Positions 1-64,000 of a stretch of 64,000 nt of DNA are shown piece after piece. A program made the position numbers and the translations under genes. The notes beneath the pieces are model-generated. The model did no database searches and was not told the origin of the DNA. It saw only the letters and a list, made by a program, of their open reading frames with translations. Source of the stretch: Pseudonocardia nigra. Its GTDB lineage: Bacteria > Actinomycetota > Actinomycetes > Mycobacteriales > Pseudonocardiaceae. The stretch lies in NCBI RefSeq assembly GCF_019396355.1, contig NZ_JAHKRK010000014.1:1-64000 (forward strand). Reading direction: 5' to 3'. Positions within the stretch are counted from its first letter, which is position 1, and each line of letters opens with the position of its first letter.

Positions 1-107
1 TCGCAGTCGGAGCCATCCGGCTCACCGGTCGACGCGACATCACCGAGACAACCCGAGAAGCCGCCCGGAACATGACCCGCCCCTTCAAGATCCTCAAACT
101 CACATGA
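1..107 (+). pseudogene. Transposase C-terminal fragment (ISAs1/H-repeat-like), cut by window edge
   Basis: Reading frame 3 is open from the left edge to a TGA at 105-107 and encodes about 34 residues including LTGRRDITETTREAARN and ending FKILKLT. The pattern of a short hydrophobic run, a 'nitaa-lr..arn' helix and a hydrophobic end resembles the C-terminus of ISAs1-type DDE transposases; this is recognition by eye from a short stretch. The stop overlaps the first ATG of the group II intron reverse-transcriptase remnant, so this element appears to have cut off the 5' part of the intron. The rest of the element lies outside the window. Confidence 0.45.
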
Positions 108-117
108 CGATCTTGAA
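84..117. repeat. 9-bp inverted repeat at the transposase/intron junction
   Basis: TTCAAGATC (84-92) and GATCTTGAA (109-117) are perfect inverted copies separated by 16 bases, and they straddle the transposase stop codon. They could be part of an insertion-sequence end or a small terminator hairpin. No T-tract follows, so termination is not favoured. Confidence 0.4.
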
Positions 118-1410
118 ACGACCGTGGGGTGCGGGCAACAAGGGTGCACGCACCGCCGGGGTTGACGGGATCGCTCCGCGATCGGTCGGCTTCGGCGCTG
201 CGGACTTGCTGTCCCGGCTGCGAGCAGATCTCAAGGCCGGGACGTTCGTTCCGCAGCGGGTGCGGGAGAAGACGATCCCGAAGGCGTCGGGAAAGGTCCG
301 GCGCCTGGGGATCCCGACGACCGAGATCGGGTCGTGCAGGCCGTGTTGAAGCTGGTGCTCGAGCCGATCTTCGAGGCGGATTTCAAGCCATGCTCGTATG
401 GCTTCCGTCCGAGGCGCCGGGCCCAGGACGCGATCGCCGAGATTCACTTCCTCGCCTCGCCCAGTCGGAACTACGAGTGGGTGTTCGAGGCCGATATCGC
501 GGCGTGCTTCGACGAGATCGACCACACCACCTTGATGGGGCGGGTGCGACGTCGGGTCGGGGACAAACGCGTGCTGGGCTGGGTGACGGCGTTCCTGCGG
601 GCCGGGATCCTTTCCGAGGACGGCCTGAACCGCGAGACGATCACCGGCACCCCGCAGGGCGGGATCCTGTCACCGCTGCTGGCCAACATCGCCCTGTCCG
701 TGCTGGACGAGCACTTCGCCGACAAGTGGGAAGCGCTCGGACCGTCATGGACGCGCGCCAAGCACCGACGCGCCGGCGGCGCGGTCATGAAACTTGTCCG
801 CTATGCGGATGACTTCGTGGTCCTGCTCGCCGGGCAACGCGCCGACGCCGAAGCGCTCTGGGATGAAGTCGGCGCGGTGCTCGCGCCGATGGGCCTGCGC
901 CTGTCGAGGGAGAAGACCAGGGTCTGCCACATCGACGAGGGGTTCGACTTCCTGGGCTGGCACATCCAGCGCCGGGCCTGGCGGAGCCGAACCGGGAAGC
1001 GGGCGGTCTACACCTACCCCTCGAAGAAGGCGCTCGCCTCGATCGTGGACAAGGTGCGGGCGCTGACCCGCCGCGCGAAGCATCGAACACTCGCAGACCT
1101 GCTGCGCCGGTTGAACCCGGTGCTGCGGGGCTGGTGCACCTACTTCCGCCACGGCGTGTCCTCGCGGACCTTCAACTATGTCGACCACTTCGCCCTCTGG
1201 CGGGTCGTCGGCTGGCTCCGCAAACGACACGCCGGGCTGAACATGCACACCCTGGTCCGGCGGTTCCTGCCCGGTTGGCAGGTCCGCACCGGGAAGATCG
1301 AGCTGTTCCGGCCGGCGACCATGGCGGTGGTCCGCTATCGCTACCGGGGCGCTCGCATTCCCACATTATGGGCGAGCGCACCGATCAGGGTTCCTGTTCC
1401 AGTGGCATGA
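104..1410 (+). pseudogene. ltrA: Group II intron reverse transcriptase/maturase, 5'-truncated and frameshifted
   Basis: Intron-encoded protein that would reverse-transcribe and help splice its host intron. The first frame (104 to about 323) has the RT0-RT1 motif NKGARTAGVDGI; the second (from about 325) carries FKPCSYGFRPRR, the fingers, TGTPQGGILSPLLANI, the catalytic YADD (near 803-814), and the maturase X domain around LRRLNPVLRGWCTYFRHG. A single-base deletion near 323, between RRLGIPT and RVVQAVLKL, breaks the frame. About 50 usual N-terminal residues are missing where the upstream transposase tail begins. No HNH endonuclease domain is visible before the stop. The protein is almost certainly inactive. 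Confidence 0.85.
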
Positions 1411-1516
1411 GCACGTGGAGAGCCGGATGCGGTGGAAGCCGCACGTTCACTCGGAGGGCGGGCCGCGGAAACCCACCGGCCGAAAGGCCGGTAGGGCGCC
1501 GCGGTCCGACCCCTAC
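1411..1516 (+). ncRNA. Group II intron domains V and VI (3' end of the intron)
   Basis: After the maturase stop, GAGCCG (1420-1425) starts a domain V-like hairpin: TGCGGT (1428-1433), GGAA loop, GCCGCA (1438-1443), then CGTTC. The lower stem lacks one G relative to the usual GAGCCG/CGGTTC pairing. Domain VI follows as an eight-pair stem (1461-1468 with 1499-1506, one wobble) capped by CCGGCC-GAAA-GGCCGG (1476-1491). The intron probably ends at CCCTAC (1511-1516), because an IS3 transposase reading frame resumes at 1517. The 5' intron domains are absent. Confidence 0.7.
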
Positions 1517-1743
1517 ACCTACGTGCCGACCTGGTCGGGCACGGTGTTCACCGCGTTCGTCTCCGATGTGTACTCCCGGCGGATCGTGGGCTGGCGCACC
1601 ACCGCGACCATGCCCACCGAATTACCGCTCGATGCACTGGAGATGGCGTTGTGGACCCGCAACCAGGCCGGACACGACACCGCCGGGGTCGTGCACCACA
1701 GCGACGCCGGCAGCCAGACCACCGCGATCCGCTACGCCCGCCT
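1517..1743 (+). pseudogene. IS3-family transposase OrfB (rve integrase core) fragment, 3' exon of the intron
   Basis: The frame reads TYVPTWSGTVFTAFVSDVYS, then RRIVGWRT, then LPLDALEMALWTR and HHSDAGSQTTAIRY. This is the part of the IS3 OrfB catalytic core that runs from just after the first catalytic Asp to the second (HHSD). The preceding ADL and everything upstream are missing because the intron inserted there. The frame is lost near 1743, where monooxygenase sequence starts abruptly, so the last catalytic Glu is also missing. This is a dead fragment that dates the intron insertion after the IS3 copy arrived. Confidence 0.8.
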
Positions 1744-2143
1744 GGTTCGACTACCTGCAGCACACTGCGGCGGCGCCCCAGTTCCACCCGCTGGGCGACA
1801 CCCTCGAGGAACGCGTGACCTGGGTGAACGAGAGCGGGGTCGGGGTGATCGGCACCCCGACGACGCCATAGCAAAGATCAATGAGCTGTACAAGCAGTCC
1901 AACGGCGGGTTCGGCTGCTACCTGATGATGGCCCACGAGTGGGCTCGGCCGGAGGCGATCAACCGGCACTACGAGTTGTTCGCCCAGCACGTCATGCCCC
2001 GGTTCCAGGGCTCCGCCGACCGGCTCCTGGGTGCCGAGCGCGCAGCGCAGGCCCGCTGGGAGGAGCTCAACACGAAGCAGGCCGACGCACTGGCCGCGTG
2101 GACGGAGAAGCACGCGCAGGAGAAGGCGGAGCGCAAGTCCTGA
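1744..2143 (+). pseudogene. LLM-class flavin-dependent monooxygenase, C-terminal remnant
   Basis: Two frames together give the end of a luciferase-like monooxygenase: FDYLQHTAAAPQFHPLGDTL, then RVTWVNESGVGVIGTP in the first frame, then after a one-base deletion near 1857, DDAIAKINELYKQSNGGFG, MMAHEWARPEAINRHYELF and HVMPRFQG. The usual 'GTPDDAIAKI' flavin-pocket signature spans the frameshift. Roughly the first 240 residues are gone, replaced by the IS3 fragment. A long charged tail (TEKHAQEKAERKS) ends 9 bases from the converging acyl-CoA dehydrogenase stop. It may have belonged to the neighbouring catabolic island before the insertion events. Confidence 0.75.
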
Positions 2144-2152
2144 GCGTCGCGG

Positions 2153-3304
2153 TCACAGGCCGAGCGAACGACCGATGACCTCCTTCATGATCTCCGTCGT
2201 GCCGCCGTAGATGCGGGTGATCCGCGCGTCGGCATAGGCGCGCGCGATCGGGTACTCGTTCATGTAGCCGTATCCGCCGTGCAACTGCAGGCACCGGTCG
2301 ACAGCGCGGCCCTGCAGCTCGGTACACCACCACTTCGCCTTGGACGCGTCGACGGCAGTGAGCTCGCCCGCGTTCAGGGCGCGCACGCAGTCATCCACGT
2401 AGTGCTCGGCGATATCGATCTCGGTGGCGAGCTCGGCCAGGACGAACCGCGAGTTCTGGAACGACCCGATGGGCTGACCGAAGGCCGTGCGCTGCTTGGC
2501 GTAGTCGAGCGTCTGCTCCAGCGCGGTGCGGGCGGCGGCCACCCCGGCGATCGCGATCGAGAGCCGCTCCCGCGGCAGGTTGGTGACGAGCTGGGTGAAT
2601 CCCTGGCCCTCGTCCGGCCCGAGCAGGTTGGCCACCGGCACTCGTACGTGGGTGAACGAGAGCTCGGCGGTGTCCTGGGCGTGCTGACCGAGCTTGTCGA
2701 GGTTGCGGCCGCGCTCGAAGCCCGGCATGCCGCGTTCGAGCACCAGCAGGCTCATGCCCTTGTGCTTCTGGCCGGGGTCGGTCTTCACCGCCGTGATCAT
2801 CAGGTCGGCGTTGATGCCGTTCGTGATGAACGTCTTCGCCCCGTTGACGACGTACTCATTGCCCTCGCGGCGCGCGGTCGTGGCGATCGAGGCGAGGTCG
2901 GAGCCGGTTCCGGGCTCGGTCATCGCGATACCCGTAATCAGCTCGCCCGAACAGATTCCGGGCAACCAGCGCCGCTTCTGCTCGTCGTTGCAGAACGCCA
3001 GGAAGTAGGGCAGGCAGATGTCGTTGTGCAGGGTCAGCCCGAGGCCGGCGGCAGCCGCGCCACAGCGCATCACCTCCTCGGCCATCACGGAGTTGAAGCG
3101 GAAGTCGCGCACCCCGCCCCCGCCGTACTCCTCGGGCACCTCCATGCCCAGGAACCCCGACTTCCCGGCCGTGGCGTAGAGCTCGCGGGGAACGATCCCC
3201 GCGGCCTCCCACTCCTCGTGGTGGGGCACCACTTCCGCGTCCAGGAACCGCCGGAACGACTCCCGGAACGCCTCGTGGTCGTCCTCGTACAGCGTGCGGT
3301 GCAT
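2153..3304 (-). CDS. Acyl-CoA dehydrogenase
   Basis: FAD-dependent alpha,beta-desaturation of an acyl-CoA. The 383-residue product has the family order: an N-terminal helical domain (MHRTLYEDDHEAFRESFRRF), the FAD-contact motif ITGIAMTEPGTGSDLASI, a beta domain, LDYAKQRTAFGQPI, and the C-terminal signature HGGYGYMNEYPIAR with YGGTTEIMKEVIGRSLG. The ATG at 3304 is chosen because it overlaps the thiolase stop (TGATG); an in-frame extension to 3553 runs through thiolase sequence and is spurious. It is the last gene of an eight-gene minus-strand operon starting at the carboxyltransferase. The acyl substrate cannot be told from sequence. Confidence 0.93.
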   Translation of the reverse strand: MHRTLYEDDHEAFRESFRRFLDAEVVPHHEEWEAAGIVPRELYATAGKSGFLGMEVPEEYGGGGVRDFRFNSVMAEEVMRCGAAAAGLGLTLHNDICLPYFLAFCNDEQKRRWLPGICSGELITGIAMTEPGTGSDLASIATTARREGNEYVVNGAKTFITNGINADLMITAVKTDPGQKHKGMSLLVLERGMPGFERGRNLDKLGQHAQDTAELSFTHVRVPVANLLGPDEGQGFTQLVTNLPRERLSIAIAGVAAARTALEQTLDYAKQRTAFGQPIGSFQNSRFVLAELATEIDIAEHYVDDCVRALNAGELTAVDASKAKWWCTELQGRAVDRCLQLHGGYGYMNEYPIARAYADARITRIYGGTTEIMKEVIGRSLGL

Positions 3305-4451
3305 CAGAGCAGCTCGAGGATGGTGGCGTTGGCCTGGCCACCGCCCTCGCACATCGTCTGCAGGCCGTAGCGGATGCCGTGGTCGCGCATGTGATGCACG
3401 AGCGTGGTCATCAGCCGAGCCCCGGAGCCGCCGAGCGGGTGCCCGAGCGCGATCGCGCCGCCGTTCGGATTGACCGCCTTCGGGTCGGCGCGCAGCTCGG
3501 CCAACCAGGCCAGCGGCACCGGCGCGAACGCTCGTTGACCTCGAAGACCCCAATCTCGTCGATCGACAGGCCCGACTTCGCGAGCGCCTTCTGCGTGGCC
3601 GGGATCGGGGCGGTCAACATGATCACCGGGTCGCCGCCGGCCAGCACGGCCGTGTGCACCCGGGCGATCGGGGTGAGCCCCAGCTCACGGGCCTTCTCGC
3701 TGCTGGTCATCAGCAGCGCCGCCGATCCGTCGGAGATCTGCGAGGAGTTCCCCGCGGTGATGACGCCGCCCTCGGGCTTGAACACCGTCTTGAGCCCGGC
3801 GAGCGTCTCCACGCTGCTACCGCGGCGGATCCCCTCGTCCTGCGCCACGACTGTGCCGTCGCCCAGGGTGACCGGCGCGATCTGCGCGTCGAACCGGCCC
3901 TCGTCCTGCGCCGCGGCGGCCTTCTCGTGCGATCCGACGGAGTACTCGTCGACCTGGGTCCGGGAGAACCCCCAGCGCTCGGCGATCATCTCCGCGCCGA
4001 CGCCCTGGTTCGGAGCAACCCCGTCGTAGCGGGCCAGGAACCGGTCCCCGAACGGGTCCTGCCCCTGCGCCGCGGAACCCATCGTGACGCGGCTCATTGA
4101 CTCCACGCCGCCTGCCACCACCATGTCGTAGTGCCCGGCGATCAGCCCGGCCGCCGCGAAGTGCACCGACTGCTGGCTCGACCCGCACTGCCGGTCCACG
4201 GTCACCCCGGTGACGGACTCCGGCCACCCCGCCGCGAGCACCGCGGTGCGGGCGATGTCGAAGGTCTGCTCGCCGGCCTGTGACACGCAGCCCCAGACCA
4301 CGTCGTCGACCACGGCCGGATCGACACCGGCGCGCTCGACGATGGCGTTCAGAACGTGCGCCGAGAGGTTCACCGGGTGCACTCCGGACAGGCCGCCATG
4401 GCGCTTTCCGACCGGTGCCCGCACCGCCTCCACGATCACTGCATCCCGCAT
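3304..4451 (-). pseudogene. Acetyl-CoA acetyltransferase (thiolase), full length but frameshifted
   Basis: Thiolysis of a 3-ketoacyl-CoA. The N-terminal frame starts MRDAVIVEAVRAPVGKRHGG and includes the nucleophile Cys89 in DRQCGSSQQSVHFA and the GGVESMS motif, reaching IGVFEVNE. One C is missing on the plus strand near 3531, so the frame changes before [10 protein letters not shown]; the other frame then supplies [19 protein letters not shown] with the catalytic His and [17 protein letters not shown] with the second Cys. Restoring one base gives 382 residues, a normal length. Every catalytic residue is present, so an indel error in the assembly is as likely as a true null allele. It lies 1 nt from the ferredoxin stop and overlaps the dehydrogenase start. 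Confidence 0.88.
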
Positions 4452-4452
4452 G

Positions 4453-4653
4453 TCACGCCTCCTCGTCCAACCGCAGCGCGGCCACCGGGCACGCCGCCAC
4501 CCCAAGCCGGGCCTGCTCCTCCTCGCCCGGCGGCACCGGGCGGTTGGTCCCCACCGCGCTGTAGCCGTCGTCGTCGAGCGGGAACAGGTCCGGATCGACC
4601 ACGTAGCACTGACTGTGGGCCTCGCACACCGAGTTGTCCACGCTGATCCTCAT
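4453..4653 (-). CDS. 3Fe-4S ferredoxin, P450-associated
   Basis: A 66-residue acidic electron carrier. Cys10 and Cys16 (SVCEAHSQC) plus Cys55 followed by Pro (AACPVAAL) form the three-cysteine pattern of SoyB-type 3Fe-4S ferredoxins, with His13 at the position of the missing fourth ligand. It starts 10 nt after the P450 stop, which marks it as the likely redox partner of that P450. No ferredoxin reductase gene is nearby, so reduction must come from elsewhere in the genome. Confidence 0.93.
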   Translation of the reverse strand: MRISVDNSVCEAHSQCYVVDPDLFPLDDDGYSAVGTNRPVPPGEEEQARLGVAACPVAALRLDEEA

Positions 4654-4663
4654 GCCGTACCTC

Positions 4664-5911
4664 TCATCCCACGGCCGCCTTGCGTCCGGCGTCGTGCGCC
4701 ACCGGCAGCGCCTCGAGGGAGCGTGACGCGAGGCTGTCCTTCCACACCGGCTCGCCGGCCAGCCGCATGCCGGGCAGCCGCGCGACGATGCGCCCCACCG
4801 CGATCCGGGTCTCCATCCGGGCCAGTTGCGCCCCGATGCACGCGTGGATGCCCTTGCCGAACGCGACGTGCGGGTTGGGGCTGCGGGTGAGGTCGAGCCG
4901 GTCGGGATCGTCGAAGCGCGCAGGGTCCCGGTTCGCCGCCGCCAGCACCAGGTGCACGCGCTGGCCCGGCGAGATCACGCAGCCCGCGATCTCGGTCTCG
5001 GCGACCACCCACCGGTTCAACACCTTGATCGGCCCGTCGAACCGCAGCAGCTCCTCCACGGCGGGCGCCAGCAGGTCGGGCCGGTCCCGCAACAGCTCGA
5101 GCTGGTCGGGATGGCGCAGGAGCGCGAGCGTGGCGTTGGCGATGGAGTTGGTGGTGGTCTCGTGGCCGGCGAAGAGCAGAAGGGCGCACATCGCGACGAG
5201 CTCGTCGTCGGCGAGCCGGTCGCCGGGGTCGTCGGGGTCGGTGGCCATCATCGCGGTGAGCATGTCCTCGCCGGGATCGCGGCGGCGCACCGCGATGAGG
5301 TCGCGGAAGTAGGCGTCCATCTCCCGCAGCCCGCGCAGTGCCCGCTCGTGCCGGTCCGCACGGGCCTCGCCTCCGGTACCGAAAGCCACGAGGGCGAGCT
5401 CGTCGGACCAGTCCCGGAACCGGTCGCGATCGGCCACCGGTGCGCCCAGCATGGTCGCGATCACCGTGGCCGGCAGCGGGTAGGCGACGTCGGAGATGAG
5501 GTCGCTGCCGGCAGGCGCACCGGCGACGAACGTGTCGAGCAGGTCGTCGACGAGCCGTTCGATCTGCGCGTCCATCGCCGAGATGCGCTGCGCCTTGAAC
5601 GCCCCACCGGCCAGCTTTCGCAGCCGCGTGTGGGCAGGCGGGTCGCTCACCACCATCCACGAGGCCAGCAGCTCCAGCACCTGGTCCGACGTCGACGGAG
5701 CGTGACCCCGACGTGCCGCCAGCAGCGGGCGCACCCGGTCGTTGGACAGTGCCTTGTTCTGGAACGCCGCGGACACGTCGTCGTAGCGGGTCAGCAGCCA
5801 CGCCCGGTGCGCCTCGCTCCAGTGCACCGGGTCGTGCTCGCGCAGCGCCGCCAGCACAGCGTGCGGGTCCGCGGTGGCCTCGGGGCTCAGCAGGTCGTCA
5901 GGAAGCGGCAT
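4664..5911 (-). CDS. Cytochrome P450 (soluble, bacterial class I type)
   Basis: A 415-residue haem monooxygenase. Visible landmarks are the I-helix oxygen-activation motif AGHETT (248-253), the K-helix ExxR in EELLR (286-290), and the haem-binding loop FGKGIHACIG (351-360) with proximal Cys358. There is no signal peptide or membrane anchor. The ATG at 5911 follows GGAGGAGAGG and overlaps the 3' end of the upstream LLM gene by 14 nt. A 3Fe-4S ferredoxin follows directly. In context it probably hydroxylates a hydrophobic substrate or CoA-bound intermediate of the operon's pathway; the substrate is unknown. Confidence 0.94.
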   Translation of the reverse strand: MPLPDDLLSPEATADPHAVLAALREHDPVHWSEAHRAWLLTRYDDVSAAFQNKALSNDRVRPLLAARRGHAPSTSDQVLELLASWMVVSDPPAHTRLRKLAGGAFKAQRISAMDAQIERLVDDLLDTFVAGAPAGSDLISDVAYPLPATVIATMLGAPVADRDRFRDWSDELALVAFGTGGEARADRHERALRGLREMDAYFRDLIAVRRRDPGEDMLTAMMATDPDDPGDRLADDELVAMCALLLFAGHETTTNSIANATLALLRHPDQLELLRDRPDLLAPAVEELLRFDGPIKVLNRWVVAETEIAGCVISPGQRVHLVLAAANRDPARFDDPDRLDLTRSPNPHVAFGKGIHACIGAQLARMETRIAVGRIVARLPGMRLAGEPVWKDSLASRSLEALPVAHDAGRKAAVG

Positions 5912-6839
5912 GTGCCACCGTCCTCTCCTCCAGCAGCGCGGGCAGGGTGGCCACCAGCTCGACGTGCCGATCGACGAGGTCGGGGTCGAGCCCGCCGATG
6001 TCGCCGAAGCAGAAGACGTCGGTGACGGGCAGGCCGGCGGTGCGTTCGGCGATGTGCGCCGCGGCGTCCTGCACGGTGAGCACGGTCAGCCGCGGGAACG
6101 CGGACTCCGAGCGGGCGGCGGCGCGGTCGTTGCCGGAGTAGCTGCTGCGGTTGTGCCGCCCCGCCGGGCGGATGCGCTCGCGGGCGGCGTCCGGGTCGTC
6201 GGCGAGGAAGACGTTGACCAGCCCGCCCATCCGGGCCGCATCCTCCGGGTGCCCGCCCGCTGCCAGCCCGTCGCGGTAGGGCCCGAGCAGCTCGGGGTCG
6301 ATCCACAGCAGGCCGGCGCCGGTGCGCCCGGCGATACGGGCGCCGCGTGGGCCGCGGGCCCCCACCCACATCGGCATGGGGCGCTGAACGGGCGGCGGGG
6401 TGGCGGTCCCATCGCGCCAGAACCGCTCGACGTCCCCGACGGCACGCTCCAGCGCGTCGTACCGGCCACGGAAGTCGGCTCCGAAGGCGGCGAACTCGGG
6501 CTCGCGCCAGCCCGCGCCGAGCCCCAGTTCGAGGCGGCCGCCGGACAGGATGTCGACGACCGCCGCCTGCTCGGCGAGCGCCAGTGGATGGGTCAGCGGG
6601 GCGAGCGCCACCGCGGTGCCGATCCGGACCCGCGTGGTGCGGGCGGCCACGGCCGCGGCGAACGTGAGCGGCGCGGGCAGGTAGCCGTCGGCGAACCCGT
6701 GGTGCTCGGAGAGCCACACGGCGTCCACGCCGCGGTCCTCGGCCTCGCCGATCCGGCGCAGCGTGTCGGCGTACACCTGCGGCCAGGGGCGGGCCGGGCC
6801 GGGATTGCGCACGTCGTAGTAGAGCCCGACGCGGATCAC
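5898..6839 (-). CDS. LLM-class flavin-dependent oxidoreductase
   Basis: 313 residues with the luciferase-like TIM-barrel pattern: MIRVGLYYDVRNPG at the first strand, RGVDAVWLSEHHGF, then RTTRVRIGTAVALAPLTHPL and LELGLGAGWREPEF. Members use FMNH2 or F420. The SEHH motif and the T-P-L-A-L-A run favour an alkanal-monooxygenase-like subgroup, but the cofactor cannot be decided here. It overlaps the SnoaL-like gene upstream by ATGA and the P450 downstream by 14 nt, so it belongs firmly to the operon. Confidence 0.88.
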   Translation of the reverse strand: MIRVGLYYDVRNPGPARPWPQVYADTLRRIGEAEDRGVDAVWLSEHHGFADGYLPAPLTFAAAVAARTTRVRIGTAVALAPLTHPLALAEQAAVVDILSGGRLELGLGAGWREPEFAAFGADFRGRYDALERAVGDVERFWRDGTATPPPVQRPMPMWVGARGPRGARIAGRTGAGLLWIDPELLGPYRDGLAAGGHPEDAARMGGLVNVFLADDPDAARERIRPAGRHNRSSYSGNDRAAARSESAFPRLTVLTVQDAAAHIAERTAGLPVTDVFCFGDIGGLDPDLVDRHVELVATLPALLEERTVAHAAS

Positions 6840-7618
6840 CGAGTCGCTCCCCGCGAAAGGGCGCGGGCGAGGCCGAGCCGGTCGCGCACGATCCGCCCGC
6901 CGGTCACCCGGCCGCCGGACACGGTGACGAGCCCGACCATGTGCAGCTCCGCCGTGGCCCCGAGGGCCAGGTCCGCGAGCTCGTCCAGGCCTCCGAGGTA
7001 GTGGCCCCGCCGGGTGATGCGGAACGCCACCCGGTCACCCGCCGAGAACAGGTCGTCGACCGCCACCTCGACGTCGTCGATCTTCGGGCCGGCAGTGCCG
7101 TCGTCGTAGCGGACGGCCTCCCCGGGCAGGCCGTCGGCGATCCAGTCCCGAACGAGCCGCTCCGCATCGGGAACGACCGGCTCCGCGGTCGTGTCCCACG
7201 GCGCCGGAGCAGGCGACTCGACGGCATCGGGCCCGTTTGAGGCGAGCTGGCGGCGGCGCGCGAGGTAGTCCTGCTCCACGAGGTTCGCGGTGAGCCTGGT
7301 GCCGTTCCAGGCATACAGCCCGAGACCGCCCCACACCGCGACCGCACCGCCGTGCCGCACGGACGCGCCGTGCTCGGAGAACCGCATGGCGAGCCGCTCA
7401 CCGTTGGTGACGATCTCGTGCACGGTCAGGCCGAGCCCGGGAAACTGCCGGAACTGCGCCTGCGCCGCCGGGATGTACGCGCCGTCGCGGCCCGCGACGA
7501 CGTGCGGTCCCATCCGCAGCACGTAGTCCGGCTCCATGATCTCGGCGCACACCGAGGTGTCGTGCCGGTTGGTGTAGTCGACCACGTAGCGGCGTATCAG
7601 GGCGACGAACGGTTCCAT
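6836..7618 (-). CDS. Tandem SnoaL/NTF2-fold protein
   Basis: 260 residues made of two NTF2-like halves. The first (about 1-115) begins VALIRRYVVDYTNRHDTSVC and contains EPDYVLRMGPHVVAGRDG; the second (about 145-250) begins ERLVRDWIADGLPGE and contains DDLFSAGDRVAFRITRRGHY. These cone-shaped folds serve as polyketide cyclases, epoxide hydrolases, isomerases or hydratases. No catalytic assignment is possible by eye. The start overlaps the enoyl-CoA hydratase stop by one base (TGATG) and the end overlaps the LLM gene (ATGA), so it is translationally coupled on both sides. Confidence 0.75.
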   Translation of the reverse strand: MEPFVALIRRYVVDYTNRHDTSVCAEIMEPDYVLRMGPHVVAGRDGAYIPAAQAQFRQFPGLGLTVHEIVTNGERLAMRFSEHGASVRHGGAVAVWGGLGLYAWNGTRLTANLVEQDYLARRRQLASNGPDAVESPAPAPWDTTAEPVVPDAERLVRDWIADGLPGEAVRYDDGTAGPKIDDVEVAVDDLFSAGDRVAFRITRRGHYLGGLDELADLALGATAELHMVGLVTVSGGRVTGGRIVRDRLGLARALSRGATR

Positions 7619-8391
7619 CAGCGGCCCTCGAATTTCGGTGGACGCTTGCCGGTGAAGGCCGAGATGCCCTCCGCGGCGTCCGCGGTGGCATGCAGGGTGG
7701 TGAGCGCGGCCGTCGAGTGGTCGAACTCGCCACGGTCCACACCGCGGTTGACCAGCTGCTTGCCGGTGGCGATCGCGAGCGGCGCCGCGGCCGCGATCCG
7801 CTCGGCGAGCTTGCGGGCACTGGCCATCAGCTCGGCGGCGGGCACGACCTTCTGCACCAGCCCGATCTCACGTGCCGTCTGCGCGTCCACCCGCTCGCCC
7901 GCGAACATCATCAGCTTCGTCCACTGGCGCCCGATCACCGACGGTGCGCGCAGCACCCCGAAACCGGGCACCAGCCCGACCGCGGCCTCCGGCATGCCGA
8001 ACACCGCGGTGTCCGCGGCGAGCACCACGTCGCAGGCCAGCGCCAGCTCGCACCCCCCGCCCATCGCGTAGCCCTGCACGGCGGCGAGCACCGGCAGCGA
8101 CGACTCCTCCACAGCCGCGAACGTGCGCATGCAGTCCTGCTGGAACTCCCGCTTGGCCGCGACATCGGAGAGGGCGGCGAAGCTCGTGATGTCCCCGCCC
8201 GCGGAGAACGCCTTCTCGCCGGCGCCGGTGATGATCACGGCTCGGGTACTGCCGTCGGCCTCGAGCCGCGCCAGCGCCGCGCGCAGCTCGGGCCAGAACG
8301 TGCGCCCCATCGCGTTGAGCTTCTCCGGTGCGTCGATGGTGACGACCGCGACGCCGCCGTCGGTCTCGACGCGGATGTTCGGTCTTGTCAT
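7618..8391 (-). CDS. Enoyl-CoA hydratase/isomerase (crotonase family)
   Basis: 257 residues. Crotonase landmarks are VVTIDAPEKLNAMG, the oxyanion-hole motif FSAGGDI (62-68), GYAMGGGCELALACD (107-121) and PEAAVGLVPGFG. Glu115 and Glu135 occupy the positions of the two catalytic glutamates of true hydratases. It is coupled by ATGA to the carboxyltransferase gene just upstream, the pairing found in leucine and acyclic-terpene pathways, where a carboxylated 3-methyl-enoyl-CoA is then hydrated. That makes a glutaconyl-type CoA a reasonable but unproven substrate. Confidence 0.92.
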   Translation of the reverse strand: MTRPNIRVETDGGVAVVTIDAPEKLNAMGRTFWPELRAALARLEADGSTRAVIITGAGEKAFSAGGDITSFAALSDVAAKREFQQDCMRTFAAVEESSLPVLAAVQGYAMGGGCELALACDVVLAADTAVFGMPEAAVGLVPGFGVLRAPSVIGRQWTKLMMFAGERVDAQTAREIGLVQKVVPAAELMASARKLAERIAAAAPLAIATGKQLVNRGVDRGEFDHSTAALTTLHATADAAEGISAFTGKRPPKFEGR

Positions 8392-9941
8392 GCTGCTCCC
8401 CCGAGGACGATGTCGATGCTCGTGGCGACGACCCGGCGCGTCTCGGCGGGCTCGATCACGTCGTCCAGCGAGAGGTGTGCGGCGGCCTCCCACGGCTCTG
8501 CCTCGCTGATCCACTCGGCGGTGAGCTGCTCGACCAGCGCGGCGTGCGCGTCCGGGCCGTCCTCGGCGAGCACCTTCTCCAGCCGCCGCCGGTGGATCGT
8601 GCGGATCCCGGTCTCCGGCGCCATGAAGCCGAGCTCGGCCGAGGGCCACGCGTACAGGAAGTCGGGGCGGGTCGGGCGCCCGCCCATCGCGAAGTGCCCG
8701 CCGCCGTAGGCCTTGCGCAGCACGACGCCGACCTTGGGCACGCGCGCCTCGGCGATTCGCGAGACGAGCGCCTCGTAGCCGTGCAGGATGCCGCCCCGCT
8801 CGGCCTGGGTGCCGATCATCAGCCCGGGGACGTCGTGCAGGAACACGAGCGGCAAGCCGAAGGTGTCGCACAGGTCGACGAACGTCCGCTCCTTCGCCAG
8901 GGCGGGCGGGTCGAGCGCGCCGGCCCGGACGATGGGCTGGTTGCCGACGAGCCCGACCGGCCGGCCCTCGATCCGGGCCAGCGCGCAGAGCACGCTCCCG
9001 CCCCACCCGTCGGCCCACGGGAGGACGGACGCCTCGTCGGCGAGGCAGGCGAAGACGTCACGCACGTCGTAGCCCGCGCGGGACCCGAGCGGAACGATCG
9101 TCTCCAGCTCCGCGGGATCGCGTGCGGGCGGCAGCGGCGGGGCCACCGGGGCCGACCGCGCGGAGTTGGGCGGCAGGTAGGACAGGAACGCCGCGATCGC
9201 GTCCATCGCGTCGGCCTCGGTCTCGACCACGAGGTGCGCGTTGCCCGCCTCGGTCGCCGCCTGTGGGCCACCGAGCTCGGTGTCGGTGACCCTCTCCCCG
9301 ATCGCCGGCTGCACGACCGACGGCCCGGACAGGGCCAGCGACGCCGAGCGGAGCATCACGACGAAGTGCGCGGTGGAGGCGTGCAGCGCGGAGTCACCGT
9401 AGGACGGGCCGAGCACCGCGGCGGCGCGCGGGACGACCGGCTCGCCGGGCGGCGGCTTGAGGAACGTCGTGAAGTCCAGTGGCAGGCCGGAGAACCGCCA
9501 GCCGGAGACGTCGGGCATCCGGCCACCGTCGGCGTCGCACAGCAGCACGAGCGGGAAGCCGTGTCGCTGCGCGTGCTCGATGAGCCTGCCCTGCTTGCGC
9601 ATGCTGGTCGGCGCGGTGGTGCCGGCCACGACGCTCGCGTCGATCCCGATCACCCCGATGCGGCGGCCGTCGAGCAGCCCGAACCCCGTGACCACGGCGT
9701 CGCCGGGGATGTGCTTGGCGGTGCGGCGCTCGGGCAGCGCGAGCGCGCCGATCTCGAACCAGGACTCCGGGTCGACGAGCATGTCGATGCGCTCGCGCAC
9801 CGGCAGCCTGCCGGACTCGCGGTGCTTGCGCAGGCCGTCGGGCCCACCCATCTCCAGCGCGCGCTCGCGCCGCTCCCGCAGGTGCGCGATCCTGTCCGCC
9901 ATCGAGGCTGCGGGTCGCGCGTCAACGCTCTCGAGAGTCAC
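8388..9941 (-). CDS. Acyl-CoA carboxylase, carboxyltransferase (beta) subunit
   Basis: Transfers CO2 from biotin to an acyl-CoA. The N-terminal half holds IPGDAVVTGFGLLDGRRIGV and LVLLCDADGGRMPDVSG; the C-terminal half holds GNQPIVRAGALDP, FLHDVPGLMIGTQAE and RKAYGGGHFAMGGRPTRPD, all typical of the crotonase-like CT fold. I choose GTG 9941, which follows GGAGG by 4 nt, over the internal ATG at 9902. It is divergent from its biotin carboxylase partner at 10073, with a palindromic operator between them, and is the first gene of the eight-gene operon. The protein is diverged from textbook propionyl-CoA carboxylases; methylcrotonyl-, geranyl- or another branched acyl-CoA is possible. Confidence 0.9.
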   Translation of the reverse strand: MTLESVDARPAASMADRIAHLRERRERALEMGGPDGLRKHRESGRLPVRERIDMLVDPESWFEIGALALPERRTAKHIPGDAVVTGFGLLDGRRIGVIGIDASVVAGTTAPTSMRKQGRLIEHAQRHGFPLVLLCDADGGRMPDVSGWRFSGLPLDFTTFLKPPPGEPVVPRAAAVLGPSYGDSALHASTAHFVVMLRSASLALSGPSVVQPAIGERVTDTELGGPQAATEAGNAHLVVETEADAMDAIAAFLSYLPPNSARSAPVAPPLPPARDPAELETIVPLGSRAGYDVRDVFACLADEASVLPWADGWGGSVLCALARIEGRPVGLVGNQPIVRAGALDPPALAKERTFVDLCDTFGLPLVFLHDVPGLMIGTQAERGGILHGYEALVSRIAEARVPKVGVVLRKAYGGGHFAMGGRPTRPDFLYAWPSAELGFMAPETGIRTIHRRRLEKVLAEDGPDAHAALVEQLTAEWISEAEPWEAAAHLSLDDVIEPAETRRVVATSIDIVLGGAA

Positions 9942-9990
9942 GAGACCTCCGCGCGCATCGGGTAGGAGTGTCGGCCGGGCACACGCTAGA

Positions 9991-10012
9991 CTACCAGACG
10001 GCCGATTGGTAG
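9991..10012. promoter_or_regulatory. Palindromic operator, best copy of the island-wide motif
   Basis: The left half CTACCAGACGG (9991-10001) meets the right half CCGATTGGTAG (10002-10012). Each matches the ideal half-site CTACCAAACGG, or its complement CCGTTTGGTAG, at 10 of 11 positions. It lies between the divergent carboxyltransferase and biotin carboxylase genes, where a TetR dimer could control both. Similar sites occur at 14946, 20122, 24108 and, as a half-site, at 25079. Confidence 0.75.
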
Positions 10013-10072
10013 ACAGTGGGGGCAGCGGACGATGGACGCAAGGCCACCGGCCTGACCGAAGTGGAGCGGAAC

Positions 10073-11865
10073 GTGGAGCGTCACGCAATCGGGACCGTGC
10101 TGGTGGCCAACCGCGGCGAGATCGCGGTGCGCATCATCCGGTCCTGCCGGGAGCTGGGCCTCCGCACGGCCGCCGTGTACAGCGACGCCGACGCCGATGC
10201 GCTGCACGCCAGGCTCGCCGACGAGGCCCACCGGGTCGGCCCGGCGCCGGCCCGGCAGTCCTACCTGGACATCGACGCGCTGCTGGGTGCCGCCAAGGCC
10301 GCGGGCGCGGATGCCGTGCACCCCGGCTACGGGCTGCTGTCGGAGGACGCCGGGTTCGCCGCCGCGACGGTGGCCGCCGGGTTCAGGTTCGTCGGGCCTC
10401 CGGCGGAGGTCGTCGCCCGGATGGGCGACAAGGTCGCCGCACGGGCGGTGGCCACGGGGTGCGGCGTGCCGGTCGCCCCCGGCAGCGACGGGCCGGTCGA
10501 CCCGACCGACCCGGCGGGCGTGGCGGCAGTGGCGCAGCGGCTCGGCTGGCCGGTGGTGGTCAAGGCGTCCTTCGGTGGCGGTGGGCGCGGGATGCGCGTG
10601 GTGCACGACGCCGCCGGGCTCGCCGATGCGCTCACCGCGGCCGGCCGCGAGGCGCAGGCGGCGTTCGGCCGCGGCGAGGTGCACGTCGAGCGCTACCTGG
10701 AACGGCCGCGCCACGTCGAGGTCCAGGTGCTCGCCGACACCCACGGCACGTGGTCCACCTCGGCGACCGCGACTGCTCCGTGCAGCGCCGCCACCAGAAG
10801 CTGATCGAGGAGGCCCCGGCACCCGGGCTCGCCCCGCAGCTGCGTGCGGCACTGCGCGACGCCGCGCTGCGGGTCGCCCGCTCCGTCGGCTACGAGGGGG
10901 CGGGGACGGTCGAGTTCCTCGTGCTGCCGGCCACCGGCGAGTACTTCTTCCTGGAGATGAACACGCGGCTGCAGGTCGAGCACGGCGTCACCGAGATGGT
11001 CACCGGCGTCGACCTGGTCGCGGCACAGCTGCGGATCGCCGCCGGCGAGCCGCTGTCGTTCTCCGCCGACGACGTGCGGATCGACGGGCACGCCATCCAG
11101 GCCCGGATCGCGGCCGAGGACCCGTGGGAGGGGTTCCGACCGGCTCCCGGCAGCGTGCGCGAGCTCGCGCTCCCGCAGGGGCCGTGGTTGCGCAACGACA
11201 TGGGGATCGAGAGCGGCGACACCGTGGCCGCCGAATACGACTCGATGTTCGGCAAGGTGCTCGCTTGGGGGACCGACCGCGACGTCGCCCGGCGCCGGCT
11301 GATCGGAGCGCTCGACGAGCTCCGGGTGGTCGGCGTCCCGACCACCGCCCCGTACCTGCGAGAGGTCCTCGCCTCGGAGTCGTTCGCGGCCGGGACCCAC
11401 GACACCGGCTCGGTCGCGCGGGAGTGGCCGCCGGATCCGGCGCTGCGACCGGCCACGGCGGCGGCTTTCCCGGCTCCGGCCACGCCCGGCGTCCCGGTCC
11501 GCCGGGTGCGGATCGCCACCGACCGGGGGCCGGTCGAGGTTGCCGTGTACGGGCGGCCGCGGCCCGCGGGTGCGACCGGCACGGCCGCCGGTCGGCCGTC
11601 CCGCTCCCGCGCCGGGTCCGGGCCCGGCACGACCGGGCCGGGGGCGCCGCCGGTCGCGCCGATGGACGCCACCGTCGTCGCCGTCCCGGTGGCGGTCGGG
11701 CAGCCCGTCGCCGCGGGCGACGTGCTCGCGGTGCTCGAGGCCATGAAGATGGAGATCGAGGTGCGGTCGGACGCTGCCGGGACGGTGTCGGAGGTGCTGG
11801 TCTCCCCCGGTGACGCGATCGGCGCGGGCAGGCCGCTGGTCGTCCTGGCTCCGGACGAGGGCTGA
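10073..11865 (+). pseudogene. Acyl-CoA carboxylase alpha subunit (biotin carboxylase + BCCP), frameshifted
   Basis: ATP-dependent carboxylation of biotin and carriage of the carboxybiotin. The first frame has [34 protein letters not shown] and the ATP-grasp loop [14 protein letters not shown] is missing near 10750, and the next frame resumes [20 protein letters not shown], then FLEMNTRLQVEHGVTE. The BCCP domain ends the protein with the biotinylation motif EAMKMEIE. With one base restored it is 597 residues, a normal size. GTG 10073 is preferred because GGAG precedes it and the earlier in-frame GTG at 10016 nearly touches the operator. All catalytic motifs are intact, so a sequencing indel is plausible. 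Confidence 0.88.
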
Positions 11866-11898
11866 GGCGGTCTCAGTCAGCCGGACGGCGAGCCGCTC

Positions 11899-11976
11899 TC
11901 ATCGAGAATCTGTCGAACCGAAGCCGCCAGTCGAGGAATCGAGGATGTCCGCAAGTCGCTCCTCGCCACGCCTCAT
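11899..11976 (-). pseudogene. HEPN-domain toxin remnant (25 codons)
   Basis: An ATG at 11976, overlapping the MNT stop by ATGA, begins MRRGEERLADILDS, which resembles the first helix of HEPN (DUF86/HepT) proteins normally encoded right after an MNT gene. The frame then diverges to STGGFGSTDSR and stops at 11899. The remaining 100 or so residues, including the RxxxxH RNase motif, are absent. The start context and position make it a relic of a HepT-type gene rather than a random ORF. Confidence 0.55.
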
Positions 11977-12317
11977 AGCGCGACGGCCTCCCGCAGAACC
12001 CGCTCCCTGATCCGGACCTTCAGCCCGCCGACGGTAGCCACTTGCGTGAACACCCCCAGTAGGTCCTCGACGACCAGGGCGAAGCCCGCGAGATCGAGGT
12101 ATCCGTGACCCGGCTCCAGGTCGACCAGCAGGTCGAGGTCGCTCTCGGCGCCGGCCTGCCCACGAGCGACGGAACCGAACACGCGGACGTTGCGCACGCC
12201 GAACTGTCGAACGAGGCGCTGGATCTCTGGTCCATCGGCTCGGACCTCGGCGAGGCTGACCGCGCGGCGCGGTGCATCGATCAGCACAGTCGGCCTCCCC
12301 ATCCCGGTCGCAACCAT
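11973..12317 (-). CDS. Minimal nucleotidyltransferase (MNT/MntA-like antitoxin family)
   Basis: 114 residues with the pol-beta nucleotidyltransferase signature GSVARGQAGAESDLDLLVD: Gly48-Ser49 and the metal-binding Asp60 and Asp62. A C-terminal helix and strand follow (ALVVEDLLGVFTQ, VRIRERVLREAVAL). In HepT-MntA systems this protein AMPylates and silences the HEPN RNase. Here the partner is reduced to 25 codons, so the gene is probably an orphan. It sits at the 3' ends of the convergent biotin carboxylase and MBL genes, outside the metabolic operons. ATG 12302 is an alternative start. Confidence 0.82.
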   Translation of the reverse strand: MVATGMGRPTVLIDAPRRAVSLAEVRADGPEIQRLVRQFGVRNVRVFGSVARGQAGAESDLDLLVDLEPGHGYLDLAGFALVVEDLLGVFTQVATVGGLKVRIRERVLREAVAL

Positions 12318-12334
12318 TGACGGACCTGATCAGT

Positions 12335-13372
12335 CTACGCCCGGTAGTGCCGCACCCCGTCCACGTCCTCGCCGACCAGCCTGCCCTGTAAGGCGAGCAG
12401 GTCGAGGTGCGACTCGGTCTCCAGCACCGCGAGCATCCGGTGGAACGGGTCCAACTCGGCCAGCGTCCGGTCCCGGCGGGTCCAGGTGAGACCGCCTGCC
12501 ACACAGGCGGCGGTGTTCCGACCGGATCGGATGGCCCGCTCCGTGGCGCTCAGCCGGGCGTCGTGGTGTTCGAGCAGCTCGTCGATCCGGGCGTGCGCGC
12601 TCGCGATGACCCGCCCGTGGGCCGGGAGCAGTCGCGCGTCGGGCATGCCTCGGACCCGGCGCAGCGAGCCGAGGTAGTCCCGCAGCGGGTGCGGGGCGCG
12701 GACCGCCTCGAACCCGATCGACGGGGTGATGTGGGGCAGCACGTGGTCGCCTGCGAAGAGCAGCCCGCCCGAGGCGTCGTGGTAGACGAGGTGGCCGCGG
12801 GTGTGGCCCGGTGTCTCCACGGCCTGCAGGTCGCGGTCACCCGCGGGCAGCACGGCACCGTCGGCGAGCCAGTCGTCGGGCTCCTCCCAGATGTCGCGCG
12901 GCATGCCGTCGCGTCCGTCGTAGGCGGACAGCTGACGCACCAGCTCGTCGGCGCCGCAACGACGCAAGGCGGCCAGCTGCGGGTCGAGGGCGTGCGCCGG
13001 GCCTCCCGCGACGTGCAGCGAGTCCCGCTCGCCGATGCCGAGTGCCACCTCGGCGCCGTGCCCGCGGCGCCACTCGACCGCGAGGGTGTAGTGGTCCCGG
13101 TGCACGTGGGTGACCAGCACCCGACGCACGTCCGACGGCTTCCGGCCGAGCGCGGCCAGCCCCGCCGCCAGCAGCTCGTCGGCGCCGCTGCGGATCTGCC
13201 CGGCGTCGACGAGCAGGGTGCCGCCGTCGCGATCGAGGTCGAGGGCGTAGACGTTCACGGCCTTGAGCGCGTCGCCGGGCAGCGGCAACGGGATCCGGTG
13301 CACCCCGGGCGCCACCGCGTAGACGCCGGGCGTGCTCCAGAGCAGGTCCGGTTCGTCGGGGCGGACCCGCAT
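12335..13372 (-). CDS. MBL-fold metallo-hydrolase
   Basis: 345 residues of the metallo-beta-lactamase superfamily. The metal-binding HxHxDH motif is VTHVHRDHYTLAVEW; downstream ligands appear as VETPGHTRGHLVYH and LLFAGDHVLPHI. A C-terminal helical region (DELLEHHDARLSATERAI) resembles LACTB2-like hydrolases and thioesterases. The start overlaps the SDR stop by one base, so it is co-translated with the SDR and lies downstream of the TetR gene. Hydrolysis of a CoA or other thioester in the island's pathway is a guess from context. Confidence 0.88.
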   Translation of the reverse strand: MRVRPDEPDLLWSTPGVYAVAPGVHRIPLPLPGDALKAVNVYALDLDRDGGTLLVDAGQIRSGADELLAAGLAALGRKPSDVRRVLVTHVHRDHYTLAVEWRRGHGAEVALGIGERDSLHVAGGPAHALDPQLAALRRCGADELVRQLSAYDGRDGMPRDIWEEPDDWLADGAVLPAGDRDLQAVETPGHTRGHLVYHDASGGLLFAGDHVLPHITPSIGFEAVRAPHPLRDYLGSLRRVRGMPDARLLPAHGRVIASAHARIDELLEHHDARLSATERAIRSGRNTAACVAGGLTWTRRDRTLAELDPFHRMLAVLETESHLDLLALQGRLVGEDVDGVRHYRA

Positions 13373-14209
13373 CAGGACCCGCGATCTGCCGGTGCGGTGA
13401 CGATGCCGGCATCGGGCCCGCCGCCGTCGACCAGGACCCGCTGGCCGGTGACGTAGCCGGCGTCGGCCGATGCGAGGAAGGCGACGACGCCCGCGACGTC
13501 GTCGGGCCGCGCGACGCGCCCGAACGGATAGCCGGCGTCGAGCTCGGCGACGGTGGCACCGCCCGTGGTGGCGGCCACGAGCCGCTCGCCCATGTCGGTG
13601 GCGACGAGGCCGGGCGCCACGATGTTGACGTGCAGTCCGTGTGCCCGCTCCTCACGGGCGAGCGTGCGGGCGGCCGTTTCCAGGGCGGACTTCGCCATCG
13701 TGTAGGCCGCGCCGCCCGGCGGTGCGGTGTCGACGATCGCGCTCGAGACGACGATGACGTCGGCCGGCCCGCCCGGCCGCGCGCATCCCGGGCAGCAGGG
13801 CGCGGACCAGGGCCAGGGGACCCAGCACGTGCACCCGCAGCAGCCGCAGGTATTCGGCGTCGTCGGTGTCGGCGACGGCGGTGCCGCGGCCGGCCGTTCC
13901 CGCGTTGCTGACGAGCAGGTCGACCGGGCCGAGGTCGGCCTGGACCCGCTCGGGCAGCGCAGAGATCGACTCCAGGTCGTCCACGGGCGCGCAGTAGGCG
14001 CGCGCCCGGCCGCCTGCGGCCTCGATCGCCGCGACGACCTCGTCGGCGGCCGCGCCGTCGCGCCGGTAGTTCACCGCGACGGCAGCGCCGTCGGCGGCCA
14101 GCCGCAGCGCCACGGCGCGGCCGACCCCCCGGGAACCGCCGGTCACCAGCGCGGTGCGGCCGGCCAACGGCGCGGCGGTGCGATCGGGGGCGGCGTACGG
14201 CGCGGACAC
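13372..14209 (-). pseudogene. Short-chain dehydrogenase/reductase, frameshifted
   Basis: NAD(P)-dependent oxidoreductase. The first frame holds the Rossmann motif ALVTGGSRGVGRAVALRL and VDLLVSNAGTAGRG. Near 13770, within a GGCCGGCC-rich stretch, the frame slips by one extra base (or two missing), and the rest is read in another frame: VIVVSSAIVDTAPPGGAAYT, then MAKSALE with the catalytic Tyr and Lys (YTMAK), then HVNIVAPGLVATDMG and YVTGQRVLVDGG. All catalytic residues are present across the two frames. GTG 14209 is preceded by AGGAG. It is coupled to the MBL gene. An assembly error in the GC run is plausible. Confidence 0.83.
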
Positions 14210-14240
14210 GGGGCTCCTGTCGGTCGGATGCGGTGACGGG

Positions 14241-14945
14241 TCAGGGGGCACCCACCGCGGGGACGGCGGTGGCGCGCTCCCGGTGCGCGAGCGCGGTGTC
14301 GGAGGCGATGCCGCGGACGGCCATGTCGGCGAGTTGGGCACCGATGGTCTCGGGGCTGAAGCGGCCGCCGGGGCGGAACCACCGGTACACCCAGTTCGTC
14401 TGTCCGAGCACGGACAGCGCCGCCAGCCGGGGCTCCACGTCGGCCCGGACCAGCCCGTCGCGCTGTGCCTGCTCGATGAGGTCACGGAACACACCTTGAT
14501 AGGCGTGCTCGCTGCCGAGCACCTCCTTGCGCCGCTCCGCCGGCAGGGCCGCGAGCTCGTGCAGGAACACCGCGGTCGGGACCAGGTTGCGGCAGGTGTG
14601 CTCGACATGCCCGACGATCACTCCCTCGAGCCGCTCGAGCGGGTTGCCCGGGGCGTCCGCGCGCCGCCGGATCACGGCCAGGCCGTCCCGGTGCACGGCG
14701 CTGATCACCTCGAAGAGGAGATCCTCCTTCGACTGGATGTAGTAGTAGAGGCTCCCCTTGAGCATGCCGAGCCGGTCGGCGATGTCCTGTAGCGAAGCGC
14801 CGTCGTAGCCCTTCTCGTAGAACACCTGGGTGGCCACCTCGATCAGCTCCGCCCATCGCTCCTCGCGGGGCTTGCGCTCCCCGCCCGAGCGGCGTGCGCT
14901 CCGTCCCGCCGGCTGCCGCAACCTCGCCACGTCCTTCCGCTCCAC
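14241..14945 (-). CDS. TetR/AcrR-family regulator, candidate master repressor of the island
   Basis: 234 residues. The helix-turn-helix spans about 30-80: EERWAELIEVATQVFYEKGY, then ASLQDIADRLGMLKGSLYYY and IQSKEDLLFEV. The C-terminal helical domain resembles the KstR2-like TetR_C class, which often binds acyl-CoA ligands. It is the only local regulator between 2 and 26 kb. A palindrome related to the sites at four other island promoters lies directly upstream, so autoregulation and control of the whole island are likely (inference). The start could be GTG 14945, or GTG 14930, which has a better ribosome-binding site (GGAGCGGAAGG). Confidence 0.9.
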   Translation of the reverse strand: MERKDVARLRQPAGRSARRSGGERKPREERWAELIEVATQVFYEKGYDGASLQDIADRLGMLKGSLYYYIQSKEDLLFEVISAVHRDGLAVIRRRADAPGNPLERLEGVIVGHVEHTCRNLVPTAVFLHELAALPAERRKEVLGSEHAYQGVFRDLIEQAQRDGLVRADVEPRLAALSVLGQTNWVYRWFRPGGRFSPETIGAQLADMAVRGIASDTALAHRERATAVPAVGAP

Positions 14946-14977
14946 GAACCGAACGGTGGGAGTCTACCGTTTGGTAG
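14946..14977. promoter_or_regulatory. Operator-like dyad upstream of the TetR gene
   Basis: The right half CCGTTTGGTAG (14967-14977) matches the ideal half-site perfectly, and a left half GAACCGAACGG (14946-14956) matches at 8 of 11. The two are separated by 10 extra bases, one helical turn. A shorter dyad CTACC-GTTT-GGTAG (14964-14977) overlaps it. Its position just before the regulator gene suggests autoregulation. Confidence 0.6.
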
Positions 14978-14988
14978 GTCCGTCCCGG

Positions 14989-15750
14989 TCAGAGGCGGGT
15001 CGCCGCGTCGAGCCGCACGACCTCGCCGTTGAGCAGCTCGTTCTCCATGAACGACGCCACCAGGTGCGCGAAGTCGGCCGGCCGCCCGAGCCGTTTGGGG
15101 AACACGTGCAGGTCCATCAACGCGGCGCGGCGCTTCTCGTCGGCGCCGGCGAGCATCCCGGTGTCCATGATCCCTGGGCAGATCGTCATCACCCGGATGC
15201 CCCAGATCGCGAGGTCACGGGCCAGCGGCAGGGTCAGGGCCACGATCCCGCCCTTCGACGCCGCATACGCGGCCTGCCCGGTCTGACCTTCCAGCGCCGC
15301 GGCCGAGGCGACGTTCACGATCAGGCCGCGTTCGCCGTCGGGTCCCGGCTCGTTGCGGGCGATGGCGGCGACGGCGTGCCGCAGCACGTCGAACGTACCG
15401 ACGAGGTTGATCTCGACGGTGCGCCGGAAGACGTCGAGCGGGTGCAGCTCACCCTTCCGGGAGAGCACCCGGGTGGCCGGGCTGACGCCCGCTGCGTTGA
15501 CGCACACGTCGATCCGCCCGAAGTGCTCCGCGACGCGCGCGACGGCCTTCTCCACCTGCCCCTCGTCGGCGACGTCCATGGGCACGAAGAGCGCGGGCTC
15601 CCCCAGCTCGGCGGCGAACCGCTCACCGGCCGAGGACGGCAGGTCGAGGATCCCGACTCGGCCGCCGCGCTCGGCGAGCATCCGGGCCGTGCCGGCACCG
15701 AGCCCGGACGCGCCACCGGTGAAGAGCCCGACCGACTCGCCGATCCTCAC
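14989..15750 (-). CDS. SDR family oxidoreductase (3-hydroxyacyl-CoA dehydrogenase type 2-like)
   Basis: 253 residues. The cofactor loop is FTGGASGLGAGTARMLAERG, the acidic strand end GILDLPS favours NAD, VDVCVNAAGVSPA carries the NAG motif, and the catalytic Tyr-Lys is in QAAYAASKGGIVALTLPLAR. The layout resembles HSD10/FabG-like enzymes that oxidise 3-hydroxyacyl-CoAs. GTG 15750 overlaps the upstream SDR stop (GTGA), so the two SDRs form a coupled pair. It could supply the 3-hydroxyacyl-CoA oxidation step between hydratase and thiolase. Confidence 0.9.
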   Translation of the reverse strand: MRIGESVGLFTGGASGLGAGTARMLAERGGRVGILDLPSSAGERFAAELGEPALFVPMDVADEGQVEKAVARVAEHFGRIDVCVNAAGVSPATRVLSRKGELHPLDVFRRTVEINLVGTFDVLRHAVAAIARNEPGPDGERGLIVNVASAAALEGQTGQAAYAASKGGIVALTLPLARDLAIWGIRVMTICPGIMDTGMLAGADEKRRAALMDLHVFPKRLGRPADFAHLVASFMENELLNGEVVRLDAATRL

Positions 15751-16580
15751 TTGATCGCCGCGCCCGCGTCGACCGGCAGCGCGACCCCGGTGATGTAGCG
15801 GGCCTCGTCGCTGGACAGGAACAGCACCGCGTTGCTGATGTCGATCGACTCGACCCAGGGCACCGGCAGCGCGTTGAGCGACATGAAGCCCGGCATCGCC
15901 TTCTCCCGGGTGGGCTCGGGGTCGTCCGGCGCGAACATCCCCCAGGTGCCCGGATTCTGAATCATGTGGGTGTCCACGTTGGTCGGGTGCACGGTGTTGA
16001 CCCGGATGTGGTGCTGCGCCAACTCGTTGGCCATCGTGCGCATCAGGCCGACGACGGCGTGCTTGGTCGAGACGTAGTGCGCCACCTGCTGGATCCCCTT
16101 CAGGCCGCCGATTGAGCTGGTGAACACCATCGACCCGCCACCGCGACTGCGCAGGTGCGGAACCGCGGCCTTGGCGGTGTGCCAGACGCCGGTGAGGTTC
16201 ACGTCCAGCATCTCCTGCCACATGTCCTCGGTGATCTCCCAGGACATGCCGTAGGTCGCGATACCGGCGTTGGCCACCACGATGTCCAGCCCGCCCAGCT
16301 CGGCGACACCCTCGTCCAGCGCTGCCGACAGCGCTCCGGCGTCGCGCACGTCGGCCTTGCGGGCGACGATCCGCCGGTCGAGCTTCTCGACCTGAGCCAC
16401 CGTCTCGGCCAGGTCCTCCTCAGTGGCCAGCGGATACTTGTCGACCGTCGAGATCGGCCCGCACACGTCCACCGCGATGATGTCGGCGCCCTCCTCCGCG
16501 AGCCGCAGCGCATGGCTGCGGCCCTGCCCCCGGGCGGCCCCGGTGATGAATGCGACCTTGCCCGCCACGCGTCCGGCCAT
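15747..16580 (-). CDS. Mycofactocin-coupled SDR family oxidoreductase (carveol-dehydrogenase-like)
   Basis: 277 residues starting MAGRVAGKVAFITGAARGQG and RSHALRLAEEGADIIAVDVC. This N-terminal signature, a roughly 25-residue insertion after the acidic strand (SVDVCGPISTVDKYPLATEE-type region) and the late segment after HPTNVDTHMIQNPGTW are typical of the SDR subfamily with non-exchangeable nicotinamide that passes electrons to mycofactocin. Catalytic Tyr-Lys is in VAHYVSTKHAVVGLM. Known members oxidise carveol and other alcohols. Here it could oxidise the alcohol made by a P450. ATG 16580 is preceded by GGACGGAG. Confidence 0.85.
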   Translation of the reverse strand: MAGRVAGKVAFITGAARGQGRSHALRLAEEGADIIAVDVCGPISTVDKYPLATEEDLAETVAQVEKLDRRIVARKADVRDAGALSAALDEGVAELGGLDIVVANAGIATYGMSWEITEDMWQEMLDVNLTGVWHTAKAAVPHLRSRGGGSMVFTSSIGGLKGIQQVAHYVSTKHAVVGLMRTMANELAQHHIRVNTVHPTNVDTHMIQNPGTWGMFAPDDPEPTREKAMPGFMSLNALPVPWVESIDISNAVLFLSSDEARYITGVALPVDAGAAIK

Positions 16581-16866
16581 CGTTGCTCCGTCCTCTCGGT
16601 AGGTGGTGGTACCAGCGGCCTCCCGGGCGCTGGTCAATAACGCATCGTGCCCGGAAGTCCGGAGGCTCCTGCCCCACCACGATGACGTCGTAGGACACGG
16701 GGACCCAGTGCGGCGGCCACAAACGTTCACCGGGTCCTCGCGCGCCCAGGCGGCCCCTCGCGGCGTTGCCGCCCTTGCAAAGACGCCCGGTCTGAGCTGC
16801 GGGCGGCGCCTTGCGAGGAACCACCTGGATCACGCGATCACCCCGGCAACGTTCGTGGCCACCGCA
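16581..16866. other. Intergenic gap between the SDR pair and the acyl-CoA synthetase operon
   Basis: No convincing gene. On the minus strand a GTG opens with SYDVIVVG, like the start of a flavoprotein Rossmann fold, but the similarity stops after eight residues. A GGCGGC/GCCGCC inverted repeat (16749-16754 and 16768-16773) could be a weak terminator for the synthetase transcript. A lone CTACC lies just upstream of the SDR start, but I do not see a full operator. Confidence 0.4.
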
Positions 16867-18438
16867 CTAGACGGATCGCTCGCGCTCGGCCCAGTACGGG
16901 TCGCGCAGCCGGCGTTTGAGGATCTTCCCGGTCGGCGCCTTGGGCAGGGCGTCGACGAACTCCACGGATCGTGGCTTCTGGTAGGACGCGAGGTGCTGCT
17001 TCGCCGTATCGATGATCTCGGACTCACTCGCGGTGCTCTCCGGCTTGAGCACGACGAACGCCTTGACGCTCTCGCCCCACTCGTCGTCGGGCACCCCGAT
17101 CACTGCGCACTCCAGCACCGCGGGGTGCTGATTGACCGCCTCCTCGACCTGCACGGAGTAGATGTTCTCGCCACCGGAGATGATCATGTCCTTGGCGCGG
17201 TCGACGATGAACACGTACGAGTCGGCGTCCCAGGTCGCGATGTCCCCGGTCCACATCCAACCGTCGCGGATCGTGGTGGCGGTGAGGTCGGGCCGGTTCC
17301 AGTAGCCGAGCATGTTGGCCTCGGACCGGACCACGATCTGCCCGGCGGTCTTCCCGTCCTTCGGCACCGGGACACCGTCGGGATCCACCACCCGGACGGT
17401 GGTGACGAAACCCTCTCGCCCGCAGGAGCGCAGCCGCTCCGGGTGCATCCCCCGCACGGCATCGGCGTGGTCCTCCTGGGACAGGAAGCACATCGTCGTG
17501 CCCTCGGTCTGCCCGTAGCCCTGGATCAAGGTGCAGGGGAACGCGTCGAGCGCCGCCTTCACCACGGTCGAGGGCATGGGACCGCCGCCGTACTGGACGT
17601 TGCGCAGGCTGGAGGTGTCGTAGCCGGAGAAGCCGGGCACCGCCATCATCCAGTTGAGCATCGTGGTGATGCCCAGGAACGCTGAGACGCGCTCGGCCTC
17701 GATGAGCTGCATCGCCGTCGTCGCCTCGAAGTTCATCAGGACGACGGGGCAGCCGTGGCGCAGGTAGTTCATCGAGAGCACGACCGGGATGTGGTACATC
17801 TGCCCGGTCAGCATGTAAACGTCGGTCGGCACGATCCGCTCGGCGACCGTCTGGTTGATCATGCCGAACGACACGCTGCGGTGGCTGTGCAGCGCGCCCT
17901 TGGACTCGCCGGTGGTGCCGCCAGTGTAGAGGATGAAGAACGGGTCGTCGTCCCCGACGTGCGAGGACCACTCCGGCTCGGCTGCCGAGCTGCGAGCGAG
18001 CAGGTCCTCGTAGCTGCCGTCGCCCCCGGTCCCGTACTGCAGCCAGTGCGGCACGTCGACGGCGGCCTGCAGCTGCTTGGCCGTGTCCAGCCACTCGTCG
18101 GAGGCCAGGACGGCGCGCGGCGCGGCGTCGGTGACGATCCGGCCGAGCTCGGGCACGCCGAGCCGCCAGTTCAAGGGCTGGGCGATCAGCCCGGCCCTCC
18201 CCGCGGCGAAGTACAACTCCTGGTACTCGATGGAGTTCTTGGCCAGGATCGCCACCCGGTCGCCCTGCTGGAGGCCCAGCCCCCCGTCGCCGCTGCCGCG
18301 CAGCCCGTTGGCCAGCCGGCGCACGCGTTCGTCGAGCGCGCGCCAGGAGATGCGCCGCCCGCTCGGCGCGTCCACGATCGCGTCCCGGTCCGGGGTGAGC
18401 GCCGCCCACTTCGCCGGGACGGTCCCGATGTTGACCAT
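16867..18438 (-). CDS. AMP-dependent acyl-CoA synthetase (FadD-like)
   Basis: 523-residue ANL-superfamily ligase that activates a carboxylic acid as acyl-AMP and then acyl-CoA. Motifs: the P-loop YTGGTTGESKG (171-181), GYGQTEGTTMCFLSQ, the hinge region WMWTGDIATWDADSYVFIVD with RAKDMIISGGENIYSVQVEE, and PTGKILKR (502-509) with the adenylation Lys505. It follows the SnoaL-like gene by 9 nt as the last gene of the P450 operon that begins at 20102. It would bring the free acid formed after oxidation into the CoA pathway. Confidence 0.93.
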   Translation of the reverse strand: MVNIGTVPAKWAALTPDRDAIVDAPSGRRISWRALDERVRRLANGLRGSGDGGLGLQQGDRVAILAKNSIEYQELYFAAGRAGLIAQPLNWRLGVPELGRIVTDAAPRAVLASDEWLDTAKQLQAAVDVPHWLQYGTGGDGSYEDLLARSSAAEPEWSSHVGDDDPFFILYTGGTTGESKGALHSHRSVSFGMINQTVAERIVPTDVYMLTGQMYHIPVVLSMNYLRHGCPVVLMNFEATTAMQLIEAERVSAFLGITTMLNWMMAVPGFSGYDTSSLRNVQYGGGPMPSTVVKAALDAFPCTLIQGYGQTEGTTMCFLSQEDHADAVRGMHPERLRSCGREGFVTTVRVVDPDGVPVPKDGKTAGQIVVRSEANMLGYWNRPDLTATTIRDGWMWTGDIATWDADSYVFIVDRAKDMIISGGENIYSVQVEEAVNQHPAVLECAVIGVPDDEWGESVKAFVVLKPESTASESEIIDTAKQHLASYQKPRSVEFVDALPKAPTGKILKRRLRDPYWAERERSV

Positions 18439-18447
18439 CTCGGCCTC

Positions 18448-18858
18448 TCAGTAGGGCAGGTCGAGGTAGATGTGCCGGGTGCGGATGCGCCACCCGTCGT
18501 CCTCGCGGACCAGCTCGTCGCGGTACCAGCCGCTGGACAGCACCTTCACCGCGCCGTTCTCGATCGAGAGCAGGGTGAGGTTGCTGGTGGTGGAGGCCTC
18601 GTCGGCGGTCTCCTTGGTGATCAGCAGGTTGCTGATGTTGTGCCGGCGCTGGTCGGTCTGTGACTGCAGCGAGTCGGCGTGCAGCTTGCGGATCGCCTCG
18701 CGGCCCTCGAACGGCCCGATGGTGTCGCCGTCCCGGCCGATCTGCAGCGTCATCGTCGAGTTCTCGGTGAACTGGGCGGCGATGAGGTCCACGTCGTTCT
18801 CGTCGTACCCCCAGGCGGCCCGGCCCAGGACGTTCTCGATCTCCGAGCGTGCGGACAT
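18448..18858 (-). CDS. SnoaL/NTF2-fold protein (nuclear transport factor 2-like)
   Basis: 136 residues: IENVLGRAAWGYDENDVDLI, AAQFTENSTMTLQIG, then SNLLITKETADEASTTSNL and SGWYRDELVREDDGWRIRTR, with a YLDLPY end. This is the one-domain NTF2 fold of SnoaL_4 and dioxygenase beta-subunit-like proteins. It lies between a P450 and an acyl-CoA synthetase, 11 nt after the P450 stop. Actinobacterial terpenoid and steroid clusters often hold such proteins; none of the visible residues fixes a reaction. Confidence 0.82.
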   Translation of the reverse strand: MSARSEIENVLGRAAWGYDENDVDLIAAQFTENSTMTLQIGRDGDTIGPFEGREAIRKLHADSLQSQTDQRRHNISNLLITKETADEASTTSNLTLLSIENGAVKVLSSGWYRDELVREDDGWRIRTRHIYLDLPY

Positions 18859-18869
18859 GGCGGTCTCCT

Positions 18870-20102
18870 CTATGCGGCAGGGGTGAAGGTGAGGCGCAGC
18901 GACGCCGGGGCGCGGGTGAACACGCCGTGCTCGGGCGGCGGCGCGCCGTCGGCGAAGCGGATGTCGTGCATGGCGTCGAGCAGCTGCGCGATCCCGGTGT
19001 CCAGCTCGGTCTTGGCGAGCATCGCGCCGACACAGAAGTGGCGCCCGAGGCAGAACGCGGTGTGGTTGGCCCCGGCGGTGTAGGCCCGGCCTCGGTCGAG
19101 GTCGGTGCGGAAGATGTCGAACTCGTCGGGGTTCGCGTACTTGACGGGATCCCGGTTGGCGGCGCCGATCAGGCAGGTGACCGTCTTGCCCGCCTCGACG
19201 ACGCCACCGGAGAGCTCGACGTCCTCGGCGGGCTGCCGCATGATCATGTGCACCGGTGGCGAGTAGCGCAGCGTCTCGGCGAACGCCGCCGAGACCAGGC
19301 TGTGGTCCTCGCGGACGGCCTGCAGCTGCTCGGGGTGCTGCACGAGGTTGCTCATCACGCTCGCGATGGCCTTGTCGGTGGTCTCCCCGCCCGCTGTGAG
19401 CAGCAGGCTGCAGAACGCCTTGATCTCCTCGTCCGTCATCCGGACGCCGTCGATCTCGGCGCTGCACAGCGTCGAGAGCAGGTCGTCGCCCGGGTTCTCC
19501 CGGCGCGCCTGGATGATCGGGATCATGTAGTCCTCGAACTCGGCCTTGGTGCGCAGGCCGTCGGCGGCGGCCCGCTCGTCCCCGGACAGGTTCGACAGGA
19601 ACGCCATGATCGAGGTGTACCAACGGTGGAAGTGCAGGTGGTCGGCCTTGGGCAGCCCGAGCATGTCCACGATCACGTTGATCGGGAACCGGGTGGCGTA
19701 CTGGCCCACCAGGTCGACCTGGCCGTCGGCCCGGAAGGCGTCGATCAGCGCGCGGGAGTTCTGTTCGATGACCGGCACGAACTTGGTCATCAGGTCCCGC
19801 CCCCGGAAGGCGGGTGCCACCAGGTTGCGGTGCGTGGAGTGCTCGCGGCCCTCCATCTGCAGGATCGTGCGGCCGTGCACCGGCTCGAGCTGCCAGTGGT
19901 AGTTGCGACTGGTGAACACCGGGTCCTTGAACGCGCGCTCGACGTCGACGTACCGGCTGATGATGTAGCTCTGCATCGGCTCGAACCAGATGAGCGGGTG
20001 CTCGTCCCGCATCACGCGGTACGCGGAGTACGGATCGGCCGCGAACTCGGGCGACAGGATGTTCGGTGCCGCGGATGCGGTGGGAGCGGACACGGGAGAC
20101 AC
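18870..20102 (-). CDS. Cytochrome P450 (second)
   Basis: 410 residues. I-helix motif AGGETTD (237-243), with Gly in place of the usual first helix residue; ExxR as ETLR (276-279); haem loop FCLGRHFCVG (350-359) with Cys357. There is no membrane anchor. It heads an operon P450-SnoaL-FadD and is preceded at 20122-20143 by a strong copy of the island palindrome. No ferredoxin is adjacent; it may share the 3Fe-4S ferredoxin at 4453. It is clearly a different subfamily from the P450 at 4664, so two separate oxidations or substrates are likely. Confidence 0.94.
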   Translation of the reverse strand: MSPVSAPTASAAPNILSPEFAADPYSAYRVMRDEHPLIWFEPMQSYIISRYVDVERAFKDPVFTSRNYHWQLEPVHGRTILQMEGREHSTHRNLVAPAFRGRDLMTKFVPVIEQNSRALIDAFRADGQVDLVGQYATRFPINVIVDMLGLPKADHLHFHRWYTSIMAFLSNLSGDERAAADGLRTKAEFEDYMIPIIQARRENPGDDLLSTLCSAEIDGVRMTDEEIKAFCSLLLTAGGETTDKAIASVMSNLVQHPEQLQAVREDHSLVSAAFAETLRYSPPVHMIMRQPAEDVELSGGVVEAGKTVTCLIGAANRDPVKYANPDEFDIFRTDLDRGRAYTAGANHTAFCLGRHFCVGAMLAKTELDTGIAQLLDAMHDIRFADGAPPPEHGVFTRAPASLRLTFTPAA

Positions 20103-20121
20103 CTCCGGGCGTCAATCTTCG

Positions 20122-20143
20122 TTATCTAACGGCCGTTTGGTAG
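20122..20143. promoter_or_regulatory. Palindromic operator upstream of the second P450
   Basis: The left half TTATCTAACGG (20122-20132) joins a perfect right half CCGTTTGGTAG (20133-20143), giving a fully symmetric core AACGGCCGTT. It lies 20 nt upstream of the P450 start codon and could overlap its promoter. Confidence 0.7.
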
Positions 20144-20213
20144 CGGTGAGACTAGCATCACACCCCTGTCCCGACAAGCGCCGCGACCAGGTCGAAACCA
20201 TCGAGTGGGCGGG

Positions 20214-21212
20214 TCAGCGGGCCGGCGTGCGTGCCGCCTGCGCCAGGCCCTCGATGGTCGCGAGCGGACCGTCGAGGTCCCCGGGCTCGGCACCCGGGGT
20301 GAGGACCACGGACAGGTCGACCCCGGCCGCATTCAGATCGCGGGCCCGCCGGGCGACCGTGGCGCCGTCCCCGACCGCGCAGAGCCGGTGCACGGCCTCG
20401 TCGGGCACGAGGGCGAGCGCGCCGCGACGGTCGCCGTCGTGCCACCGCCGGGTCGCGCGATCCAGTTCGGCGAACGCCCCGGCGAAGGAGGCGCGATGGG
20501 TGGGCACCATGGCGTACTGCAGGACCAACCGGCGCAACCGCTGCGTCGCCTCGTCGACGCGCTCGCCGGCGTAGCCCCAGAACGACGCCATCGCCCACAC
20601 GGTGCCCGGTGGGCGGCCCGCCTCCCGCTCGCCCTCGCGGACCAGCGCCAGCTTCGCCGCCACCTCGTCCGGCGGGCACCAGGTGATGAAGACGCCGTCC
20701 GCGATCCGCCCCGCGAGCCGCAGCATCCCCGGGTTCATGGCGGCGAGCACCACCGGCGGCGGGGTCGGCGGCAACAGCCCGGCCCGGAAGCCACGCACGC
20801 GCGGGCGATCCACGCTGACCCGCTCCCCCGCCCATGCCTGCCGGAGCGCGGACACGTAGCCCTCGGCCGTGGCCAGCGGCGCGTCGAACTCCCGGCCGTG
20901 CCAGTCCCGGACGATCGTCGGGCTGCTCGCGCCGAGGCCGGCCAGCACGCGGCCCGGCGCGGCCGAGGCCAGCGTCGCGAAGCCCATCGCGGTGAGCGCG
21001 GCCGAACGCGGGTAGATCCCGGCGATGCCGCTGCCCACCCGGATCCGCGACGTGCCCGCCGCGATCAGCCCGAGCATCGCGAACACCTCGGGACCGGCCA
21101 CCTCGCCAACCCACACGGAGTCGTAGCCGTGCTCCTCGGCGGCACGGGCGAGCCGCAGGTAGTCCGGCGCGGTGAGCCCGTCGTCCACGGGCATGGTCAC
21201 ACCCAGCTTCAC
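20214..21212 (-). CDS. LLM-class flavin/F420-dependent oxidoreductase
   Basis: 332 residues: KLGVTMPVDDGLTAPDYLRL, ARAAEEHGYDSVWVGEVAGP, IAAGTSRIRVGSGIAGIYPR, and MNPGMLRLAGRIADGVFITW. The GSGI-x-x-IYPR loop is common in F420-dependent LLM enzymes, so a hydride-transfer role is more likely than oxygenation (inference). GTG 21212 overlaps the upstream SnoaL stop as GTGA. It is the last gene of the operon flavoprotein-LLM-SnoaL-LLM. Confidence 0.87.
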   Translation of the reverse strand: MKLGVTMPVDDGLTAPDYLRLARAAEEHGYDSVWVGEVAGPEVFAMLGLIAAGTSRIRVGSGIAGIYPRSAALTAMGFATLASAAPGRVLAGLGASSPTIVRDWHGREFDAPLATAEGYVSALRQAWAGERVSVDRPRVRGFRAGLLPPTPPPVVLAAMNPGMLRLAGRIADGVFITWCPPDEVAAKLALVREGEREAGRPPGTVWAMASFWGYAGERVDEATQRLRRLVLQYAMVPTHRASFAGAFAELDRATRRWHDGDRRGALALVPDEAVHRLCAVGDGATVARRARDLNAAGVDLSVVLTPGAEPGDLDGPLATIEGLAQAARTPAR

Positions 21213-21586
21213 CGGCGCGCCACCATCCGGGCCACCGCGCGGGTGTCGTACCAGCTGCTCAGCCGCACGATCACCGCGTCGCGCAGGTCGAACACGTCGA
21301 GGGCGTCGAACTCGACGCCGCGGCCGTCGCGCAGCGTCCCCTCGAACCGGATCTCGGTGACGAGCGTGTCGCCCGCCTCGATCCACCGGGTCACCCGGTC
21401 GTCGTGGCTCGCATAGGCCGCCAGCACGTCCGGGAAGTGCGCGAGCACGGCGGCGCGGCCGATCCGCGGCGGGGCGCCGACCGCGTGCAGCTCGCCGTCG
21501 GGGTGCCACAGCGGCTCCAGGTCGGCGAACCCGTCGGAGTTGATCGCCGCGAAGTACCCCTCGACGGTGTCGCGGTTGCGGCGCAT
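21209..21586 (-). CDS. SnoaL-like protein
   Basis: 125 residues: TVEGYFAAINSDGFADLEPL, WHPDGELHAVG, then TRWIEAGDTLVTEIRFEGTL and VFDLRDAVIVRLSSWYDTRA. This is a compact NTF2 fold of the ketosteroid-isomerase-like type. It sits between two LLM oxidoreductases with one-base and four-base overlaps, repeating the SnoaL-LLM pairing seen at 5898-7618. Confidence 0.82.
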   Translation of the reverse strand: MRRNRDTVEGYFAAINSDGFADLEPLWHPDGELHAVGAPPRIGRAAVLAHFPDVLAAYASHDDRVTRWIEAGDTLVTEIRFEGTLRDGRGVEFDALDVFDLRDAVIVRLSSWYDTRAVARMVARR

Positions 21587-22707
21587 CAGTCCTCCAGGAG
21601 CGTGCGCAGTTGCGACATCGCCGAGAACGACCAGCGCGCGAGCGAGGGATCGCCGAACGCGGTGATGTTCCACATCACCAGGTGCGCCAGCCCGGCCTCG
21701 CGGTACTCGGCGAGCTCCTCGGCCACCTGCTCCGGGGTGCCGCAGAACGCGTAGTGCCGCACCACCTGGGGCGGGATCGCGTCGATGATCCGCAGTGATT
21801 CGGCTCGCTCGATCGCGGTGGGGATGAAGTCGTGGAAACCCGACCCGTGCGACCCGCCGGCGAGCGGTGGCTCGACCCCGAGGTCGCGGAACACCTGCGA
21901 GGGCAGCAGCACGCACAACGCGCGCACCAGCGGCGCTTCGGTGAGCCGCGCGACGGTCTCCTCGTCGGGGCCCATCAGGATGTAGCCGAGCATGCCCGGG
22001 GTGATCCCGGCCGGGTCCCGGCCCGCGTCCTGGGCCGACTGCTCGATCGTGGTGAGGGACTTGCGGTAGTCGGGCGCGGTCATCTTGGTGGGCAGCCAGC
22101 CGTCGGCCTTCGTCCCGGTGAGCCGGAGCATCCGCGGGCCGTGCGCGGCCGTCCAGATCTCCGGTGGGACGCCGCCGTACGGGGAGAGCCCCAGCACGGC
22201 GCGGTCGAGGGAGTGGAACCGGCCGTCGAAGTCGACGGGGCCGTCGGCGGCCCAGAGCAGCCGCATGATGTCGATGCCCTCGCTCAGCCGGGCCACGGGC
22301 GTGTCGAACGGCATGCCGTACGGCGTCACGTTGAGCTTCTCACCGCTGCCGAGACCGATGATCGCCCGGCCCTTCGTGACGTGGTCCAGCGTCAGCGCGG
22401 CCTGCGCGGCCATCGCGGGGTGGCGCCGGATGAGGTCGGTGACGACGACCCCGACCTTGATCCGCTCGGTCTGCGCACCGACCACCCCCATCATGATCAG
22501 CGGGTCGAAGTAGGTGTGCGGATTGGGCTGGACGCCCGCCAGCGGCGTCAGGTCCGGCGTCCACATCGTGTCGGCATGCCAGCCCATGAGGTGGTCGGGC
22601 CACCAGACGGCGTCGAAGCCCTCGGCCTCGCTGCGCTGCGCGAACCGCACCGCGGTGTCGGCCGGGGGCATGATCTGGCCGGGGACGCCGAGCTCGAGCC
22701 GGGCCAT
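21586..22707 (-). CDS. LLM-class F420-dependent oxidoreductase
   Basis: 373 residues: RLELGVPGQIMPPADTAVRF, EGFDAVWWPDHLMGW, AQTERIKVGVVVTDLIRRHP and GRAIIGLGSGEKLNVTPYG. The DHLMGW and GSGEKLN-PYG motifs match phthiodiolone-ketoreductase/methylene-H4MPT-reductase-like members, which use reduced F420. ATG 22707 overlaps the flavoprotein stop by one base. It may reduce a keto or enone group on the substrate; which one is unknown. Confidence 0.88.
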   Translation of the reverse strand: MARLELGVPGQIMPPADTAVRFAQRSEAEGFDAVWWPDHLMGWHADTMWTPDLTPLAGVQPNPHTYFDPLIMMGVVGAQTERIKVGVVVTDLIRRHPAMAAQAALTLDHVTKGRAIIGLGSGEKLNVTPYGMPFDTPVARLSEGIDIMRLLWAADGPVDFDGRFHSLDRAVLGLSPYGGVPPEIWTAAHGPRMLRLTGTKADGWLPTKMTAPDYRKSLTTIEQSAQDAGRDPAGITPGMLGYILMGPDEETVARLTEAPLVRALCVLLPSQVFRDLGVEPPLAGGSHGSGFHDFIPTAIERAESLRIIDAIPPQVVRHYAFCGTPEQVAEELAEYREAGLAHLVMWNITAFGDPSLARWSFSAMSQLRTLLED

Positions 22708-24095
22708 CAGTACCGCCACCCGTCGCCGAAGGTGGCCAGTCGCCGCCCCAGGTAGTCCTCGACGCAGGTCAGCGCGGCGCGGGCGGCCCGGTCGGTGCCG
22801 ATCCCGCGGCTGCGGAAGGTCTCGCTGGCGAAGTACAGGCCCTCGACGTTCGGGGCCCGCCAGTGCGGCCGATACCTGCCGACCAGGCCGGGCATCTGGA
22901 TCACCCCGAACGACGGCTCGAACACCAGGTGCCTGCGCCGCCAGATCGGCTCGGCGAATCCCGGCCACATCGTCTCGATGTCGCGTTCGAACGCGAGGAA
23001 CGTGTCGCGCAGGTACTGCTGGTCCCGTCCCTTCGCGCCGGGGACGACCGCGCCCATCACGTGCAGGTGGGTGCCCGGCGGGGAGCAGGAGGGGTCCATC
23101 GCGGACTGGTCGAACATGAACCCCGAACAGCTCGTGCTCGGCGTCGAGGTCCACGTGGACAGCTCGCGCGGGTCGTACTGCGCGACCGGCTCTTCGGTGG
23201 CGAGGTAGAGCCCCAGCCACGCGATCCGGAACCGGTCCTGGGCCAGGAAGTCGATCTGGGCGGTGTACCACTCGGGCAGCACGTGGCGCGGCACCACGTG
23301 GAGTACGTGCCACACCGGCAGGGTCGAGATCACGCACGGCGCCTCGAGGATCTCCTCCTCGAAGAACTCGTTGGGCATGATCTTCGGCTGCCGGCCGATC
23401 GCGACGCCCACGACCTCGCCGTTCTCCACCACCACCCGCTCCACGCTGGTGCCCAGCCGCAGCTCGCCACCGTGGGCCCTGATCGCGTCGGACAGGTCGG
23501 CCCACATCCCGTCCCAGCCCTGGCCCGGCCAGAACGAGTAGGCGGCGGTCCCCCGCTCCTCGAAGTGCATCTTGCGCACGTAGAGGTTGTCGCTCGCGGA
23601 GTGGTCGTACCAGTTGTCGGTCATGCACTCGAGCACGGAGATGAACTCGAAGAGGTCGATCACGCCCTGGTCGTGGGTGTGCTGGTGGATCCACTCCCGC
23701 AACGACCGGTCGTCCCAGTCGTCGAGCTCGGAGTACGGGGTGTCGACCAGCGCCCTGACGACCTTCTTGAGCTCGGACTTGTCGGTGTAGCGGTCCCGGA
23801 TCGAGCCCCAGGCACCCTTCGCGTTGTCCCAGATCGGCATCTCGCGGCTGACCTCGCCGTGCACGAGCTCCTTGCCGACGTGCTCGAACACCTTGGTGAT
23901 GCCGGACCCACCGTCCTCGACCAGGTGCCCGCCGAGGTTGACCGTGAACCCCTCGTCGGGCACCGCCATCGCCCGCCCACCGAGGTGGGGGCTGCGGTCG
24001 AGCACCACGACCCGCTTGCCCTCCCTCGCCAGCAATGCGCCGGCGGTGAGACCGGCCGCGCCCGCACCGATCACCACGACGTCGTAGCTCGGCAT
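22707..24095 (-). CDS. CrtI/phytoene-desaturase-like FAD-dependent oxidoreductase
   Basis: 462 residues with the dinucleotide fold at the N-terminus, MPSYDVVVIGAGAAGLTAGA, then LLAREGKRVVVLDRSPHLGG and RAMAVPDEGFTVNLGGH. The C-terminal FAD-binding part is VEGLYFASETFRSRGIGTDR. This arrangement is that of the NAD(P)/FAD amine oxidase, CrtI and all-trans-retinol saturase superfamily. It is the first gene of a four-gene operon whose promoter carries an island palindrome (24108). A dehydrogenation or isomerisation of a terpenoid-like substrate would fit, but the substrate is not determinable. Confidence 0.87.
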   Translation of the reverse strand: MPSYDVVVIGAGAAGLTAGALLAREGKRVVVLDRSPHLGGRAMAVPDEGFTVNLGGHLVEDGGSGITKVFEHVGKELVHGEVSREMPIWDNAKGAWGSIRDRYTDKSELKKVVRALVDTPYSELDDWDDRSLREWIHQHTHDQGVIDLFEFISVLECMTDNWYDHSASDNLYVRKMHFEERGTAAYSFWPGQGWDGMWADLSDAIRAHGGELRLGTSVERVVVENGEVVGVAIGRQPKIMPNEFFEEEILEAPCVISTLPVWHVLHVVPRHVLPEWYTAQIDFLAQDRFRIAWLGLYLATEEPVAQYDPRELSTWTSTPSTSCSGFMFDQSAMDPSCSPPGTHLHVMGAVVPGAKGRDQQYLRDTFLAFERDIETMWPGFAEPIWRRRHLVFEPSFGVIQMPGLVGRYRPHWRAPNVEGLYFASETFRSRGIGTDRAARAALTCVEDYLGRRLATFGDGWRY

Positions 24096-24107
24096 GCCAC
24101 CCTCTCC

Positions 24108-24126
24108 CTACCAAACGACTGTTTTA
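24108..24126. promoter_or_regulatory. Operator-like site upstream of the CrtI-like flavoprotein gene
   Basis: The left half CTACCAAACGA (24108-24118) matches the ideal half-site at 10 of 11 positions. The right side, CTGTTTTA, keeps only the central GTTT, so the inner core AAAC-GACT-GTTT is symmetric but the outer right arm is not. It lies 13 nt upstream of the gene start. Confidence 0.55.
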
Positions 24127-24150
24127 CGCTCCCACGGCCCGAGCCGGCCG

Positions 24151-24573
24151 TCAACCGGGGACGACGACCGTCGCCGTCCCCGAGAGTGCGCGGACCGCGG
24201 TGGCAACGCCAGGCCGGAACGCGTCGAGCCACACCTCGCAGTCGGCCAGCAACTCCCCGTCCGACTCCCGGACCGCGGACACCCGACCACCGGCGATCGC
24301 ACGGTCGCCCGCGAACACGGTGGCGGCGAACCGCATCGCCATCGCCCGGATCGCGTCGTCGGAGCCGGCCCACGCGATCAGCACGTTCTGCACGTAACCC
24401 AGGTTCGACGGGCCCTGGTTGACCGCCCGGTCACCCAGTCCGACCGCCCGCACGGCGTCCGGACCGAGGTGGATCGGGTTCGGGTCGTGCAGCAGCGCCG
24501 CCATCAGCTTCATCTTCTCCGGATCGACGGCCTCGACCACCCACTCCGGGAGCGCGTCGCCCACCTGCGTCAC
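24151..24573 (-). CDS. MaoC-like hydratase, C-terminal hot-dog subunit
   Basis: 140 residues with the hydratase-2 motif: AALLHDPNPIHLGPDAVRAV, where D-x-N-P-I-H holds the catalytic Asp and His, then NQGPSNLGYVQNVLIAWAG. This half carries the active site. It is coupled by GTGA to the partner subunit just upstream, which lacks the motif. Together they should form a heteromeric enoyl-CoA hydratase, the arrangement known from ChsH1-ChsH2 in steroid side-chain degradation. The island thus has both a crotonase and a MaoC hydratase. Confidence 0.87.
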   Translation of the reverse strand: MTQVGDALPEWVVEAVDPEKMKLMAALLHDPNPIHLGPDAVRAVGLGDRAVNQGPSNLGYVQNVLIAWAGSDDAIRAMAMRFAATVFAGDRAIAGGRVSAVRESDGELLADCEVWLDAFRPGVATAVRALSGTATVVVPG

Positions 24574-25019
24574 CGTTGCCTCCGCGGAAAGACGAACGAC
24601 GTGCGCACCCGCGCGTCCACTCGGCCGTCGGCGCCCACGAGCTCGATCAGCATCGTCGCGATGTCGAACGCCCCCGTGCGCGCGCCGTCCTTGCGAACGA
24701 CGTCGGCCACCTCGGCGCGGATCTCGTACTCGGCGCCGATCCGCAGCGGGCGGTCGAGGACCATCGACCACTCGCCCAGCATCGGCCCGTCCGCCGACGT
24801 GGCGTGGAACAGCGAGAACAGCGCGTCAAGGTCGATCCCGACGCCACCCTGCGCCGCCACGAAGACCATCAGCGGGTGCGCGGAACCGTCCGGCGCCGGG
24901 GCGGATGCGCCGATCGCGTCCCGCAGCATCCGGTCGACCACCGCCTCCAGCCGCATCCGGCTCCCGGGGAAGCGATGCCCCACCGTTTCCGCGACCTGCT
25001 CCTCGGCCACCGATCCCAT
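24570..25019 (-). CDS. MaoC-like hydratase, N-terminal (FAS1-like dehydratase) subunit
   Basis: 149 residues: RMRLEAVVDRMLRDAIGASA, HPLMVFVAAQGGVGIDLDAL, FSLFHATSADGPMLGEWSM and IRAEVADVVRKDGARTGAF. This is the MaoC_dehydrat_N hot-dog half without the D-x-N-P-x-H active site. It pairs with the next gene. It is transcribed divergently from the broken acyl-CoA synthetase at 25103 across a short promoter region containing an operator half-site. Confidence 0.82.
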   Translation of the reverse strand: MGSVAEEQVAETVGHRFPGSRMRLEAVVDRMLRDAIGASAPAPDGSAHPLMVFVAAQGGVGIDLDALFSLFHATSADGPMLGEWSMVLDRPLRIGAEYEIRAEVADVVRKDGARTGAFDIATMLIELVGADGRVDARVRTSFVFPRRQR

Positions 25020-25071
25020 CGTCGGGCCACCTCCTGCACTCCTTGTCCACCGTCGACCGCCGCTGCTAGTT

Positions 25072-25088
25072 TGTCAAACGATTGGTAG
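25072..25088. promoter_or_regulatory. Operator half-site in the MaoC / synthetase divergent promoter
   Basis: CGATTGGTAG (25079-25088) repeats ten bases of the right half of the 9991-10012 operator. The opposite arm (TTGTCAAA) is degenerate, leaving a small symmetric core CAA-x-CG-x-TTG. It lies about 15 nt upstream of the synthetase ATG. Confidence 0.45.
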
Positions 25089-25102
25089 GTAGGTCGGCGA
25101 CG

Positions 25103-26422
25103 ATGCTGCAGACCACGGTTCCCGGGATGCTCGAGGAGCGGGCGCTCGACTCGCCCGGCCACGGAGTCTCCTTCCCGGACGGCCGCATGGACTACCCAGC
25201 GCTGGCGGCGGCCACCCGGCGGCTGGCCGCCGCGTGGCCCCACGGGGTACGACGCGGCGACAGTGGGCGTCCTGTTGCACGGCGGGAGGGAAAGCGTCGT
25301 CACGTGGTTGCCCGCCCGGATCGGTGCGGTCACGGTGCCGATCAACGTCCGGGGGAAGGCCGCCGAGCTCGGCTACGTCGTCGAGAACGCGGATCTCGTC
25401 GTGCTGCTCACCAGCTCCGACTTCATCGCGCTGCTCGCCGAGACCCTCCCCCGGCCGGGCGCGCCGCTACGACCGGTGATCGTCCTCGACACCGGGGAAG
25501 GGCGGCCTGCGGGCAGCGTCGGGCGCGCCGAGGTCGACGCCGCAGCGGACACCGTCGACCTGGCCGAGATCGACGCGGCACAGCAGGCGATCAGCGCCGA
25601 CGATCCGGTCGTCATGCTCTACACCTCGGGCACCACCGCTCGCCCCCGCGGCTGCCTGCACTCGCACTCCTCCTGGTGCACCTCGGTGTCTCGCTCGCCG
25701 AGCGGCTGCGCCCCGCGCCGACGGACACGTTCTGGACGCCGCTGTCGATGTTCCACGGCGGCGGGATCGACGTCTCCATGGCCGCGCTGGCCGGACGCTG
25801 CGGAATGGTGCACGTCGGCACGTTCGAACCAGGGCTCGCCCTGCGCCAGCTCGCCGACGAGCGCTGCACCTTCACGGCGTTCGAGACGATCTGGCTCCCC
25901 GTGCTCGACCATCCGGAGTTCGCCACCACCGACCTGTCGGCGCTCCGGCTGGTGATCAACTTGGGTAGCCCGGAACGGATGCGCGCAATGCAGGCCCGGC
26001 TGCCGCACGCGGTGCAGATCTCATGTCTGGGGATGACCGAGTCGATGGGGTTCTGCTGCATCGGCTCGGTGGACGACCCGCCCGAGCTGCGGGCGACCAC
26101 GAGCGGGCAGCCACTGCCGGGGATGGAGGCCAGGGTGGTCGACCCGGAGACCGGCGCCGACTCGCCGCCCGGCACGCCCGGTGAGTTCCGCTTCCGCGGG
26201 TCTCCCGGATGCTGCGCTACCACCGCGACCCGGAGCTCACCGCGCAGCGCATCGACGCCGACGGCTGGTTCTCCTCCGGTGACCAGGTCGTCGCCGACGA
26301 GGCGGGCAGGCTGCGGTTCCGCACCCGGCTCGGCGACGTCCTCAAGATCGGTGGCGAGAACCTGGCGGCCGCGGAGCTCGAGGGGTTCCTCTCCGAGCAT
26401 CCCGCCGTCGGAATCGTGTAGG
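25103..26422 (+). pseudogene. Acyl-CoA synthetase (FadD-like) pseudogene
   Basis: ANL ligase spread over three frames: MLQTTVPGMLEERALDSPGH; then, after a +1/-2 slip near 25262, GVLLHGGRESVVTWLPARIG and the P-loop MLYTSGTTARPRGCLHSHSS; then, after a deletion near 25690, SLAERLRPAPTDTFWTPLSM and CLGMTESMGFCCIGSVDD; then, after a deletion near 26203, MLRYHRDPELTAQRIDADGW and LKIGGENLAAAELEGFLSEH. It stops at HPAVGIV and lacks the usual 80-100 C-terminal residues with the PTGK lysine. Three frameshifts plus a truncation argue for genuine decay. Confidence 0.85.
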
Positions 26423-26521
26423 TCGAAGACGATCCCGCAGCTCTCGACGCTCCTGCAGTCGCCGTCGCTAGCACCGATCGGGCCCGCCGGGTCGTGGACG
26501 ACCGCGGCGGTACGGTTCAGC

Positions 26522-27250
26522 ATGGCCACCAAGGAGCCGCCCGAGCGAAGGCGGAAGGGGCCGGAACCGATCAGCATCGAGCCGCCGCCGGCCCCGCGGC
26601 CCGCCCCGCTCGGGGTGGCGTTCACCGACGTCACGTTCCTGCACTGGCGTTACGACCCCGCGCTGGTTCGCCCGCTGCTGCCGCCGGGCCTCGTGCCTGA
26701 CACCTTCGACGGCGTCACCTACGTCGGGCTTGTCCCGTTCCGGATGTGCGCCTACGGCGAGTTCCTCGAAACCAACGTCAGGGTGTACTCCGTCGATCCG
26801 CAGGGGCGCCGCGGCACGGTGTTCCTCACCATGGAGGCCGACCGGCTGACCTGGGTGCTGGCGGCCCGCGCCACCGGGCTGCCCTACGCCTGGTCCCGGA
26901 TGTCCCTCGTCCGCGACACCCACCTGCTCTGCTACGACAGTGTCCGGCGCTGGCCCGGTAGGCCAGGCACCGGTACCCAGATCCGGGTGCGGGCCGGCCA
27001 CCCCGTCGAGGGTGGCCCGCTGGAGCACTTCCTCACCGCCCGCTGGCGGCTCCACCACGCGGTCCGCGGCGTCCCGCTCGCCATTCCGCTCTTCCACAAC
27101 CGGTGGCCGCTGCACACCGCAGAGCTGCTCCACCTCGACGACCAGCTGATCACCGCGACCGGGTTGCCCGCCCCGACGGAACCGCCCGTCAGCGTGCTCC
27201 ACGCCCCGAGCGTGCGCGGCCGGTTCGGACTCCCCATACCGGCTTGGTGA
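26522..27250 (+). CDS. DUF2071 (YqjF-like) protein
   Basis: 242 residues. After a basic, proline-rich lead (to about residue 30) comes the DUF2071 core: FTDVTFLHWRYDPALVRPLL, PPGLVPDTFDGVTYVGLVPF, RMCAYGEFLETNVRVYSVDP, and VFLTMEADRLTWVLAARATG. The fold is related to acetoacetate decarboxylase, but the function is unknown. It starts 100 nt after the broken synthetase and is the last plus-strand gene before a stretch of gene fragments. No link to the island's palindrome is seen. Confidence 0.82.
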   Translation: MATKEPPERRRKGPEPISIEPPPAPRPAPLGVAFTDVTFLHWRYDPALVRPLLPPGLVPDTFDGVTYVGLVPFRMCAYGEFLETNVRVYSVDPQGRRGTVFLTMEADRLTWVLAARATGLPYAWSRMSLVRDTHLLCYDSVRRWPGRPGTGTQIRVRAGHPVEGGPLEHFLTARWRLHHAVRGVPLAIPLFHNRWPLHTAELLHLDDQLITATGLPAPTEPPVSVLHAPSVRGRFGLPIPAW

Positions 27251-27254
27251 CTAC

Positions 27255-27522
27255 CGCACCCCCTACCCGGGCCAAACCGGCGGGCCGCTCCCCCGTCGGC
27301 GGTGAAGACCGCGACCCCGTTGCCGTACGGGTTGGGCGTTGACCAGCCGCACCGCCTCCGCGTAGGTGGGGCACCCGAACGACCGCGAGGACGGACGGGA
27401 CCGAAGATCTCCTCCGTGTAGATCTCCATGTGCTCGGTGACGTGGTCGAACAGCCTCGGGCCGAGCCAGAACCCGCCCGGCTCGCCGCGGGACTGCACCT
27501 CCCGCCCCTCGACGACCAGCTT
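27255..27522 (-). pseudogene. Aldehyde dehydrogenase (methylmalonate-semialdehyde type) fragment
   Basis: Two frames give pieces of an ALDH C-terminal half: KLVVEGREVQSRGEPGGFWL, LFDHVTEHMEIYTEEIFGPV, then TYAEAVRLVNAQP in another frame, then NPYGNGVAVFTADGGAARRF. The EEIFGPV and NPYGNGVA-F motifs are typical of the MmsA group. At least two frameshifts are present and both ends are missing. A scar only. Confidence 0.7.
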
Positions 27523-27526
27523 CGTT

Positions 27527-27703
27527 CTGGGCCCCGTGCACGGTCGGCAAACCCCACCGCTCGGCGTCGGATGCGGTCGCCGTCGATCGCGGGGTCACCT
27601 CGTCCCAGCCCAGGGCACGGCGGTACCGGGCGACCACCGTCTCGAGGTCGGCGGTCGCCACGGTCACGCCCAGAATGGGGCCGATTGCGGGCAAGCCGCT
27701 CGA
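27527..27703 (-). pseudogene. VOC/glyoxalase-family N-terminal fragment
   Basis: About 58 residues, GPILGVTVATADLETVVARY and RRALGWDEVTPRSTATASDA ending at ERWGLPTVHGA, match the first beta-alpha-beta unit of vicinal-oxygen-chelate proteins. The frame then runs directly into the aldehyde dehydrogenase fragment. It abuts the 3' end of the CaiB-type gene. Confidence 0.55.
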
Positions 27704-27708
27704 GGCCG

Positions 27709-28950
27709 TCAACCCACCACCCCGCGTCGGCGCAGGTCGTCCAGTTCCGACGGGCTCAGGCCGAGCTCGTCGATGAGGACCGCGTCGGTGTCCTGCCCCC
27801 GAGCTCGCCCGGTAGATCGGATCGCTCCTGGCGTGCGTCCCATCCGCCACAGCACGTTCTGCATCTGCATCGGTCCGAGATCGGGGTCGTCGACCGTCGT
27901 GATGAGCTCCAGCGCCTTGACTTGCGGGTCGGTCAGCAGCTCGCTCGGCTTGTACACCGGCGCGACAGCTGCCCCGGCTTCCGAGAAGGCCTCGATCACC
28001 TCATCGCGGGTGCGCTCGGCAATCCAGTCGCCGACGTAACGGTCGAGCAGGTCGGCGTGCTGAGCACGCTGACGCCCCGTGGCGAACCATGGCTCGTCGA
28101 CGACCTCGGGGTGCCCGACGAGCGTGAGCACCCGCTCGGCGATGCTGTTGGCGCTCGTGGAGATCGCCACCCAGTGTCCGTCCCCCGTCTTGTACGTGTT
28201 GCGCGGAGCGTTGTTCTGGGAACGGTTTCCGGTGCGCCGCTGGTCGATGCCGAGCTGGTCGGCGTAGATGACGCCCGGACCGACCGCGGTCATGATCGGG
28301 CTGAGCAGGTCGAGGTCGATCTCCTGGCCCTTCCCGTCCCGGGTGCGGTGGAACAGCGCCATCGAGACCGCCGCTGCGCCCGCGATCCCGGCGATGGAGT
28401 CGGCAAGGCCGAACGCCGGCAACGTCGGCGCCCCGTCCGGCTGCCCCGTCAGGTAGGCGAACCCGCTCATCGACTCGACGAGGGTGCCGAAGGCGGGACG
28501 GTCGGCGTAGGGGCCGCGCTGGCCGAAACCGGTCACCCGCAACAGGATCAGCCCGGGGTTGTCCTCGGCCAGCACGTCGTAGCCGAGCCCCCAGCGTTCC
28601 AGTGTGCCGGGCCGGAAGTTCTCGATGACGACGTCGGCGCCGGCGGCCAGGCGGCGGAAGATCTGAGCACCGTCCTCGTCCCCGAGGTAGAGCCCCAATG
28701 TCCGCTTGTTGCGGCTGATCATCTTCCACCACAGCGGCTCGCCGTCCTTGTCGAGGCCGTGGCCCCGCATGCCGTCACCGCGGGTCGGGTGCTCGATCTT
28801 GATGACGTCGGCCCCGTAGTCGCCGAGGATCTGCGCGGTGAGTGGCCCGGCGAGGATCGTCGACACATCGAGAACGCGCAGCCCGGCGAGCGGGCCGTCC
28901 GTCGCTGTCCCGGTGGTCGGCGACGCAGCGGGCTTGTCCCCGGCTCTCAT
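27709..28950 (-). CDS. CaiB/BaiF-type CoA-transferase
   Basis: 413-residue class III CoA-transferase: GPLAGLRVLDVSTILAGPLT, QILGDYGADVIKIEHPTRGD, NKRTLGLYLGDEDGAQIFRR and ADVVIENFRPGTLERWGLGY. The Asp in the LAEDNPGLILLRVTGFGQRG region aligns with the catalytic Asp of FRC-type enzymes. ATG 28950 overlaps the amidohydrolase stop (ATGA). It is the last gene of a minus-strand operon with a Liv-type importer, so it probably moves CoA onto the imported acid or a product of it. Dicarboxylates are common acceptors in this family. Confidence 0.92.
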   Translation of the reverse strand: MRAGDKPAASPTTGTATDGPLAGLRVLDVSTILAGPLTAQILGDYGADVIKIEHPTRGDGMRGHGLDKDGEPLWWKMISRNKRTLGLYLGDEDGAQIFRRLAAGADVVIENFRPGTLERWGLGYDVLAEDNPGLILLRVTGFGQRGPYADRPAFGTLVESMSGFAYLTGQPDGAPTLPAFGLADSIAGIAGAAAVSMALFHRTRDGKGQEIDLDLLSPIMTAVGPGVIYADQLGIDQRRTGNRSQNNAPRNTYKTGDGHWVAISTSANSIAERVLTLVGHPEVVDEPWFATGRQRAQHADLLDRYVGDWIAERTRDEVIEAFSEAGAAVAPVYKPSELLTDPQVKALELITTVDDPDLGPMQMQNVLWRMGRTPGAIRSTGRARGQDTDAVLIDELGLSPSELDDLRRRGVVG

Positions 28951-30422
28951 CGGCCCTGCGGGCGGTGGATGTACCGGCCGCACGGTGCCCCCACGATGTT
29001 GCCCCTGTCGAGCACCTGCCGACCGCGCACCCAGGTGTCGGTGACCCGTGCGCCGAGCTCGAAACCCTCGAAGGGCGTGTACTCCTGGGCGGACAGGGAG
29101 GCCTCCGCTCGCACCGTCCAGGTCGAGGTCGGGTCGACGAGGCAGAAGTCGGCGTCATAGCCGGGGGCGATCGTGCCCTTGGACAGCAGACCGAAGCGCT
29201 GCGCCGGGTTCCAGGCCGTCAGCTGCGCGATCCGCTGGTGGGTGAGGCCGCGCCGGCGTCCTTCGCTGACGAGACCCGGCAACAGGTATTCCGCACCGCC
29301 GAAGCCGGACTTCGCCGTGAACACGTCGTCGCGCGGCTCGCCGAACTTCGTCTCGTCCTTGCAGCAGGCGTGGTCGCTGACCACCCAGTCGACGCTGCCC
29401 TCGAGCAGGTACTCCCAGAGTGCCTCGACGTCCTCGCGTGGACGCAGCGGTGGGTTCACCTTGCCGCCGTTGCCGCTGGCGGTGTCGATGTCGGCGAGCA
29501 GGTGCCCGATGGTCACCTCGCGGCGGAAGTCGACGTGGGGAAACGTCGACGCCATGAGCATGGCCGCCCGCAGCGCCTTGCGGGACGACAGGTGGAGGAG
29601 GTTGATGTTGGGCAGGCCGGTCTCATCGGCGAGGAAGGACGCGATGGTCACGGCCAGGCCCTCGGAGTGCGGTGGGTGTGCGGCGCTGTAGGCAGCCAGC
29701 CCCGAGAGCAGGCCTTCCTGCTCGACCAGCTCGGTGTAGGCGGTCATGATCTCCGCCGTCTCGCAGTGCAGCGACAATGACACATGCGGCGCCAGGTCCG
29801 TCAGCTTTTCCCGCGCGGCTTGGACGCCCCGCATGACGAACTCGAAGTGGGCCAGGTCGTACCGCTCCCCCTCCGGGATCATCAGGAACGAGCCCTGGTC
29901 CGCCGAACGGCCGTGCAGCCCGTGGCTGCCGTAGAACATGAAGATCTTGAACGAGGTGACCCCGAAGTCCTCGATGATCGAGGGGATCTCGTCGATGTGC
30001 TCCTTCATCATCGGCGCGAGGTGGAACCCGTAGTCGATGTACGACTTGCCCTGCGAGGCCTCGAGCACGAGCGGGAAGAACTGCGCGTACGGGCCGCCGC
30101 GGTTGAGGTAGTACTGGCCGGTGCGCATGTAGGTGAGGCCGGTCGTGACGCCGCCCTGGGCGCTGGCCCGGCTCTCCGTCGCCGTGTCGTCGGCCAGCGG
30201 GTTGTAGATGCCCCAGTGCTGGTGCGCGTCCACTGCGCCCGGAAAGGCGAGGAGATCACGGCCGTCGACCACGGTCTCGGCGTCCTCGGCCGGCACGTCG
30301 GGCTCGACCCGCACGAACTTGCCGTCGGCGACGCCGATGTCCAAGCGGTCCCCGTCGGGCGAGGCATCTGGCCCGGGTCGAACCACGGTGACGTTCTTGA
30401 TCAGAGTCTGGATCTGCTTCAT
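28947..30422 (-). CDS. Dihydropyrimidinase/hydantoinase-like amidohydrolase
   Basis: 491 residues of the cyclic amidohydrolase superfamily. Metal ligands are readable: His67 and His69 in FPGAVDAHQHWG, the likely carboxylated Lys in GVTSFKIFMFYG, His in VSLSLHCETAE, His in INLLHLSS, and the catalytic Asp in WVVSDHACC. The C-terminal beta domain has GTIAPGYDADFCLVDP. It should open a cyclic amide or imide. It precedes the CoA-transferase gene and follows the flavoprotein gene by 7 nt. A divergent dihydroorotase-like role is an alternative. Confidence 0.9.
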   Translation of the reverse strand: MKQIQTLIKNVTVVRPGPDASPDGDRLDIGVADGKFVRVEPDVPAEDAETVVDGRDLLAFPGAVDAHQHWGIYNPLADDTATESRASAQGGVTTGLTYMRTGQYYLNRGGPYAQFFPLVLEASQGKSYIDYGFHLAPMMKEHIDEIPSIIEDFGVTSFKIFMFYGSHGLHGRSADQGSFLMIPEGERYDLAHFEFVMRGVQAAREKLTDLAPHVSLSLHCETAEIMTAYTELVEQEGLLSGLAAYSAAHPPHSEGLAVTIASFLADETGLPNINLLHLSSRKALRAAMLMASTFPHVDFRREVTIGHLLADIDTASGNGGKVNPPLRPREDVEALWEYLLEGSVDWVVSDHACCKDETKFGEPRDDVFTAKSGFGGAEYLLPGLVSEGRRRGLTHQRIAQLTAWNPAQRFGLLSKGTIAPGYDADFCLVDPTSTWTVRAEASLSAQEYTPFEGFELGARVTDTWVRGRQVLDRGNIVGAPCGRYIHRPQGR

Positions 30423-30429
30423 CGGGTCC

Positions 30430-31821
30430 TCAATCAGTGGAGCGAATCCGGTCAGGGGCGGTGGCGACGACGTGCTCTGCGGCGAGGAAGGCCAGGCCGA
30501 GGGCGGGCAGGAGGCCGTTGCCGGCCAGATAGCCCGAGGCGCCGTGGCCGGAGATCCCGGCCGCCGCTCCGCCGGAGGCGTACAACCCGGGAATCGGCCG
30601 GGCGTCCGGCCGCAGCACCCGGGCGTGCCCGTCGACGACGAGCCCGCCCTGGGTGTGGAACAACGCCGGGACGACGCGGACTGCGGCGTAGGGCGGCTTC
30701 AGCGGTGCCTCGAAGCTGGTGCGACCGAAGATGTCCACGCCCTCACCGCGCGCAACGGCTGCGGTCCGCGACAGCTCGGCGGCCACTGCATCGGCGGGCA
30801 GTGCGGTCACCTCGGCGAGGTCTCCTGCGTCGTCCGCCCAGACGAGGGCGCCCGACTCGACGGTCTGCTGGAAGTCCGTGAACGACACGCAGGCGTCGTG
30901 GATCCGCCGGTCGAGCACGAGCCACCCGGTTGCCTCCGGGCGAGCGGCGAGCGCTCCGGCGTACTCCGAGTAGCCGCGCGTCTCGTCGCCGAAGCGCTGC
31001 CCGGTGAGGTCGAGCAGGACGCCGCCGTGCATGACGGTCGCCCAGCCGACGAGCGTTGCCGATCGCTGGGCCAGGGCCGCGTGGCCCTGATAGGCGTCGA
31101 GGAACGCGGTTTCGGCGCCGAGCGCGGCACCGATGCGGAGCGCGTCCCCCCGGGACGCCTCGCTGCCGTGGTAGACCGCACCGGCGATCTCGGGGCAGTG
31201 CGCCGCGACGAGCTCGCAGTCGGCGCCATAGCCGTTGGTGGCCAGGAGTACGCCACCCGTGGCGATCTCCTCGCGGCTGCCGTCCGGGCGTTCGACGAGC
31301 GCGGCGCGCACCGCTCCAGCGTCGTCACGCAGGACATCGACCAGCCGGGCAGGCACCAGCAGGTCGATCCGGGATGCCGCCGTCACCTTGCCGAGGAGGT
31401 GGTCCAGCAGGACGCTGCCGTGCCGGCCCTCCACCGTGTGGCAGCGGTGGACCGAATGGCCGGGGTAGTGGAAGTCGGTCACGAGGCTCAGCGGAAGCCC
31501 GATCTCCTCGGCAAGCCACTCAAGGAGCGTCGGGCTGACCTCGGCGACGGCGCGGGCCAGCCGCTCGTCCCCCTGTCCCTCGGTCTTGCGCCGGACGTCG
31601 TCGACGAACAGATCGGGTGAGTCCTCGATGCCGGTTTCGCGCTGCCATCGGGTGCCGACGCCGGGAATCATGGCAGTGGACATCGACGTGTTGTTGCCGC
31701 GGCGGAAGTGCTCGCTGGCCTCCACGACCAGCACCTCGAGTCCGCGCTGTGCGGCCCGCAGTGCGCCGACGAGGCCGCCGCCGGCTCCGGCGACGACGAG
31801 GTCGGGACCGTGGCGGGTCAT
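30430..31821 (-). CDS. FAD-binding fumarate reductase/3-ketosteroid dehydrogenase-like flavoprotein
   Basis: 463 residues: DLVVAGAGGGLVGALRAAQR, LEVLVVEASEHFRRGNNTSM, GGVLLATNGYGADCELVAAH, HTQGGLVVDGHARVLRPDAR and the C-terminal FAD loop GLYASGGAAAGISGHGASGY. This is the FAD_binding_2 architecture shared by fumarate reductases, tricarballylate dehydrogenase TcuA and ketosteroid dehydrogenases. There is no haem domain or Tat signal. With CoA-transferase, MmgE/PrpD and CitE-like neighbours, oxidation or reduction of a polycarboxylate is the likeliest role (inference). Confidence 0.87.
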   Translation of the reverse strand: MTRHGPDLVVAGAGGGLVGALRAAQRGLEVLVVEASEHFRRGNNTSMSTAMIPGVGTRWQRETGIEDSPDLFVDDVRRKTEGQGDERLARAVAEVSPTLLEWLAEEIGLPLSLVTDFHYPGHSVHRCHTVEGRHGSVLLDHLLGKVTAASRIDLLVPARLVDVLRDDAGAVRAALVERPDGSREEIATGGVLLATNGYGADCELVAAHCPEIAGAVYHGSEASRGDALRIGAALGAETAFLDAYQGHAALAQRSATLVGWATVMHGGVLLDLTGQRFGDETRGYSEYAGALAARPEATGWLVLDRRIHDACVSFTDFQQTVESGALVWADDAGDLAEVTALPADAVAAELSRTAAVARGEGVDIFGRTSFEAPLKPPYAAVRVVPALFHTQGGLVVDGHARVLRPDARPIPGLYASGGAAAGISGHGASGYLAGNGLLPALGLAFLAAEHVVATAPDRIRSTD

Positions 31822-32453
31822 GTGGCCTCCCCGGCTGCCAGCAGCCGCAGCGCCAGCGCCGCCGGGTCGACCATGCGCACCCCGGGTGGCGCGGAGCAGC
31901 CGTTGACGTCCACCGCCGAGCAGCCGTTGATCACGGCCGTGGCGCCGGCTTCCCGGAGGCGATCGAGCGCGGAACCGAGCGCTCGGTTCCAGCGCGTGGT
32001 GTCCGCGATGGCGTGGACGTCGAGGTCGAGCACCTCGACCCCGCCGAACGCGTCGGACCAGCCGTACGCTTGCACCCGAGCGGCGAGCTCGTCGGCGATG
32101 GCAGGATTGCGGGCCACCGCACCGGGCCGTTGACCCGCCAGGATCTGCCAGCCCATGCTGATCCGCAGCAGCCCCAGCACCGGAAGCCGGCCGGCGAGCT
32201 GATCGACACCGGGGTCGAGGACGCAGTCCGGCAGCAGCGCGTCGTAGCCGGGCGGGGCCGCCGTGAGCGCCTCGACGACGAGGGCCTCGGAGTCGCGCAC
32301 CTGCTCCGCGGTCTCGAGCGCGCGCGGCGCGCCGAGACCCAGGTCGTGCAGCTCGATCCGCAGGCCGGCCGGGCACAGCGCGTCGTAGCGCGCCTGCCGG
32401 CGGAGCAGCTCGTCGGCGTCGACGTGGATGGGTGTCACTGCGTAGATCCGCAC
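31818..32453 (-). CDS. Asp/Glu/hydantoin racemase family protein
   Basis: 211 residues: MRIYAVTPIHVDADELLRRQ, YDALLPDCVLDPGVDQLAG, LGLLRISMGWQILAG, and INGCSAVDVNGCSAPPGVRM. Cysteines near residue 76 (PDC) and in NGCS sit where the two catalytic cysteines of aspartate/hydantoin racemases and maleate isomerases lie, though the usual CNT triad is altered to DCV. It overlaps the flavoprotein gene by ATGA. Together with the hydantoinase-like enzyme it suggests racemisation of, or C-C/C-N chemistry on, an acidic amide-derived substrate. Confidence 0.75.
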   Translation of the reverse strand: MRIYAVTPIHVDADELLRRQARYDALCPAGLRIELHDLGLGAPRALETAEQVRDSEALVVEALTAAPPGYDALLPDCVLDPGVDQLAGRLPVLGLLRISMGWQILAGQRPGAVARNPAIADELAARVQAYGWSDAFGGVEVLDLDVHAIADTTRWNRALGSALDRLREAGATAVINGCSAVDVNGCSAPPGVRMVDPAALALRLLAAGEAT

Positions 32454-32490
32454 GCAGCCTCCTCACTGGTCGCGGTCGTCCGGTCGTCGA

Positions 32491-33870
32491 TCACACGTCG
32501 GCCAGCCCTCTCAACAGCGCTGAGACGTCGTCCGCGGCGGCCAGTGCCGCGCTCACCTCCCGAACGGTGTCCACAGCCGGAGTGCCGGCGCCGAGCAGAT
32601 CGCTGAGCAGACTGCACACGTCGTCGGCGTCCAAGGGGTGGTGGGCGCTGTCTCCCACCGGGTTGGGCACCTCCATCACCGCGTCCCCGCAGGGACCACG
32701 GACGGTGATCCGCGCGGCACGCTCGTCGGGCAGCCGCGCGTCGAGGTCCTCGGCCCCCCGGACGACGACCCGCGCGGCCAGGGATCTGACCCTGGGGTCG
32801 TCGAGCGCCGCTCCGGTGGACGCGCTCGGGCGGAGGTGCCCGTGGACGAGCGCGGCGGCGACGGCGAACGGCGTGGAGAACAGCGCGGCCAGGCGGGCGT
32901 CCCAGGTCGTGCGGGACAGGCCCACGGCCAGGGAATGGGTCTCGACGAGGATCTCCTCGATGTCGTCGAGGCGGTCCGCCGGGATGCCGGGGCGCAGGGC
33001 GAGGACGGCGTCGACCGCGGGGTGGGTGAACGAGCAGGACGCGTGGCGCTTGAGATAGCCCAGCTCGATGTCCCAGCGCTCACCGAGTGCGTCGCCCGCG
33101 ACCTCGGCGTCGAAGCTGCCGAGCATGTCGCCCAGCGAGCAGGCTGCCGTCCCGGTACTGCGGGCGATGCCGGCGAGCGCCATCCGCGCAGCGGCCAGTC
33201 CCGACACGTTGGCGGTGGCGACCCACGCGTCGCGCACCGGGTTGCCGTCCAGGGCACTGGCGAAGTGGCCGGCGACGGGCAGGCCCGCTCCGGCGTCGAC
33301 CGCGGCGGCCGCGCCGCCCGCGTCGAGCCCGAGCAGTCGCGCGCAGCCCGCCGCGGCCCCCGCCACCCCCCAGCTGCCGTGTGGATGGCTGCCGAGGCGC
33401 AGGCGTGTCGCCCGGCCGAACCGGCTGGCGACCTCGTAGGCGGCCAGCAGCGCCGCCATCGTGTCGGTACCGGTGGAACCGATGTCCGCCGCCAGGGCGA
33501 GGACGGCGGGGAACCCGTGGGCGGCCGGATGCCCCCGCGCGTACTTGTTCCCCTCGTCGAGCTCCAGTCGGACGAGGGCAGTCGCGTTGAGCCACGCCGA
33601 CGCCTCGACCGTGGTGGTGTGGCCGCCACCCACGAGCGGAGCCGGGCCGGTGGCGGGCCGCCAGGCCTCGACCAGCCGCCGTTGCTCGGGCTGCCGGGCG
33701 CCGACCAGGCACACCCCGAGGGTGTCCAGCAGCACCAGCTCGAGCCGGGCGCGGACGTGCGTCGGGACGTCGTCCCACCGCAGGCCGGCCACCCACGCTC
33801 CGACGCGCTCGGTGCTCTCCTGCGCCGCGCGCTGCTCCTCCGTGTGATCCAGAAGGGGCATCGCGTTCAC
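32491..33870 (-). CDS. MmgE/PrpD family protein (first copy)
   Basis: 459 residues. N-terminal helical domain: VGAWVAGLRWDDVPTHVRAR and LELVLLDTLGVCLVGARQPE; active-site region LDEGNKYARGHPAAHGFPAV with His residues kept; a smaller C-terminal domain after YLKRHASCSFTHPAVDAVLA. Family members are 2-methylcitrate dehydratase, cis-aconitate decarboxylase and iminodisuccinate epimerase. It overlaps the LivF-type gene by ATGA and is far diverged from the second copy at 41399, so the two probably act on different intermediates. Confidence 0.88.
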   Translation of the reverse strand: MNAMPLLDHTEEQRAAQESTERVGAWVAGLRWDDVPTHVRARLELVLLDTLGVCLVGARQPEQRRLVEAWRPATGPAPLVGGGHTTTVEASAWLNATALVRLELDEGNKYARGHPAAHGFPAVLALAADIGSTGTDTMAALLAAYEVASRFGRATRLRLGSHPHGSWGVAGAAAGCARLLGLDAGGAAAAVDAGAGLPVAGHFASALDGNPVRDAWVATANVSGLAAARMALAGIARSTGTAACSLGDMLGSFDAEVAGDALGERWDIELGYLKRHASCSFTHPAVDAVLALRPGIPADRLDDIEEILVETHSLAVGLSRTTWDARLAALFSTPFAVAAALVHGHLRPSASTGAALDDPRVRSLAARVVVRGAEDLDARLPDERAARITVRGPCGDAVMEVPNPVGDSAHHPLDADDVCSLLSDLLGAGTPAVDTVREVSAALAAADDVSALLRGLADV

Positions 33871-34568
33871 AGCCCGAGGTAGGCAGCGCGGACCCGGTCG
33901 TCCCGGGCCAGCTCGGGACCCGGCCCGGTCAGCACCGCGCTGCCGCTCTCGAGCACGTAGGCGCGGTCGGCGAGGTTGAGCGCGTGCGAAGCGTTCTGCT
34001 CGACGAGGAGCACCGCGACGCCCCGCTCCCGGATGGTCCGTACCGCGTCGAGCACCGTCCAGGTGAGCTTGGGCGACAGGCCGGTGGACGGTTCGTCCAG
34101 CATGAGCAGTCGCGGCCGCGCCATCAGCGCCCGCCCGATCGCGAGCATCTGCTGCTGACCCCCGCTGAGGGTCTCAGCGGGTTGTCGCCTGCGCTCGGCG
34201 AGGATCGGGAAGAGGTCGAAGACCTCGTCGAGGTCGCGCTCGAGGGACTGCCGCCCCCGCGTCCACCCGCCCATGCGCAGGTTCTCGGCCACCGTGAGCG
34301 GTCCGAAGAGGGCACGGCCCTCGGGCACGTGCACGAGCCCGCGGCGGACCAGCTCGCTGGGCCGGACCCCGATCGCCCGCTCGCGGTCGAAGGTGATCGA
34401 GCCGCTGGTCGCCCGGACCAGCCCGGAGATCGTCTTGAGCGTCGTGGTCTTGCCCGCCCCGTTGCCCCCCACGATCGCGACGATCTCGCCCTCGTCCACG
34501 TGCAGGTCCACCTCGTGGAGGATCTGCAAGCCGTGGTAGCCGGCGCACAGGCCGTCAACCTTGAGCAC
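33867..34568 (-). CDS. livF: ABC transporter ATPase, LivF type
   Basis: 233 residues: Walker A GGNGAGKTTTLK, signature LSGGQQQMLAIGRALMARPR, Walker B LLMLDEPSTGLSP and the H-loop region LLVEQNASHALNLADRAYVL. This is one of two ATPases of a HAAT-type (branched-chain amino acid/amide/carboxylate) importer encoded by the five genes 33867-38649. It overlaps the LivG-type gene by 14 nt. Confidence 0.93.
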   Translation of the reverse strand: MLKVDGLCAGYHGLQILHEVDLHVDEGEIVAIVGGNGAGKTTTLKTISGLVRATSGSITFDRERAIGVRPSELVRRGLVHVPEGRALFGPLTVAENLRMGGWTRGRQSLERDLDEVFDLFPILAERRRQPAETLSGGQQQMLAIGRALMARPRLLMLDEPSTGLSPKLTWTVLDAVRTIRERGVAVLLVEQNASHALNLADRAYVLESGSAVLTGPGPELARDDRVRAAYLGL

Positions 34569-35286
34569 TGGGTTCCTCCCCGAGATACGCCTCGACGACC
34601 CGCGGGTCGCGGGTGACCTCCCGCGGCGCCCCGGTGGTCAGCACGCGGCCGAGATCGAGGACCAGGACCGAGTCGGACAACCGCATGACCGCCGCCATGA
34701 TGTGTTCGACGAAGACGAGCGTGACGCCGTCCTGGTTGCGTAGCTCGTCGAGCAGGTCCATGACGGGCTCCCGCTCGGCGGGCACGAGCCCGGCGAGCAC
34801 CTCGTCGAGCAGCAGGACCCGCGGACGGCTGGCGAGCGCCCTGGCGAGTTCCAGTCGCTTGAGCGCTGCGGTCGGCAGGCCTTCGCTGGCCGCGTCGCGC
34901 CACTCGCCGAGGCCGACGCGTTCGATGAGGTCGGCCGCCGCTGTCCGGGCGCTGCGCCGGGCGCCCCCACCCGCCAGTACGGCGACCGTGACGTTCTCCA
35001 GCACGCTCATCGAGTAGAACGGCCGCATCAGCTGGAACGTGCGGGCCATGCCGGCCGTCAGGATGCGGTGCGGCGGCTGGCCGGTGATGTTCGTGCCGTT
35101 CAGGTGCACGGTGCCGGCGTCGGGCGTCAGGGCCCCCGCGACAAGGTTGAACATCGTCGTCTTCCCGGCCCCGTTGGGTCCGATGACGCCGAGGATGCTG
35201 CCCTCGGCGACTTCGAAGCTGACGTCGTCCACGGCGCGCAGGCCCTTGAACGACTTGGTCAGACCGTCCACGCGTAACAAGGTCAT
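34555..35286 (-). CDS. livG: ABC transporter ATPase, LivG type
   Basis: 243 residues: MTLLRVDGLTKSFKGLRAVD, Walker A GPNGAGKTTMFN, the LivG-type ARTFQLMRPFYSMSVLENV segment, a signature written as LPTAALKRLELARALASRPR (the usual LSYGQ is replaced by LPTAA), and Walker B LLLDEVLAGLVPAE. The altered signature motif is unusual; Walker motifs are intact. The ATG at 35286 (ATGA overlap with LivM) is preferred to an upstream start at 35298. Confidence 0.9.
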   Translation of the reverse strand: MTLLRVDGLTKSFKGLRAVDDVSFEVAEGSILGVIGPNGAGKTTMFNLVAGALTPDAGTVHLNGTNITGQPPHRILTAGMARTFQLMRPFYSMSVLENVTVAVLAGGGARRSARTAAADLIERVGLGEWRDAASEGLPTAALKRLELARALASRPRVLLLDEVLAGLVPAEREPVMDLLDELRNQDGVTLVFVEHIMAAVMRLSDSVLVLDLGRVLTTGAPREVTRDPRVVEAYLGEEPSAQG

Positions 35287-36329
35287 CGCCGGGACCACCT
35301 CTCACGCAGGGCTCCGTAGATGCCCTTCGGTAGCAACAGGACGATGAGGACCAGCAGGACCCCGTAGACGACGACGTCGAGGCCGCCGCGGCCCTGCAGG
35401 AAGTCGAGGAACGCCGGCGGGTTGCGCAGGACGGTGGCGATGACGTCGCTCAGCGGGCCGAGCACCGCCGCGCCGATGACGGGCCCCCAGATGGTGGCGA
35501 CACCGCCGATGACCGCCGGGAGGATGGCCTGGATCGACACGCTCGAGCCGAAGGCGAGGTCCGGATCGATGAACAGGTAGTACTGCACGTAGAACGCGCC
35601 GGCGACCGAGGTGATCGCACCCGACAGCGCCATGGTCGTCAGCTTGTACCGCATGACCGGGATGCCCACGGCGGCGGCGGCGTCCTCGTCGTCCCGGGCG
35701 GCCAGGGCGAACCTGCCGGCCCGGGAGCGCAGGAACAGGATGCTGACGACCAGCGCCACCACGGTCAGCGCGAGCGCGATCCAGAAGTAGTTCGCCGATC
35801 CCGGCTCGAACTGCAGGTACCACCACGAGGACTCGGTCAGCAGCGGGACGTGGTAGCCCTCGGCACGGTTCACGAAGTCGCTGTTGACCGCGTACAACCG
35901 CAGCATCTCGGCGAACGCGAAGGTGGCGAGCGCGAAGTAGGCGCCTCTGAGCCGGTATCGCAGGGCGAGGAATCCGATGAGGACGGCGAACGCGGCGGCG
36001 ACGACCATGCCGGCGGCCATGCCGATCCACGGTGACACGCCCCGCTCGACGAGGAGCCACGCGCTCGTGTACGCGCCCAGGCCGAAGAAGGCGGCATGCC
36101 CGAAGCTGAACATCCCACCGAATCCGCTCATGACGTTCCAGCCGATGCTCAGCAAGGCGAAGATCAGCACCCGGACGGCGACGGCCTGCTGGGCGGCGGG
36201 CAGAACAAGCGGAAGCGGCACGAGCACCACCGCCAGGACGGCGACGACGATGAGGTGCCGGTTCCACGGCTGGCTCGGCAGCGGCCGTACCCGGCCGGGC
36301 TCACGGGTGGACGGCGAAGCGGTCGTCAT
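35283..36329 (-). CDS. livM: ABC transporter permease, LivM type
   Basis: 348 residues with about nine hydrophobic spans: LIVVAVLAVVLVPLPLVL, the conserved SIGWNVMSGFGGMFSFGHAA, FFGLGAYTSAWLLVERGVSP, VVALVVSILFLRSRAGRFAL, the cytoplasmic EAA-like region AARDDEDAAAAVGIPVMRYK, and VVVYGVLLVLIVLLLPKGIY. The membrane subunit pairs with LivH next door. The start ATG 36329 overlaps the LivH stop (ATGA). Confidence 0.92.
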   Translation of the reverse strand: MTTASPSTREPGRVRPLPSQPWNRHLIVVAVLAVVLVPLPLVLPAAQQAVAVRVLIFALLSIGWNVMSGFGGMFSFGHAAFFGLGAYTSAWLLVERGVSPWIGMAAGMVVAAAFAVLIGFLALRYRLRGAYFALATFAFAEMLRLYAVNSDFVNRAEGYHVPLLTESSWWYLQFEPGSANYFWIALALTVVALVVSILFLRSRAGRFALAARDDEDAAAAVGIPVMRYKLTTMALSGAITSVAGAFYVQYYLFIDPDLAFGSSVSIQAILPAVIGGVATIWGPVIGAAVLGPLSDVIATVLRNPPAFLDFLQGRGGLDVVVYGVLLVLIVLLLPKGIYGALRERWSRR

Positions 36330-37390
36330 GCCGACCTCCCGAACAGGCCCTGGGGACGGAGGAAGAGCACGAGCACGAAGACGATGAAGACCGAGAGCAA
36401 CGGGCTCTGGCCGGGCAGCAACAGCGCGCCGACCTGCTCGGCGAGGCCGATGATGAGCCCGCCCAGCAGCGCACCGACGACGTTGCCCATGCCGCCGAGC
36501 ACGACGACGACGAAGGCGATGATGTTGAACAGCGCACCTGTAGTGGGTTCGATCGTCACCAGCGGCGCGACGAGCGTCCCGGCGGCGCCGGCGCACGCCG
36601 TGCCGATCGCGAACGTGATCATGTAGATGCGACGGGTGTCGATGCCCACCATCTGGGCGCCGGTGTCGTTGGCGGCCACCGCTCGGATCGCCGTCCCCAG
36701 TCGGGTGCGCTGCAGCAGGAGGAACAGCAGCCCGGCCAGGACGATCGCGCCGGCGAACGCGAGGATGCGGGACAGTTCGGCCACCGCGCCGAGGATCGGC
36801 ACGGCCCGGTCACCGGGCAGCGCCACCGACCGGGGGTTGGCTTCGAAGAACAGCAGCAGCGCGTTCTCGATGATCAACGCCAGGCCCAGCGTGATGAGCA
36901 GCTGGTTCTCCAACGGCTTGCCCATCGCCCCGGCCAGGACGCCGCGCTGCACGAGCGCGCCGAGCCCGAACATCACCGGGATGCTGACCGCGAGCGCGAG
37001 GTACGGGTGCATGCCGTAGGAGGCGACCAACCAGTACGTCGCGAACAGGGCCAGGGCGAGAAAGGCGCCGTGGGCGAAGTTGACGATGTCGAGGACGCCG
37101 AAGATCAGGGTCAGACCCATCGCCACGAGGCCGTAGATTCCGCCGATGAGGATCCCCGTCACCACGGCCTGCGTCACGACGAGGCCGCTGCCGGACCGGA
37201 GGTAGGCCAGCGCGATGGCCACGACCACGAGCCCGAGCACGGCCGCGATGCGCAACAACGGGAGAGTGCGCCCTCGGACCGGTGGCGCGACGGGGGTCGG
37301 GTCCGCATCCGGCGCCTGGGCCATGTTCTCGTCCCTCGTGGCCGTCGTGTGGGTCGGGCCGTCGGCGGGCCGCTCGGGGGCCGGGGTCAT
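36326..37390 (-). CDS. livH: ABC transporter permease, LivH type
   Basis: 354 residues. A hydrophilic N-terminal extension of about 45 residues precedes LLRIAAVLGLVVVAIALAYL; then come IYGLVAMGLTLIFGVLDIVN with the conserved FAHGAF, LLITLGLALIIENALLLFF, RTRLGTAIRAVAANDTGAQM and VVVVLGGMGNVVGALLGGLI. The extension is longer than in typical LivH, and an internal ATG (MAQAPDADPT) is a possible start, but ATG 37390 overlaps the binding-protein stop. Confidence 0.92.
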   Translation of the reverse strand: MTPAPERPADGPTHTTATRDENMAQAPDADPTPVAPPVRGRTLPLLRIAAVLGLVVVAIALAYLRSGSGLVVTQAVVTGILIGGIYGLVAMGLTLIFGVLDIVNFAHGAFLALALFATYWLVASYGMHPYLALAVSIPVMFGLGALVQRGVLAGAMGKPLENQLLITLGLALIIENALLLFFEANPRSVALPGDRAVPILGAVAELSRILAFAGAIVLAGLLFLLLQRTRLGTAIRAVAANDTGAQMVGIDTRRIYMITFAIGTACAGAAGTLVAPLVTIEPTTGALFNIIAFVVVVLGGMGNVVGALLGGLIIGLAEQVGALLLPGQSPLLSVFIVFVLVLFLRPQGLFGRSA

Positions 37391-38649
37391 CGGACCTGCT
37401 GGCCGGGCTCGGCGGGGTAGACCGGCTCCGCCTCGGCGAACTCCTCCGGGTGGACCTGCTTGACCGCGCCGTCCTGCACCTGCATCAGGATCGGGATCGC
37501 GTTCTCGTTCTCCCCGGCCTCGTTGAAGACGATGGGGCCGGTGCTGGCCAGGTAGGTTTCGAACTCCCCCTGCGCGATCGCGTCCCGCACGGCGGTGGCG
37601 TCCGCGGAGCCGGCGTTCTCCAGCGACTCGGCGATGACGCGGACCGCGTCGTAGGCGAGGACGGCCCCGGTCCGGATCTGGTCACCGAAGCGCTCCTGAT
37701 ACAGCCGTGCGAGCTCCTGCATCTCCGGCTTGGTCATGTCCGAGTGGTAGTTGGCGTCGAAGTACCCCTCGCCGGCCGCACCGACCTCGGCCGGGAACTG
37801 CGGGAGGTCGAATGCGCCGTTGGCCACGCCGTACACCGCGTCGAGGCCGGGCTCGACCGTGTCAACCGCCTGGGCGACCAGCACGCCGTCCCGGTAGTAG
37901 CCCGTGACTGCGAGTACGTCCACGCCTGCCGCCTTGATCTGGGTCAGCTGCGTCGTGAAGTCGGCGACGCTCGCGGGGTCGTAGGCGAGGACCGGACCGA
38001 TCGTCATGCCGAGCTTCTCGGCCTCTACGGTGAAGGCGTCCCGGATGGAGCTGCCGTAGGCGCCTTGCTCGTGCAGGATCGCGACGGACTGCGCCGGCGA
38101 TCCGGCGGCCGCGGAGACCTCGGCGAGGTACTGGGCCCCGCGGGTGCCGAGGACCTCCGAGCTGGGCTGGATCCGGAACGTGTACCGGTAGCCCTGCTGC
38201 AGGATCGAGTCGGCGGCGGAGACGTCGATGACCAGGGGCACCTGATTGCGCTCGGCGACGGTGGAGACGTTGGCGGTGACCGCGCTCTGGTAGGTGCCGA
38301 CCAAGGAGACAGCGCCCTCCTGGATCAGCCGCTGGGCCTCGCTCTGGCCGACCTCCGGCTTGCCCTGGGTATCGGCGCTGAGCAACTCCAGCTCGGCGCC
38401 ACCGAGGGCCGCGATGCCGCCGGCCTCGTTGATGGCCTCGACGGCCAGCCGGGCCCCGTTGTCCATCTGCTGCCCGTCTGCGGCAGCCCCACCGCTCAGC
38501 GGGTGCAACGAGCCGATCTTGATTCGCTCGCCCGGTGCGACTCCCTCACCGGACGGGCTGTCCGTTGCGCCCACGGGAGCCGACCCACCACAGGCAGCGA
38601 GGCCCACGGCGAGCGTGCACGCCGTCGCGGCGATCCAGGTCTTCCTCAT
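37387..38649 (-). CDS. livJ: Liv-type substrate-binding lipoprotein
   Basis: 420 residues. A short signal peptide MRKTWIAATACTLAVGLAAC ends in the lipobox LAAC with Cys20 as lipid anchor. The periplasmic-binding fold type 1 follows: IKIGSLHPLSGGAAADGQQM, GARLAVEAINEAGGI, GTYQSAVTANVSTVAERNQV, FRIQPSSEVLGTRGAQYLAE. It is the promoter-proximal gene of the ten-gene minus-strand operon and lies 23 nt downstream of a strong dyad. Ligand unknown; relatives bind amides, amino acids and aromatic or dicarboxylic acids. Confidence 0.93.
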   Translation of the reverse strand: MRKTWIAATACTLAVGLAACGGSAPVGATDSPSGEGVAPGERIKIGSLHPLSGGAAADGQQMDNGARLAVEAINEAGGIAALGGAELELLSADTQGKPEVGQSEAQRLIQEGAVSLVGTYQSAVTANVSTVAERNQVPLVIDVSAADSILQQGYRYTFRIQPSSEVLGTRGAQYLAEVSAAAGSPAQSVAILHEQGAYGSSIRDAFTVEAEKLGMTIGPVLAYDPASVADFTTQLTQIKAAGVDVLAVTGYYRDGVLVAQAVDTVEPGLDAVYGVANGAFDLPQFPAEVGAAGEGYFDANYHSDMTKPEMQELARLYQERFGDQIRTGAVLAYDAVRVIAESLENAGSADATAVRDAIAQGEFETYLASTGPIVFNEAGENENAIPILMQVQDGAVKQVHPEEFAEAEPVYPAEPGQQVR

Positions 38650-38671
38650 GACAGCTCCTGCCGGTCAGCAG

Positions 38672-38690
38672 TGTTCCGACTAACGGAACA
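38672..38690. promoter_or_regulatory. IclR-type operator in the divergent promoter
   Basis: TGTTCCG (38672-38678) and CGGAACA (38684-38690) form a perfect 7-bp dyad with a 5-base spacer, the shape typical of IclR-family operators. It lies just upstream of the binding-protein gene; the IclR gene is 198 nt away on the other side. The remaining 38691-38887 holds promoter sequence without an ORF; a second half GTTCCG occurs near 38816. Confidence 0.7.
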
Positions 38691-38887
38691 ATCAGATGAT
38701 CGGGGATGCTGACACTCTCCGGGTACAGCGGTCAAGACCCGCACGAGGACCAGCTTCCGCCTGATAGAAGGCAATATCGAGGGCTTGACGAACCGTTGCC
38801 ACCTGCCCGACGATCGTTCCGCCTGTAGAAACACGCGAGATCCCGGCCACGAGAAGTGAGGCCCGCGACCACAGGAGGCACCCACCC

Positions 38888-39685
38888 GTGGTGGAGATCA
38901 ACGGCACCGAGGCGGCGGCGCGCGTCGCGGACGTCCTGCTGCTGTTCACCGACGGCCCGCAGTCCCTGGGCGTGTCCGCGATCGCCCGCCGGCTCGGGCT
39001 GTCCAAAGCCGTCATCCACCGGATCCTGCAGACGCTGGTCGACCGGGGCCTGCTGATCAATGACCCGGCCACCCGCGGCTACCGATTGGGGGCTGCGGCC
39101 GCTGCACTGGGCGCCCGCGCGCTGCGGGACTCGCGGCTGCGGGCCGTCGCGATGCCGGTGCTGCGCGAGTTGCAACGGGCGACGGGCGAGACCACCACCG
39201 TCTCAGCGCTTGTCCCGGGCGGTCGCGTCTACCTCGACCAGGTCGAGAGCACCCGGGAGATCAAGATGACGGTGGAGGTCGGCCGCCGCTTTCGCCTCCA
39301 CGCCGGCAGCTCGAGCACCTGCATCCTCGCGTTTCTTCCGCCCCCGGAGCAGGAGGCCGTGCTCGCCGGTGAACTCGACGCCCTGACGTGCCGGACCGTG
39401 ACCGACCCGAACCGGCTGCGCGCACGTCTCGCGGAGATCCGCCGCCTCGGCTACGCCCATTCCGACGGCGAGCGCCAGGATGGCGCGGGGTCGGTTGCCG
39501 CGCCGGTACTCGGGTTCGACGGCTCGGTGCTCGGGGCCGTGTCGGTGTGCGGTCCCGGCTCGCGGGTCGACCAAGCGGCCCGCGAACGCTTCGTGCCACT
39601 GCTGCGCCAGGCGGCAGACGAGATCTCCCGCGGGATGGGCTGGCACGGCGGCCTGCCCGGCGAAGCCGGGCAGGAGTCGGCGTGA
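38888..39685 (+). CDS. IclR-family transcriptional regulator
   Basis: 265 residues. N-terminal winged helix: ARVADVLLLFTDGPQSLGVS, AIARRLGLSKAVIHRILQTL and VDRGLL. The effector domain has TTTVSALVPGGRVYLDQVES, HAGSSSTCILAFLPPPEQEA and SVAAPVLGFDGSVLGAVSVC. GGAGG lies 9 nt before the GTG start. It heads the plus-strand half of the locus and faces the Liv operon across the dyad at 38672, so it probably controls both halves in response to a pathway acid. Confidence 0.92.
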   Translation: MVEINGTEAAARVADVLLLFTDGPQSLGVSAIARRLGLSKAVIHRILQTLVDRGLLINDPATRGYRLGAAAAALGARALRDSRLRAVAMPVLRELQRATGETTTVSALVPGGRVYLDQVESTREIKMTVEVGRRFRLHAGSSSTCILAFLPPPEQEAVLAGELDALTCRTVTDPNRLRARLAEIRRLGYAHSDGERQDGAGSVAAPVLGFDGSVLGAVSVCGPGSRVDQAARERFVPLLRQAADEISRGMGWHGGLPGEAGQESA

Positions 39686-40548
39686 GCCGCATCCCCCGCT
39701 CCTGGCTCTACGTTCCCGGGCATCACCCGGAGCGCATCACCAAGGCGCTCGCATCCTCCGCCGACGCGGTCGTCCTCGACCTCGAGGACGCTGTTCCACC
39801 CGAGCAGAAGGCGACGGCCCGGCGCGCCGTCGCCGGGGCGGTACAGCGCCGGGCCGAGGACGGCCCGCAGCTGTGGGTGCGGATCAACGACCCGGTCGGG
39901 CCCTGGGGCGAGGCCGATCTCGACAGCGTCACCGGCTCGGGTGTCAGCGGACTCCGGCTGCCGCGCACCGAGGACCCCGACGTCGTGCGGGAAGTCGCCG
40001 AGCGAACCGGGCTCCCGCTGCAGCTTCTTCTGGAAACCGCGACCGGTCTCGCCCGCGCCACCGACCTCGCCGCCGCCCACCCGCGGGTAGCGGGCCTCGG
40101 CCTCGGCGAGGCAGACCTGGCCGCCGACCTCCGGGTCACCTCCGACGCCGGACTCGCCTGGGCGCGCGGCTGGGTGGTCGTCGCCGCGCGGTCGGCCGGA
40201 CTGCCCTCCCCCGTCCAGAGTGTCTGGACCGACGTCGCCGACATCGGCGGGCTCCGCTCGACGAGCGAGCAGGGACGGGCCAGCGGGTTCGTCGGCCGAT
40301 CGGTGATCCACCCGCGACAGATCGGCGTCGTACACGAGGTCTTCACCCCGTCCCCGGCCGAGGTCCAGGCGGCGCGCGAGGTCGTCCGCACCGCCCAGGA
40401 AGCCCGGGCCCGCGGCGAGGTCGCGGTCCTCGACGCAGCCGGCCGGTTCATCGATCCCGCCGTCGTTGAAAGGGCGCGGGTCGTGCTCGACCTGGCCGAC
40501 GACGGCACACCCCAGACCGAGCACGCCCATCCAGGAGGAACCCGATGA
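39682..40548 (+). CDS. HpcH/HpaI aldolase, CitE-like beta-hydroxyacyl-CoA lyase
   Basis: 288 residues: SRIPRSWLYVPGHHPERITK, ADAVVLDLEDAVPPEQKATA, LQLLLETATGLARATDLAAA and GRSVIHPRQIGVVHEVFTPS. The LYVPG, DLEDAV and E-T-A-x-G motifs are those of CitE-like enzymes such as citramalyl-CoA and malyl-CoA lyases; Mg2+ would be held by the Glu and Asp of these motifs. GTG 39682 overlaps the IclR stop (GTGA). With a CoA-transferase in the divergent operon, cleavage of a 3-hydroxy dicarboxyl-CoA to acetyl-CoA plus a 2-oxo acid is the best inference. Confidence 0.9.
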   Translation: MSRIPRSWLYVPGHHPERITKALASSADAVVLDLEDAVPPEQKATARRAVAGAVQRRAEDGPQLWVRINDPVGPWGEADLDSVTGSGVSGLRLPRTEDPDVVREVAERTGLPLQLLLETATGLARATDLAAAHPRVAGLGLGEADLAADLRVTSDAGLAWARGWVVVAARSAGLPSPVQSVWTDVADIGGLRSTSEQGRASGFVGRSVIHPRQIGVVHEVFTPSPAEVQAAREVVRTAQEARARGEVAVLDAAGRFIDPAVVERARVVLDLADDGTPQTEHAHPGGTR

Positions 40549-41402
40549 GCACCCAGTCCCGGACGACCGCCCCGACGGGCACCGGTGGACGGATGGACGA
40601 CCTGCTGTCGGCGGTCCGTGCCGGTGTGCGCCTCGTCGAGCTCGGTCACCCGCATTTCACCGGGATGCCCTGCTCGCCCAATCACCCCGGCTTCCGGATG
40701 AGCCTGGTCCGACGGCACGGGGACATGGTGCGGAGGGACGGCGGCTCGGCGGCGAACGAGATGATCGTCACCGGGGGGCACGTCGGTACCCACGTCGACG
40801 CTCTTTCGCACGTCAGCCAGGACGGCCTCCTGCACGGCGGCGTCGACGCGGCGAAGGCCCAGACCGGCGGGCGCTTCTCGCAGCTGGGGGCCGAACACAC
40901 GCCCGCCCTGCTCACGCGCGGGGTCCTCCTCGACGTGGCCGCTGCGCACGGGGTGCCGGTGCTCCCCCCGGGCTACGGCATCACGGCTCAGGATCTGCAG
41001 GCCGCCGCCGACCGGGCCGGGGTCCGGGTGCAGCGCGGCGACGTCGCGCTGGTCCGAACCGGCTGGGCGCGCCACTTCGACGACCCGGCCACCTACCTCG
41101 GGCAGAGCGATGGGGTTCCCGGGCCCACGCCCAACGCGGCCGCCTGGCTGGTGGCGCAGGGTGTGGTGGCCACGGGCGCCGACACCACCGCATACGAGCA
41201 GATCAAGCCGGGAGCCGGCCACAGCGTGCTGCCGGTGCACCGCGTGCTGCTCGTCGACGCGGGGGTCCACATCGTCGAGCACCTGAACCTGGAGGACGCC
41301 TCCGCGGAGGGCCTCACGGAGTTCGTGTTCGTCATGGCGCCGCTGCGCATCGTCGGCGGGACGGGATCCCCGGTGCGCCCCGTTGCGGCGGTGTCGGCAT
41401 GA
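40545..41402 (+). CDS. Cyclase family protein (kynurenine-formamidase-like)
   Basis: 285 residues. The metal-binding signature HxGTHxDxxxH is present as GGHVGTHVDALSH (His, His, Asp, His). Further conserved parts are VRLVELGHPHFTGMPCSPNH, LTRGVLLDVAAAHGV, VQRGDVALVRTGW and VFVMAPLRIVGGTGSPVRPV. These enzymes hydrolyse formamides, isatin or other cyclic amides. It overlaps CitE and the MmgE/PrpD gene by 4 nt each, and it is the second amide-type hydrolase in this locus. Confidence 0.9.
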   Translation: MSTQSRTTAPTGTGGRMDDLLSAVRAGVRLVELGHPHFTGMPCSPNHPGFRMSLVRRHGDMVRRDGGSAANEMIVTGGHVGTHVDALSHVSQDGLLHGGVDAAKAQTGGRFSQLGAEHTPALLTRGVLLDVAAAHGVPVLPPGYGITAQDLQAAADRAGVRVQRGDVALVRTGWARHFDDPATYLGQSDGVPGPTPNAAAWLVAQGVVATGADTTAYEQIKPGAGHSVLPVHRVLLVDAGVHIVEHLNLEDASAEGLTEFVFVMAPLRIVGGTGSPVRPVAAVSA

Positions 41403-42814
41403 CGGCACCGGGGACGCCGACCGTCGTCCAGCGCCTGGCGCGTCTGGCGCACGATGTGGGGCGAAGCGGTCTACCACAGCATCTGCGGGAGGACGTCGCG
41501 CGGCGCGTGCTGGACGTGCTCGGCAACAGCCTGGCGGCGACCGGCCAGCCGGCGGCGCGGTCGGTGACCGCCGTCGTGCGCGGCTGGGGCGGCCCGCCGG
41601 ACGCGACGGCGATCGGCAGCGGCCTGCGGGCACCGGCCGCCGCGGCCGCCCTCGTCAACGGCACCCTGGCGCACTCGCTGGACTTCGACGACACCCACCT
41701 GCCGTCGGTGCTGCACCCGTCGTCGCCGGTCGTCCCGGCCGCCCTCGCCGTGGCCGAGGCGAACCGCGCGCCCGCGACAACCCTGCTGGACGGGGCCGGC
41801 GTGGGAATCGAGACCGCGGTACGCCTGGGTATGGGTGGCTACGACCGCGAGCTGGGGAACTCGGTGTTCTTCGAGCGGGGCCAGCACGCGACGTCGATCT
41901 GCGGCGCGGTCGGGGCGGCGGTCGCCGCCGCGACCGTCGGCGGCCTGGACACCGACGGCATCGCGCATGCGGCCGGGATCGCGGCGAGCATGGGCGCCGG
42001 TCTCCTCGAAGCGAACCGGACCGGTGGCACGGTCAAGCGGGTGCACTGCGGATGGGCCGCCCACGCCGGCGTCGTGGCCGCGGACCTGGCACGACACGGC
42101 CTGACCGGCCCACCCACCGTGGTCGAGGGCCGCTTCGGCTTCCTCCACGCGTTCTGCGGCGAGCAGGCCGACGTCGAGGCCGTCGTCGCCGACCTGGGCG
42201 GGCACTGGGAGCTGCCGAGGATCTTCTTCAAGCCCTATCCGTGCAACCACTTCACCCATGCCGGCGTCGACGCCGCGCTGCAGCTACGCAGGCGCGGCCT
42301 CGACCCGGCCGAGATCGAGGAGATCGAGCTCGGCGTCCCCACCCCCGTGCTGCGCACGATCGCGCAGCCGACCGAGGACAAAGCACGGCCCGAGTCCGGC
42401 TACCACGCCGCCTTCAGCGGTCCGTACACCGTCGCCGCCGCCCTCATCGGCGGTGGTGGCCTCGGTCTCGGGCACGACGACTTCACCGACGAGGCGGCGG
42501 CCGACGAAACCCGGCTCGCCCTCGCCGCCAAGGTCCGCTGCGTGGCCGATGCCCGCTGCGACACGATCTTCCCCCACCAGTTCCCCGCCGTGCTGCGCGT
42601 CCTGCTCCGGGACGGGACCCGCCACGAGGTGCGGGTGGACGTCAACCGCGGCGGCCCGGGCAACCCGCTGAGCGCCGACGAGCACGCGACGAAGTTCCGG
42701 CTCAACGCCGAACGGGTCCTCGGCGGGGACGTGGCGGCCGGCGTGGCGAAGGCCGTGCTGGACCTGCCCCATCGCGACGATCTGGCCTCCGTGATGGAGC
42801 TGGTCGCGGGGTGA
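41399..42814 (+). CDS. MmgE/PrpD family protein (second copy)
   Basis: 471 residues: VARRVLDVLGNSLAATGQPA, NGTLAHSLDFDDTHLPSVLH with the conserved Asp, Thr and His of the active site, GGTVKRVHCGWAAHAGVVAA with the Lys-Arg-x-His motif, and FKPYPCNHFTHAGVDAALQL. All residues seen in active MmgE/PrpD enzymes appear present, more completely than in the copy at 32491. Hydration/dehydration or decarboxylation of a tricarboxylate-like compound is expected. Confidence 0.91.
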   Translation: MTAPGTPTVVQRLARLAHDVGRSGLPQHLREDVARRVLDVLGNSLAATGQPAARSVTAVVRGWGGPPDATAIGSGLRAPAAAAALVNGTLAHSLDFDDTHLPSVLHPSSPVVPAALAVAEANRAPATTLLDGAGVGIETAVRLGMGGYDRELGNSVFFERGQHATSICGAVGAAVAAATVGGLDTDGIAHAAGIAASMGAGLLEANRTGGTVKRVHCGWAAHAGVVAADLARHGLTGPPTVVEGRFGFLHAFCGEQADVEAVVADLGGHWELPRIFFKPYPCNHFTHAGVDAALQLRRRGLDPAEIEEIELGVPTPVLRTIAQPTEDKARPESGYHAAFSGPYTVAAALIGGGGLGLGHDDFTDEAAADETRLALAAKVRCVADARCDTIFPHQFPAVLRVLLRDGTRHEVRVDVNRGGPGNPLSADEHATKFRLNAERVLGGDVAAGVAKAVLDLPHRDDLASVMELVAG

Positions 42815-42845
42815 GGTCGTCTCGCTCGACATGGAGGAGAAGCTG

Positions 42846-43394
42846 ATGCACGCAGCGGACGTCGACGCGGAGCTGGCACGAGCCCAGCAGGCCGCGATGC
42901 AGTTCGTCCTGACCGAAGCGGGCTTCGCCCAGGTGACGAGCATCGATGCGAGCGGCTTCCCGGTCGCCCGCACGATGACGGCGTTCCTCACCGACGACTG
43001 GTCGGTGGAACTGGTCCAGCGCCGCAGTCATCGTCGCCTCGGGCAATGGCGGCGAGACCCGCATACGTCGGTGACCTGGGTGGGGAGCCCTGCACCGGGC
43101 GCCAGCAACGAGCGGCCGCACGTCTTCGACGTCGGGCTGCTGCCCCCGCGACTGGTCTCCATCCGTGGTCACGCCGAGGTGATGCCGCCGGCGTCGACGG
43201 TGCGCTGCTACTCCGAACAACTTGGCCGGCAGCGGGAGCACGGGTGGACCCGTGCACCGGTGCGGACCAGGGAGCAGGTGCTGGAGGACCTGGTGGGGAT
43301 CCGAATCCGCCCGGTGCGGGTCCGGCTCGAGGGCTTCGGCACCGGGGCTCAGTCCTTCACCTGGGACATCGACGACGCTGGGAGGAACCGATGA
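42846..43394 (+). CDS. Pyridoxamine-5'-phosphate-oxidase-like FMN-binding protein
   Basis: 182 residues with a split-barrel pattern: AMQFVLTEAGFAQVTSIDAS, GFPVARTMTAFLTDDWSVEL, RRLGQWRRDPHTSVTWVGSP, and a strand with LVSIRGHAEVM. I choose ATG 42846 because GGAGGAG lies 6 nt upstream; an earlier ATG at 42831 is inside that ribosome-binding site. Family members bind FMN, F420 or haem. A reductase or cofactor-handling role in the pathway is likely but unproven. Confidence 0.75.
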   Translation: MHAADVDAELARAQQAAMQFVLTEAGFAQVTSIDASGFPVARTMTAFLTDDWSVELVQRRSHRRLGQWRRDPHTSVTWVGSPAPGASNERPHVFDVGLLPPRLVSIRGHAEVMPPASTVRCYSEQLGRQREHGWTRAPVRTREQVLEDLVGIRIRPVRVRLEGFGTGAQSFTWDIDDAGRNR

Positions 43395-43783
43395 CGGTGA
43401 AGACGATTCTGGGGTACGACGTCGCCGACGGGGTGAGTCCCGAGGAGTACGAGCGCTGGCTCTTCGAGGTCCACGCCCCCGACCTCCTGGCCAACCCGCA
43501 CCTCGATCGCATCGTGTTCAACAAGGTGCTGCGGCCGGTGCGGCAGGCCTCTGGCGGGACCGCCGAGATCCCGGAGGGATACACCTTCTATCGCATCGCG
43601 GAGATGCACTTCGCCGATGAGGCCGCCTACGCGCGCTACCAGGAGTGGTTCCGGGCGAACCCGATCCCGATCGACCGCGGGCCCGCCGGGCGCACCGACT
43701 TCAAGTTCTACCTGCTCGCCGAGAGCACGGAGGTCACGCGCGACTCGCTCGGCTCTGACGGGACGGCATCGCCAGCACGGTGA
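43391..43783 (+). CDS. EthD-like dimeric alpha/beta-barrel protein
   Basis: 130 residues: MTVKTILGYDVADGVSPEEY, ERWLFEVHAPDLLANPHLDR, GYTFYRIAEMHFADEAAYAR and YQEWFRANPIPIDRGPAGRT. The ERW-x6-HAPDL helix followed by a Y-R-I-A-E strand is the EthD/ferredoxin-like barrel pattern. Such proteins are small monooxygenases, decarboxylases or accessory factors. It is the last gene of the plus-strand operon, with an ATGA overlap at its start. Confidence 0.7.
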   Translation: MTVKTILGYDVADGVSPEEYERWLFEVHAPDLLANPHLDRIVFNKVLRPVRQASGGTAEIPEGYTFYRIAEMHFADEAAYARYQEWFRANPIPIDRGPAGRTDFKFYLLAESTEVTRDSLGSDGTASPAR

Positions 43784-44227
43784 ACCTGACGCCACCGCCA
43801 CGTCACCACCCAGGCCATCAGCGGCGTGGGTGGCGACGAGGAACGTTGTGACCCGCCCCGTACCCGCATGGGCAGGTCACCTGCCCATCGGCTGGCCGTT
43901 CGGTGCCTCTGTCGACACGTTCGTTCCCCGCCCTGCCGCCCGAACAGCGGTCGAGACTTCCGAGGACGGCGACGGACTCGCGCGAAGCCTGGTCGACGTG
44001 CGCGGGAGACGGTGCCAGGGTCGTTCCGCCGAGCGAGGTCCGAGGTCGTCGGGAAGTGAGTGAGTGTGCCTTCACGCGGCGAGACCGTCCGCGTCCACGC
44101 GCCTGCCGAACAGGGACGACGACAAGAGCGTCGTTGCCGCGGCGGATTCAGCACACGTATCCGATGCTTTCGCAGCGGCTCCTGAAGACACCGAAGCAAG
44201 GTCCGGCGAGGTGTACCTTCGGAGCGG
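43784..44227. other. Intergenic region with no recognisable gene
   Basis: Follows the last gene of the IclR-side operon. All ORFs here have poor amino-acid composition and resemble nothing. It includes a somewhat less GC-rich stretch near 44080-44170. No clear terminator dyad was found directly after 43783. Confidence 0.5.
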
Positions 44228-44698
44228 ATGACGGCGAGCATGGTCCAACGCATGTACCCCAACCACGGCAGAACGTGTGGATGCGGCGTTCACCCCTCCG
44301 ATGCCGTCCACGCGGAGATCGACCGTCGCGAGGCCGAATCCCTCGAGCGCGTACGAGAGTGGCTGGTCAAGTCCCCCAACGACTCCGCCGAGCACAAGAG
44401 GGATCTGCTCGCCCGGGTGGCAACCGATGCGACCGCGGTGCAGACCGAGGGCGACCCGGTGGTGTTCAGCACCGTCTGTTCCCGTCTTCCCGACGCCCCC
44501 GCCCTTATCGTGTCGAGCGCAGGGGGACGTGATGTCCCACCCCCGTGTTTGGGCGTGGGACATCACGCAGGGCTCGGTCAGGTGGTGACGGGGGCACCGC
44601 GCGGGTCCGCTGTCGCCGCAGCGGAGCCACGGGAGACGGCACGCTCCGGGTATGCGGTGGCGACGACGACGGACACCAAAGCGATGGCGATGACGTAG
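44228..44698 (+). other. Unrecognised ORF, possibly a hypothetical gene
   Basis: An ATG preceded by GGAGCGG opens an ORF whose first 90 or so codons have coding-like third-position bias (e.g. HAEIDRREAESLERVREWLV, DSAEHKRDLLARVATDATAV). It carries a CGCGVH cysteine cluster near the start. The later part crosses a terminator-like hairpin and runs antisense to the MFS remnant, so the true gene, if any, is shorter or truncated. I recognise no family. Confidence 0.2.
44529..44566. terminator. Strong hairpin downstream of the MFS remnant
   Basis: GTGATGTCCCAC (44529-44540) and GTGGGACATCAC (44555-44566) are perfect 12-bp inverted copies with a 14-base loop that can pair further (CCC/GGG). It starts 11 nt beyond the MFS stop on the minus strand. 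No U-tract follows, as is usual for actinobacterial hairpin terminators. Confidence 0.7.
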
Positions 44699-45180
44699 AA
44701 CGACGGCGCCAGGTTTGATCCGGTCGAGCCGATGAGGGCCGTGGCGACGAACGGGGCCGTCCCGCCGAACATGGTGAAGGCCAAGTTTAGGAGATCGCGC
44801 CGGCCGTGCACCGCACCTGGGTCGGGAACATCTCGGCGATGCTGACTGTGACCGGCACGGCGATGAAGAACAACGCGACCACGAACACCAGCTCGGCGGC
44901 CAGCGCTGCGGCGAACCCGCTCTGCGCGGCGAGCAGGAACGCCGGCAGGCTGAGCGCGGCGAACAGACCGGCGCCCGTGAGCAACATCGGCTTGCGGCCG
45001 ATGCGGTCGGTGAGCAGCCCGGACACGGGCAGCAGCACGACGAGAACACCAACGGCGACGGTATTGGCCACCAGCGCGGCGTCCTTGGTGTGTCCGAGCT
45101 CGCTGGTGAGGTACGTCGAGAGGTAGCTGGAGAACAGGTACGAGCCAACCGCGTTGGTGATGGCGAACCCGCCCTTGGAC
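44578..45180 (-). pseudogene. MFS (MHS-type) transporter C-terminal half, fused to glpD and frameshifted
   Basis: Hydrophobic spans typical of metabolite:H+ symporters: FAITNAVGSYLFSSYLSTYL, LVANTVAVGVLVVLLPVSGL, the loop LTDRIGRKPMLLTGAGLFAA, AAELVFVVALFFIAVPVTVS and AEMFPTQVRCTAGAIS. A base is missing near 44787, which turns SYNLAF into a stop; the next frame continues LAFTMFGGTAPFVATALIGS and FYVIAIALVSVVVATAYPE. Only about half of the 12 helices remain. The upstream half was lost when the gene was joined in frame to glpD. Confidence 0.82.
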
Positions 45181-45962
45181 GCCCGCACGCGGAAGCGGCC
45201 GCGGCCGCCGGTCAGCGACTGGATCTCGTCGGTCCACACCCCGGTGCAGTTCACGACGACCCGGGCGCGGACCCGGCAGGTGTCCCCGGTCTCGGTGTCG
45301 CGCAGCTCGGCGCCGACGACGCGGCCCCCCTCCCGGAGCAGGCCCACGACCTCGGTGGAGCTGCGGACCACGGCGCCGTACGCCGCGGAGGTCCGCACCA
45401 CGGTGAGGGTGTGGCGGGCGTCATCGGTCTGGGCGTCCCAGTACCGCACGGCGCCGGTGAGGGCGTCGCGGCGCAGCGCAGGGAACAGCGCGCGGGCGGC
45501 GGTCCGGGTGAGGTGGCGGTGCCGGGGCAGCGCCCGGTTGCGTCCGGCGAGCGCGTCGTAGAGAACGAGGCCGGCGCCCACGTAGGGTCGCTCGACCGCC
45601 CGCTGCAGCGGGTAGAGGAACGACACCGGCCGTACCAGGTGCGGGGCGAGTCGGGTGAGCATGAGGTCGCGCTCGTGCAACGCCTCCCGGACGAGCCCGA
45701 GGTCGAGCTGCTCGAGGTAGCGCAGCCCGCCATGGAACAGCTTGCTCGACCGCGACGACGTGCCACCCGCCCAGTCCCGGGCCTCGACCAGCGCGGTGGA
45801 CAGCCCGCGGGTGACGGCGTCGAGTGCGGTGCCCGCGCCGGTGATCCCGCCACCGATCACGAGCACGTCGAGGCTGCCGCCGTCGAGCCGTTCCCAGGCC
45901 GCCGCGCGCTGTGCCGGCCCTAGCTGTGCGTGTCCGAACGGGGAGGTCCTCCCGGCGGTCAT
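45181..45962 (-). pseudogene. glpD: FAD-dependent glycerol-3-phosphate dehydrogenase (GlpD/EryB-like), N-terminal half
   Basis: About 261 residues: ERLDGGSLDVLVIGGGITGA, GTALDAVTRGLSTALVEARD, WAGGTSSRSSKLFHGGLRYL and VVNCTGVWTDEIQSL, ending at FRVRASKG, where the next strand of the FAD domain should begin. From there the frame runs directly into transmembrane sequence. The substrate and C-terminal domains are absent, so the enzyme is dead. In polyol operons this family oxidises glycerol-3-P or erythritol-4-P. ATG 45962 overlaps the transketolase stop. Confidence 0.87.
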
Positions 45963-48054
45963 GACGCCCTCCTCTCGACGGTCCTCCCGTGCCGCCGGAG
46001 CTGCTGCCTGGCGACCTCGGCGACGGCGTCGGGGGTGAAGCCGAACCTCGCCTGCAGCTGCGGGTACGGAGCCGACGCCCCGAACGTGGTCATCGCGACG
46101 ATCGCGCCCTCGGTCCCCGCATAGCGCTCCCAACCCAGCGAGGAGGCCTGCTCGACCGCGACCCGCGCACGCACCGACGGCGGCAGAACCCGGTCGCGTA
46201 CTCCCGGGGCTGGCGGTCGAACAGCTCCCAGGACGGCAGGCTGACCACGCGGACTGCGTAACCCTCGGCGGTGAGCGTCTCGTACGCGGCGACGGCCAGG
46301 TGGACCTCGCTGCCGGACGCAACCAGGACCACCTCGGGCGGGGCGCCGCCGGGCGGGTCGGCGAGCACGTACCCGCCGCGGGCGAGCCCGGCGGCCGGCG
46401 CGTAGCGGGTGCAGTCGAGCGTGGGCACGGCCTGCCGGGTCAGCGCCAGCGCCACCGGCTGGTGCCGCAGCGGCATGATCAGCCGCCATGCCTCGGTCAC
46501 CTCGTTGGCGTCGGACGGGCGCAGGTCGATCAACCCGGGCACGGCCCGCAACGCGGCGAGCTGCTCGACGGGCTGGTGGGTGGGCCCGTCCTCGCCGACC
46601 CCGATGGAGTCGTGGGTGTAGACGTGCACGACGGGGAGCTCCATCAGGGCGGAGAGCCGCACGGCACCGCGCTGGAAGTCGGAGAAGATCAGGAACCCGG
46701 ACTGGTATGCGCGCAGGCCGGACAGCGCCAGGCCGTTGGCCACCGCTGCGGCCGCGTGCTCGCGGACCCCGAAGTGCAGGTTGCGCCCGCCCGGGGTGTC
46801 GGCGGTGACGTCGCCCGCGCCGTCGAACGCCAGCCCGGTCCTGGTGGACGGGGCCAGGTCGGCGGAGCCGCCGACCAGCCACGGGACCCGCTGGGCGACC
46901 GCGTTGAGCACTCGGCCGCTGGACTCCCTGGTCGCGATCCCCCTGGCGTCGGCGGGGAACGCGGGCAGGTCGGCGTCCCAGCCGTCGGGCAGCTCGCGGC
47001 ACTGCATCCGCCGCACCGCGTCGGCGAGGTCGGGAAAGCGCTGCGCGTATCGGGCGAACGACTCCTCCCACGCTGTGCGCAGCTCGCGGCCGCGACGCCC
47101 GACGCCCGCGGCAAGGTGCTCGCGCACCTCGTCCGGCACGGCGAAGGGCGTGTCGTCGGGCCAGCCGTAGGACTGCTTCGCCGCGCGCGCCTCGTCTTCG
47201 CCGAGCGGCTCGCCGTGCGCGGCGGCGGTGTCCTGCTTGGTCGGGGCCCCGTAGCCGATTTGGCTGGCGACCACGATCAGGGTGGGCCGGTCGGTCTCGG
47301 CGCGGAACGCGGCGAAGGCGTCGGTGAACGCGCCGAGATCGTTCGCGTCGTCAACGGCCAGGACGTGCCAGCCGTACGCGCGGAACCGGGCAGACACGTC
47401 CTCGGTGAATGCCAGCCCGGTGCCGCCCTCGATGGTGATGCCGTTGTCGTCGTAGATCCAGCACAGGTTGGCCAGCCGCAGGTGCCCGGCGAGCGAGGCC
47501 GCCTCGGCGCAGACGCCCTCCATCAGGTCGCCGTCGCCACAGAGGGCGTAGACGTCGTGGTCGAACAGGGTGTGGCCGGGTCGGTTGAATGTGGCGGCCT
47601 GCCAGCGAGCGGCGATCGCCATGCCTACGGTGGCGGCGGCACCGGTGCCCAGGGGGCCGGTGGTGCACTCGACGCCGGAGGTCCATCCGTGCTCCGGGTG
47701 GCCGGGGCAGCGGGAGTCGAGCCCGCGGAAGCGACGCAGCTCGTCCAGCGGCACCGCGGGCTCGGCGGTCCGCTCGCCCGCGGGGTCCACCGCACGCACC
47801 CCGCTCAGGTGCAGCAGTGCGTAGAGAAGCGCCGACGCGTGCCCGGCGGAGAGCACGAAGCGGTCCCGGTTCGGCCACCCGGGGTGCTCGGGGTCGAACC
47901 GCAGGAACCGCTGCCAGAGGATGTGGACGACCGGTGCGAGGCCCATCGGGGCTCCCGGGTGCCCGGAGTTCGCGGCCTGCACCGCGTCGATGGCGAGGGT
48001 GCGCAGGGTGGTGACGGACAGCCGGTCCAGATCGACGCTCGGCGGGGCGGTCAT
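45959..48054 (-). pseudogene. tkt: Transketolase, full length but frameshifted near the C-terminus
   Basis: Thiamine-diphosphate enzyme exchanging two-carbon units, using erythrose-4-P as an acceptor. Motifs: AANSGHPGAPMGLAPVVHIL, the ThDP loop ALCGDGDLMEGVCAEAASLA with IYDDNGITIEGGTG, VREHAAAAVANGLALSGLRA and HDSIGVGEDGPTHQPVEQLA. A base is missing near 46198 after LFDRQPREY; the other frame supplies the C-terminal domain, RVAVEQASSLGWERYAGTEG and FGASAPYPQLQARFGFTPDA. With the base restored it is 698 residues. All active-site parts lie before the lesion. Confidence 0.9.
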
Positions 48055-49589
48055 GGGGTCTCCTCGGAGGGCGGCTCGTCGCGCAGCGCCGACAGCCGCG
48101 GGAATAGGGGCTTGAGGGCGGGATAGAGGTCGCGGTACACGGCGTAGGCCTGCCGGTAGCGGCGCCGGACCCGGTGGTCGGGGGTGCGGACCTCGTCGAC
48201 CCGGCTCATCCGGGCCGCGGTCGCGGACAAATCGGTGACGCCGGCGAGGCCGACGCCCGTGGCGGCGAGCATCGCCGCGCCGAGCGCGGTGGTCTCGACC
48301 GCGGCGCTGATCGCGACCGGCCGTTCGAGGACGTCGGCGAGCAGCTGGGTGAGTACCGGCGACCGGGAGGCCCCGCCCATCACGACGACGCGGTCGATGC
48401 GCCGGGCTGTCGCCTGCTCGACGCGCTCGACGGTGAGGCGCTCCTCGTAGGCCAGGCCCTCGAGCACCGCGCGGAACATCTCTGCGCGGCCGTGCCCGTC
48501 GGAGAGCCCGACGAAGCAGGCACGCGCGTCGGCGTCCCAGTGCGGCGACTCGGCGCTGGTCAGGTAGGGCAGGTAGAGCAGGCCGCGGGCGCCGGGCGGT
48601 ACCGCCGCGGCCAGCTCGCCGAGCTCGATCTCGCGGGCTCCGGTGCCGGCGTGCGGTCCGGCGACGAGGTCGCGCAGCCAGGCGATGGACAGCGCCCCGG
48701 AGGACAGCAGTGCCTCGAGGGTGTAAGCGCCGGCGATCGGACTGGCTAGGGTGCGGAACGCCCGGTCCCAGACGTAGCCGTCGCTGTGCGTGCCGAGGGT
48801 GAGGCCGGTGCCGAGGTTGAGGTAGGCGGTGCCCGCCTTGACGGCGGCGCCGAGCCCGGCGCACTGCCCGTCGCCTGCGCCGGCCACGACCGGCAGGTCG
48901 GGCGGCAGGCCGGTGGCCGCCGCGGCGTCCTTGGTCAGGCCGCCGAGCACCGTTCCGGGCGGCACCAGGGCGGGCAGCTGCGCGGCGGTCACGCCCGCCG
49001 CCGCCAGCAGCTCGGGCGCCCAGTCGAAGGCGCGCATGTCCAGCAGCGACAGTGGGTTCGCGCAGGCCCAGCTGGTGACGCGCTCCCCGGTGAGCCTGCC
49101 GACCAGGTAGCCGTGCACGTCGACGACGGTGGCCGTGCGGGCCAGCGCGTCGGGCTCGTGCTCGGCGAGCCAGGCGAGTTTGTAGAGGCTCGGCGTGGTG
49201 GACGCGGGCTTACCGGACCTCTCGTGCACCCGCGGGCCGCCGAGCCGGGCGATCTGCTCGCCCGCCCGGGTGTCGAGCCACATCACTGCGGGCCGGACGG
49301 GGTCCCCGCTGGGGTCGAGGCAGGCGAAGGTCTCGCGCTGATGGGTGATCGCGAGCCCGACGGGCTCGGAGGCGGCCGCCGCGAGCAGCGCGGCGAGCTC
49401 GGTCAGCGCGCCGCAAGCGGCGGTCCACCAGTCCTGTGGGTCCTGCTCCTGCCAGCCGAATCGCGGGCTGCGGCGGCCGTAGCCCCGGCGGGCCTGGGCG
49501 ACCGCCGCCCCGCCCGCGTCGAAGGCGACGGCCTTGGCCCCGGTGGTGGAGCAGTCCACACCGATCACGACGGGGGTCATGGTGGGCAC
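48051..49589 (-). CDS. FGGY-family carbohydrate/polyol kinase
   Basis: 512 residues. N-terminal ATPase fold: VVIGVDCSTTGAKAVAFDAG; WQEQDPQDWWTAACGAL; ITHQRETFACLD; VMWLDTRAGEQ. C-terminal FGGY signature region: RVVVMGGASRSPVLTQLLAD with ETTALGAAMLAATGVG. The GTG at 49589 is chosen because GGAGG lies 6 nt before it; ATG 49580 is an alternative. It sits between GpsA-like and transketolase genes. In a tetritol pathway it would correspond to EryA, phosphorylating the sugar alcohol (inference from neighbours). Confidence 0.9.
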   Translation of the reverse strand: MPTMTPVVIGVDCSTTGAKAVAFDAGGAAVAQARRGYGRRSPRFGWQEQDPQDWWTAACGALTELAALLAAAASEPVGLAITHQRETFACLDPSGDPVRPAVMWLDTRAGEQIARLGGPRVHERSGKPASTTPSLYKLAWLAEHEPDALARTATVVDVHGYLVGRLTGERVTSWACANPLSLLDMRAFDWAPELLAAAGVTAAQLPALVPPGTVLGGLTKDAAAATGLPPDLPVVAGAGDGQCAGLGAAVKAGTAYLNLGTGLTLGTHSDGYVWDRAFRTLASPIAGAYTLEALLSSGALSIAWLRDLVAGPHAGTGAREIELGELAAAVPPGARGLLYLPYLTSAESPHWDADARACFVGLSDGHGRAEMFRAVLEGLAYEERLTVERVEQATARRIDRVVVMGGASRSPVLTQLLADVLERPVAISAAVETTALGAAMLAATGVGLAGVTDLSATAARMSRVDEVRTPDHRVRRRYRQAYAVYRDLYPALKPLFPRLSALRDEPPSEETP

Positions 49590-49619
49590 GGGTGGCCTCC
49601 GATCGACGGCGATGTCCGG

Positions 49620-50681
49620 TCAGTGCGCGGGGAGCGCGGCCTCGACGAGCAGCTCGACGGGGTCGTCCTCGTCGGCAAGGATGGCGCGCACCGCGCGCAG
49701 CAGCGGCAGCCGCGGCCAGATCTGTGGGGCGCGCCGGTCCACCAGGCGCGCCGCGAGTCCGGCGGCGGGAACGCCCTCCACGGTCTGCTCGGCGGCCCGC
49801 ATCGCGGCGAGCGCGGCGTCGGCCCGCTCGCCGCGCCCGATCCGGGTGCCATAGACCTTGTTGCGGCCCGACAGCCCGGTGACCTCCAGGTCACCGGCGC
49901 CCGCCAGCCCGACGGCGGTGTCGGTGTGCCCGCCGACGACCTCGGTGAGCAGCATGAGCTCGCGCACGGCCCGGGCGAACACCGCCGCCTTGAGGTCGTG
50001 CCATGGCGCGCCGTCGCGCTCGGAGCGCCCGTCGGCGACGCCGAGGGCGATGGCGTAGACGTTTTTCATGGGGGCGCAGATCTCCACGCCCGCCTCGTCG
50101 CCGCTGCTCTCCGCGCGGTAGCCGGGAGTGGCGACGCTCTTCGCGACGTCGGCGGCGAGCTGCGCGTCGGCGGCGGCGAACACCGCCGCGGTCGGCCGTC
50201 CGGCCGCGACCTCGTTGGCCTTGCAGGGCCCGCCGACGGCGACCACCGGCGGCAGCGCGACGCCCCGCTCGGCGACGGCGGCGCGCACCGCGTCGGGCAG
50301 CAGCCGGATCCGGCCATCCATGTCAGGGGCGAAGCCCTTGCTGGTGAGCAGCACCGCGCGGGCGTTCCCGAGGCCGTGAGCCGCGCGGCGCGCGACCTCT
50401 TCGACGCCGCCGGAGGCGACCGCCAGCACCACGAGCTCCGCGCCGTGCAGCGCGGCGTCCAGGTCGGGCGCGTCGAACAGCCGGGTGCCCGGGGCCAGCG
50501 GCACGCCGGTGCGCGGGTGCAGCTCGCCGGCCCGGCAGGCGGCGAGCAGGTGGTCGTCGAGCCAGGTGCCCCACAGCCGGACCCCCCAGCCCGAGTCCCG
50601 GAAGGGGGTGGCCAGCGCCGACCCCATGGCGCCCGCGCCGAGGATCGCGACCTCGCGGGCCCGCGCCGCCGGGCCGCTCAC
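49620..50681 (-). CDS. gpsA: NAD(P)-dependent glycerol-3-phosphate dehydrogenase family (GpsA-like)
   Basis: 353 residues: REVAILGAGAMGSALATPFR is the dinucleotide loop; LLTSKGFAPDMDGRIRLLPD, VVAVGGPCKANEVAAGRPTA, EICAPMKNVYAIALGVADGR with the catalytic Lys, and VGLAGAGDLEVTGLSGRNKV complete the family pattern. The conserved GPS-x-A motif reads GPCKANE, unlike housekeeping GpsA. That deviation and its place in a kinase-isomerase operon suggest it oxidises another polyol phosphate, perhaps replacing the broken GlpD-like enzyme. GTG 50681 overlaps the RpiB stop. Confidence 0.87.
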   Translation of the reverse strand: MSGPAARAREVAILGAGAMGSALATPFRDSGWGVRLWGTWLDDHLLAACRAGELHPRTGVPLAPGTRLFDAPDLDAALHGAELVVLAVASGGVEEVARRAAHGLGNARAVLLTSKGFAPDMDGRIRLLPDAVRAAVAERGVALPPVVAVGGPCKANEVAAGRPTAAVFAAADAQLAADVAKSVATPGYRAESSGDEAGVEICAPMKNVYAIALGVADGRSERDGAPWHDLKAAVFARAVRELMLLTEVVGGHTDTAVGLAGAGDLEVTGLSGRNKVYGTRIGRGERADAALAAMRAAEQTVEGVPAAGLAARLVDRRAPQIWPRLPLLRAVRAILADEDDPVELLVEAALPAH

Positions 50682-51145
50682 CGGGCCACCGCCCGCGTCC
50701 CGTCCAGCGCGACCAGCTTCGCCACCTTGGGCGCCGACCGGCCGCCCTCGTACTCGCTGGCCAGCCACGCGTCGACGATGGTGCGGGCCAGTTCGGGGCC
50801 GACGGTGCGGGCTCCGATGGTGAGCACCTGGGCGTCGTTGGACTTGCGGGCGCGCTCGGCGCTGTAGGTATCGGCGGCCTGCGCAGCGCGCACGCCCGGC
50901 ACCTTGTTGGCCGCGATGGCCATCCCGATCCCGGTGCCGCACAGCAGCACCGCGCGATCGTAGGTGCCATCGGCGACCCGGTTCGCAACCTGCACCGCGA
51001 CGTCGGGGTAGTCCTCGCCGGTCGCGCCGGCGGCGGGCCCGTAGAGGTCGACCCGGAAGCCGCGGGCTGTGAGGTGCTCGGCGAGCACCTCACGCAGGGC
51101 GACCGCCGCGTCGTCGTTGCCGAGGGCGATGGACTTGTCGGACAT
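50678..51145 (-). CDS. rpiB: RpiB/LacAB sugar-phosphate isomerase, EryI/DerI-like
   Basis: 155 residues. The catalytic Cys69 is in LLCGTGIGMAIAANKVPGVR. Two positions depart from ribose-5-phosphate isomerase B: the N-terminal DHAG becomes GNDDAA, and the HND of true RpiB becomes SND in DTYSAERARKSNDAQVLTIG. The DTYSAER/SN-AQ pattern and the tail EGGRSAPKVAKLVALD resemble EryI, which converts D-erythrulose-4-P to D-erythrose-4-P. GGAGG lies 6 nt upstream of ATG 51145. It is the first gene of the minus-strand polyol operon. Confidence 0.85.
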   Translation of the reverse strand: MSDKSIALGNDDAAVALREVLAEHLTARGFRVDLYGPAAGATGEDYPDVAVQVANRVADGTYDRAVLLCGTGIGMAIAANKVPGVRAAQAADTYSAERARKSNDAQVLTIGARTVGPELARTIVDAWLASEYEGGRSAPKVAKLVALDGTRAVAR

Positions 51146-51191
51146 CGAACGCCTCCGAGGATGTTCGGCCAGCTCCGGCCACACAGCCAAT

Positions 51192-51256
51192 GTTGTCTCT
51201 AACAGTAAACGCGTTAGCTCCCTCACTGACAACCCTTACACGTGATTTTTCACGTG
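51192..51256. promoter_or_regulatory. Palindrome-rich divergent promoter of the polyol locus
   Basis: Between rpiB (starts 51145, minus) and the ABC genes (start 51331, plus) lie nested dyads: GTTGTC (51192-51197) with GACAAC (51228-51233), CTAAC (51199-51203) with GTTAG (51213-51217), and CACGTGA (51239-51245) with TCACGTG (51250-51256). The region is much richer in A/T than its surroundings. The DeoR gene at 55070 is the obvious candidate regulator. Confidence 0.6.
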
Positions 51257-51330
51257 GATGATGTGTTCAACAACGCAGTAGGTGTGAGGAGCAGCGCCTC
51301 GACCGGAGGCGCCGACATCGCGGAGGCGTC

Positions 51331-52884
51331 ATGGCAGACACCACCCTCCAGTGCCGCGGGCTGATCAAGGCCTTCGGCGGAGTCCCGGTCCTGAGGGGGG
51401 TGTCACTCGCCCTGGAACGGGGCACCGTCACGGCACTCGCCGGCGAGAACGGCGCGGGCAAGTCGACTCTGATGAAGATCGCGTCCGGGCTGGTGCGGCC
51501 GGACGCGGGCGAGGTCGTCGTCGACGGCACCCCGCTGCAACGCGCCGACCCCCGGCAGGCCAGGGCGCTCGGGGTCGCCATCGTGCCCCAGGAGCTCGCG
51601 CCGATCCGGGACATGACCGTCTACGAGAACCTGTTCCTCGGTCGCAAGCTGCGCACCCGGGCCGGACTGCTGGACCGGAGGCGGATGGCCGCGCAGGCCC
51701 GCGAGATGCTCGCCGTCTTCGACGTCGATATCGACCCCGCAACTCCGATGCGCCGGCTCAGCGTGGCGCTGTGCCAGCTCGTGGAGATCGTCAAGAACTC
51801 CAGCTGGGGGGCCAGGGTGCTGCTGCTCGACGAGCCCACCTCGGCGATCCCCGAGCGCGAGGTCGAGCGCCTCTACGGCGTGGTCGACAAGCTGCGCGAG
51901 CACGGCGTCGCGATACTCTACACGACCCACAAGATGGAGGAGATCCGGGCCGTCGCCGACCGAGCGGTCGTCCTGCGCGACGGGGCACTCGTGCTCGACC
52001 GGCCCGTCGCCGACACCACCGACGACGAGATCGTCTCGGCGATGATCGGCCGCGAGCTCGGCGGACTGTTTCCCGCGACCGGCGAGCCGGGCACCGGGGC
52101 GCCGGTCCTGGAGGTCGAGCGGCTGCACGTCGCGGGCTTCGCCGAGCCGGTGAGCTTCCACGTCCGCCCCGGCGAGATCCTCGGCCTGGCGGGGCTGGTC
52201 GGCGCGGGCCGCACCGAGCTCCTCGAGGCGATCTTCGGTGCCCGGCCCCGGGTCGGCGGCGAGGTCCGGGTGGCGAGCCGCCCGGTCCGCCCTTCCCCCG
52301 CGGCTTCCATCGCGGCCGGCATGGCACTGGTTCCCGAGGACCGCAAGGGCGCGGGACTCGTGCTGTCGATGAGCGTGCTCGACAACGGCTCGCTTCCGCG
52401 GCTGCCGACGTTCTGCACCGGCGGCTGGTTGCGCGGCAGGCACCGGCAGCGGCGCATCGGCGAGGTCATGGACTCCGTCGGCTTGCGCAGCCGGGGACTG
52501 TCCCAGCCGGTCGTGACGTTGTCGGGGGGCAATCAGCAGAAGGTGGTGCTCGCCCGCTGGCTCACCCAGCACGTCGACGTCCTGCTGCTCGACGAACCCA
52601 CCCGCGGCGTCGACGTCGGCGCCCGCAGCGAGATCTACCGGCTCGTCGCCGAGCTCGCCGCCGCCGGGATGGCGGTCGTCATGGCCTCCTCGGACATGCC
52701 CGAGGTGCTCGGCCTGTCGCACCGGGTCCTGGTCCTGCGGGGCGGCGCCGTCGCGGGCGAGCTCGACCGCACGGCCATCGACGGCCCCGACGTGCAACGC
52801 ACGATCTTCCACCTCGCCGCCGGGTTCGGCCCGGAGACCGGCGAGCCCGAGACCCTCACCACCTCAGCGCCAAGGACGGCCTGA
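51331..52884 (+). CDS. Sugar ABC transporter ATPase (RbsA/MglA type, two ATPase domains)
   Basis: 517 residues. Domain 1: Walker A GENGAGKSTLMK, a signature region LSVALCQLVEIVKNSSWGAR, Walker B VLLLDEPTSAIPE. Domain 2: a degenerate Walker A GLVGAGRTELLE, signature VTLSGGNQQKVVLARWLTQH and LLLDEPTRGVDVGARSEIYR. In domain 1 the signature lacks the usual SGGQ, reading SVALCQ. Typical of CUT2 importers for pentoses, polyols and autoinducer-like sugars. It is followed 1 nt later by its permease. Confidence 0.93.
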   Translation: MADTTLQCRGLIKAFGGVPVLRGVSLALERGTVTALAGENGAGKSTLMKIASGLVRPDAGEVVVDGTPLQRADPRQARALGVAIVPQELAPIRDMTVYENLFLGRKLRTRAGLLDRRRMAAQAREMLAVFDVDIDPATPMRRLSVALCQLVEIVKNSSWGARVLLLDEPTSAIPEREVERLYGVVDKLREHGVAILYTTHKMEEIRAVADRAVVLRDGALVLDRPVADTTDDEIVSAMIGRELGGLFPATGEPGTGAPVLEVERLHVAGFAEPVSFHVRPGEILGLAGLVGAGRTELLEAIFGARPRVGGEVRVASRPVRPSPAASIAAGMALVPEDRKGAGLVLSMSVLDNGSLPRLPTFCTGGWLRGRHRQRRIGEVMDSVGLRSRGLSQPVVTLSGGNQQKVVLARWLTQHVDVLLLDEPTRGVDVGARSEIYRLVAELAAAGMAVVMASSDMPEVLGLSHRVLVLRGGAVAGELDRTAIDGPDVQRTIFHLAAGFGPETGEPETLTTSAPRTA

Positions 52885-52885
52885 C

Positions 52886-53905
52886 ATGACCATCGAACAG
52901 ACCCGCCCACCGCAGCACGTCCCCGCCCGCGCGTCCGACACCACCGCGGTGCGACCGTTCACCAGGGCGTGGTTCCAGGACCTGCTCACCCGGCACGCAA
53001 TGGTCGTGGTGATGCTGCTGGTGATCGCCTACTTCAGCTACCGCAGCGCTCGATTCGGGACGCTGGAGAACTGGCAGACCATCGCCATCGCCGCGGCCCC
53101 GTTCGCGCTCATCGCGCTCGGCCAGACCCTGGTCATCCTCACCGGCGGGATCGACCTGTCGGTCGGCAGCGTCATCGCGGTCAGCGCGATGGCCGCCGCG
53201 GTGACCGTGAAGGACCATCCGGAACGGCTCGCCCTCGCCGTGCTCGTCGGGCTGCTGGTCGGGCTCGCCGCGGGAGCGGTGAACGGCTTCCTGGTCTCGC
53301 GGCTCAACGTCCCGCCGTTCGTGGCCACGCTTGGCATGCTCACCACGGCCTCCGGGCTGGCCTTCGTCATCGGCGACGGGGCCCCGATCAACGGACTGCC
53401 GGAGAACTTCGGCGCGATCGCCAACACCCGCGTCCTCGGCGTCCAGGTCCCGGTGCTCGTCATGATCGTCGGGATCGGGGTGCTCGCGCTCGTGATGTCC
53501 CGCACGGCGTACGGGATGCGCGTCTACGCGGTCGGCGGTAATCGGCTCGCCGCCGAGCTGGCCGGCGTCAAGGTCCGCCGCGTCCTGTTCCGCGTCTACG
53601 CCCTCAGCGGGCTGCTCGCCGGGCTGTCCGGGGTCATCCTCGCCTCCCGCGTCATCTCCGGCCCGCCGACCCTCGGCGCCGGCTACGAGCTCGACGCAAT
53701 CGCCGCCGTCGTGATCGGCGGCGCGAGCCTGATGGGCGGCCGCGGCTCGATCTGGGGCACCGCACTCGGGCTGCTGCTCATCCAGACCCTCAACAACGGC
53801 TTCGACCTGCTCACCGTGCCCGCCTACTGGCAGAGCGTCATCAAGGGCCTACTGATCGTCGCAGCCGTCGCCGTGGACGTCTGGGCCACCAACCGCCGTA
53901 CCTGA
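52886..53905 (+). CDS. Sugar ABC transporter permease (RbsC type)
   Basis: 339 residues with eight to ten membrane spans: [20 protein letters not shown], the conserved [20 protein letters not shown] and [17 protein letters not shown]-type spans such as [40 protein letters not shown] and [20 protein letters not shown]. The GGIDLSVGS and AVGGN motifs define the CUT2 permease family. It sits between the ATPase and binding protein. Confidence 0.94.
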
Positions 53906-53934
53906 CCTCCGATCACCACGACGAAGGGCACGCC

Positions 53935-54978
53935 ATGATCACCACGCTCCGCCGATGGGTCGCCGCCTTCGGCACCGCCGCCGTCCTGACCGCCACCGCC
54001 TCCTGCGGCGCGGGCGACCCCGCCGCCGACGCCGCGATGCAGGTCGGCGTCACCGTCTACGACATGTCCTCCTTCATCGCCCAAGGCCGTGAGGGGATGG
54101 AGGCCTACGCCCAGGCCCACGACATCGACCTGGTGTGGACCTCCGCGGGCGACGACGTCAGCACCCAGGCCAGCCAGGTCGAGCAGCTGATCAACCAGGC
54201 GGTCGACGCCATCATCATCGTCCCCGTGCAGGCCGACTCACTCGGCCCGCAGCTCGCTCAGGCCAAGGCCGCAGGCATCCCGGTCCTTGCCGTCAACACC
54301 ACCCTGTCCCAGGACGCCGACCTCGCCGCCACCGTGCTGCCCGACGACGTCGCCGCCGGCCAGCAGGAAATGCGCATGATGGCCGAGGAGCTGGGTGGGC
54401 AGGGCAACGTCGTCATCCTGCAAGGCCCCCTCGGCTCGTCGCCCGAACTGGACCGCTCCACGGGCATCGAGAACGTCCTGCGCGAGTACCCGGGCATCCG
54501 CGTGCTCGCCAAGGACACCGCGAACTGGGAGCGCGCCGAGGCCGTGAACAAGGTCAAGAACTGGCTGGCAGGCTTCGGCGACCAGATCGACGGGATCGTT
54601 GCGCAGAACGACGACATGGGCCTCGGCGCGGTCCAGGCGCTCAACGAGGCGGGCATGGACCTCCCGGTCGTCGGCATTGACGGGATCGAGGACGGCCTGC
54701 GCGCCGTGCAGAGCGGCGACTTCATCGGCACCTCGCTCCAGCACGGCCGCGTCGAGCTCGCCGCCGGCCTGGCAGTCGCCAGGCGGATCGTCGAGGGGCA
54801 GCCCGTCGAGTCCGAGTACACCTACGTCATGCCCCCGGTCACGATCGAGAACGTCGACGTCGTCATGAATCACGTCGTGACCGGCAAGGACGCCTTCCTT
54901 GAGGAGCTGCCCGTGCTGGTCGACCGCAACGTGGAGACCGGCGACATCGCCAACGAGGACCTCGCCGGCGGTGCGTGA
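53935..54978 (+). CDS. Sugar-binding lipoprotein (RbsB type)
   Basis: 347 residues. Signal [20 protein letters not shown] then TASC with lipidated Cys24. Periplasmic-binding fold: [60 protein letters not shown] and [20 protein letters not shown]. Type-I fold as in ribose and polyol binding proteins. The ligand is presumably the tetritol or related polyol metabolised by the divergent operon. Confidence 0.92.
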
Positions 54979-54995
54979 ACCGCGAACCGGCCGCC

Positions 54996-55026
54996 GGGCC
55001 CGTGGGAGACTTGCTCCCATGGGCCC
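54996..55026 (+). terminator. Hairpin after the binding-protein gene
   Basis: GGGCCCGTGGGAG (54996-55008) pairs with CTCCCATGGGCCC (55014-55026) around a 5-base loop, with one wobble pair. It lies 17 nt after the binding-protein stop and before the DeoR gene. It probably ends or attenuates transcription of the importer and protects its mRNA. Confidence 0.7.
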
Positions 55027-55069
55027 GGCCGCCCTTCCCGACCACCACCATCTGATCGAGGATTCGACA

Positions 55070-55939
55070 TTGGACACCGACGAGCAGGCCTCGTCCCGGG
55101 CCTCGAAGCAGCGCACCCGGCAGCGCCGCATCGCCGAGACCGTCATCGCCGAAGGCACCGTCCGCATCGAGAATCTCGCCGAGCGGTTCGGTGTCAGCGT
55201 CATGACCGTGCACCGCGACCTGGACGAGCTCGAGACCCAGGGCGTGCTCCGCAAGACCCGCGGCCAAGTCACGGCGCTGGCGTCCAGTCTCTTCGAGTCG
55301 AACACGGCGTTCCGGCTCGGGCAGAACCAGGCCGAGAAGGAGGCGCTCGCCCTCGCCGCCCTGGACTACGTCGAACCCGGGCAGGCCATCCTCATGGAGG
55401 ACTCGACCACCGGCATCTACCTCGCCCGGCTTCTCCCCAGCCGCGCCCCGCTCACGGTCATCACCAACTTCCTCAGCGTCGCCGCCGAGCTCGCCCGGGA
55501 GCCGGGAATCACGCTCAACCTGCTCGGCGGCCAGTACTACGGCTGGTGCGACGCCACCATGGGCGGGATGACCCTGGCCGCGATCACGGCGATCCGCGCG
55601 GACACGTTCATCACCTCGACCTCAGCGATCACCGACGACATCTGCTTCCACCAGACGCAGGACACCGTGCTGGTCAAGCGCTCGATGTTCGAGTCCGCAG
55701 CGCAGCGGATCCTCTACGTCGACCACACCAAGTTCGAGCGCCGCGCGCTGCACGCCCTGCTCCCCCTCACCGACTTCGACGTCGTGATCGTCGACGCCGC
55801 CACACCGGCGGAGCATCGCCGGCGACTGCGCGAGAAGGGCGTCGACGTCGTCGTTGCGCCGAGCCGGTCGCTTCCCGGCAAGGCCACCCACCCCACCGGC
55901 CGGGAGCTTCCCGACTTCGGGCCGAACTGGTCGGCCTGA
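55070..55939 (+). CDS. DeoR-family transcriptional regulator (polyol locus)
   Basis: 289 residues from TTG 55070. The winged helix is TVRIENLAERFGVSVMTVHR, then DLDELETQGVLRKTRG; the DeoRC sensor domain has ALAALDYVEPGQAILMEDST, TGIYLARLLPSRAPLTVITN and FITSTSAITDDICFHQTQDT. The upstream ATG at 55019 lies inside the stem of a terminator hairpin, so the TTG with GAGGA upstream is preferred; the start is uncertain. It is likely the repressor of the divergent polyol operon and importer, sensing a sugar phosphate. Confidence 0.88.
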   Translation: MDTDEQASSRASKQRTRQRRIAETVIAEGTVRIENLAERFGVSVMTVHRDLDELETQGVLRKTRGQVTALASSLFESNTAFRLGQNQAEKEALALAALDYVEPGQAILMEDSTTGIYLARLLPSRAPLTVITNFLSVAAELAREPGITLNLLGGQYYGWCDATMGGMTLAAITAIRADTFITSTSAITDDICFHQTQDTVLVKRSMFESAAQRILYVDHTKFERRALHALLPLTDFDVVIVDAATPAEHRRRLREKGVDVVVAPSRSLPGKATHPTGRELPDFGPNWSA

Positions 55940-56040
55940 CCTCGCCACTCCCGCCCTGTGGGGTGGACCGCGGCAAGGTGCCGCCCCGGTCCGCGTCACC
56001 CCGGCGACCGCGGGCCTGACGTGGGTGTTGCGGCGGATCG

Positions 56041-56121
56041 CTGGGTGTCGAACACGACCCGCTGGGGTAGGCCGGTCTCCCGGCCCGACACCCGTTCGAT
56101 CAGCATGCGCAAAGCGCAGCA
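56041..56121 (-). pseudogene. LacI-family regulator, C-terminal fragment
   Basis: ALRMLIERVSGRETGLPQRV followed by VFDTQ resembles the very end of LacI/GalR sugar sensors (the 'LIERI-G-…-P-RVVLPT-L' segment). Only about 25 residues are present, directly after a merA fragment. The frame continues without similarity. Confidence 0.5.
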
Positions 56122-56511
56122 CGTCGGCGAGTTCGGGCTCGGCCTGCGGCGCGAGCCGCCCGACGAGAGTGACCTGCACCCCGAGGTGGGCGAACAGCTG
56201 GGCCTGTTCCAGCCCGACATAGCCGCCGCCGAGCACGACCAGCGACGCGGGCAGGCTCTGCTGCTCCATCGCGGTGCTTGAGGTGAGGTAGTCGACCTCG
56301 GTGATGCCGGGCAGGTCCGGGATCACCGGCGCGACCCCGGTGGCGACGACGTCAGGCCGGTGCGATCACGGTTGCCCGTCGACAGCCAGGATCTGCTCAT
56401 CGGTGAAGCGGGCGTGGCCATAGCGGATCGGCAAGCCGTACGCGTCGGCGACGTCGGCGTACTTGGCCGGCGCAGCGTGTCGATCAGCTGCTGCTTCTGC
56501 CCCATCACGAG
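56114..56511 (-). pseudogene. merA: Mercuric reductase-like flavoprotein (MerA) internal fragment
   Basis: Three frames give consecutive pieces of a MerA-like pyridine-nucleotide disulfide oxidoreductase: [34 protein letters not shown] with [12 protein letters not shown]; and IPDLPGITEVDYLTSSTAME, LPASLVVLGGGYVGLEQAQL, FAHLGVQVTLVG. The NADPH-binding GGGYVGLE is recognisable. The redox-active cysteines and both ends are missing. Confidence 0.72.
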
Positions 56512-56860
56512 ACAGGTCGACCCCATCGGCCAGCGCCCGGCAGGTGGCGGCCCGGTCGCTCGCGCTGATGCCCGTCGTCGTTCCGCTCCGGACGTCGACG
56601 CTGACGGTGAACGCGGTGGTCAGCGCCTCGGTGTTCGCCGCGACCATCGGCGGCAGATCCAGGTCGTCGGCCCGGTCCGGCGCCAGTGCGGCGCAGAGGA
56701 ACCCGGAGGTGTGGGTCAGGAAGAAGGCGAGCATCTCGGTGGTGACGTGCTCGGCCGCCATGATCAGGTCGGCCTCGTTCTCCCGGTCCTCGTCGTCGAG
56801 GACGACCACGATCCCGCGCCTCATGGCTGCCACGGCTCGTCGACTGTCGAGTGGAACATC
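56512..56860 (-). pseudogene. ribB: 3,4-dihydroxy-2-butanone-4-phosphate synthase (RibB) N-terminal fragment
   Basis: About 115 residues: [60 protein letters not shown] and [20 protein letters not shown], ending at ALADGVDL. The acidic [11 protein letters not shown] loop and the [14 protein letters not shown] motif are diagnostic. Nearly half of the enzyme is missing, replaced in the same strand by merA sequence at 56511. It is not functional. Confidence 0.8.
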
Positions 56861-57004
56861 ACGGCCTCCCTTGGTGCGCCGTCGAACCGAGCGGTGCGGG
56901 CAGTGAACCGCCGCGGCGAGGGCGACGCCTTGCATCCCCGCACCAGGACCGGACCGCTGCATTGAACACGCGGCCTCATGCGGGCCCGCGACGATGTGGA
57001 GGTC

Positions 57005-57098
57005 GTTGGGATCACTCGTTTCCTCGTCCCCTTGTCATCCAGGCAGTGACGACTTACTGTGTGTTTCCCAACGAACTACAACGAACCGCAACTTCGGA
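57005..57098. promoter_or_regulatory. Operator-like repeats upstream of the second DeoR gene
   Basis: CAACGAACTA (57069-57078), CAACGAACCG (57079-57088) and CAACTTCGGA (57089-57098) form a 10-bp-period direct repeat, so the conserved CAACGAAC faces the same side of the helix. A spaced inverted pair GTTGGGA (57005-57011) and TCCCAAC (57066-57072) brackets it. The segment lies 20-115 nt upstream of the DeoR start and is locally AT-richer. Confidence 0.5.
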
Positions 57099-57120
57099 GC
57101 CGAGACGCAAGGAGAACCGG

Positions 57121-57882
57121 GTGTACGCCGAGGAACGACAGCAGGCCGTCGCCGAGCGCGTCATGCGGGACGGCCGGGTGGACGTCGCCCAGCTCGTGGA
57201 GGAGTTCGCCGTCACCGGTGAGACGGTCCGCCGCGACCTCGTCGCCCTCGAGCGCCGCGGTGTTCTGCGCCGTACGCACGGCGGCGCCATCCCGGTCAAG
57301 CGCCTGGGGTTCGAGCCGGCGACCCCGGTCCGAGCTGCCGTGATGCAGGCCGAGAAGGAACGCATCGCCCGCGCGGCGCTGCACGAGGTGCCGTCGGAGG
57401 GAGCGATCCTCATCGACACCGGCACCACGACGGGTGCCGTGGCCGAGATGCTGCCGGACGACCGGCAGCTCAAGGTCGTGACCAACTCCCTGCAGGTGAT
57501 CAACGCGCTAGTTAACCGGCCGAACATCACGCTCATGGCCCTCGGCGGGCGCATCAGATCGGTGAGCATGTCGTCGGTCGACGCCTGGGCCCTGCGGGCC
57601 CTGAGCGAGGTCCGGGTCGACGTCGCCTTCATCGGCGCGAACGGCGTCACCGTCGAGCACGGCATGACCACGTCCGACCAGGCCGAGGCGAGCGTCAAGG
57701 CGGCCATGGTGCACAGCGGGCGGCGGGTCGTCCTGCTCGCCGACCACTCCAAGGTCGGCACCGAGTACTTCCACCTGTTCGGCGACCTGTCGCAGGTCGA
57801 CGTCCTGATCACCGACAGCGGGCTGGACGACGATCTCGCCGAGGACCTCCGGGCGGCCGGACCGCACGTCGTAATCGCCTGA
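57121..57882 (+). CDS. DeoR/GlpR-family regulator
   Basis: 253 residues. Winged helix: ERQQAVAERVMRDGRVDVAQ, LVEEFAVTGETVRRDLVALE, RRGVLRRTHGGAIPV. Sensor domain: GAILIDTGTTTGAVAEMLPD, VVTNSLQVINALVNRPNITL, VAFIGANGVTVEHGMTTSDQ and LLADHSKVGTEYFHLFGDL. GTG 57121 has AGGAG 7 nt upstream. It is a canonical GlpR-type repressor heading the third sugar locus; the 10-bp repeats upstream are probable binding sites. Confidence 0.93.
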   Translation: MYAEERQQAVAERVMRDGRVDVAQLVEEFAVTGETVRRDLVALERRGVLRRTHGGAIPVKRLGFEPATPVRAAVMQAEKERIARAALHEVPSEGAILIDTGTTTGAVAEMLPDDRQLKVVTNSLQVINALVNRPNITLMALGGRIRSVSMSSVDAWALRALSEVRVDVAFIGANGVTVEHGMTTSDQAEASVKAAMVHSGRRVVLLADHSKVGTEYFHLFGDLSQVDVLITDSGLDDDLAEDLRAAGPHVVIA

Positions 57883-57950
57883 CCCCACACCTTCCACAAC
57901 GCCCGCGCCGTGCGGGAGCCCGACGTCGTGCCCCAGAGAAAGGCGTAGCC

Positions 57951-59327
57951 ATGCCTCGAAGCAGGCGAAATCTCGCAATCAGCGCGCTCGCCGCGGCGGG
58001 CGCCATCTCGCTCCTCGCCGCGTGCGGCGGAGCGGGATCCGGATCCGGCACCGGCGGCGCCGGCGGGGTCACCACCGTGACCGTGGCCACCGCGGCCGTA
58101 CCCCAGTTCGACGACGTCCGCGCGCTGACGGAGACGTTCGAGCAACAGCACCCGGCCATCAGGATCGAGTACGTCAACCTCCCCGAGGACCAGCTGCGCG
58201 ACCAGCTCACGCAGGGTGTCGCGACCGGGTCGAGCCCGTTCGACGTCATCGCCGTGGGCCCGTACGAGGTGCCGATCTGGTCGAAGAATGGGTGGCTCGA
58301 GGACCTGGCTCCCTACGCCGAGCAGGACGCCGACTACGACGTCGAGGACATCCTGCCGACGGTGCGCAAGGGGTTGGGCAGCGACGGCAAGCTGTTCGCC
58401 GTCCCGTTCAGCGGTGAGTCGTCGATGCTCATGTACCGCAAGGACCTCTTCGAGGCCAAGGGCATCGAGATGCCCGCCAACCCCAGCTGGACCCAGGTGG
58501 CGCAGCTGGCCGCCCAGGTCGAGGACGAGGCCCAGGGGATCCAGGGCATCTGCATGCGTGGGTCCTCGAGCTGGGGCTCGTCGCTGGCCGCGCTCAACCC
58601 GATCATCAACACCTTCGGCGGTGTCTGGTATGACCAGGCGTGGACGCCCCAGTTCTCCTCCCCGGAGACGAAGCGTGCCGTGCAGTTCTACGTGGACCTG
58701 CAGCGCGAACACGGGGGGCCGAGCGCCGCGAGCAACGGCTTCCCCGAGTGCCTCACCGCCTTCGGGCAGGGCAAGGCGGCGATGTGGTTCGACGCCACCT
58801 CCGCAGGCGCTTCGGTCGAGGACCCGAAGACGTCGACGGTGGCCGGCAAGGTCGGCTACGCGCCGGCGCCGGTCGAGAGCTTCGACTCCTCCGGCTGGTT
58901 GTGGTCCTGGAACGTCGCCATGCCAGTGACCTCGGAGAACAAGGACGCCGCGTGGGCCTACATGCGCTGGGCGAGCTCCAAGGAGTATGTCGCGCTGGTC
59001 GGCGAGAAGCTCGGCCTGGTCCGCACCCCGACGGCGACCCGCGAGTCGACCTACGCCGACCAGGCCTACCTGGACGGCGCTCCGTTCGCGGAGATCTCAC
59101 TCGCCAGCGTGCGCAAGGCCGACCCGACGCAGCACCCCAAGCCGGTGCCCTACACCGGCGTGCTGTTCCTCGGCCTGCCGACCTACCAGGACTTCGGAAC
59201 GCAGGTGTCGCAGCAGATCTCGGCGGCCGTGGCCGGGAACCAGACGGTCGACGAGGCCGTCGCGAACGCGGACAAGATCCTTGCCGGGGTGGCCGAGGAC
59301 AACAAGGCCTGGGTCGAAGGCTCATGA
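57951..59327 (+). CDS. Sugar-binding lipoprotein (MalE/UgpB type)
   Basis: 458 residues. Signal peptide MPRSRRNLAISALAAAGAIS with lipobox LLAAC and Cys25, then a Gly/Ser linker. Binding fold: VPQFDDVRALTETFEQQHPA, DQLTQGVATGSSPFDVIAVG, GKLFAVPFSGESSMLMYRKD and WAYMRWASSKEYVALVGEKL. This is a CUT1 extracellular solute-binding protein, similar to those found with sorbitol/mannitol-type importers. It overlaps the permease start (ATGA). Confidence 0.93.
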   Translation: MPRSRRNLAISALAAAGAISLLAACGGAGSGSGTGGAGGVTTVTVATAAVPQFDDVRALTETFEQQHPAIRIEYVNLPEDQLRDQLTQGVATGSSPFDVIAVGPYEVPIWSKNGWLEDLAPYAEQDADYDVEDILPTVRKGLGSDGKLFAVPFSGESSMLMYRKDLFEAKGIEMPANPSWTQVAQLAAQVEDEAQGIQGICMRGSSSWGSSLAALNPIINTFGGVWYDQAWTPQFSSPETKRAVQFYVDLQREHGGPSAASNGFPECLTAFGQGKAAMWFDATSAGASVEDPKTSTVAGKVGYAPAPVESFDSSGWLWSWNVAMPVTSENKDAAWAYMRWASSKEYVALVGEKLGLVRTPTATRESTYADQAYLDGAPFAEISLASVRKADPTQHPKPVPYTGVLFLGLPTYQDFGTQVSQQISAAVAGNQTVDEAVANADKILAGVAEDNKAWVEGS

Positions 59328-60298
59328 CGATGCGGCTCACCCAGACCCCGCCACGGCCCGGACGGGCGCCCGCAGCCGGGCGCCCGGGCCCCTCCGCCGG
59401 GTACCGGGCGACGCCGAGCGGCCGCACGGTCGCCTGGGCGCGGCGGGTCCCACTCCTGCCGGCGATCGTCCTGGTCATCGTCGTTACACAGGTGCCCTTC
59501 CTCATGACCGTCTGGTACAGCTTCCAGGACTGGAACCTGCTGACCAGGCCCGAGCCCCGCTTCGTCGGGCTGGCGAACTACGGCACGATCGTCTCGGACA
59601 CCAACTTCCAGCAGGCGGCCCTCAACACGGTCGTGATGACCGGCGGCGCCGTGCTCCTCGCGTTCGTGGCCGGGCTCGCCCTGGCGCTGCTGGTAAACCG
59701 CAGCTTCTTCGGTCGCGGGGTCGTGCGCACCTTGCTCATCACGCCCTTCCTCGTCCTTCCGGCCGCCACGGCACTGCTGTGGAAGACCAGCATGCTCAAC
59801 GCGAGCTTCGGGTTGGTGAACTGGGTGCTGCGGCCCTTCGGCGTCGGCGACGTGGACTGGGTGACGCAGTTCCCGATGCTCTCGGTCGTCGTGGTGCTCG
59901 CCTGGCAGTGGATGCCATTCATGATGTTGATCCTGCTGGCCGGCCTGCAGAGCGAGGACCCGTCGGTCATCGAGGCGGGCAAGGTGGACGGCGCGGGGCC
60001 GATCGCTCTGTTCGTCCACCTGACCCTGCCCCATCTGCGGCAGTACGCCGAGCTGGGGCTGTTCCTGGGCGCCGTCTACATCGTGCAGTCGTTCGACGTG
60101 GTCTACCTGATGACCCAGGGCGGCCCGGGAGGCGCGACGACCAACCTCCCGTACTTCCTCTACCTGCGGGCCTTCCGCGGTTTCGAGATCGGCGAGGCGG
60201 CCGCCCTGTCGGTCATCGTCCTCATCGGCACGCTGCTGGTCGCGACGGTCGCCCTGCGGGTCGTGTCCGGCCTGCTCAAGGAAGAGGCGAAGGCCTGA
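59324..60298 (+). CDS. Sugar ABC transporter permease (MalF type)
   Basis: 324 residues with six membrane helices after a basic N-terminal tail: LLPAIVLVIVVTQVPFLMTV, AVLLAFVAGLALALLVNRSF, LLITPFLVLPAATALLWKTS, MLSVVVVLAWQWMPFMMLIL, the EAA loop EDPSVIEAGKVDGAGPIALF and LSVIVLIGTLLVATVALRVV. It forms the channel with the next gene. No ATPase gene is in the window; a shared MsiK-type ATPase, common in actinobacteria, probably energises it. Confidence 0.93.
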   Translation: MTMRLTQTPPRPGRAPAAGRPGPSAGYRATPSGRTVAWARRVPLLPAIVLVIVVTQVPFLMTVWYSFQDWNLLTRPEPRFVGLANYGTIVSDTNFQQAALNTVVMTGGAVLLAFVAGLALALLVNRSFFGRGVVRTLLITPFLVLPAATALLWKTSMLNASFGLVNWVLRPFGVGDVDWVTQFPMLSVVVVLAWQWMPFMMLILLAGLQSEDPSVIEAGKVDGAGPIALFVHLTLPHLRQYAELGLFLGAVYIVQSFDVVYLMTQGGPGGATTNLPYFLYLRAFRGFEIGEAAALSVIVLIGTLLVATVALRVVSGLLKEEAKA

Positions 60299-61173
60299 TG
60301 TCGATCATGACCGGATCCTCGACGGCGACTCACGGCGGAGGACGCGACCTGGCGCGGCGGCGCCGGTCCCTCGGCCACGGCGCGCTGACGGCGCTGACCT
60401 GGCTCGCCGCTCTCCTGGTGTTCTTCCCGTTCCTGTGGATGGTCCTCACGGCCTTCAAGCAGGAGTCCGACGCCGTCTCGGCGACGCCGACGCTGTTCTT
60501 CACGCCGACCCTCGACCAGTTCCGCCTGGCGATCGAGAACAACCTGATCCCGTACTTCCTGAACTCGCTCATGGCGACGGTCACCTCCACCGCCATCGTC
60601 CTGGCGTTGGCCCTTCCGGCCGCCTACGCGCTGTCGATCCGGCCCGCGCAGAAGTGGCGCGACGTCCTGTTCTTCTTCCTCACGACCCGCATGCTGCCGA
60701 TCGCCGGGGCGATCGTCCCCATCTACCTGATCGCGCGCGACATCGGCGCGCTCGACAGCATCGGGACGCTGATCCTGCTCTACACCTCGATGAACCTGCC
60801 GCTCGCGATCTGGATGATCCGCTCCTTCCTCAAGGAGATCCCGGTCGAGGTCCTCGAGGCGGCCCGGGTCGACGGGGTCAGCTTCCGCCAGGAGCTGACG
60901 AAGGTCATCCTGCCCATGATCGCGCCCGGGCTGTCCGCCACCGCGCTGCTGTGCGTGATCTTCTCCTGGAACGAGTTCTTCCTCGCGGTGAACCTCACCT
61001 CGTCGCAGGCCCCGACCGTCCCGCTCTACCTCGTCGGGTTCATCAGCACCCAGGGCCTGTTCTGGGCCAAGCTGTCCGCCGCGTCGGTGCTCGCCACCCT
61101 CCCGGTCCTCATCGCCGGGCTCCTCGCGCAGAAGCAGCTGGTCCGCGGGCTGTCGCTCGGCGCCATCAAATAG
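60298..61173 (+). CDS. Sugar ABC transporter permease (MalG type)
   Basis: 291 residues: ALTWLAALLVFFPFLWMVLT, PYFLNSLMATVTSTAIVLAL, TRMLPIAGAIVPIYLIARDI, the EAA loop EIPVEVLEAARVDGVSFRQE and TLPVLIAGLLAQKQLVRGLS. The F-KQ-L-G carboxy end is typical of MalG-type subunits. ATG 60298 overlaps the MalF-type stop by one base. Confidence 0.93.
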   Translation: MSIMTGSSTATHGGGRDLARRRRSLGHGALTALTWLAALLVFFPFLWMVLTAFKQESDAVSATPTLFFTPTLDQFRLAIENNLIPYFLNSLMATVTSTAIVLALALPAAYALSIRPAQKWRDVLFFFLTTRMLPIAGAIVPIYLIARDIGALDSIGTLILLYTSMNLPLAIWMIRSFLKEIPVEVLEAARVDGVSFRQELTKVILPMIAPGLSATALLCVIFSWNEFFLAVNLTSSQAPTVPLYLVGFISTQGLFWAKLSAASVLATLPVLIAGLLAQKQLVRGLSLGAIK

Positions 61174-61196
61174 CAGCCACCTCGGACGGAGCACTC

Positions 61197-62012
61197 ATGG
61201 AAGCCTCACAAATGCGGCTCGGCCGCCTGTTCGACCCGACGTCCGGGCGGGCGATGGTCGCGGCGTTCGACCGGGGTCTCGGAGCCAGCGCCGCCGGCGG
61301 CGGCGAGGACGCCCTCGGGGTCGTCGAGTCGCTCGTCGACGCCGGCGTCGACGGCCTGGTGATCTCGCCCGGGATGCTCGACCGGACGCGCCACCTGCTC
61401 GCCCACCGCGGTGCACCGGCGGCACTAGTGCGCTCGGACTTCTTCTTCATGGGCTCCCTGCAGCCGCCGGGCATCGCGGGGCCCGCGGAGGAGTACCGCT
61501 GTCTCATCACGGCGGGCGAGGCGGTCGCGATGGGCGCCGACGCGATGGTCCTGTTCCTCATCCTCGGCAACGCGGACGACGCGATCACGGCGGACAACGC
61601 CGCCGCCGTTGCCCGCACGACCCGGGCGGCGCACGCCGTCGGGCTGCCGGTCATCGTCGAAGCAGTGCTGTGGGGCTCCCGGTCGGTCGACCAGTCCGAC
61701 GCCCAGGCGCTCGCCTACGTGTCGCGGCTTGCGGCCGAGCTGGGCGCCGATGCCGTGAAGACGCAGTACACCGGCGACATCACGTCGATGCGGACCGTCG
61801 TCGACTCCTGCCCGGTGCCCGTGCTGCTGCTCGGCGGTCCGAAGTCCGACGACCAGGACGAGCTGCTGCGATCGTCGGCCGAGGCGCTGTCGACCGGGGC
61901 CCGTGGGCTCGTCTACGGGCGCAACGTGTGGCAGACCGACGACCCGCGGGCCAGTGCCCGACGCCTGCACGACATCGTGCACGGGCTCGCGGCCACGCCC
62001 GTCGGTGCCTGA
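61197..62012 (+). CDS. Class I aldolase of the DeoC/LacD/LsrF type
   Basis: 271 residues of a TIM barrel: RAMVAAFDRGLGASAAGGGE, DAGVDGLVISPGMLDRTRHL, VAMGADAMVLFLILGNADDA, GLPVIVEAVLWGSR, the Schiff-base Lys in GADAVKTQYTGD, and the phosphate loop ARGLVYGRNVWQ. Relatives are FbaB-type fructose-bisphosphate aldolase and LsrF thiolase. It lies between the importer and a FGGY kinase, so it probably cleaves or thiolyses the phosphorylated sugar or polyol product. Confidence 0.87.
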   Translation: MEASQMRLGRLFDPTSGRAMVAAFDRGLGASAAGGGEDALGVVESLVDAGVDGLVISPGMLDRTRHLLAHRGAPAALVRSDFFFMGSLQPPGIAGPAEEYRCLITAGEAVAMGADAMVLFLILGNADDAITADNAAAVARTTRAAHAVGLPVIVEAVLWGSRSVDQSDAQALAYVSRLAAELGADAVKTQYTGDITSMRTVVDSCPVPVLLLGGPKSDDQDELLRSSAEALSTGARGLVYGRNVWQTDDPRASARRLHDIVHGLAATPVGA

Positions 62013-62039
62013 GTCGCCGGCACGGGAGGAGGTGCGCGG

Positions 62040-63524
62040 ATGATACTGGGAGTCGACTGCGGTCAGACCGCCCTCAAGGCCGTCATCTTCGACGACGAGG
62101 GCCGGGAGCTCGGCACGGGCCGGTGTCGGACCAACGTGTCCGTCCCCGCGCCGCACGCCGCGGAGCGCGACATGGCGGAGCTGGCCCACCAACTGGACGG
62201 GGTCATCCGGCAGGCCGTGAGCGCGGCGGACGTCGACGCGGGCAGGATCCGAGCGGTCGGGCTCGTCGCGCACGGGGACGGCATCTACCCCGTCGACGCG
62301 GCGGGCCGACCCACCCGCCCTGCGTTCCTCGCCCTTGACGGCAGATCGGGACCGATCCTCGATCGGTGGGACCGCGAGGGTGTGCTCGCCCAGACCTTGG
62401 CGTTGACGGGACAACGCCCCCATGCCGGGTCGCAGGCCCCGCTCGCCGCGTGGTGGTCCGCGCACGAGCCGGCCACCCTCGCGGCCACCGCGCACCTGCT
62501 CTACTGCAAGGACTGGCTGCGCCTCGGCCTGACCGGCGAGTTGGCCACCGACACCGTCGAAGCCGCGTCCTGCGTCGGGCGGATGGACGGCGAGGGCTAC
62601 GAGCCGCGCGCACTCGCCGCGTACGGGCTGCTCGACCTGCGACCCAAGCTCCCCACGGCCCTGCGCCCGGCCGCGGTCGCCGGCGTCGTCACCGACGACG
62701 CCGCGAAACGCACCGGCCTCGCCGCGGGGACACCGGTCGTGACCGGGACCCACGACGTCGTGGCCTCCGCCCTCGGCTCGGGTGCCACCGTTCCCGGCGA
62801 CTACTCGGTGCAGGCCGGCACCTACAGCGTCAACCAGCTCATCGACGGCCGCCGCGTCAGCGACGAACGGTGGCAGTCGCGGCCGTGGGTCGTGCCCGGC
62901 CAGTGGGTGGCGATGGGCGCATCGCCCTCGTCGGCGTCCAACCTCGACTGGTTCGTCCGCGAGCTCATGGACGGCGTGGACGACCCGATCTCGGTGGCGA
63001 ACCGGGAGGCCGCCGCGGTCGCCGACGACGAGACGACGCCGATCTTCCACCCGTTCCTGTTCGGCTCGCCCTACGGTCCGCACGCCAGCGCGTCGTTCCT
63101 CGGCCTGCGACACTGGCACGGTCGGCCGCATCTGCTGCGAGCCGTCTTCGAGGGCGTCGTGTTCAACCACCGGATGCACCTGGACGCGCTGGCCGAGCGC
63201 GCGCCGAGGCGGCGGATCCACCTCTCCGGTGGGGCCGCCCGCAGCGACGTGTGGAGCCAGCTGTTCGCCGACGTGCTGAACTGCGAGGTCGCCGTCACCG
63301 AGTCCACCGAGCACGGTGCGCTCGGCGCGGCCATGCTCGCCGGCGTCGGCACCGGGATGTTCGGTGACGTCGAGGAGGCCACCCGCGCCTGTGTGCGCGC
63401 GGACCGCGTCTTCTCGCCTGCCGCCGGTCAGCGGACCCGGTGGGAGGACCGCTACGCCAGGTACCTGCATACCGTCGAGGCGCTGAGCGCGATCTGGGCG
63501 GCGCCGGCTGGGCTGCCCTCGTGA
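62040..63524 (+). CDS. FGGY-family carbohydrate kinase (second)
   Basis: 494 residues: MILGVDCGQTALKAVIFDDE; GLVAHGDGIYPVDAAGRPTR in place of the usual GQMHG; YCKDWLRLGLTGELATD; VVTGTHDVVASALGSGA; and the C-terminal IHLSGGAARSDVWSQLFADV with TEHGALGAAMLAGVGTGMFG. The pattern is closest to xylulokinase/L-xylulose-kinase-like members. GGAGG lies 9 nt upstream. It overlaps the next kinase by GTGA. Confidence 0.92.
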   Translation: MILGVDCGQTALKAVIFDDEGRELGTGRCRTNVSVPAPHAAERDMAELAHQLDGVIRQAVSAADVDAGRIRAVGLVAHGDGIYPVDAAGRPTRPAFLALDGRSGPILDRWDREGVLAQTLALTGQRPHAGSQAPLAAWWSAHEPATLAATAHLLYCKDWLRLGLTGELATDTVEAASCVGRMDGEGYEPRALAAYGLLDLRPKLPTALRPAAVAGVVTDDAAKRTGLAAGTPVVTGTHDVVASALGSGATVPGDYSVQAGTYSVNQLIDGRRVSDERWQSRPWVVPGQWVAMGASPSSASNLDWFVRELMDGVDDPISVANREAAAVADDETTPIFHPFLFGSPYGPHASASFLGLRHWHGRPHLLRAVFEGVVFNHRMHLDALAERAPRRRIHLSGGAARSDVWSQLFADVLNCEVAVTESTEHGALGAAMLAGVGTGMFGDVEEATRACVRADRVFSPAAGQRTRWEDRYARYLHTVEALSAIWAAPAGLPS

Positions 63525-64000
63525 CGGCGTCGCACGCCCGCGCGGAGCTGCTGGACCAGGACACGGTGGTCGCCTACCTGCGGGGGCGCGGGTTGCTGGA
63601 CGACCAATCGACCCGGGTCCGCGAACTGGACGGGGGCGTCTCGAACACGGTGCTCAGCGTCGAGTCGGCCGGTCACGCCTGGGTCGTCAAGCAGTCCCTG
63701 CCGACGCTGCGCGTGGCCCAGGAATGGCGGGCGAAGCAGGAGCGGACGCTGAACGAGGCCCGCGGGCTCGCGGTCGCGGCGCGGCTCACTCCTGGGCACG
63801 TGCCCGGGGTCGTGGACGTCGACCCCGAACGGTTCGTGCTCGTGATCGAGCGCGCCCCCGACGGGCTCACCCCCTGGAAGGGCCTGCTGCTGCAGGGCGT
63901 GGTGCACGAGCCGGTCGCCGCGACGCTCGGGCGGCTGCTCGGCACCTGGCACCACGCCACGGCCGCGGATCCGGCCCTCGTCGAGGGCCTCGACGATCCC
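63521..64000 (+). CDS. Phosphotransferase, methylthioribose-kinase-like (partial, runs off the window)
   Basis: The first 160 residues of an APH-fold kinase: VRELDGGVSNTVLSVESAGH, AWVVKQSLPTLRVAQEWRAK, then TLNEARGLAVAARLTPGHVP and TPWKGLLLQGVVHEPVAATL. The GGVSN loop, the ATP-binding Lys in VVKQSLPTLRV and the WKxLLLQG segment closely follow 5-methylthioribose kinases and related sugar kinases. The catalytic HGD and DFD motifs would be beyond the edge. It is the second kinase of this locus. Confidence 0.85.
   Translation, partial: MTASHARAELLDQDTVVAYLRGRGLLDDQSTRVRELDGGVSNTVLSVESAGHAWVVKQSLPTLRVAQEWRAKQERTLNEARGLAVAARLTPGHVPGVVDVDPERFVLVIERAPDGLTPWKGLLLQGVVHEPVAATLGRLLGTWHHATAADPALVEGLDDP

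Follow-up and report, generated by a model that had tools for sequence, protein, structure and literature searches.

A putative local TetR regulon acting through half-site operators in a P450 and acyl-CoA island of Pseudonocardia nigra

Gene content of the island

The window (the whole stretch of 64,000 nucleotides analysed here) carries a degradation-gene cluster of a soil actinobacterium, with one short motif at its start sites. The island occurs in Pseudonocardia and Actinomycetospora and, here and there, in other actinobacteria. A leftward operon is headed by the carboxyltransferase of an acyl-CoA carboxylase (8388..9968, - strand). On the same strand lie an enoyl-CoA hydratase (7618..8391, right edge approximate), a SnoaL-like protein in two stretches (6836..7618), a luciferase-like monooxygenase (LLM, 5898..6839) and cytochrome P450 a (4664..5911), which has vitamin D3 hydroxylase and PikC among its best matches in the PDB. 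The biotin carboxylase / biotin carrier gene (10073..11865, + strand) is divergent from operator A (see below). Its frame is broken in this assembly; it aligns without a frame break in genome G271.

The TetR-family gene (14241..14945, - strand) is followed downstream by an SDR with a broken frame (13372-14212, -) and an MBL-fold hydrolase (12335-13372, -), recorded as one joint entry (12335..14212). On its other side are two SDRs (14989..16580, -), the upstream one of which (15747-16580) belongs to the mycofactocin-coupled family TIGR03971 (410.5 bits, cut-off 300), and an AMP-binding acyl-CoA ligase (16867..18438, -). Cytochrome P450 b (18870..20102, -) is the first gene behind operator C. 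Two LLM oxidoreductases, whose best NCBIfam matches are F420-dependent and below cut-off, share the region 20214..22707 (-, inner edges approximate) with another SnoaL-like protein. The first gene behind operator D encodes an FAD-dependent oxidoreductase (22707..24095, -). A MaoC-like dehydratase (24151-24771, -) and MaoC2 (a working label; 24570-25019, -, with no Pfam match of its own) form the joint entry 24151..25019. Behind operator E, an acyl-CoA ligase-like gene with a partial AMP-binding match runs into DUF2071 (25103..27250, +). As to the pathway substrate, the NCBIfam, PDB and literature comparisons yield enzyme classes only.

Five sites share a half-site

A preliminary description of this DNA had placed copies of one palindrome at five positions, and sites were found at all of them. 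The term palindrome fits operator A (9991..10012), a full 22-bp dyad CTACCAGACGGCCGATTGGTAG between the divergent carboxyltransferase (-) and biotin carboxylase (+) genes. Its halves, CTACCAGACGG and CCGATTGGTAG, each match the consensus half at 10 of 11 positions, and it is the only full 22-bp dyad among the five. Operators B to E fit it less well, their partner halves being weak or, at operator D, lacking a good match.

Operator B (14964..14977, - strand) precedes the TetR gene. A perfect half at 14967-14977 is part of the 14-bp dyad CTACCGTTTGGTAG, which spans 14964-14977 and overlaps a -10-like TAGACT (14961-14966, - strand); a 22-bp partner half was looked for and is absent. Operator C (20122..20143, -) precedes the P450 b operon and combines a perfect right half with a degenerate left half, TTATCTAACGG (8/11). 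By eye, it lies just 3' of a -10-like TAGTCT (20149-20154) and a -35-like TTGTCG (20172-20177) of that operon. Operator D (24108..24129, +) precedes the FAD-oxidoreductase operon (-) and has a single strong half (24108-24117; 10/11 matches when read over 24108-24118), for which a search found no good partner. Operator E (25071..25088, -), CTACCAATCG, lies between the MaoC genes (-) and the acyl-CoA ligase-like gene (+), with a half of 9/11 matches at 25078-25088 and a weak 18-bp partner. The weak partners of operators B, C and E are unusual for a simple dimer site, as is operator D. Since operators A and E sit between divergent genes, the number of transcription units under the five sites may exceed five.

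Motif frequency in the window and the genome

The 11-mer half-site with up to two mismatches matches 16 times in the window (shuffle mean 6.5; none of 100 shuffles reaches 16). Its exact form occurs twice in the 8.49 Mb genome, both times in the window, with none for the reversed control. The pattern CTACCAWWCG has six genomic occurrences, five of which are the five sites (reversed control 1); this concentration in the window has a binomial probability of 1.4e-10, for a pattern picked after the sites were known.

A matrix was also built from 53 half-sites of 16 other genomes, fixed on aligned promoters. These are 53 of 55 promoter picks, the two at 9/11 (P450b in G037, FAD-oxidoreductase in G271) being dropped; G221 was omitted as a near-duplicate of G203, and the FAD-oxidoreductase pick of G212 comes from a 43% paralog, the sole one in that stretch. 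In the window, six half-sites score at least 14 bits, and they are exactly the five sites (operator A has two). In 10 shuffles the Markov control yields 0.3 on average, and nothing else in the window scores above 11.6 bits. An iterated matrix search, run with a low threshold, wandered into GC-rich noise and was abandoned.

On the question of random density, which the preliminary description had raised, the strict forms (patterns genome-wide, matrix over the window) speak for a regulon, whereas the 11-mer with up to one mismatch is at background, with no genome-wide enrichment (25 matches against 34 for the reversed control). Five of these 25 fall in the window, which is 0.75% of the genome.

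The sixth CTACCAWWCG match, CTACCATTCG, lies outside the island on another contig (C563, L068). A scan of dyad lengths 11 to 40 gave no partner for it. An ORF of 164 aa, with no Pfam match, begins 34 bp downstream of its half-site. It may be a stray target. With this single partnerless occurrence outside the island, the regulon looks local, as far as sequence matches indicate.

The TetR regulator

The candidate repressor of the island units contains TetR_N (PF00440, 54.8 bits, cut-off 24) and TetR_C_24 (PF17932, 112 bits, cut-off 26.4) domains, and its predicted structure is all-helical, like solved TetR proteins. None of the named NCBIfam TetR equivalogs (ScbR, FadR, FasR, MftR and others) reaches its cut-off, the best score being 64.5 bits against 150 among the 16 families listed. 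Sequence and predicted fold place the protein near the PfmR/AibR/KstR2 group, but solved TetR proteins that lack a named function lie just as close: 3dcf is top in one comparison and 3him in another. A search of its own genome (E <= 1e-20) returned six matches, itself and five others, one of them listed at 32% identity.

Conservation of the sites

Orthologs of the regulator form a sharply delimited group found in 18 of 297 genomes of the family. The strict 14-mer occurs in 15 of these 18 genomes, three lacking it, versus 14 of the 279 genomes without an ortholog. The latter figure is close to the reversed-control rate (14/297 genomes, counted from rows). A permissive 22-bp pattern with one mismatch was rejected as too loose to tell TetR-bearing genomes from the rest (102/297 genomes matched, with many reversed-control matches too).

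The ortholog group also has 32 named loci, and the motif is present at all 32. None of the 111 half-sites over these loci lies inside conserved coding sequence. Many are located at the tetR, carboxylase, P450 and FAD-oxidoreductase promoters; those labelled FAD-oxidoreductase in P. autotrophica and near kin (L070, L073, L074 and L077) are probably at a paralog. The sites are kept at the same promoters: that of operator A in 13/13 genomes with a carboxyltransferase match, that of operator C (P450b) in 13/14 and that of operator D (FAD-oxidoreductase) in 14/15, paralogs included. Operator E has an identical sequence and place in P. parietis (L079) and is near-identical in P. lacus (L083).

Near tetR, a site of 10 or 11 matches out of 11 exists in 17/17 genomes, and the 14-bp form CTACCAAACGGTAG of operator B (14964-14977) recurs before tetR in other Pseudonocardia. 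Over the 32 named loci, a half-site of at least 14 bits was assigned to the tetR promoter in 17 and none in 15. Several Actinomycetospora carry a weaker half-site, CCACCATACG, at this promoter. Among more distant TetR relatives, proteobacteria included, half-sites lie just before the relative's own tetR in 9/48 loci; in the other 39 no half-site of at least 13 bits is near the gene.

Dyads of three lengths

The preliminary description was right about a common half-site. However, a single palindrome is rejected: partners lie at 14, 18 or 22 bp, not at one length. When lengths 11 to 40 were scanned, partner halves of at least 10 bits turned up at just two lengths, 18 (for 14 of the 102 distinct half-sites) and 22 (for 30 of them). 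Lowering the threshold to 3 bits gave lengths 14, 18 and 22 (10, 45 and 46 of 102 half-sites, versus 0.5, 1.4 and 0.2 predicted from random flanks) and none at the other 27 lengths. Both halves of a dyad are counted, so that dyads are fewer than half-sites, and the loci are related, so that the counts are not independent.

Each of the longer dyads may consist of two dimer sites that overlap. A tentative model, which we find possible but somewhat doubtful, is that one TetR reads one half-site in three registers, with the 14-bp CTACC-N4-GGTAG as the true dimer site and, in the longer forms, a pair of overlapping dimers offset by 4 or 8 bp. The register could then change at the same promoter between species and set each promoter's repression strength. 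The three lengths raise a structural question, that of the stacking of TetR dimers on DNA.

Proposed mechanism and alternatives

Very probably, the island's TetR acts locally through five half-site operators, as a repressor of the PfmR/AibR/KstR2 type that also controls its own gene and is probably released by an acyl-CoA. TetR control, already proposed in the preliminary description, gains support at the sequence level from the site in the gene's own promoter, the co-occurrence of ortholog and motif, the motif at 32/32 loci and its presence beside 9/48 diverged relatives. Dimers would bind the half-site CTACCAAACG and a partner of varying strength (dyad 14, 18 or 22 bp). The five operators overlap or abut putative core promoters of the transcription units of an island predicted to encode two P450s, LLM oxidoreductases, a mycofactocin-coupled SDR, CoA ligases, an acyl-CoA carboxylase and an enoyl-CoA hydratase. 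TetR is probably released by an acyl-CoA that the ligase of the island itself produces, so that the pathway would switch on when its substrate arrives. Binding, repression and the acyl-CoA ligand are all inferred steps.

It is unlikely, though conceivable, that TetR binds these sites as an activator or responds to another ligand such as the free substrate. In the excerpts consulted, FasR is termed a TetR-like activator and the relative DarR binds c-di-AMP. However, the sites overlap or follow -10-like boxes, a repressor position, the fold neighbour AibR binds isovaleryl-CoA, and CoA ligases are encoded in the island.

A regulator encoded elsewhere, for example another TetR homolog, is an improbable reader of the sites, with other targets left to the island's TetR. 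The five further TetR matches in the genome and the similar sites beside some related TetR genes make crosstalk possible, but the motif lies in this very tetR's promoter, is almost restricted to the island in this genome, and follows the ortholog from one genome to another.

That the motif is instead a conserved promoter element recognised by a special sigma factor is very improbable: the absence of half-sites from conserved coding sequence (0/111) and the TAG end that, by eye, often starts a -10-like TAGACT or TAGTCT would suit it, but the motif can face either way with respect to the gene and is found in dyads of fixed lengths and beside some diverged tetR genes, and separate -35/-10-like boxes of the P450b promoter lie upstream of operator C.

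Repression by the island's TetR would provide a testable regulon (regulator, operators and target units) for a conserved P450 / F420-type LLM / mycofactocin-coupled dehydrogenase / acyl-CoA carboxylase island. The regulator is also a handle on the substrate: the acyl-CoA that lifts TetR off DNA would name the pathway.

Comparison with known regulators

This type of switch is already known. The particular regulon with its three motif lengths appears unreported: among the matches listed, titles and abstract openings contained no report of it, and the 20 listed of 30 matches to the motif letters were judged unrelated by title.

PfmR (TTHB023), a TetR repressor of Thermus thermophilus that binds as two dimers like QacR, is the top Foldseek match (3vpr, 28% identity) and second in another run. 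Its predicted site TACCGACCGNTNGGTN, as given in the available part of PMC7022988, resembles the 18-bp form found here, e.g. the Actinomycetospora tetR sites TACCGACCGTATGGTG, and its location at fatty-acid genes is a further likeness. This consensus matches the window 30 times (23.7 by chance), which is no enrichment, and the five sites are not conspicuous under it. Operators B and C match it with 3 and 2 mismatches; some ortholog sites fit it better by eye. PfmR differs in its island, and three dyad lengths occur here; the likeness is one of fold and site and does not imply orthology.

PaaR (TTHA0973), also from T. thermophilus, is likened by consensus alone: AACnAACGTTnGTT, in the part of PMC6651687 consulted, has the same AACG core as the half-site, in a 14-bp site without CTACC ends. 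Its effector is phenylacetyl-CoA, according to the title of a paper cited there. AibR, a TetR regulator solved with isovaleryl-CoA, is likened to the island's TetR by fold.

KstR2, the mycobacterial cholesterol-catabolism repressor, was rejected as the regulator since its core motif AnCAAGnnCTTGnT is found at 0/5 sites. With up to two mismatches its pattern matches the window 21 times (5.75 in shuffles, none of 100 reaching 21), none of these on the five sites. The preliminary description's view that the motif is unlike KstR is borne out for this core, but not entirely, as published KstR2 sites contain CTACCAAGC (PMC3068626, in part). BkaR, which represses a branched-chain keto-acid cluster in mycobacteria, is set apart by its published core of 16 bp, GTTA(N)T(N4)A(N)TAAC, which is unlike the motif described here.

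Excerpts of PMC10636190 and PMC4424350 give the operators of DarR, ATACT(N)4AGTAT, which binds as overlapping dimers, and of MbdR, ATACN10GTAT. Their TAC-6-GTA and TAC-10-GTA spacings approximate the 14- and 18-bp forms, respectively. However, these regulators have one spacing each, as far as these excerpts go, whereas the sites attributed here to one regulator exhibit three.

Candidate operator sites in the window and in the genome

The five sites of the preliminary description, A (9991-10012), B (14964-14977), C (20122-20143), D (24108-24129) and E (25071-25088), were all recovered at the same positions. However, the single palindrome proposed for five promoters does not extend to a common 22-bp dyad: A is a 22-bp dyad and B a 14-bp dyad, while C and E are weak and D has no good partner half. 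A 10-bp half-site matrix (one arm of the operator), trained on 53 half-sites from four promoters in 16 other genomes, identifies six half-sites of at least 14 bits in the window. These correspond exactly to the five sites (two in A). Ten Markov shuffles of the window yield 0.3 on average, and the best match outside the five sites reaches 11.6 bits. Training half-sites were chosen close to conserved gene starts by similarity to CTACCRNNCGR. The matrix thus owes nothing to the window itself, but it does depend on the consensus proposed previously.

The P. nigra genome is a draft (8,494,240 bases, 601 contigs) in which the window represents bases 1-64000 of contig 46. The exact 11-mer CTACCAAACGG occurs twice genome-wide, both times within the window (reversed control: 0), and five of the six matches to CTACCAWWCG are the sites described previously (reversed control: 1). 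With at most one mismatch, the 11-mer occurs 25 times against 34 for the reversed control, which is background level for the genome as a whole; five of the 25 nevertheless lie inside the window.

Conservation with the TetR gene

The product of tetR (14241-14945, minus strand) carries TetR_N and TetR_C_24 domains. Relatives with at least 65% identity are found in 18 of the 297 family genomes, P. nigra included, and the best identity then drops to 49%. Island genes accompany tetR in the 17 other genomes, with differing content and some short contigs. Near conserved gene starts (P. nigra included, G221 excluded), the best half-site matches 10 or 11 of 11 positions (raw counts) for tetR in 17/17 genomes, for the carboxyltransferase in 13/13, for P450b (18870-20102, minus strand) in 13/14 and for the FAD-oxidoreductase (22707-24095, minus strand) in 14/15. 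Site E is found at the same position in P. parietis and also in P. lacus, with near-identical sequence.

In named genomes, 32 loci with at least 64% identity, among the best 80 of 105 relatives, were taken as orthologs (next: 46%). They occur in Pseudonocardia, Actinomycetospora, Prauserella, Rhodococcus, Nocardia and Amycolatopsis, and in MAGs of Nocardiopsis, Streptosporangiales and an unplaced Pseudonocardiaceae bacterium. Each includes at least one half-site of at least 14 bits, giving 111 (102 distinct) in 582,824 bases against 4 in the Markov control. None of the 111 lies within conserved coding regions, which make up 51% of the bases. No half-site of this score was assigned to the tetR promoter in 15 of the 32 loci. 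Two Pseudonocardia loci (L071, L145) carry an additional site, CTACCAATCGATTGATTGGTAC, further upstream of tetR than the 14-bp one. P. parietis encodes the TetR ortholog twice; the locus of the second copy (L084) has a site assigned to an SDR gene.

CTACCAAACGRYCG is present in 15 of the 18 TetR-bearing genomes vs 14 of the 279 others (Fisher p = 8e-15, kinship of genomes being ignored); its reversed control matches 14 of 297. One of the 14 genomes without the TetR (G258) is incomplete, and its genus has most other such islands. Around the tetR start (300 bp upstream to 30 bp inside the gene) of 48 loci with distant relatives (29-46% identity), half-sites of at least 13 bits are 21 times denser than elsewhere (12 in 15,840 bases, from 9 loci, vs 29 in 807,804). 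Croceicoccus and two other genomes (L119, L136, L144) show clean 18- and 22-bp dyads ahead of their distantly related tetR genes. The higher density links the motif with TetR proteins of this type, although 39 of the 48 loci show no such half-site around the tetR start.

Promoter layout and dyad length

Promoter boxes were matched by eye and are putative. In the window, TTGTCG - 17 bp - TAGTCT lies upstream of operator C at P450b; the Actinomycetospora counterpart has TTGACC or TTGACG together with TGATGCTAGTCT. At tetR and at the divergent carboxyltransferase/biotin carboxylase promoter, the end of the operator shares bases with TAGACT or TAGTCT.

Among dyad lengths of 11-40 bp, partner halves occur only at 14, 18 and 22, far exceeding random flanks. 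Where a tetR site was assigned in Pseudonocardia (12 loci), it is a 14-bp dyad in eight and a weak 18-bp dyad in four; the tetR site of Actinomycetospora straminea is a strong 18-bp dyad. At the carboxyltransferase/biotin carboxylase promoter most loci have a 22-bp dyad, but those of Rhodococcus and Dino_bin20 have an 18-bp one. The dyad form at one promoter can thus differ between species.

Island genes and neighbours

The mycofactocin-coupled SDR, P450s, CoA ligases and acyl-CoA carboxylase encoded in the island suggest a pathway of hydroxylation, alcohol oxidation, CoA activation and carboxylation. The SDR (15747-16580; TIGR03971, well above cut-off) lies beside F420-type LLM oxidoreductases in one proposed regulon. 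The reading frame shifts near 10736-10804 (biotin carboxylase) and 13652-13698 (SDR), through either draft-assembly error or decay; unlike the window biotin carboxylase, the carboxylase of genome G271 aligns in a single frame. A group II intron maturase/reverse transcriptase and an integrase-core protein (334-2143) suggest that mobile DNA adjoins the left edge. At 33867-39685, ORFs resembling ABC-transporter parts by eye adjoin an IclR-type regulator (38888-39685) and a periplasmic binding protein (37387-38649), both by Pfam. The matrix finds no half-site of at least 14 bits in this region, which is therefore probably a separate system.

Comparison with known systems

Local TetR repression of acyl-CoA catabolism is already known in kind; among the papers listed by literature searches, titles and abstract beginnings revealed no report of this regulon. 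The mismatch with KstR-type motifs noted previously stands in that the KstR2 core is absent from the five sites; yet published KstR2 sites contain CTACCAAGC (PMC3068626). With two mismatches, the KstR2 pattern is enriched in the window (21 places vs 5.75 expected), with none at the five sites.

The AlphaFold2 model of the TetR protein (29 related rows added; mean pLDDT 87.5) has PfmR (Foldseek top), KstR2 and AibR with isovaleryl-CoA among its nearest solved structures, together with TetR proteins without a named function. Lys63-Gly64, invariant among 12 aligned orthologs, appear to resemble DarR Lys44-Gly45, which contact TxC (PMC10636190). The published DarR operator is spaced like the 14-bp form and is bound by overlapping dimers (PMC10636190); the MbdR operator is spaced like the 18-bp form (PMC4424350). 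From these spacings and the overlapping DarR dimers we infer that the 14-bp unit may be a single dimer site and that the 18- and 22-bp forms may be two overlapping dimer sites.
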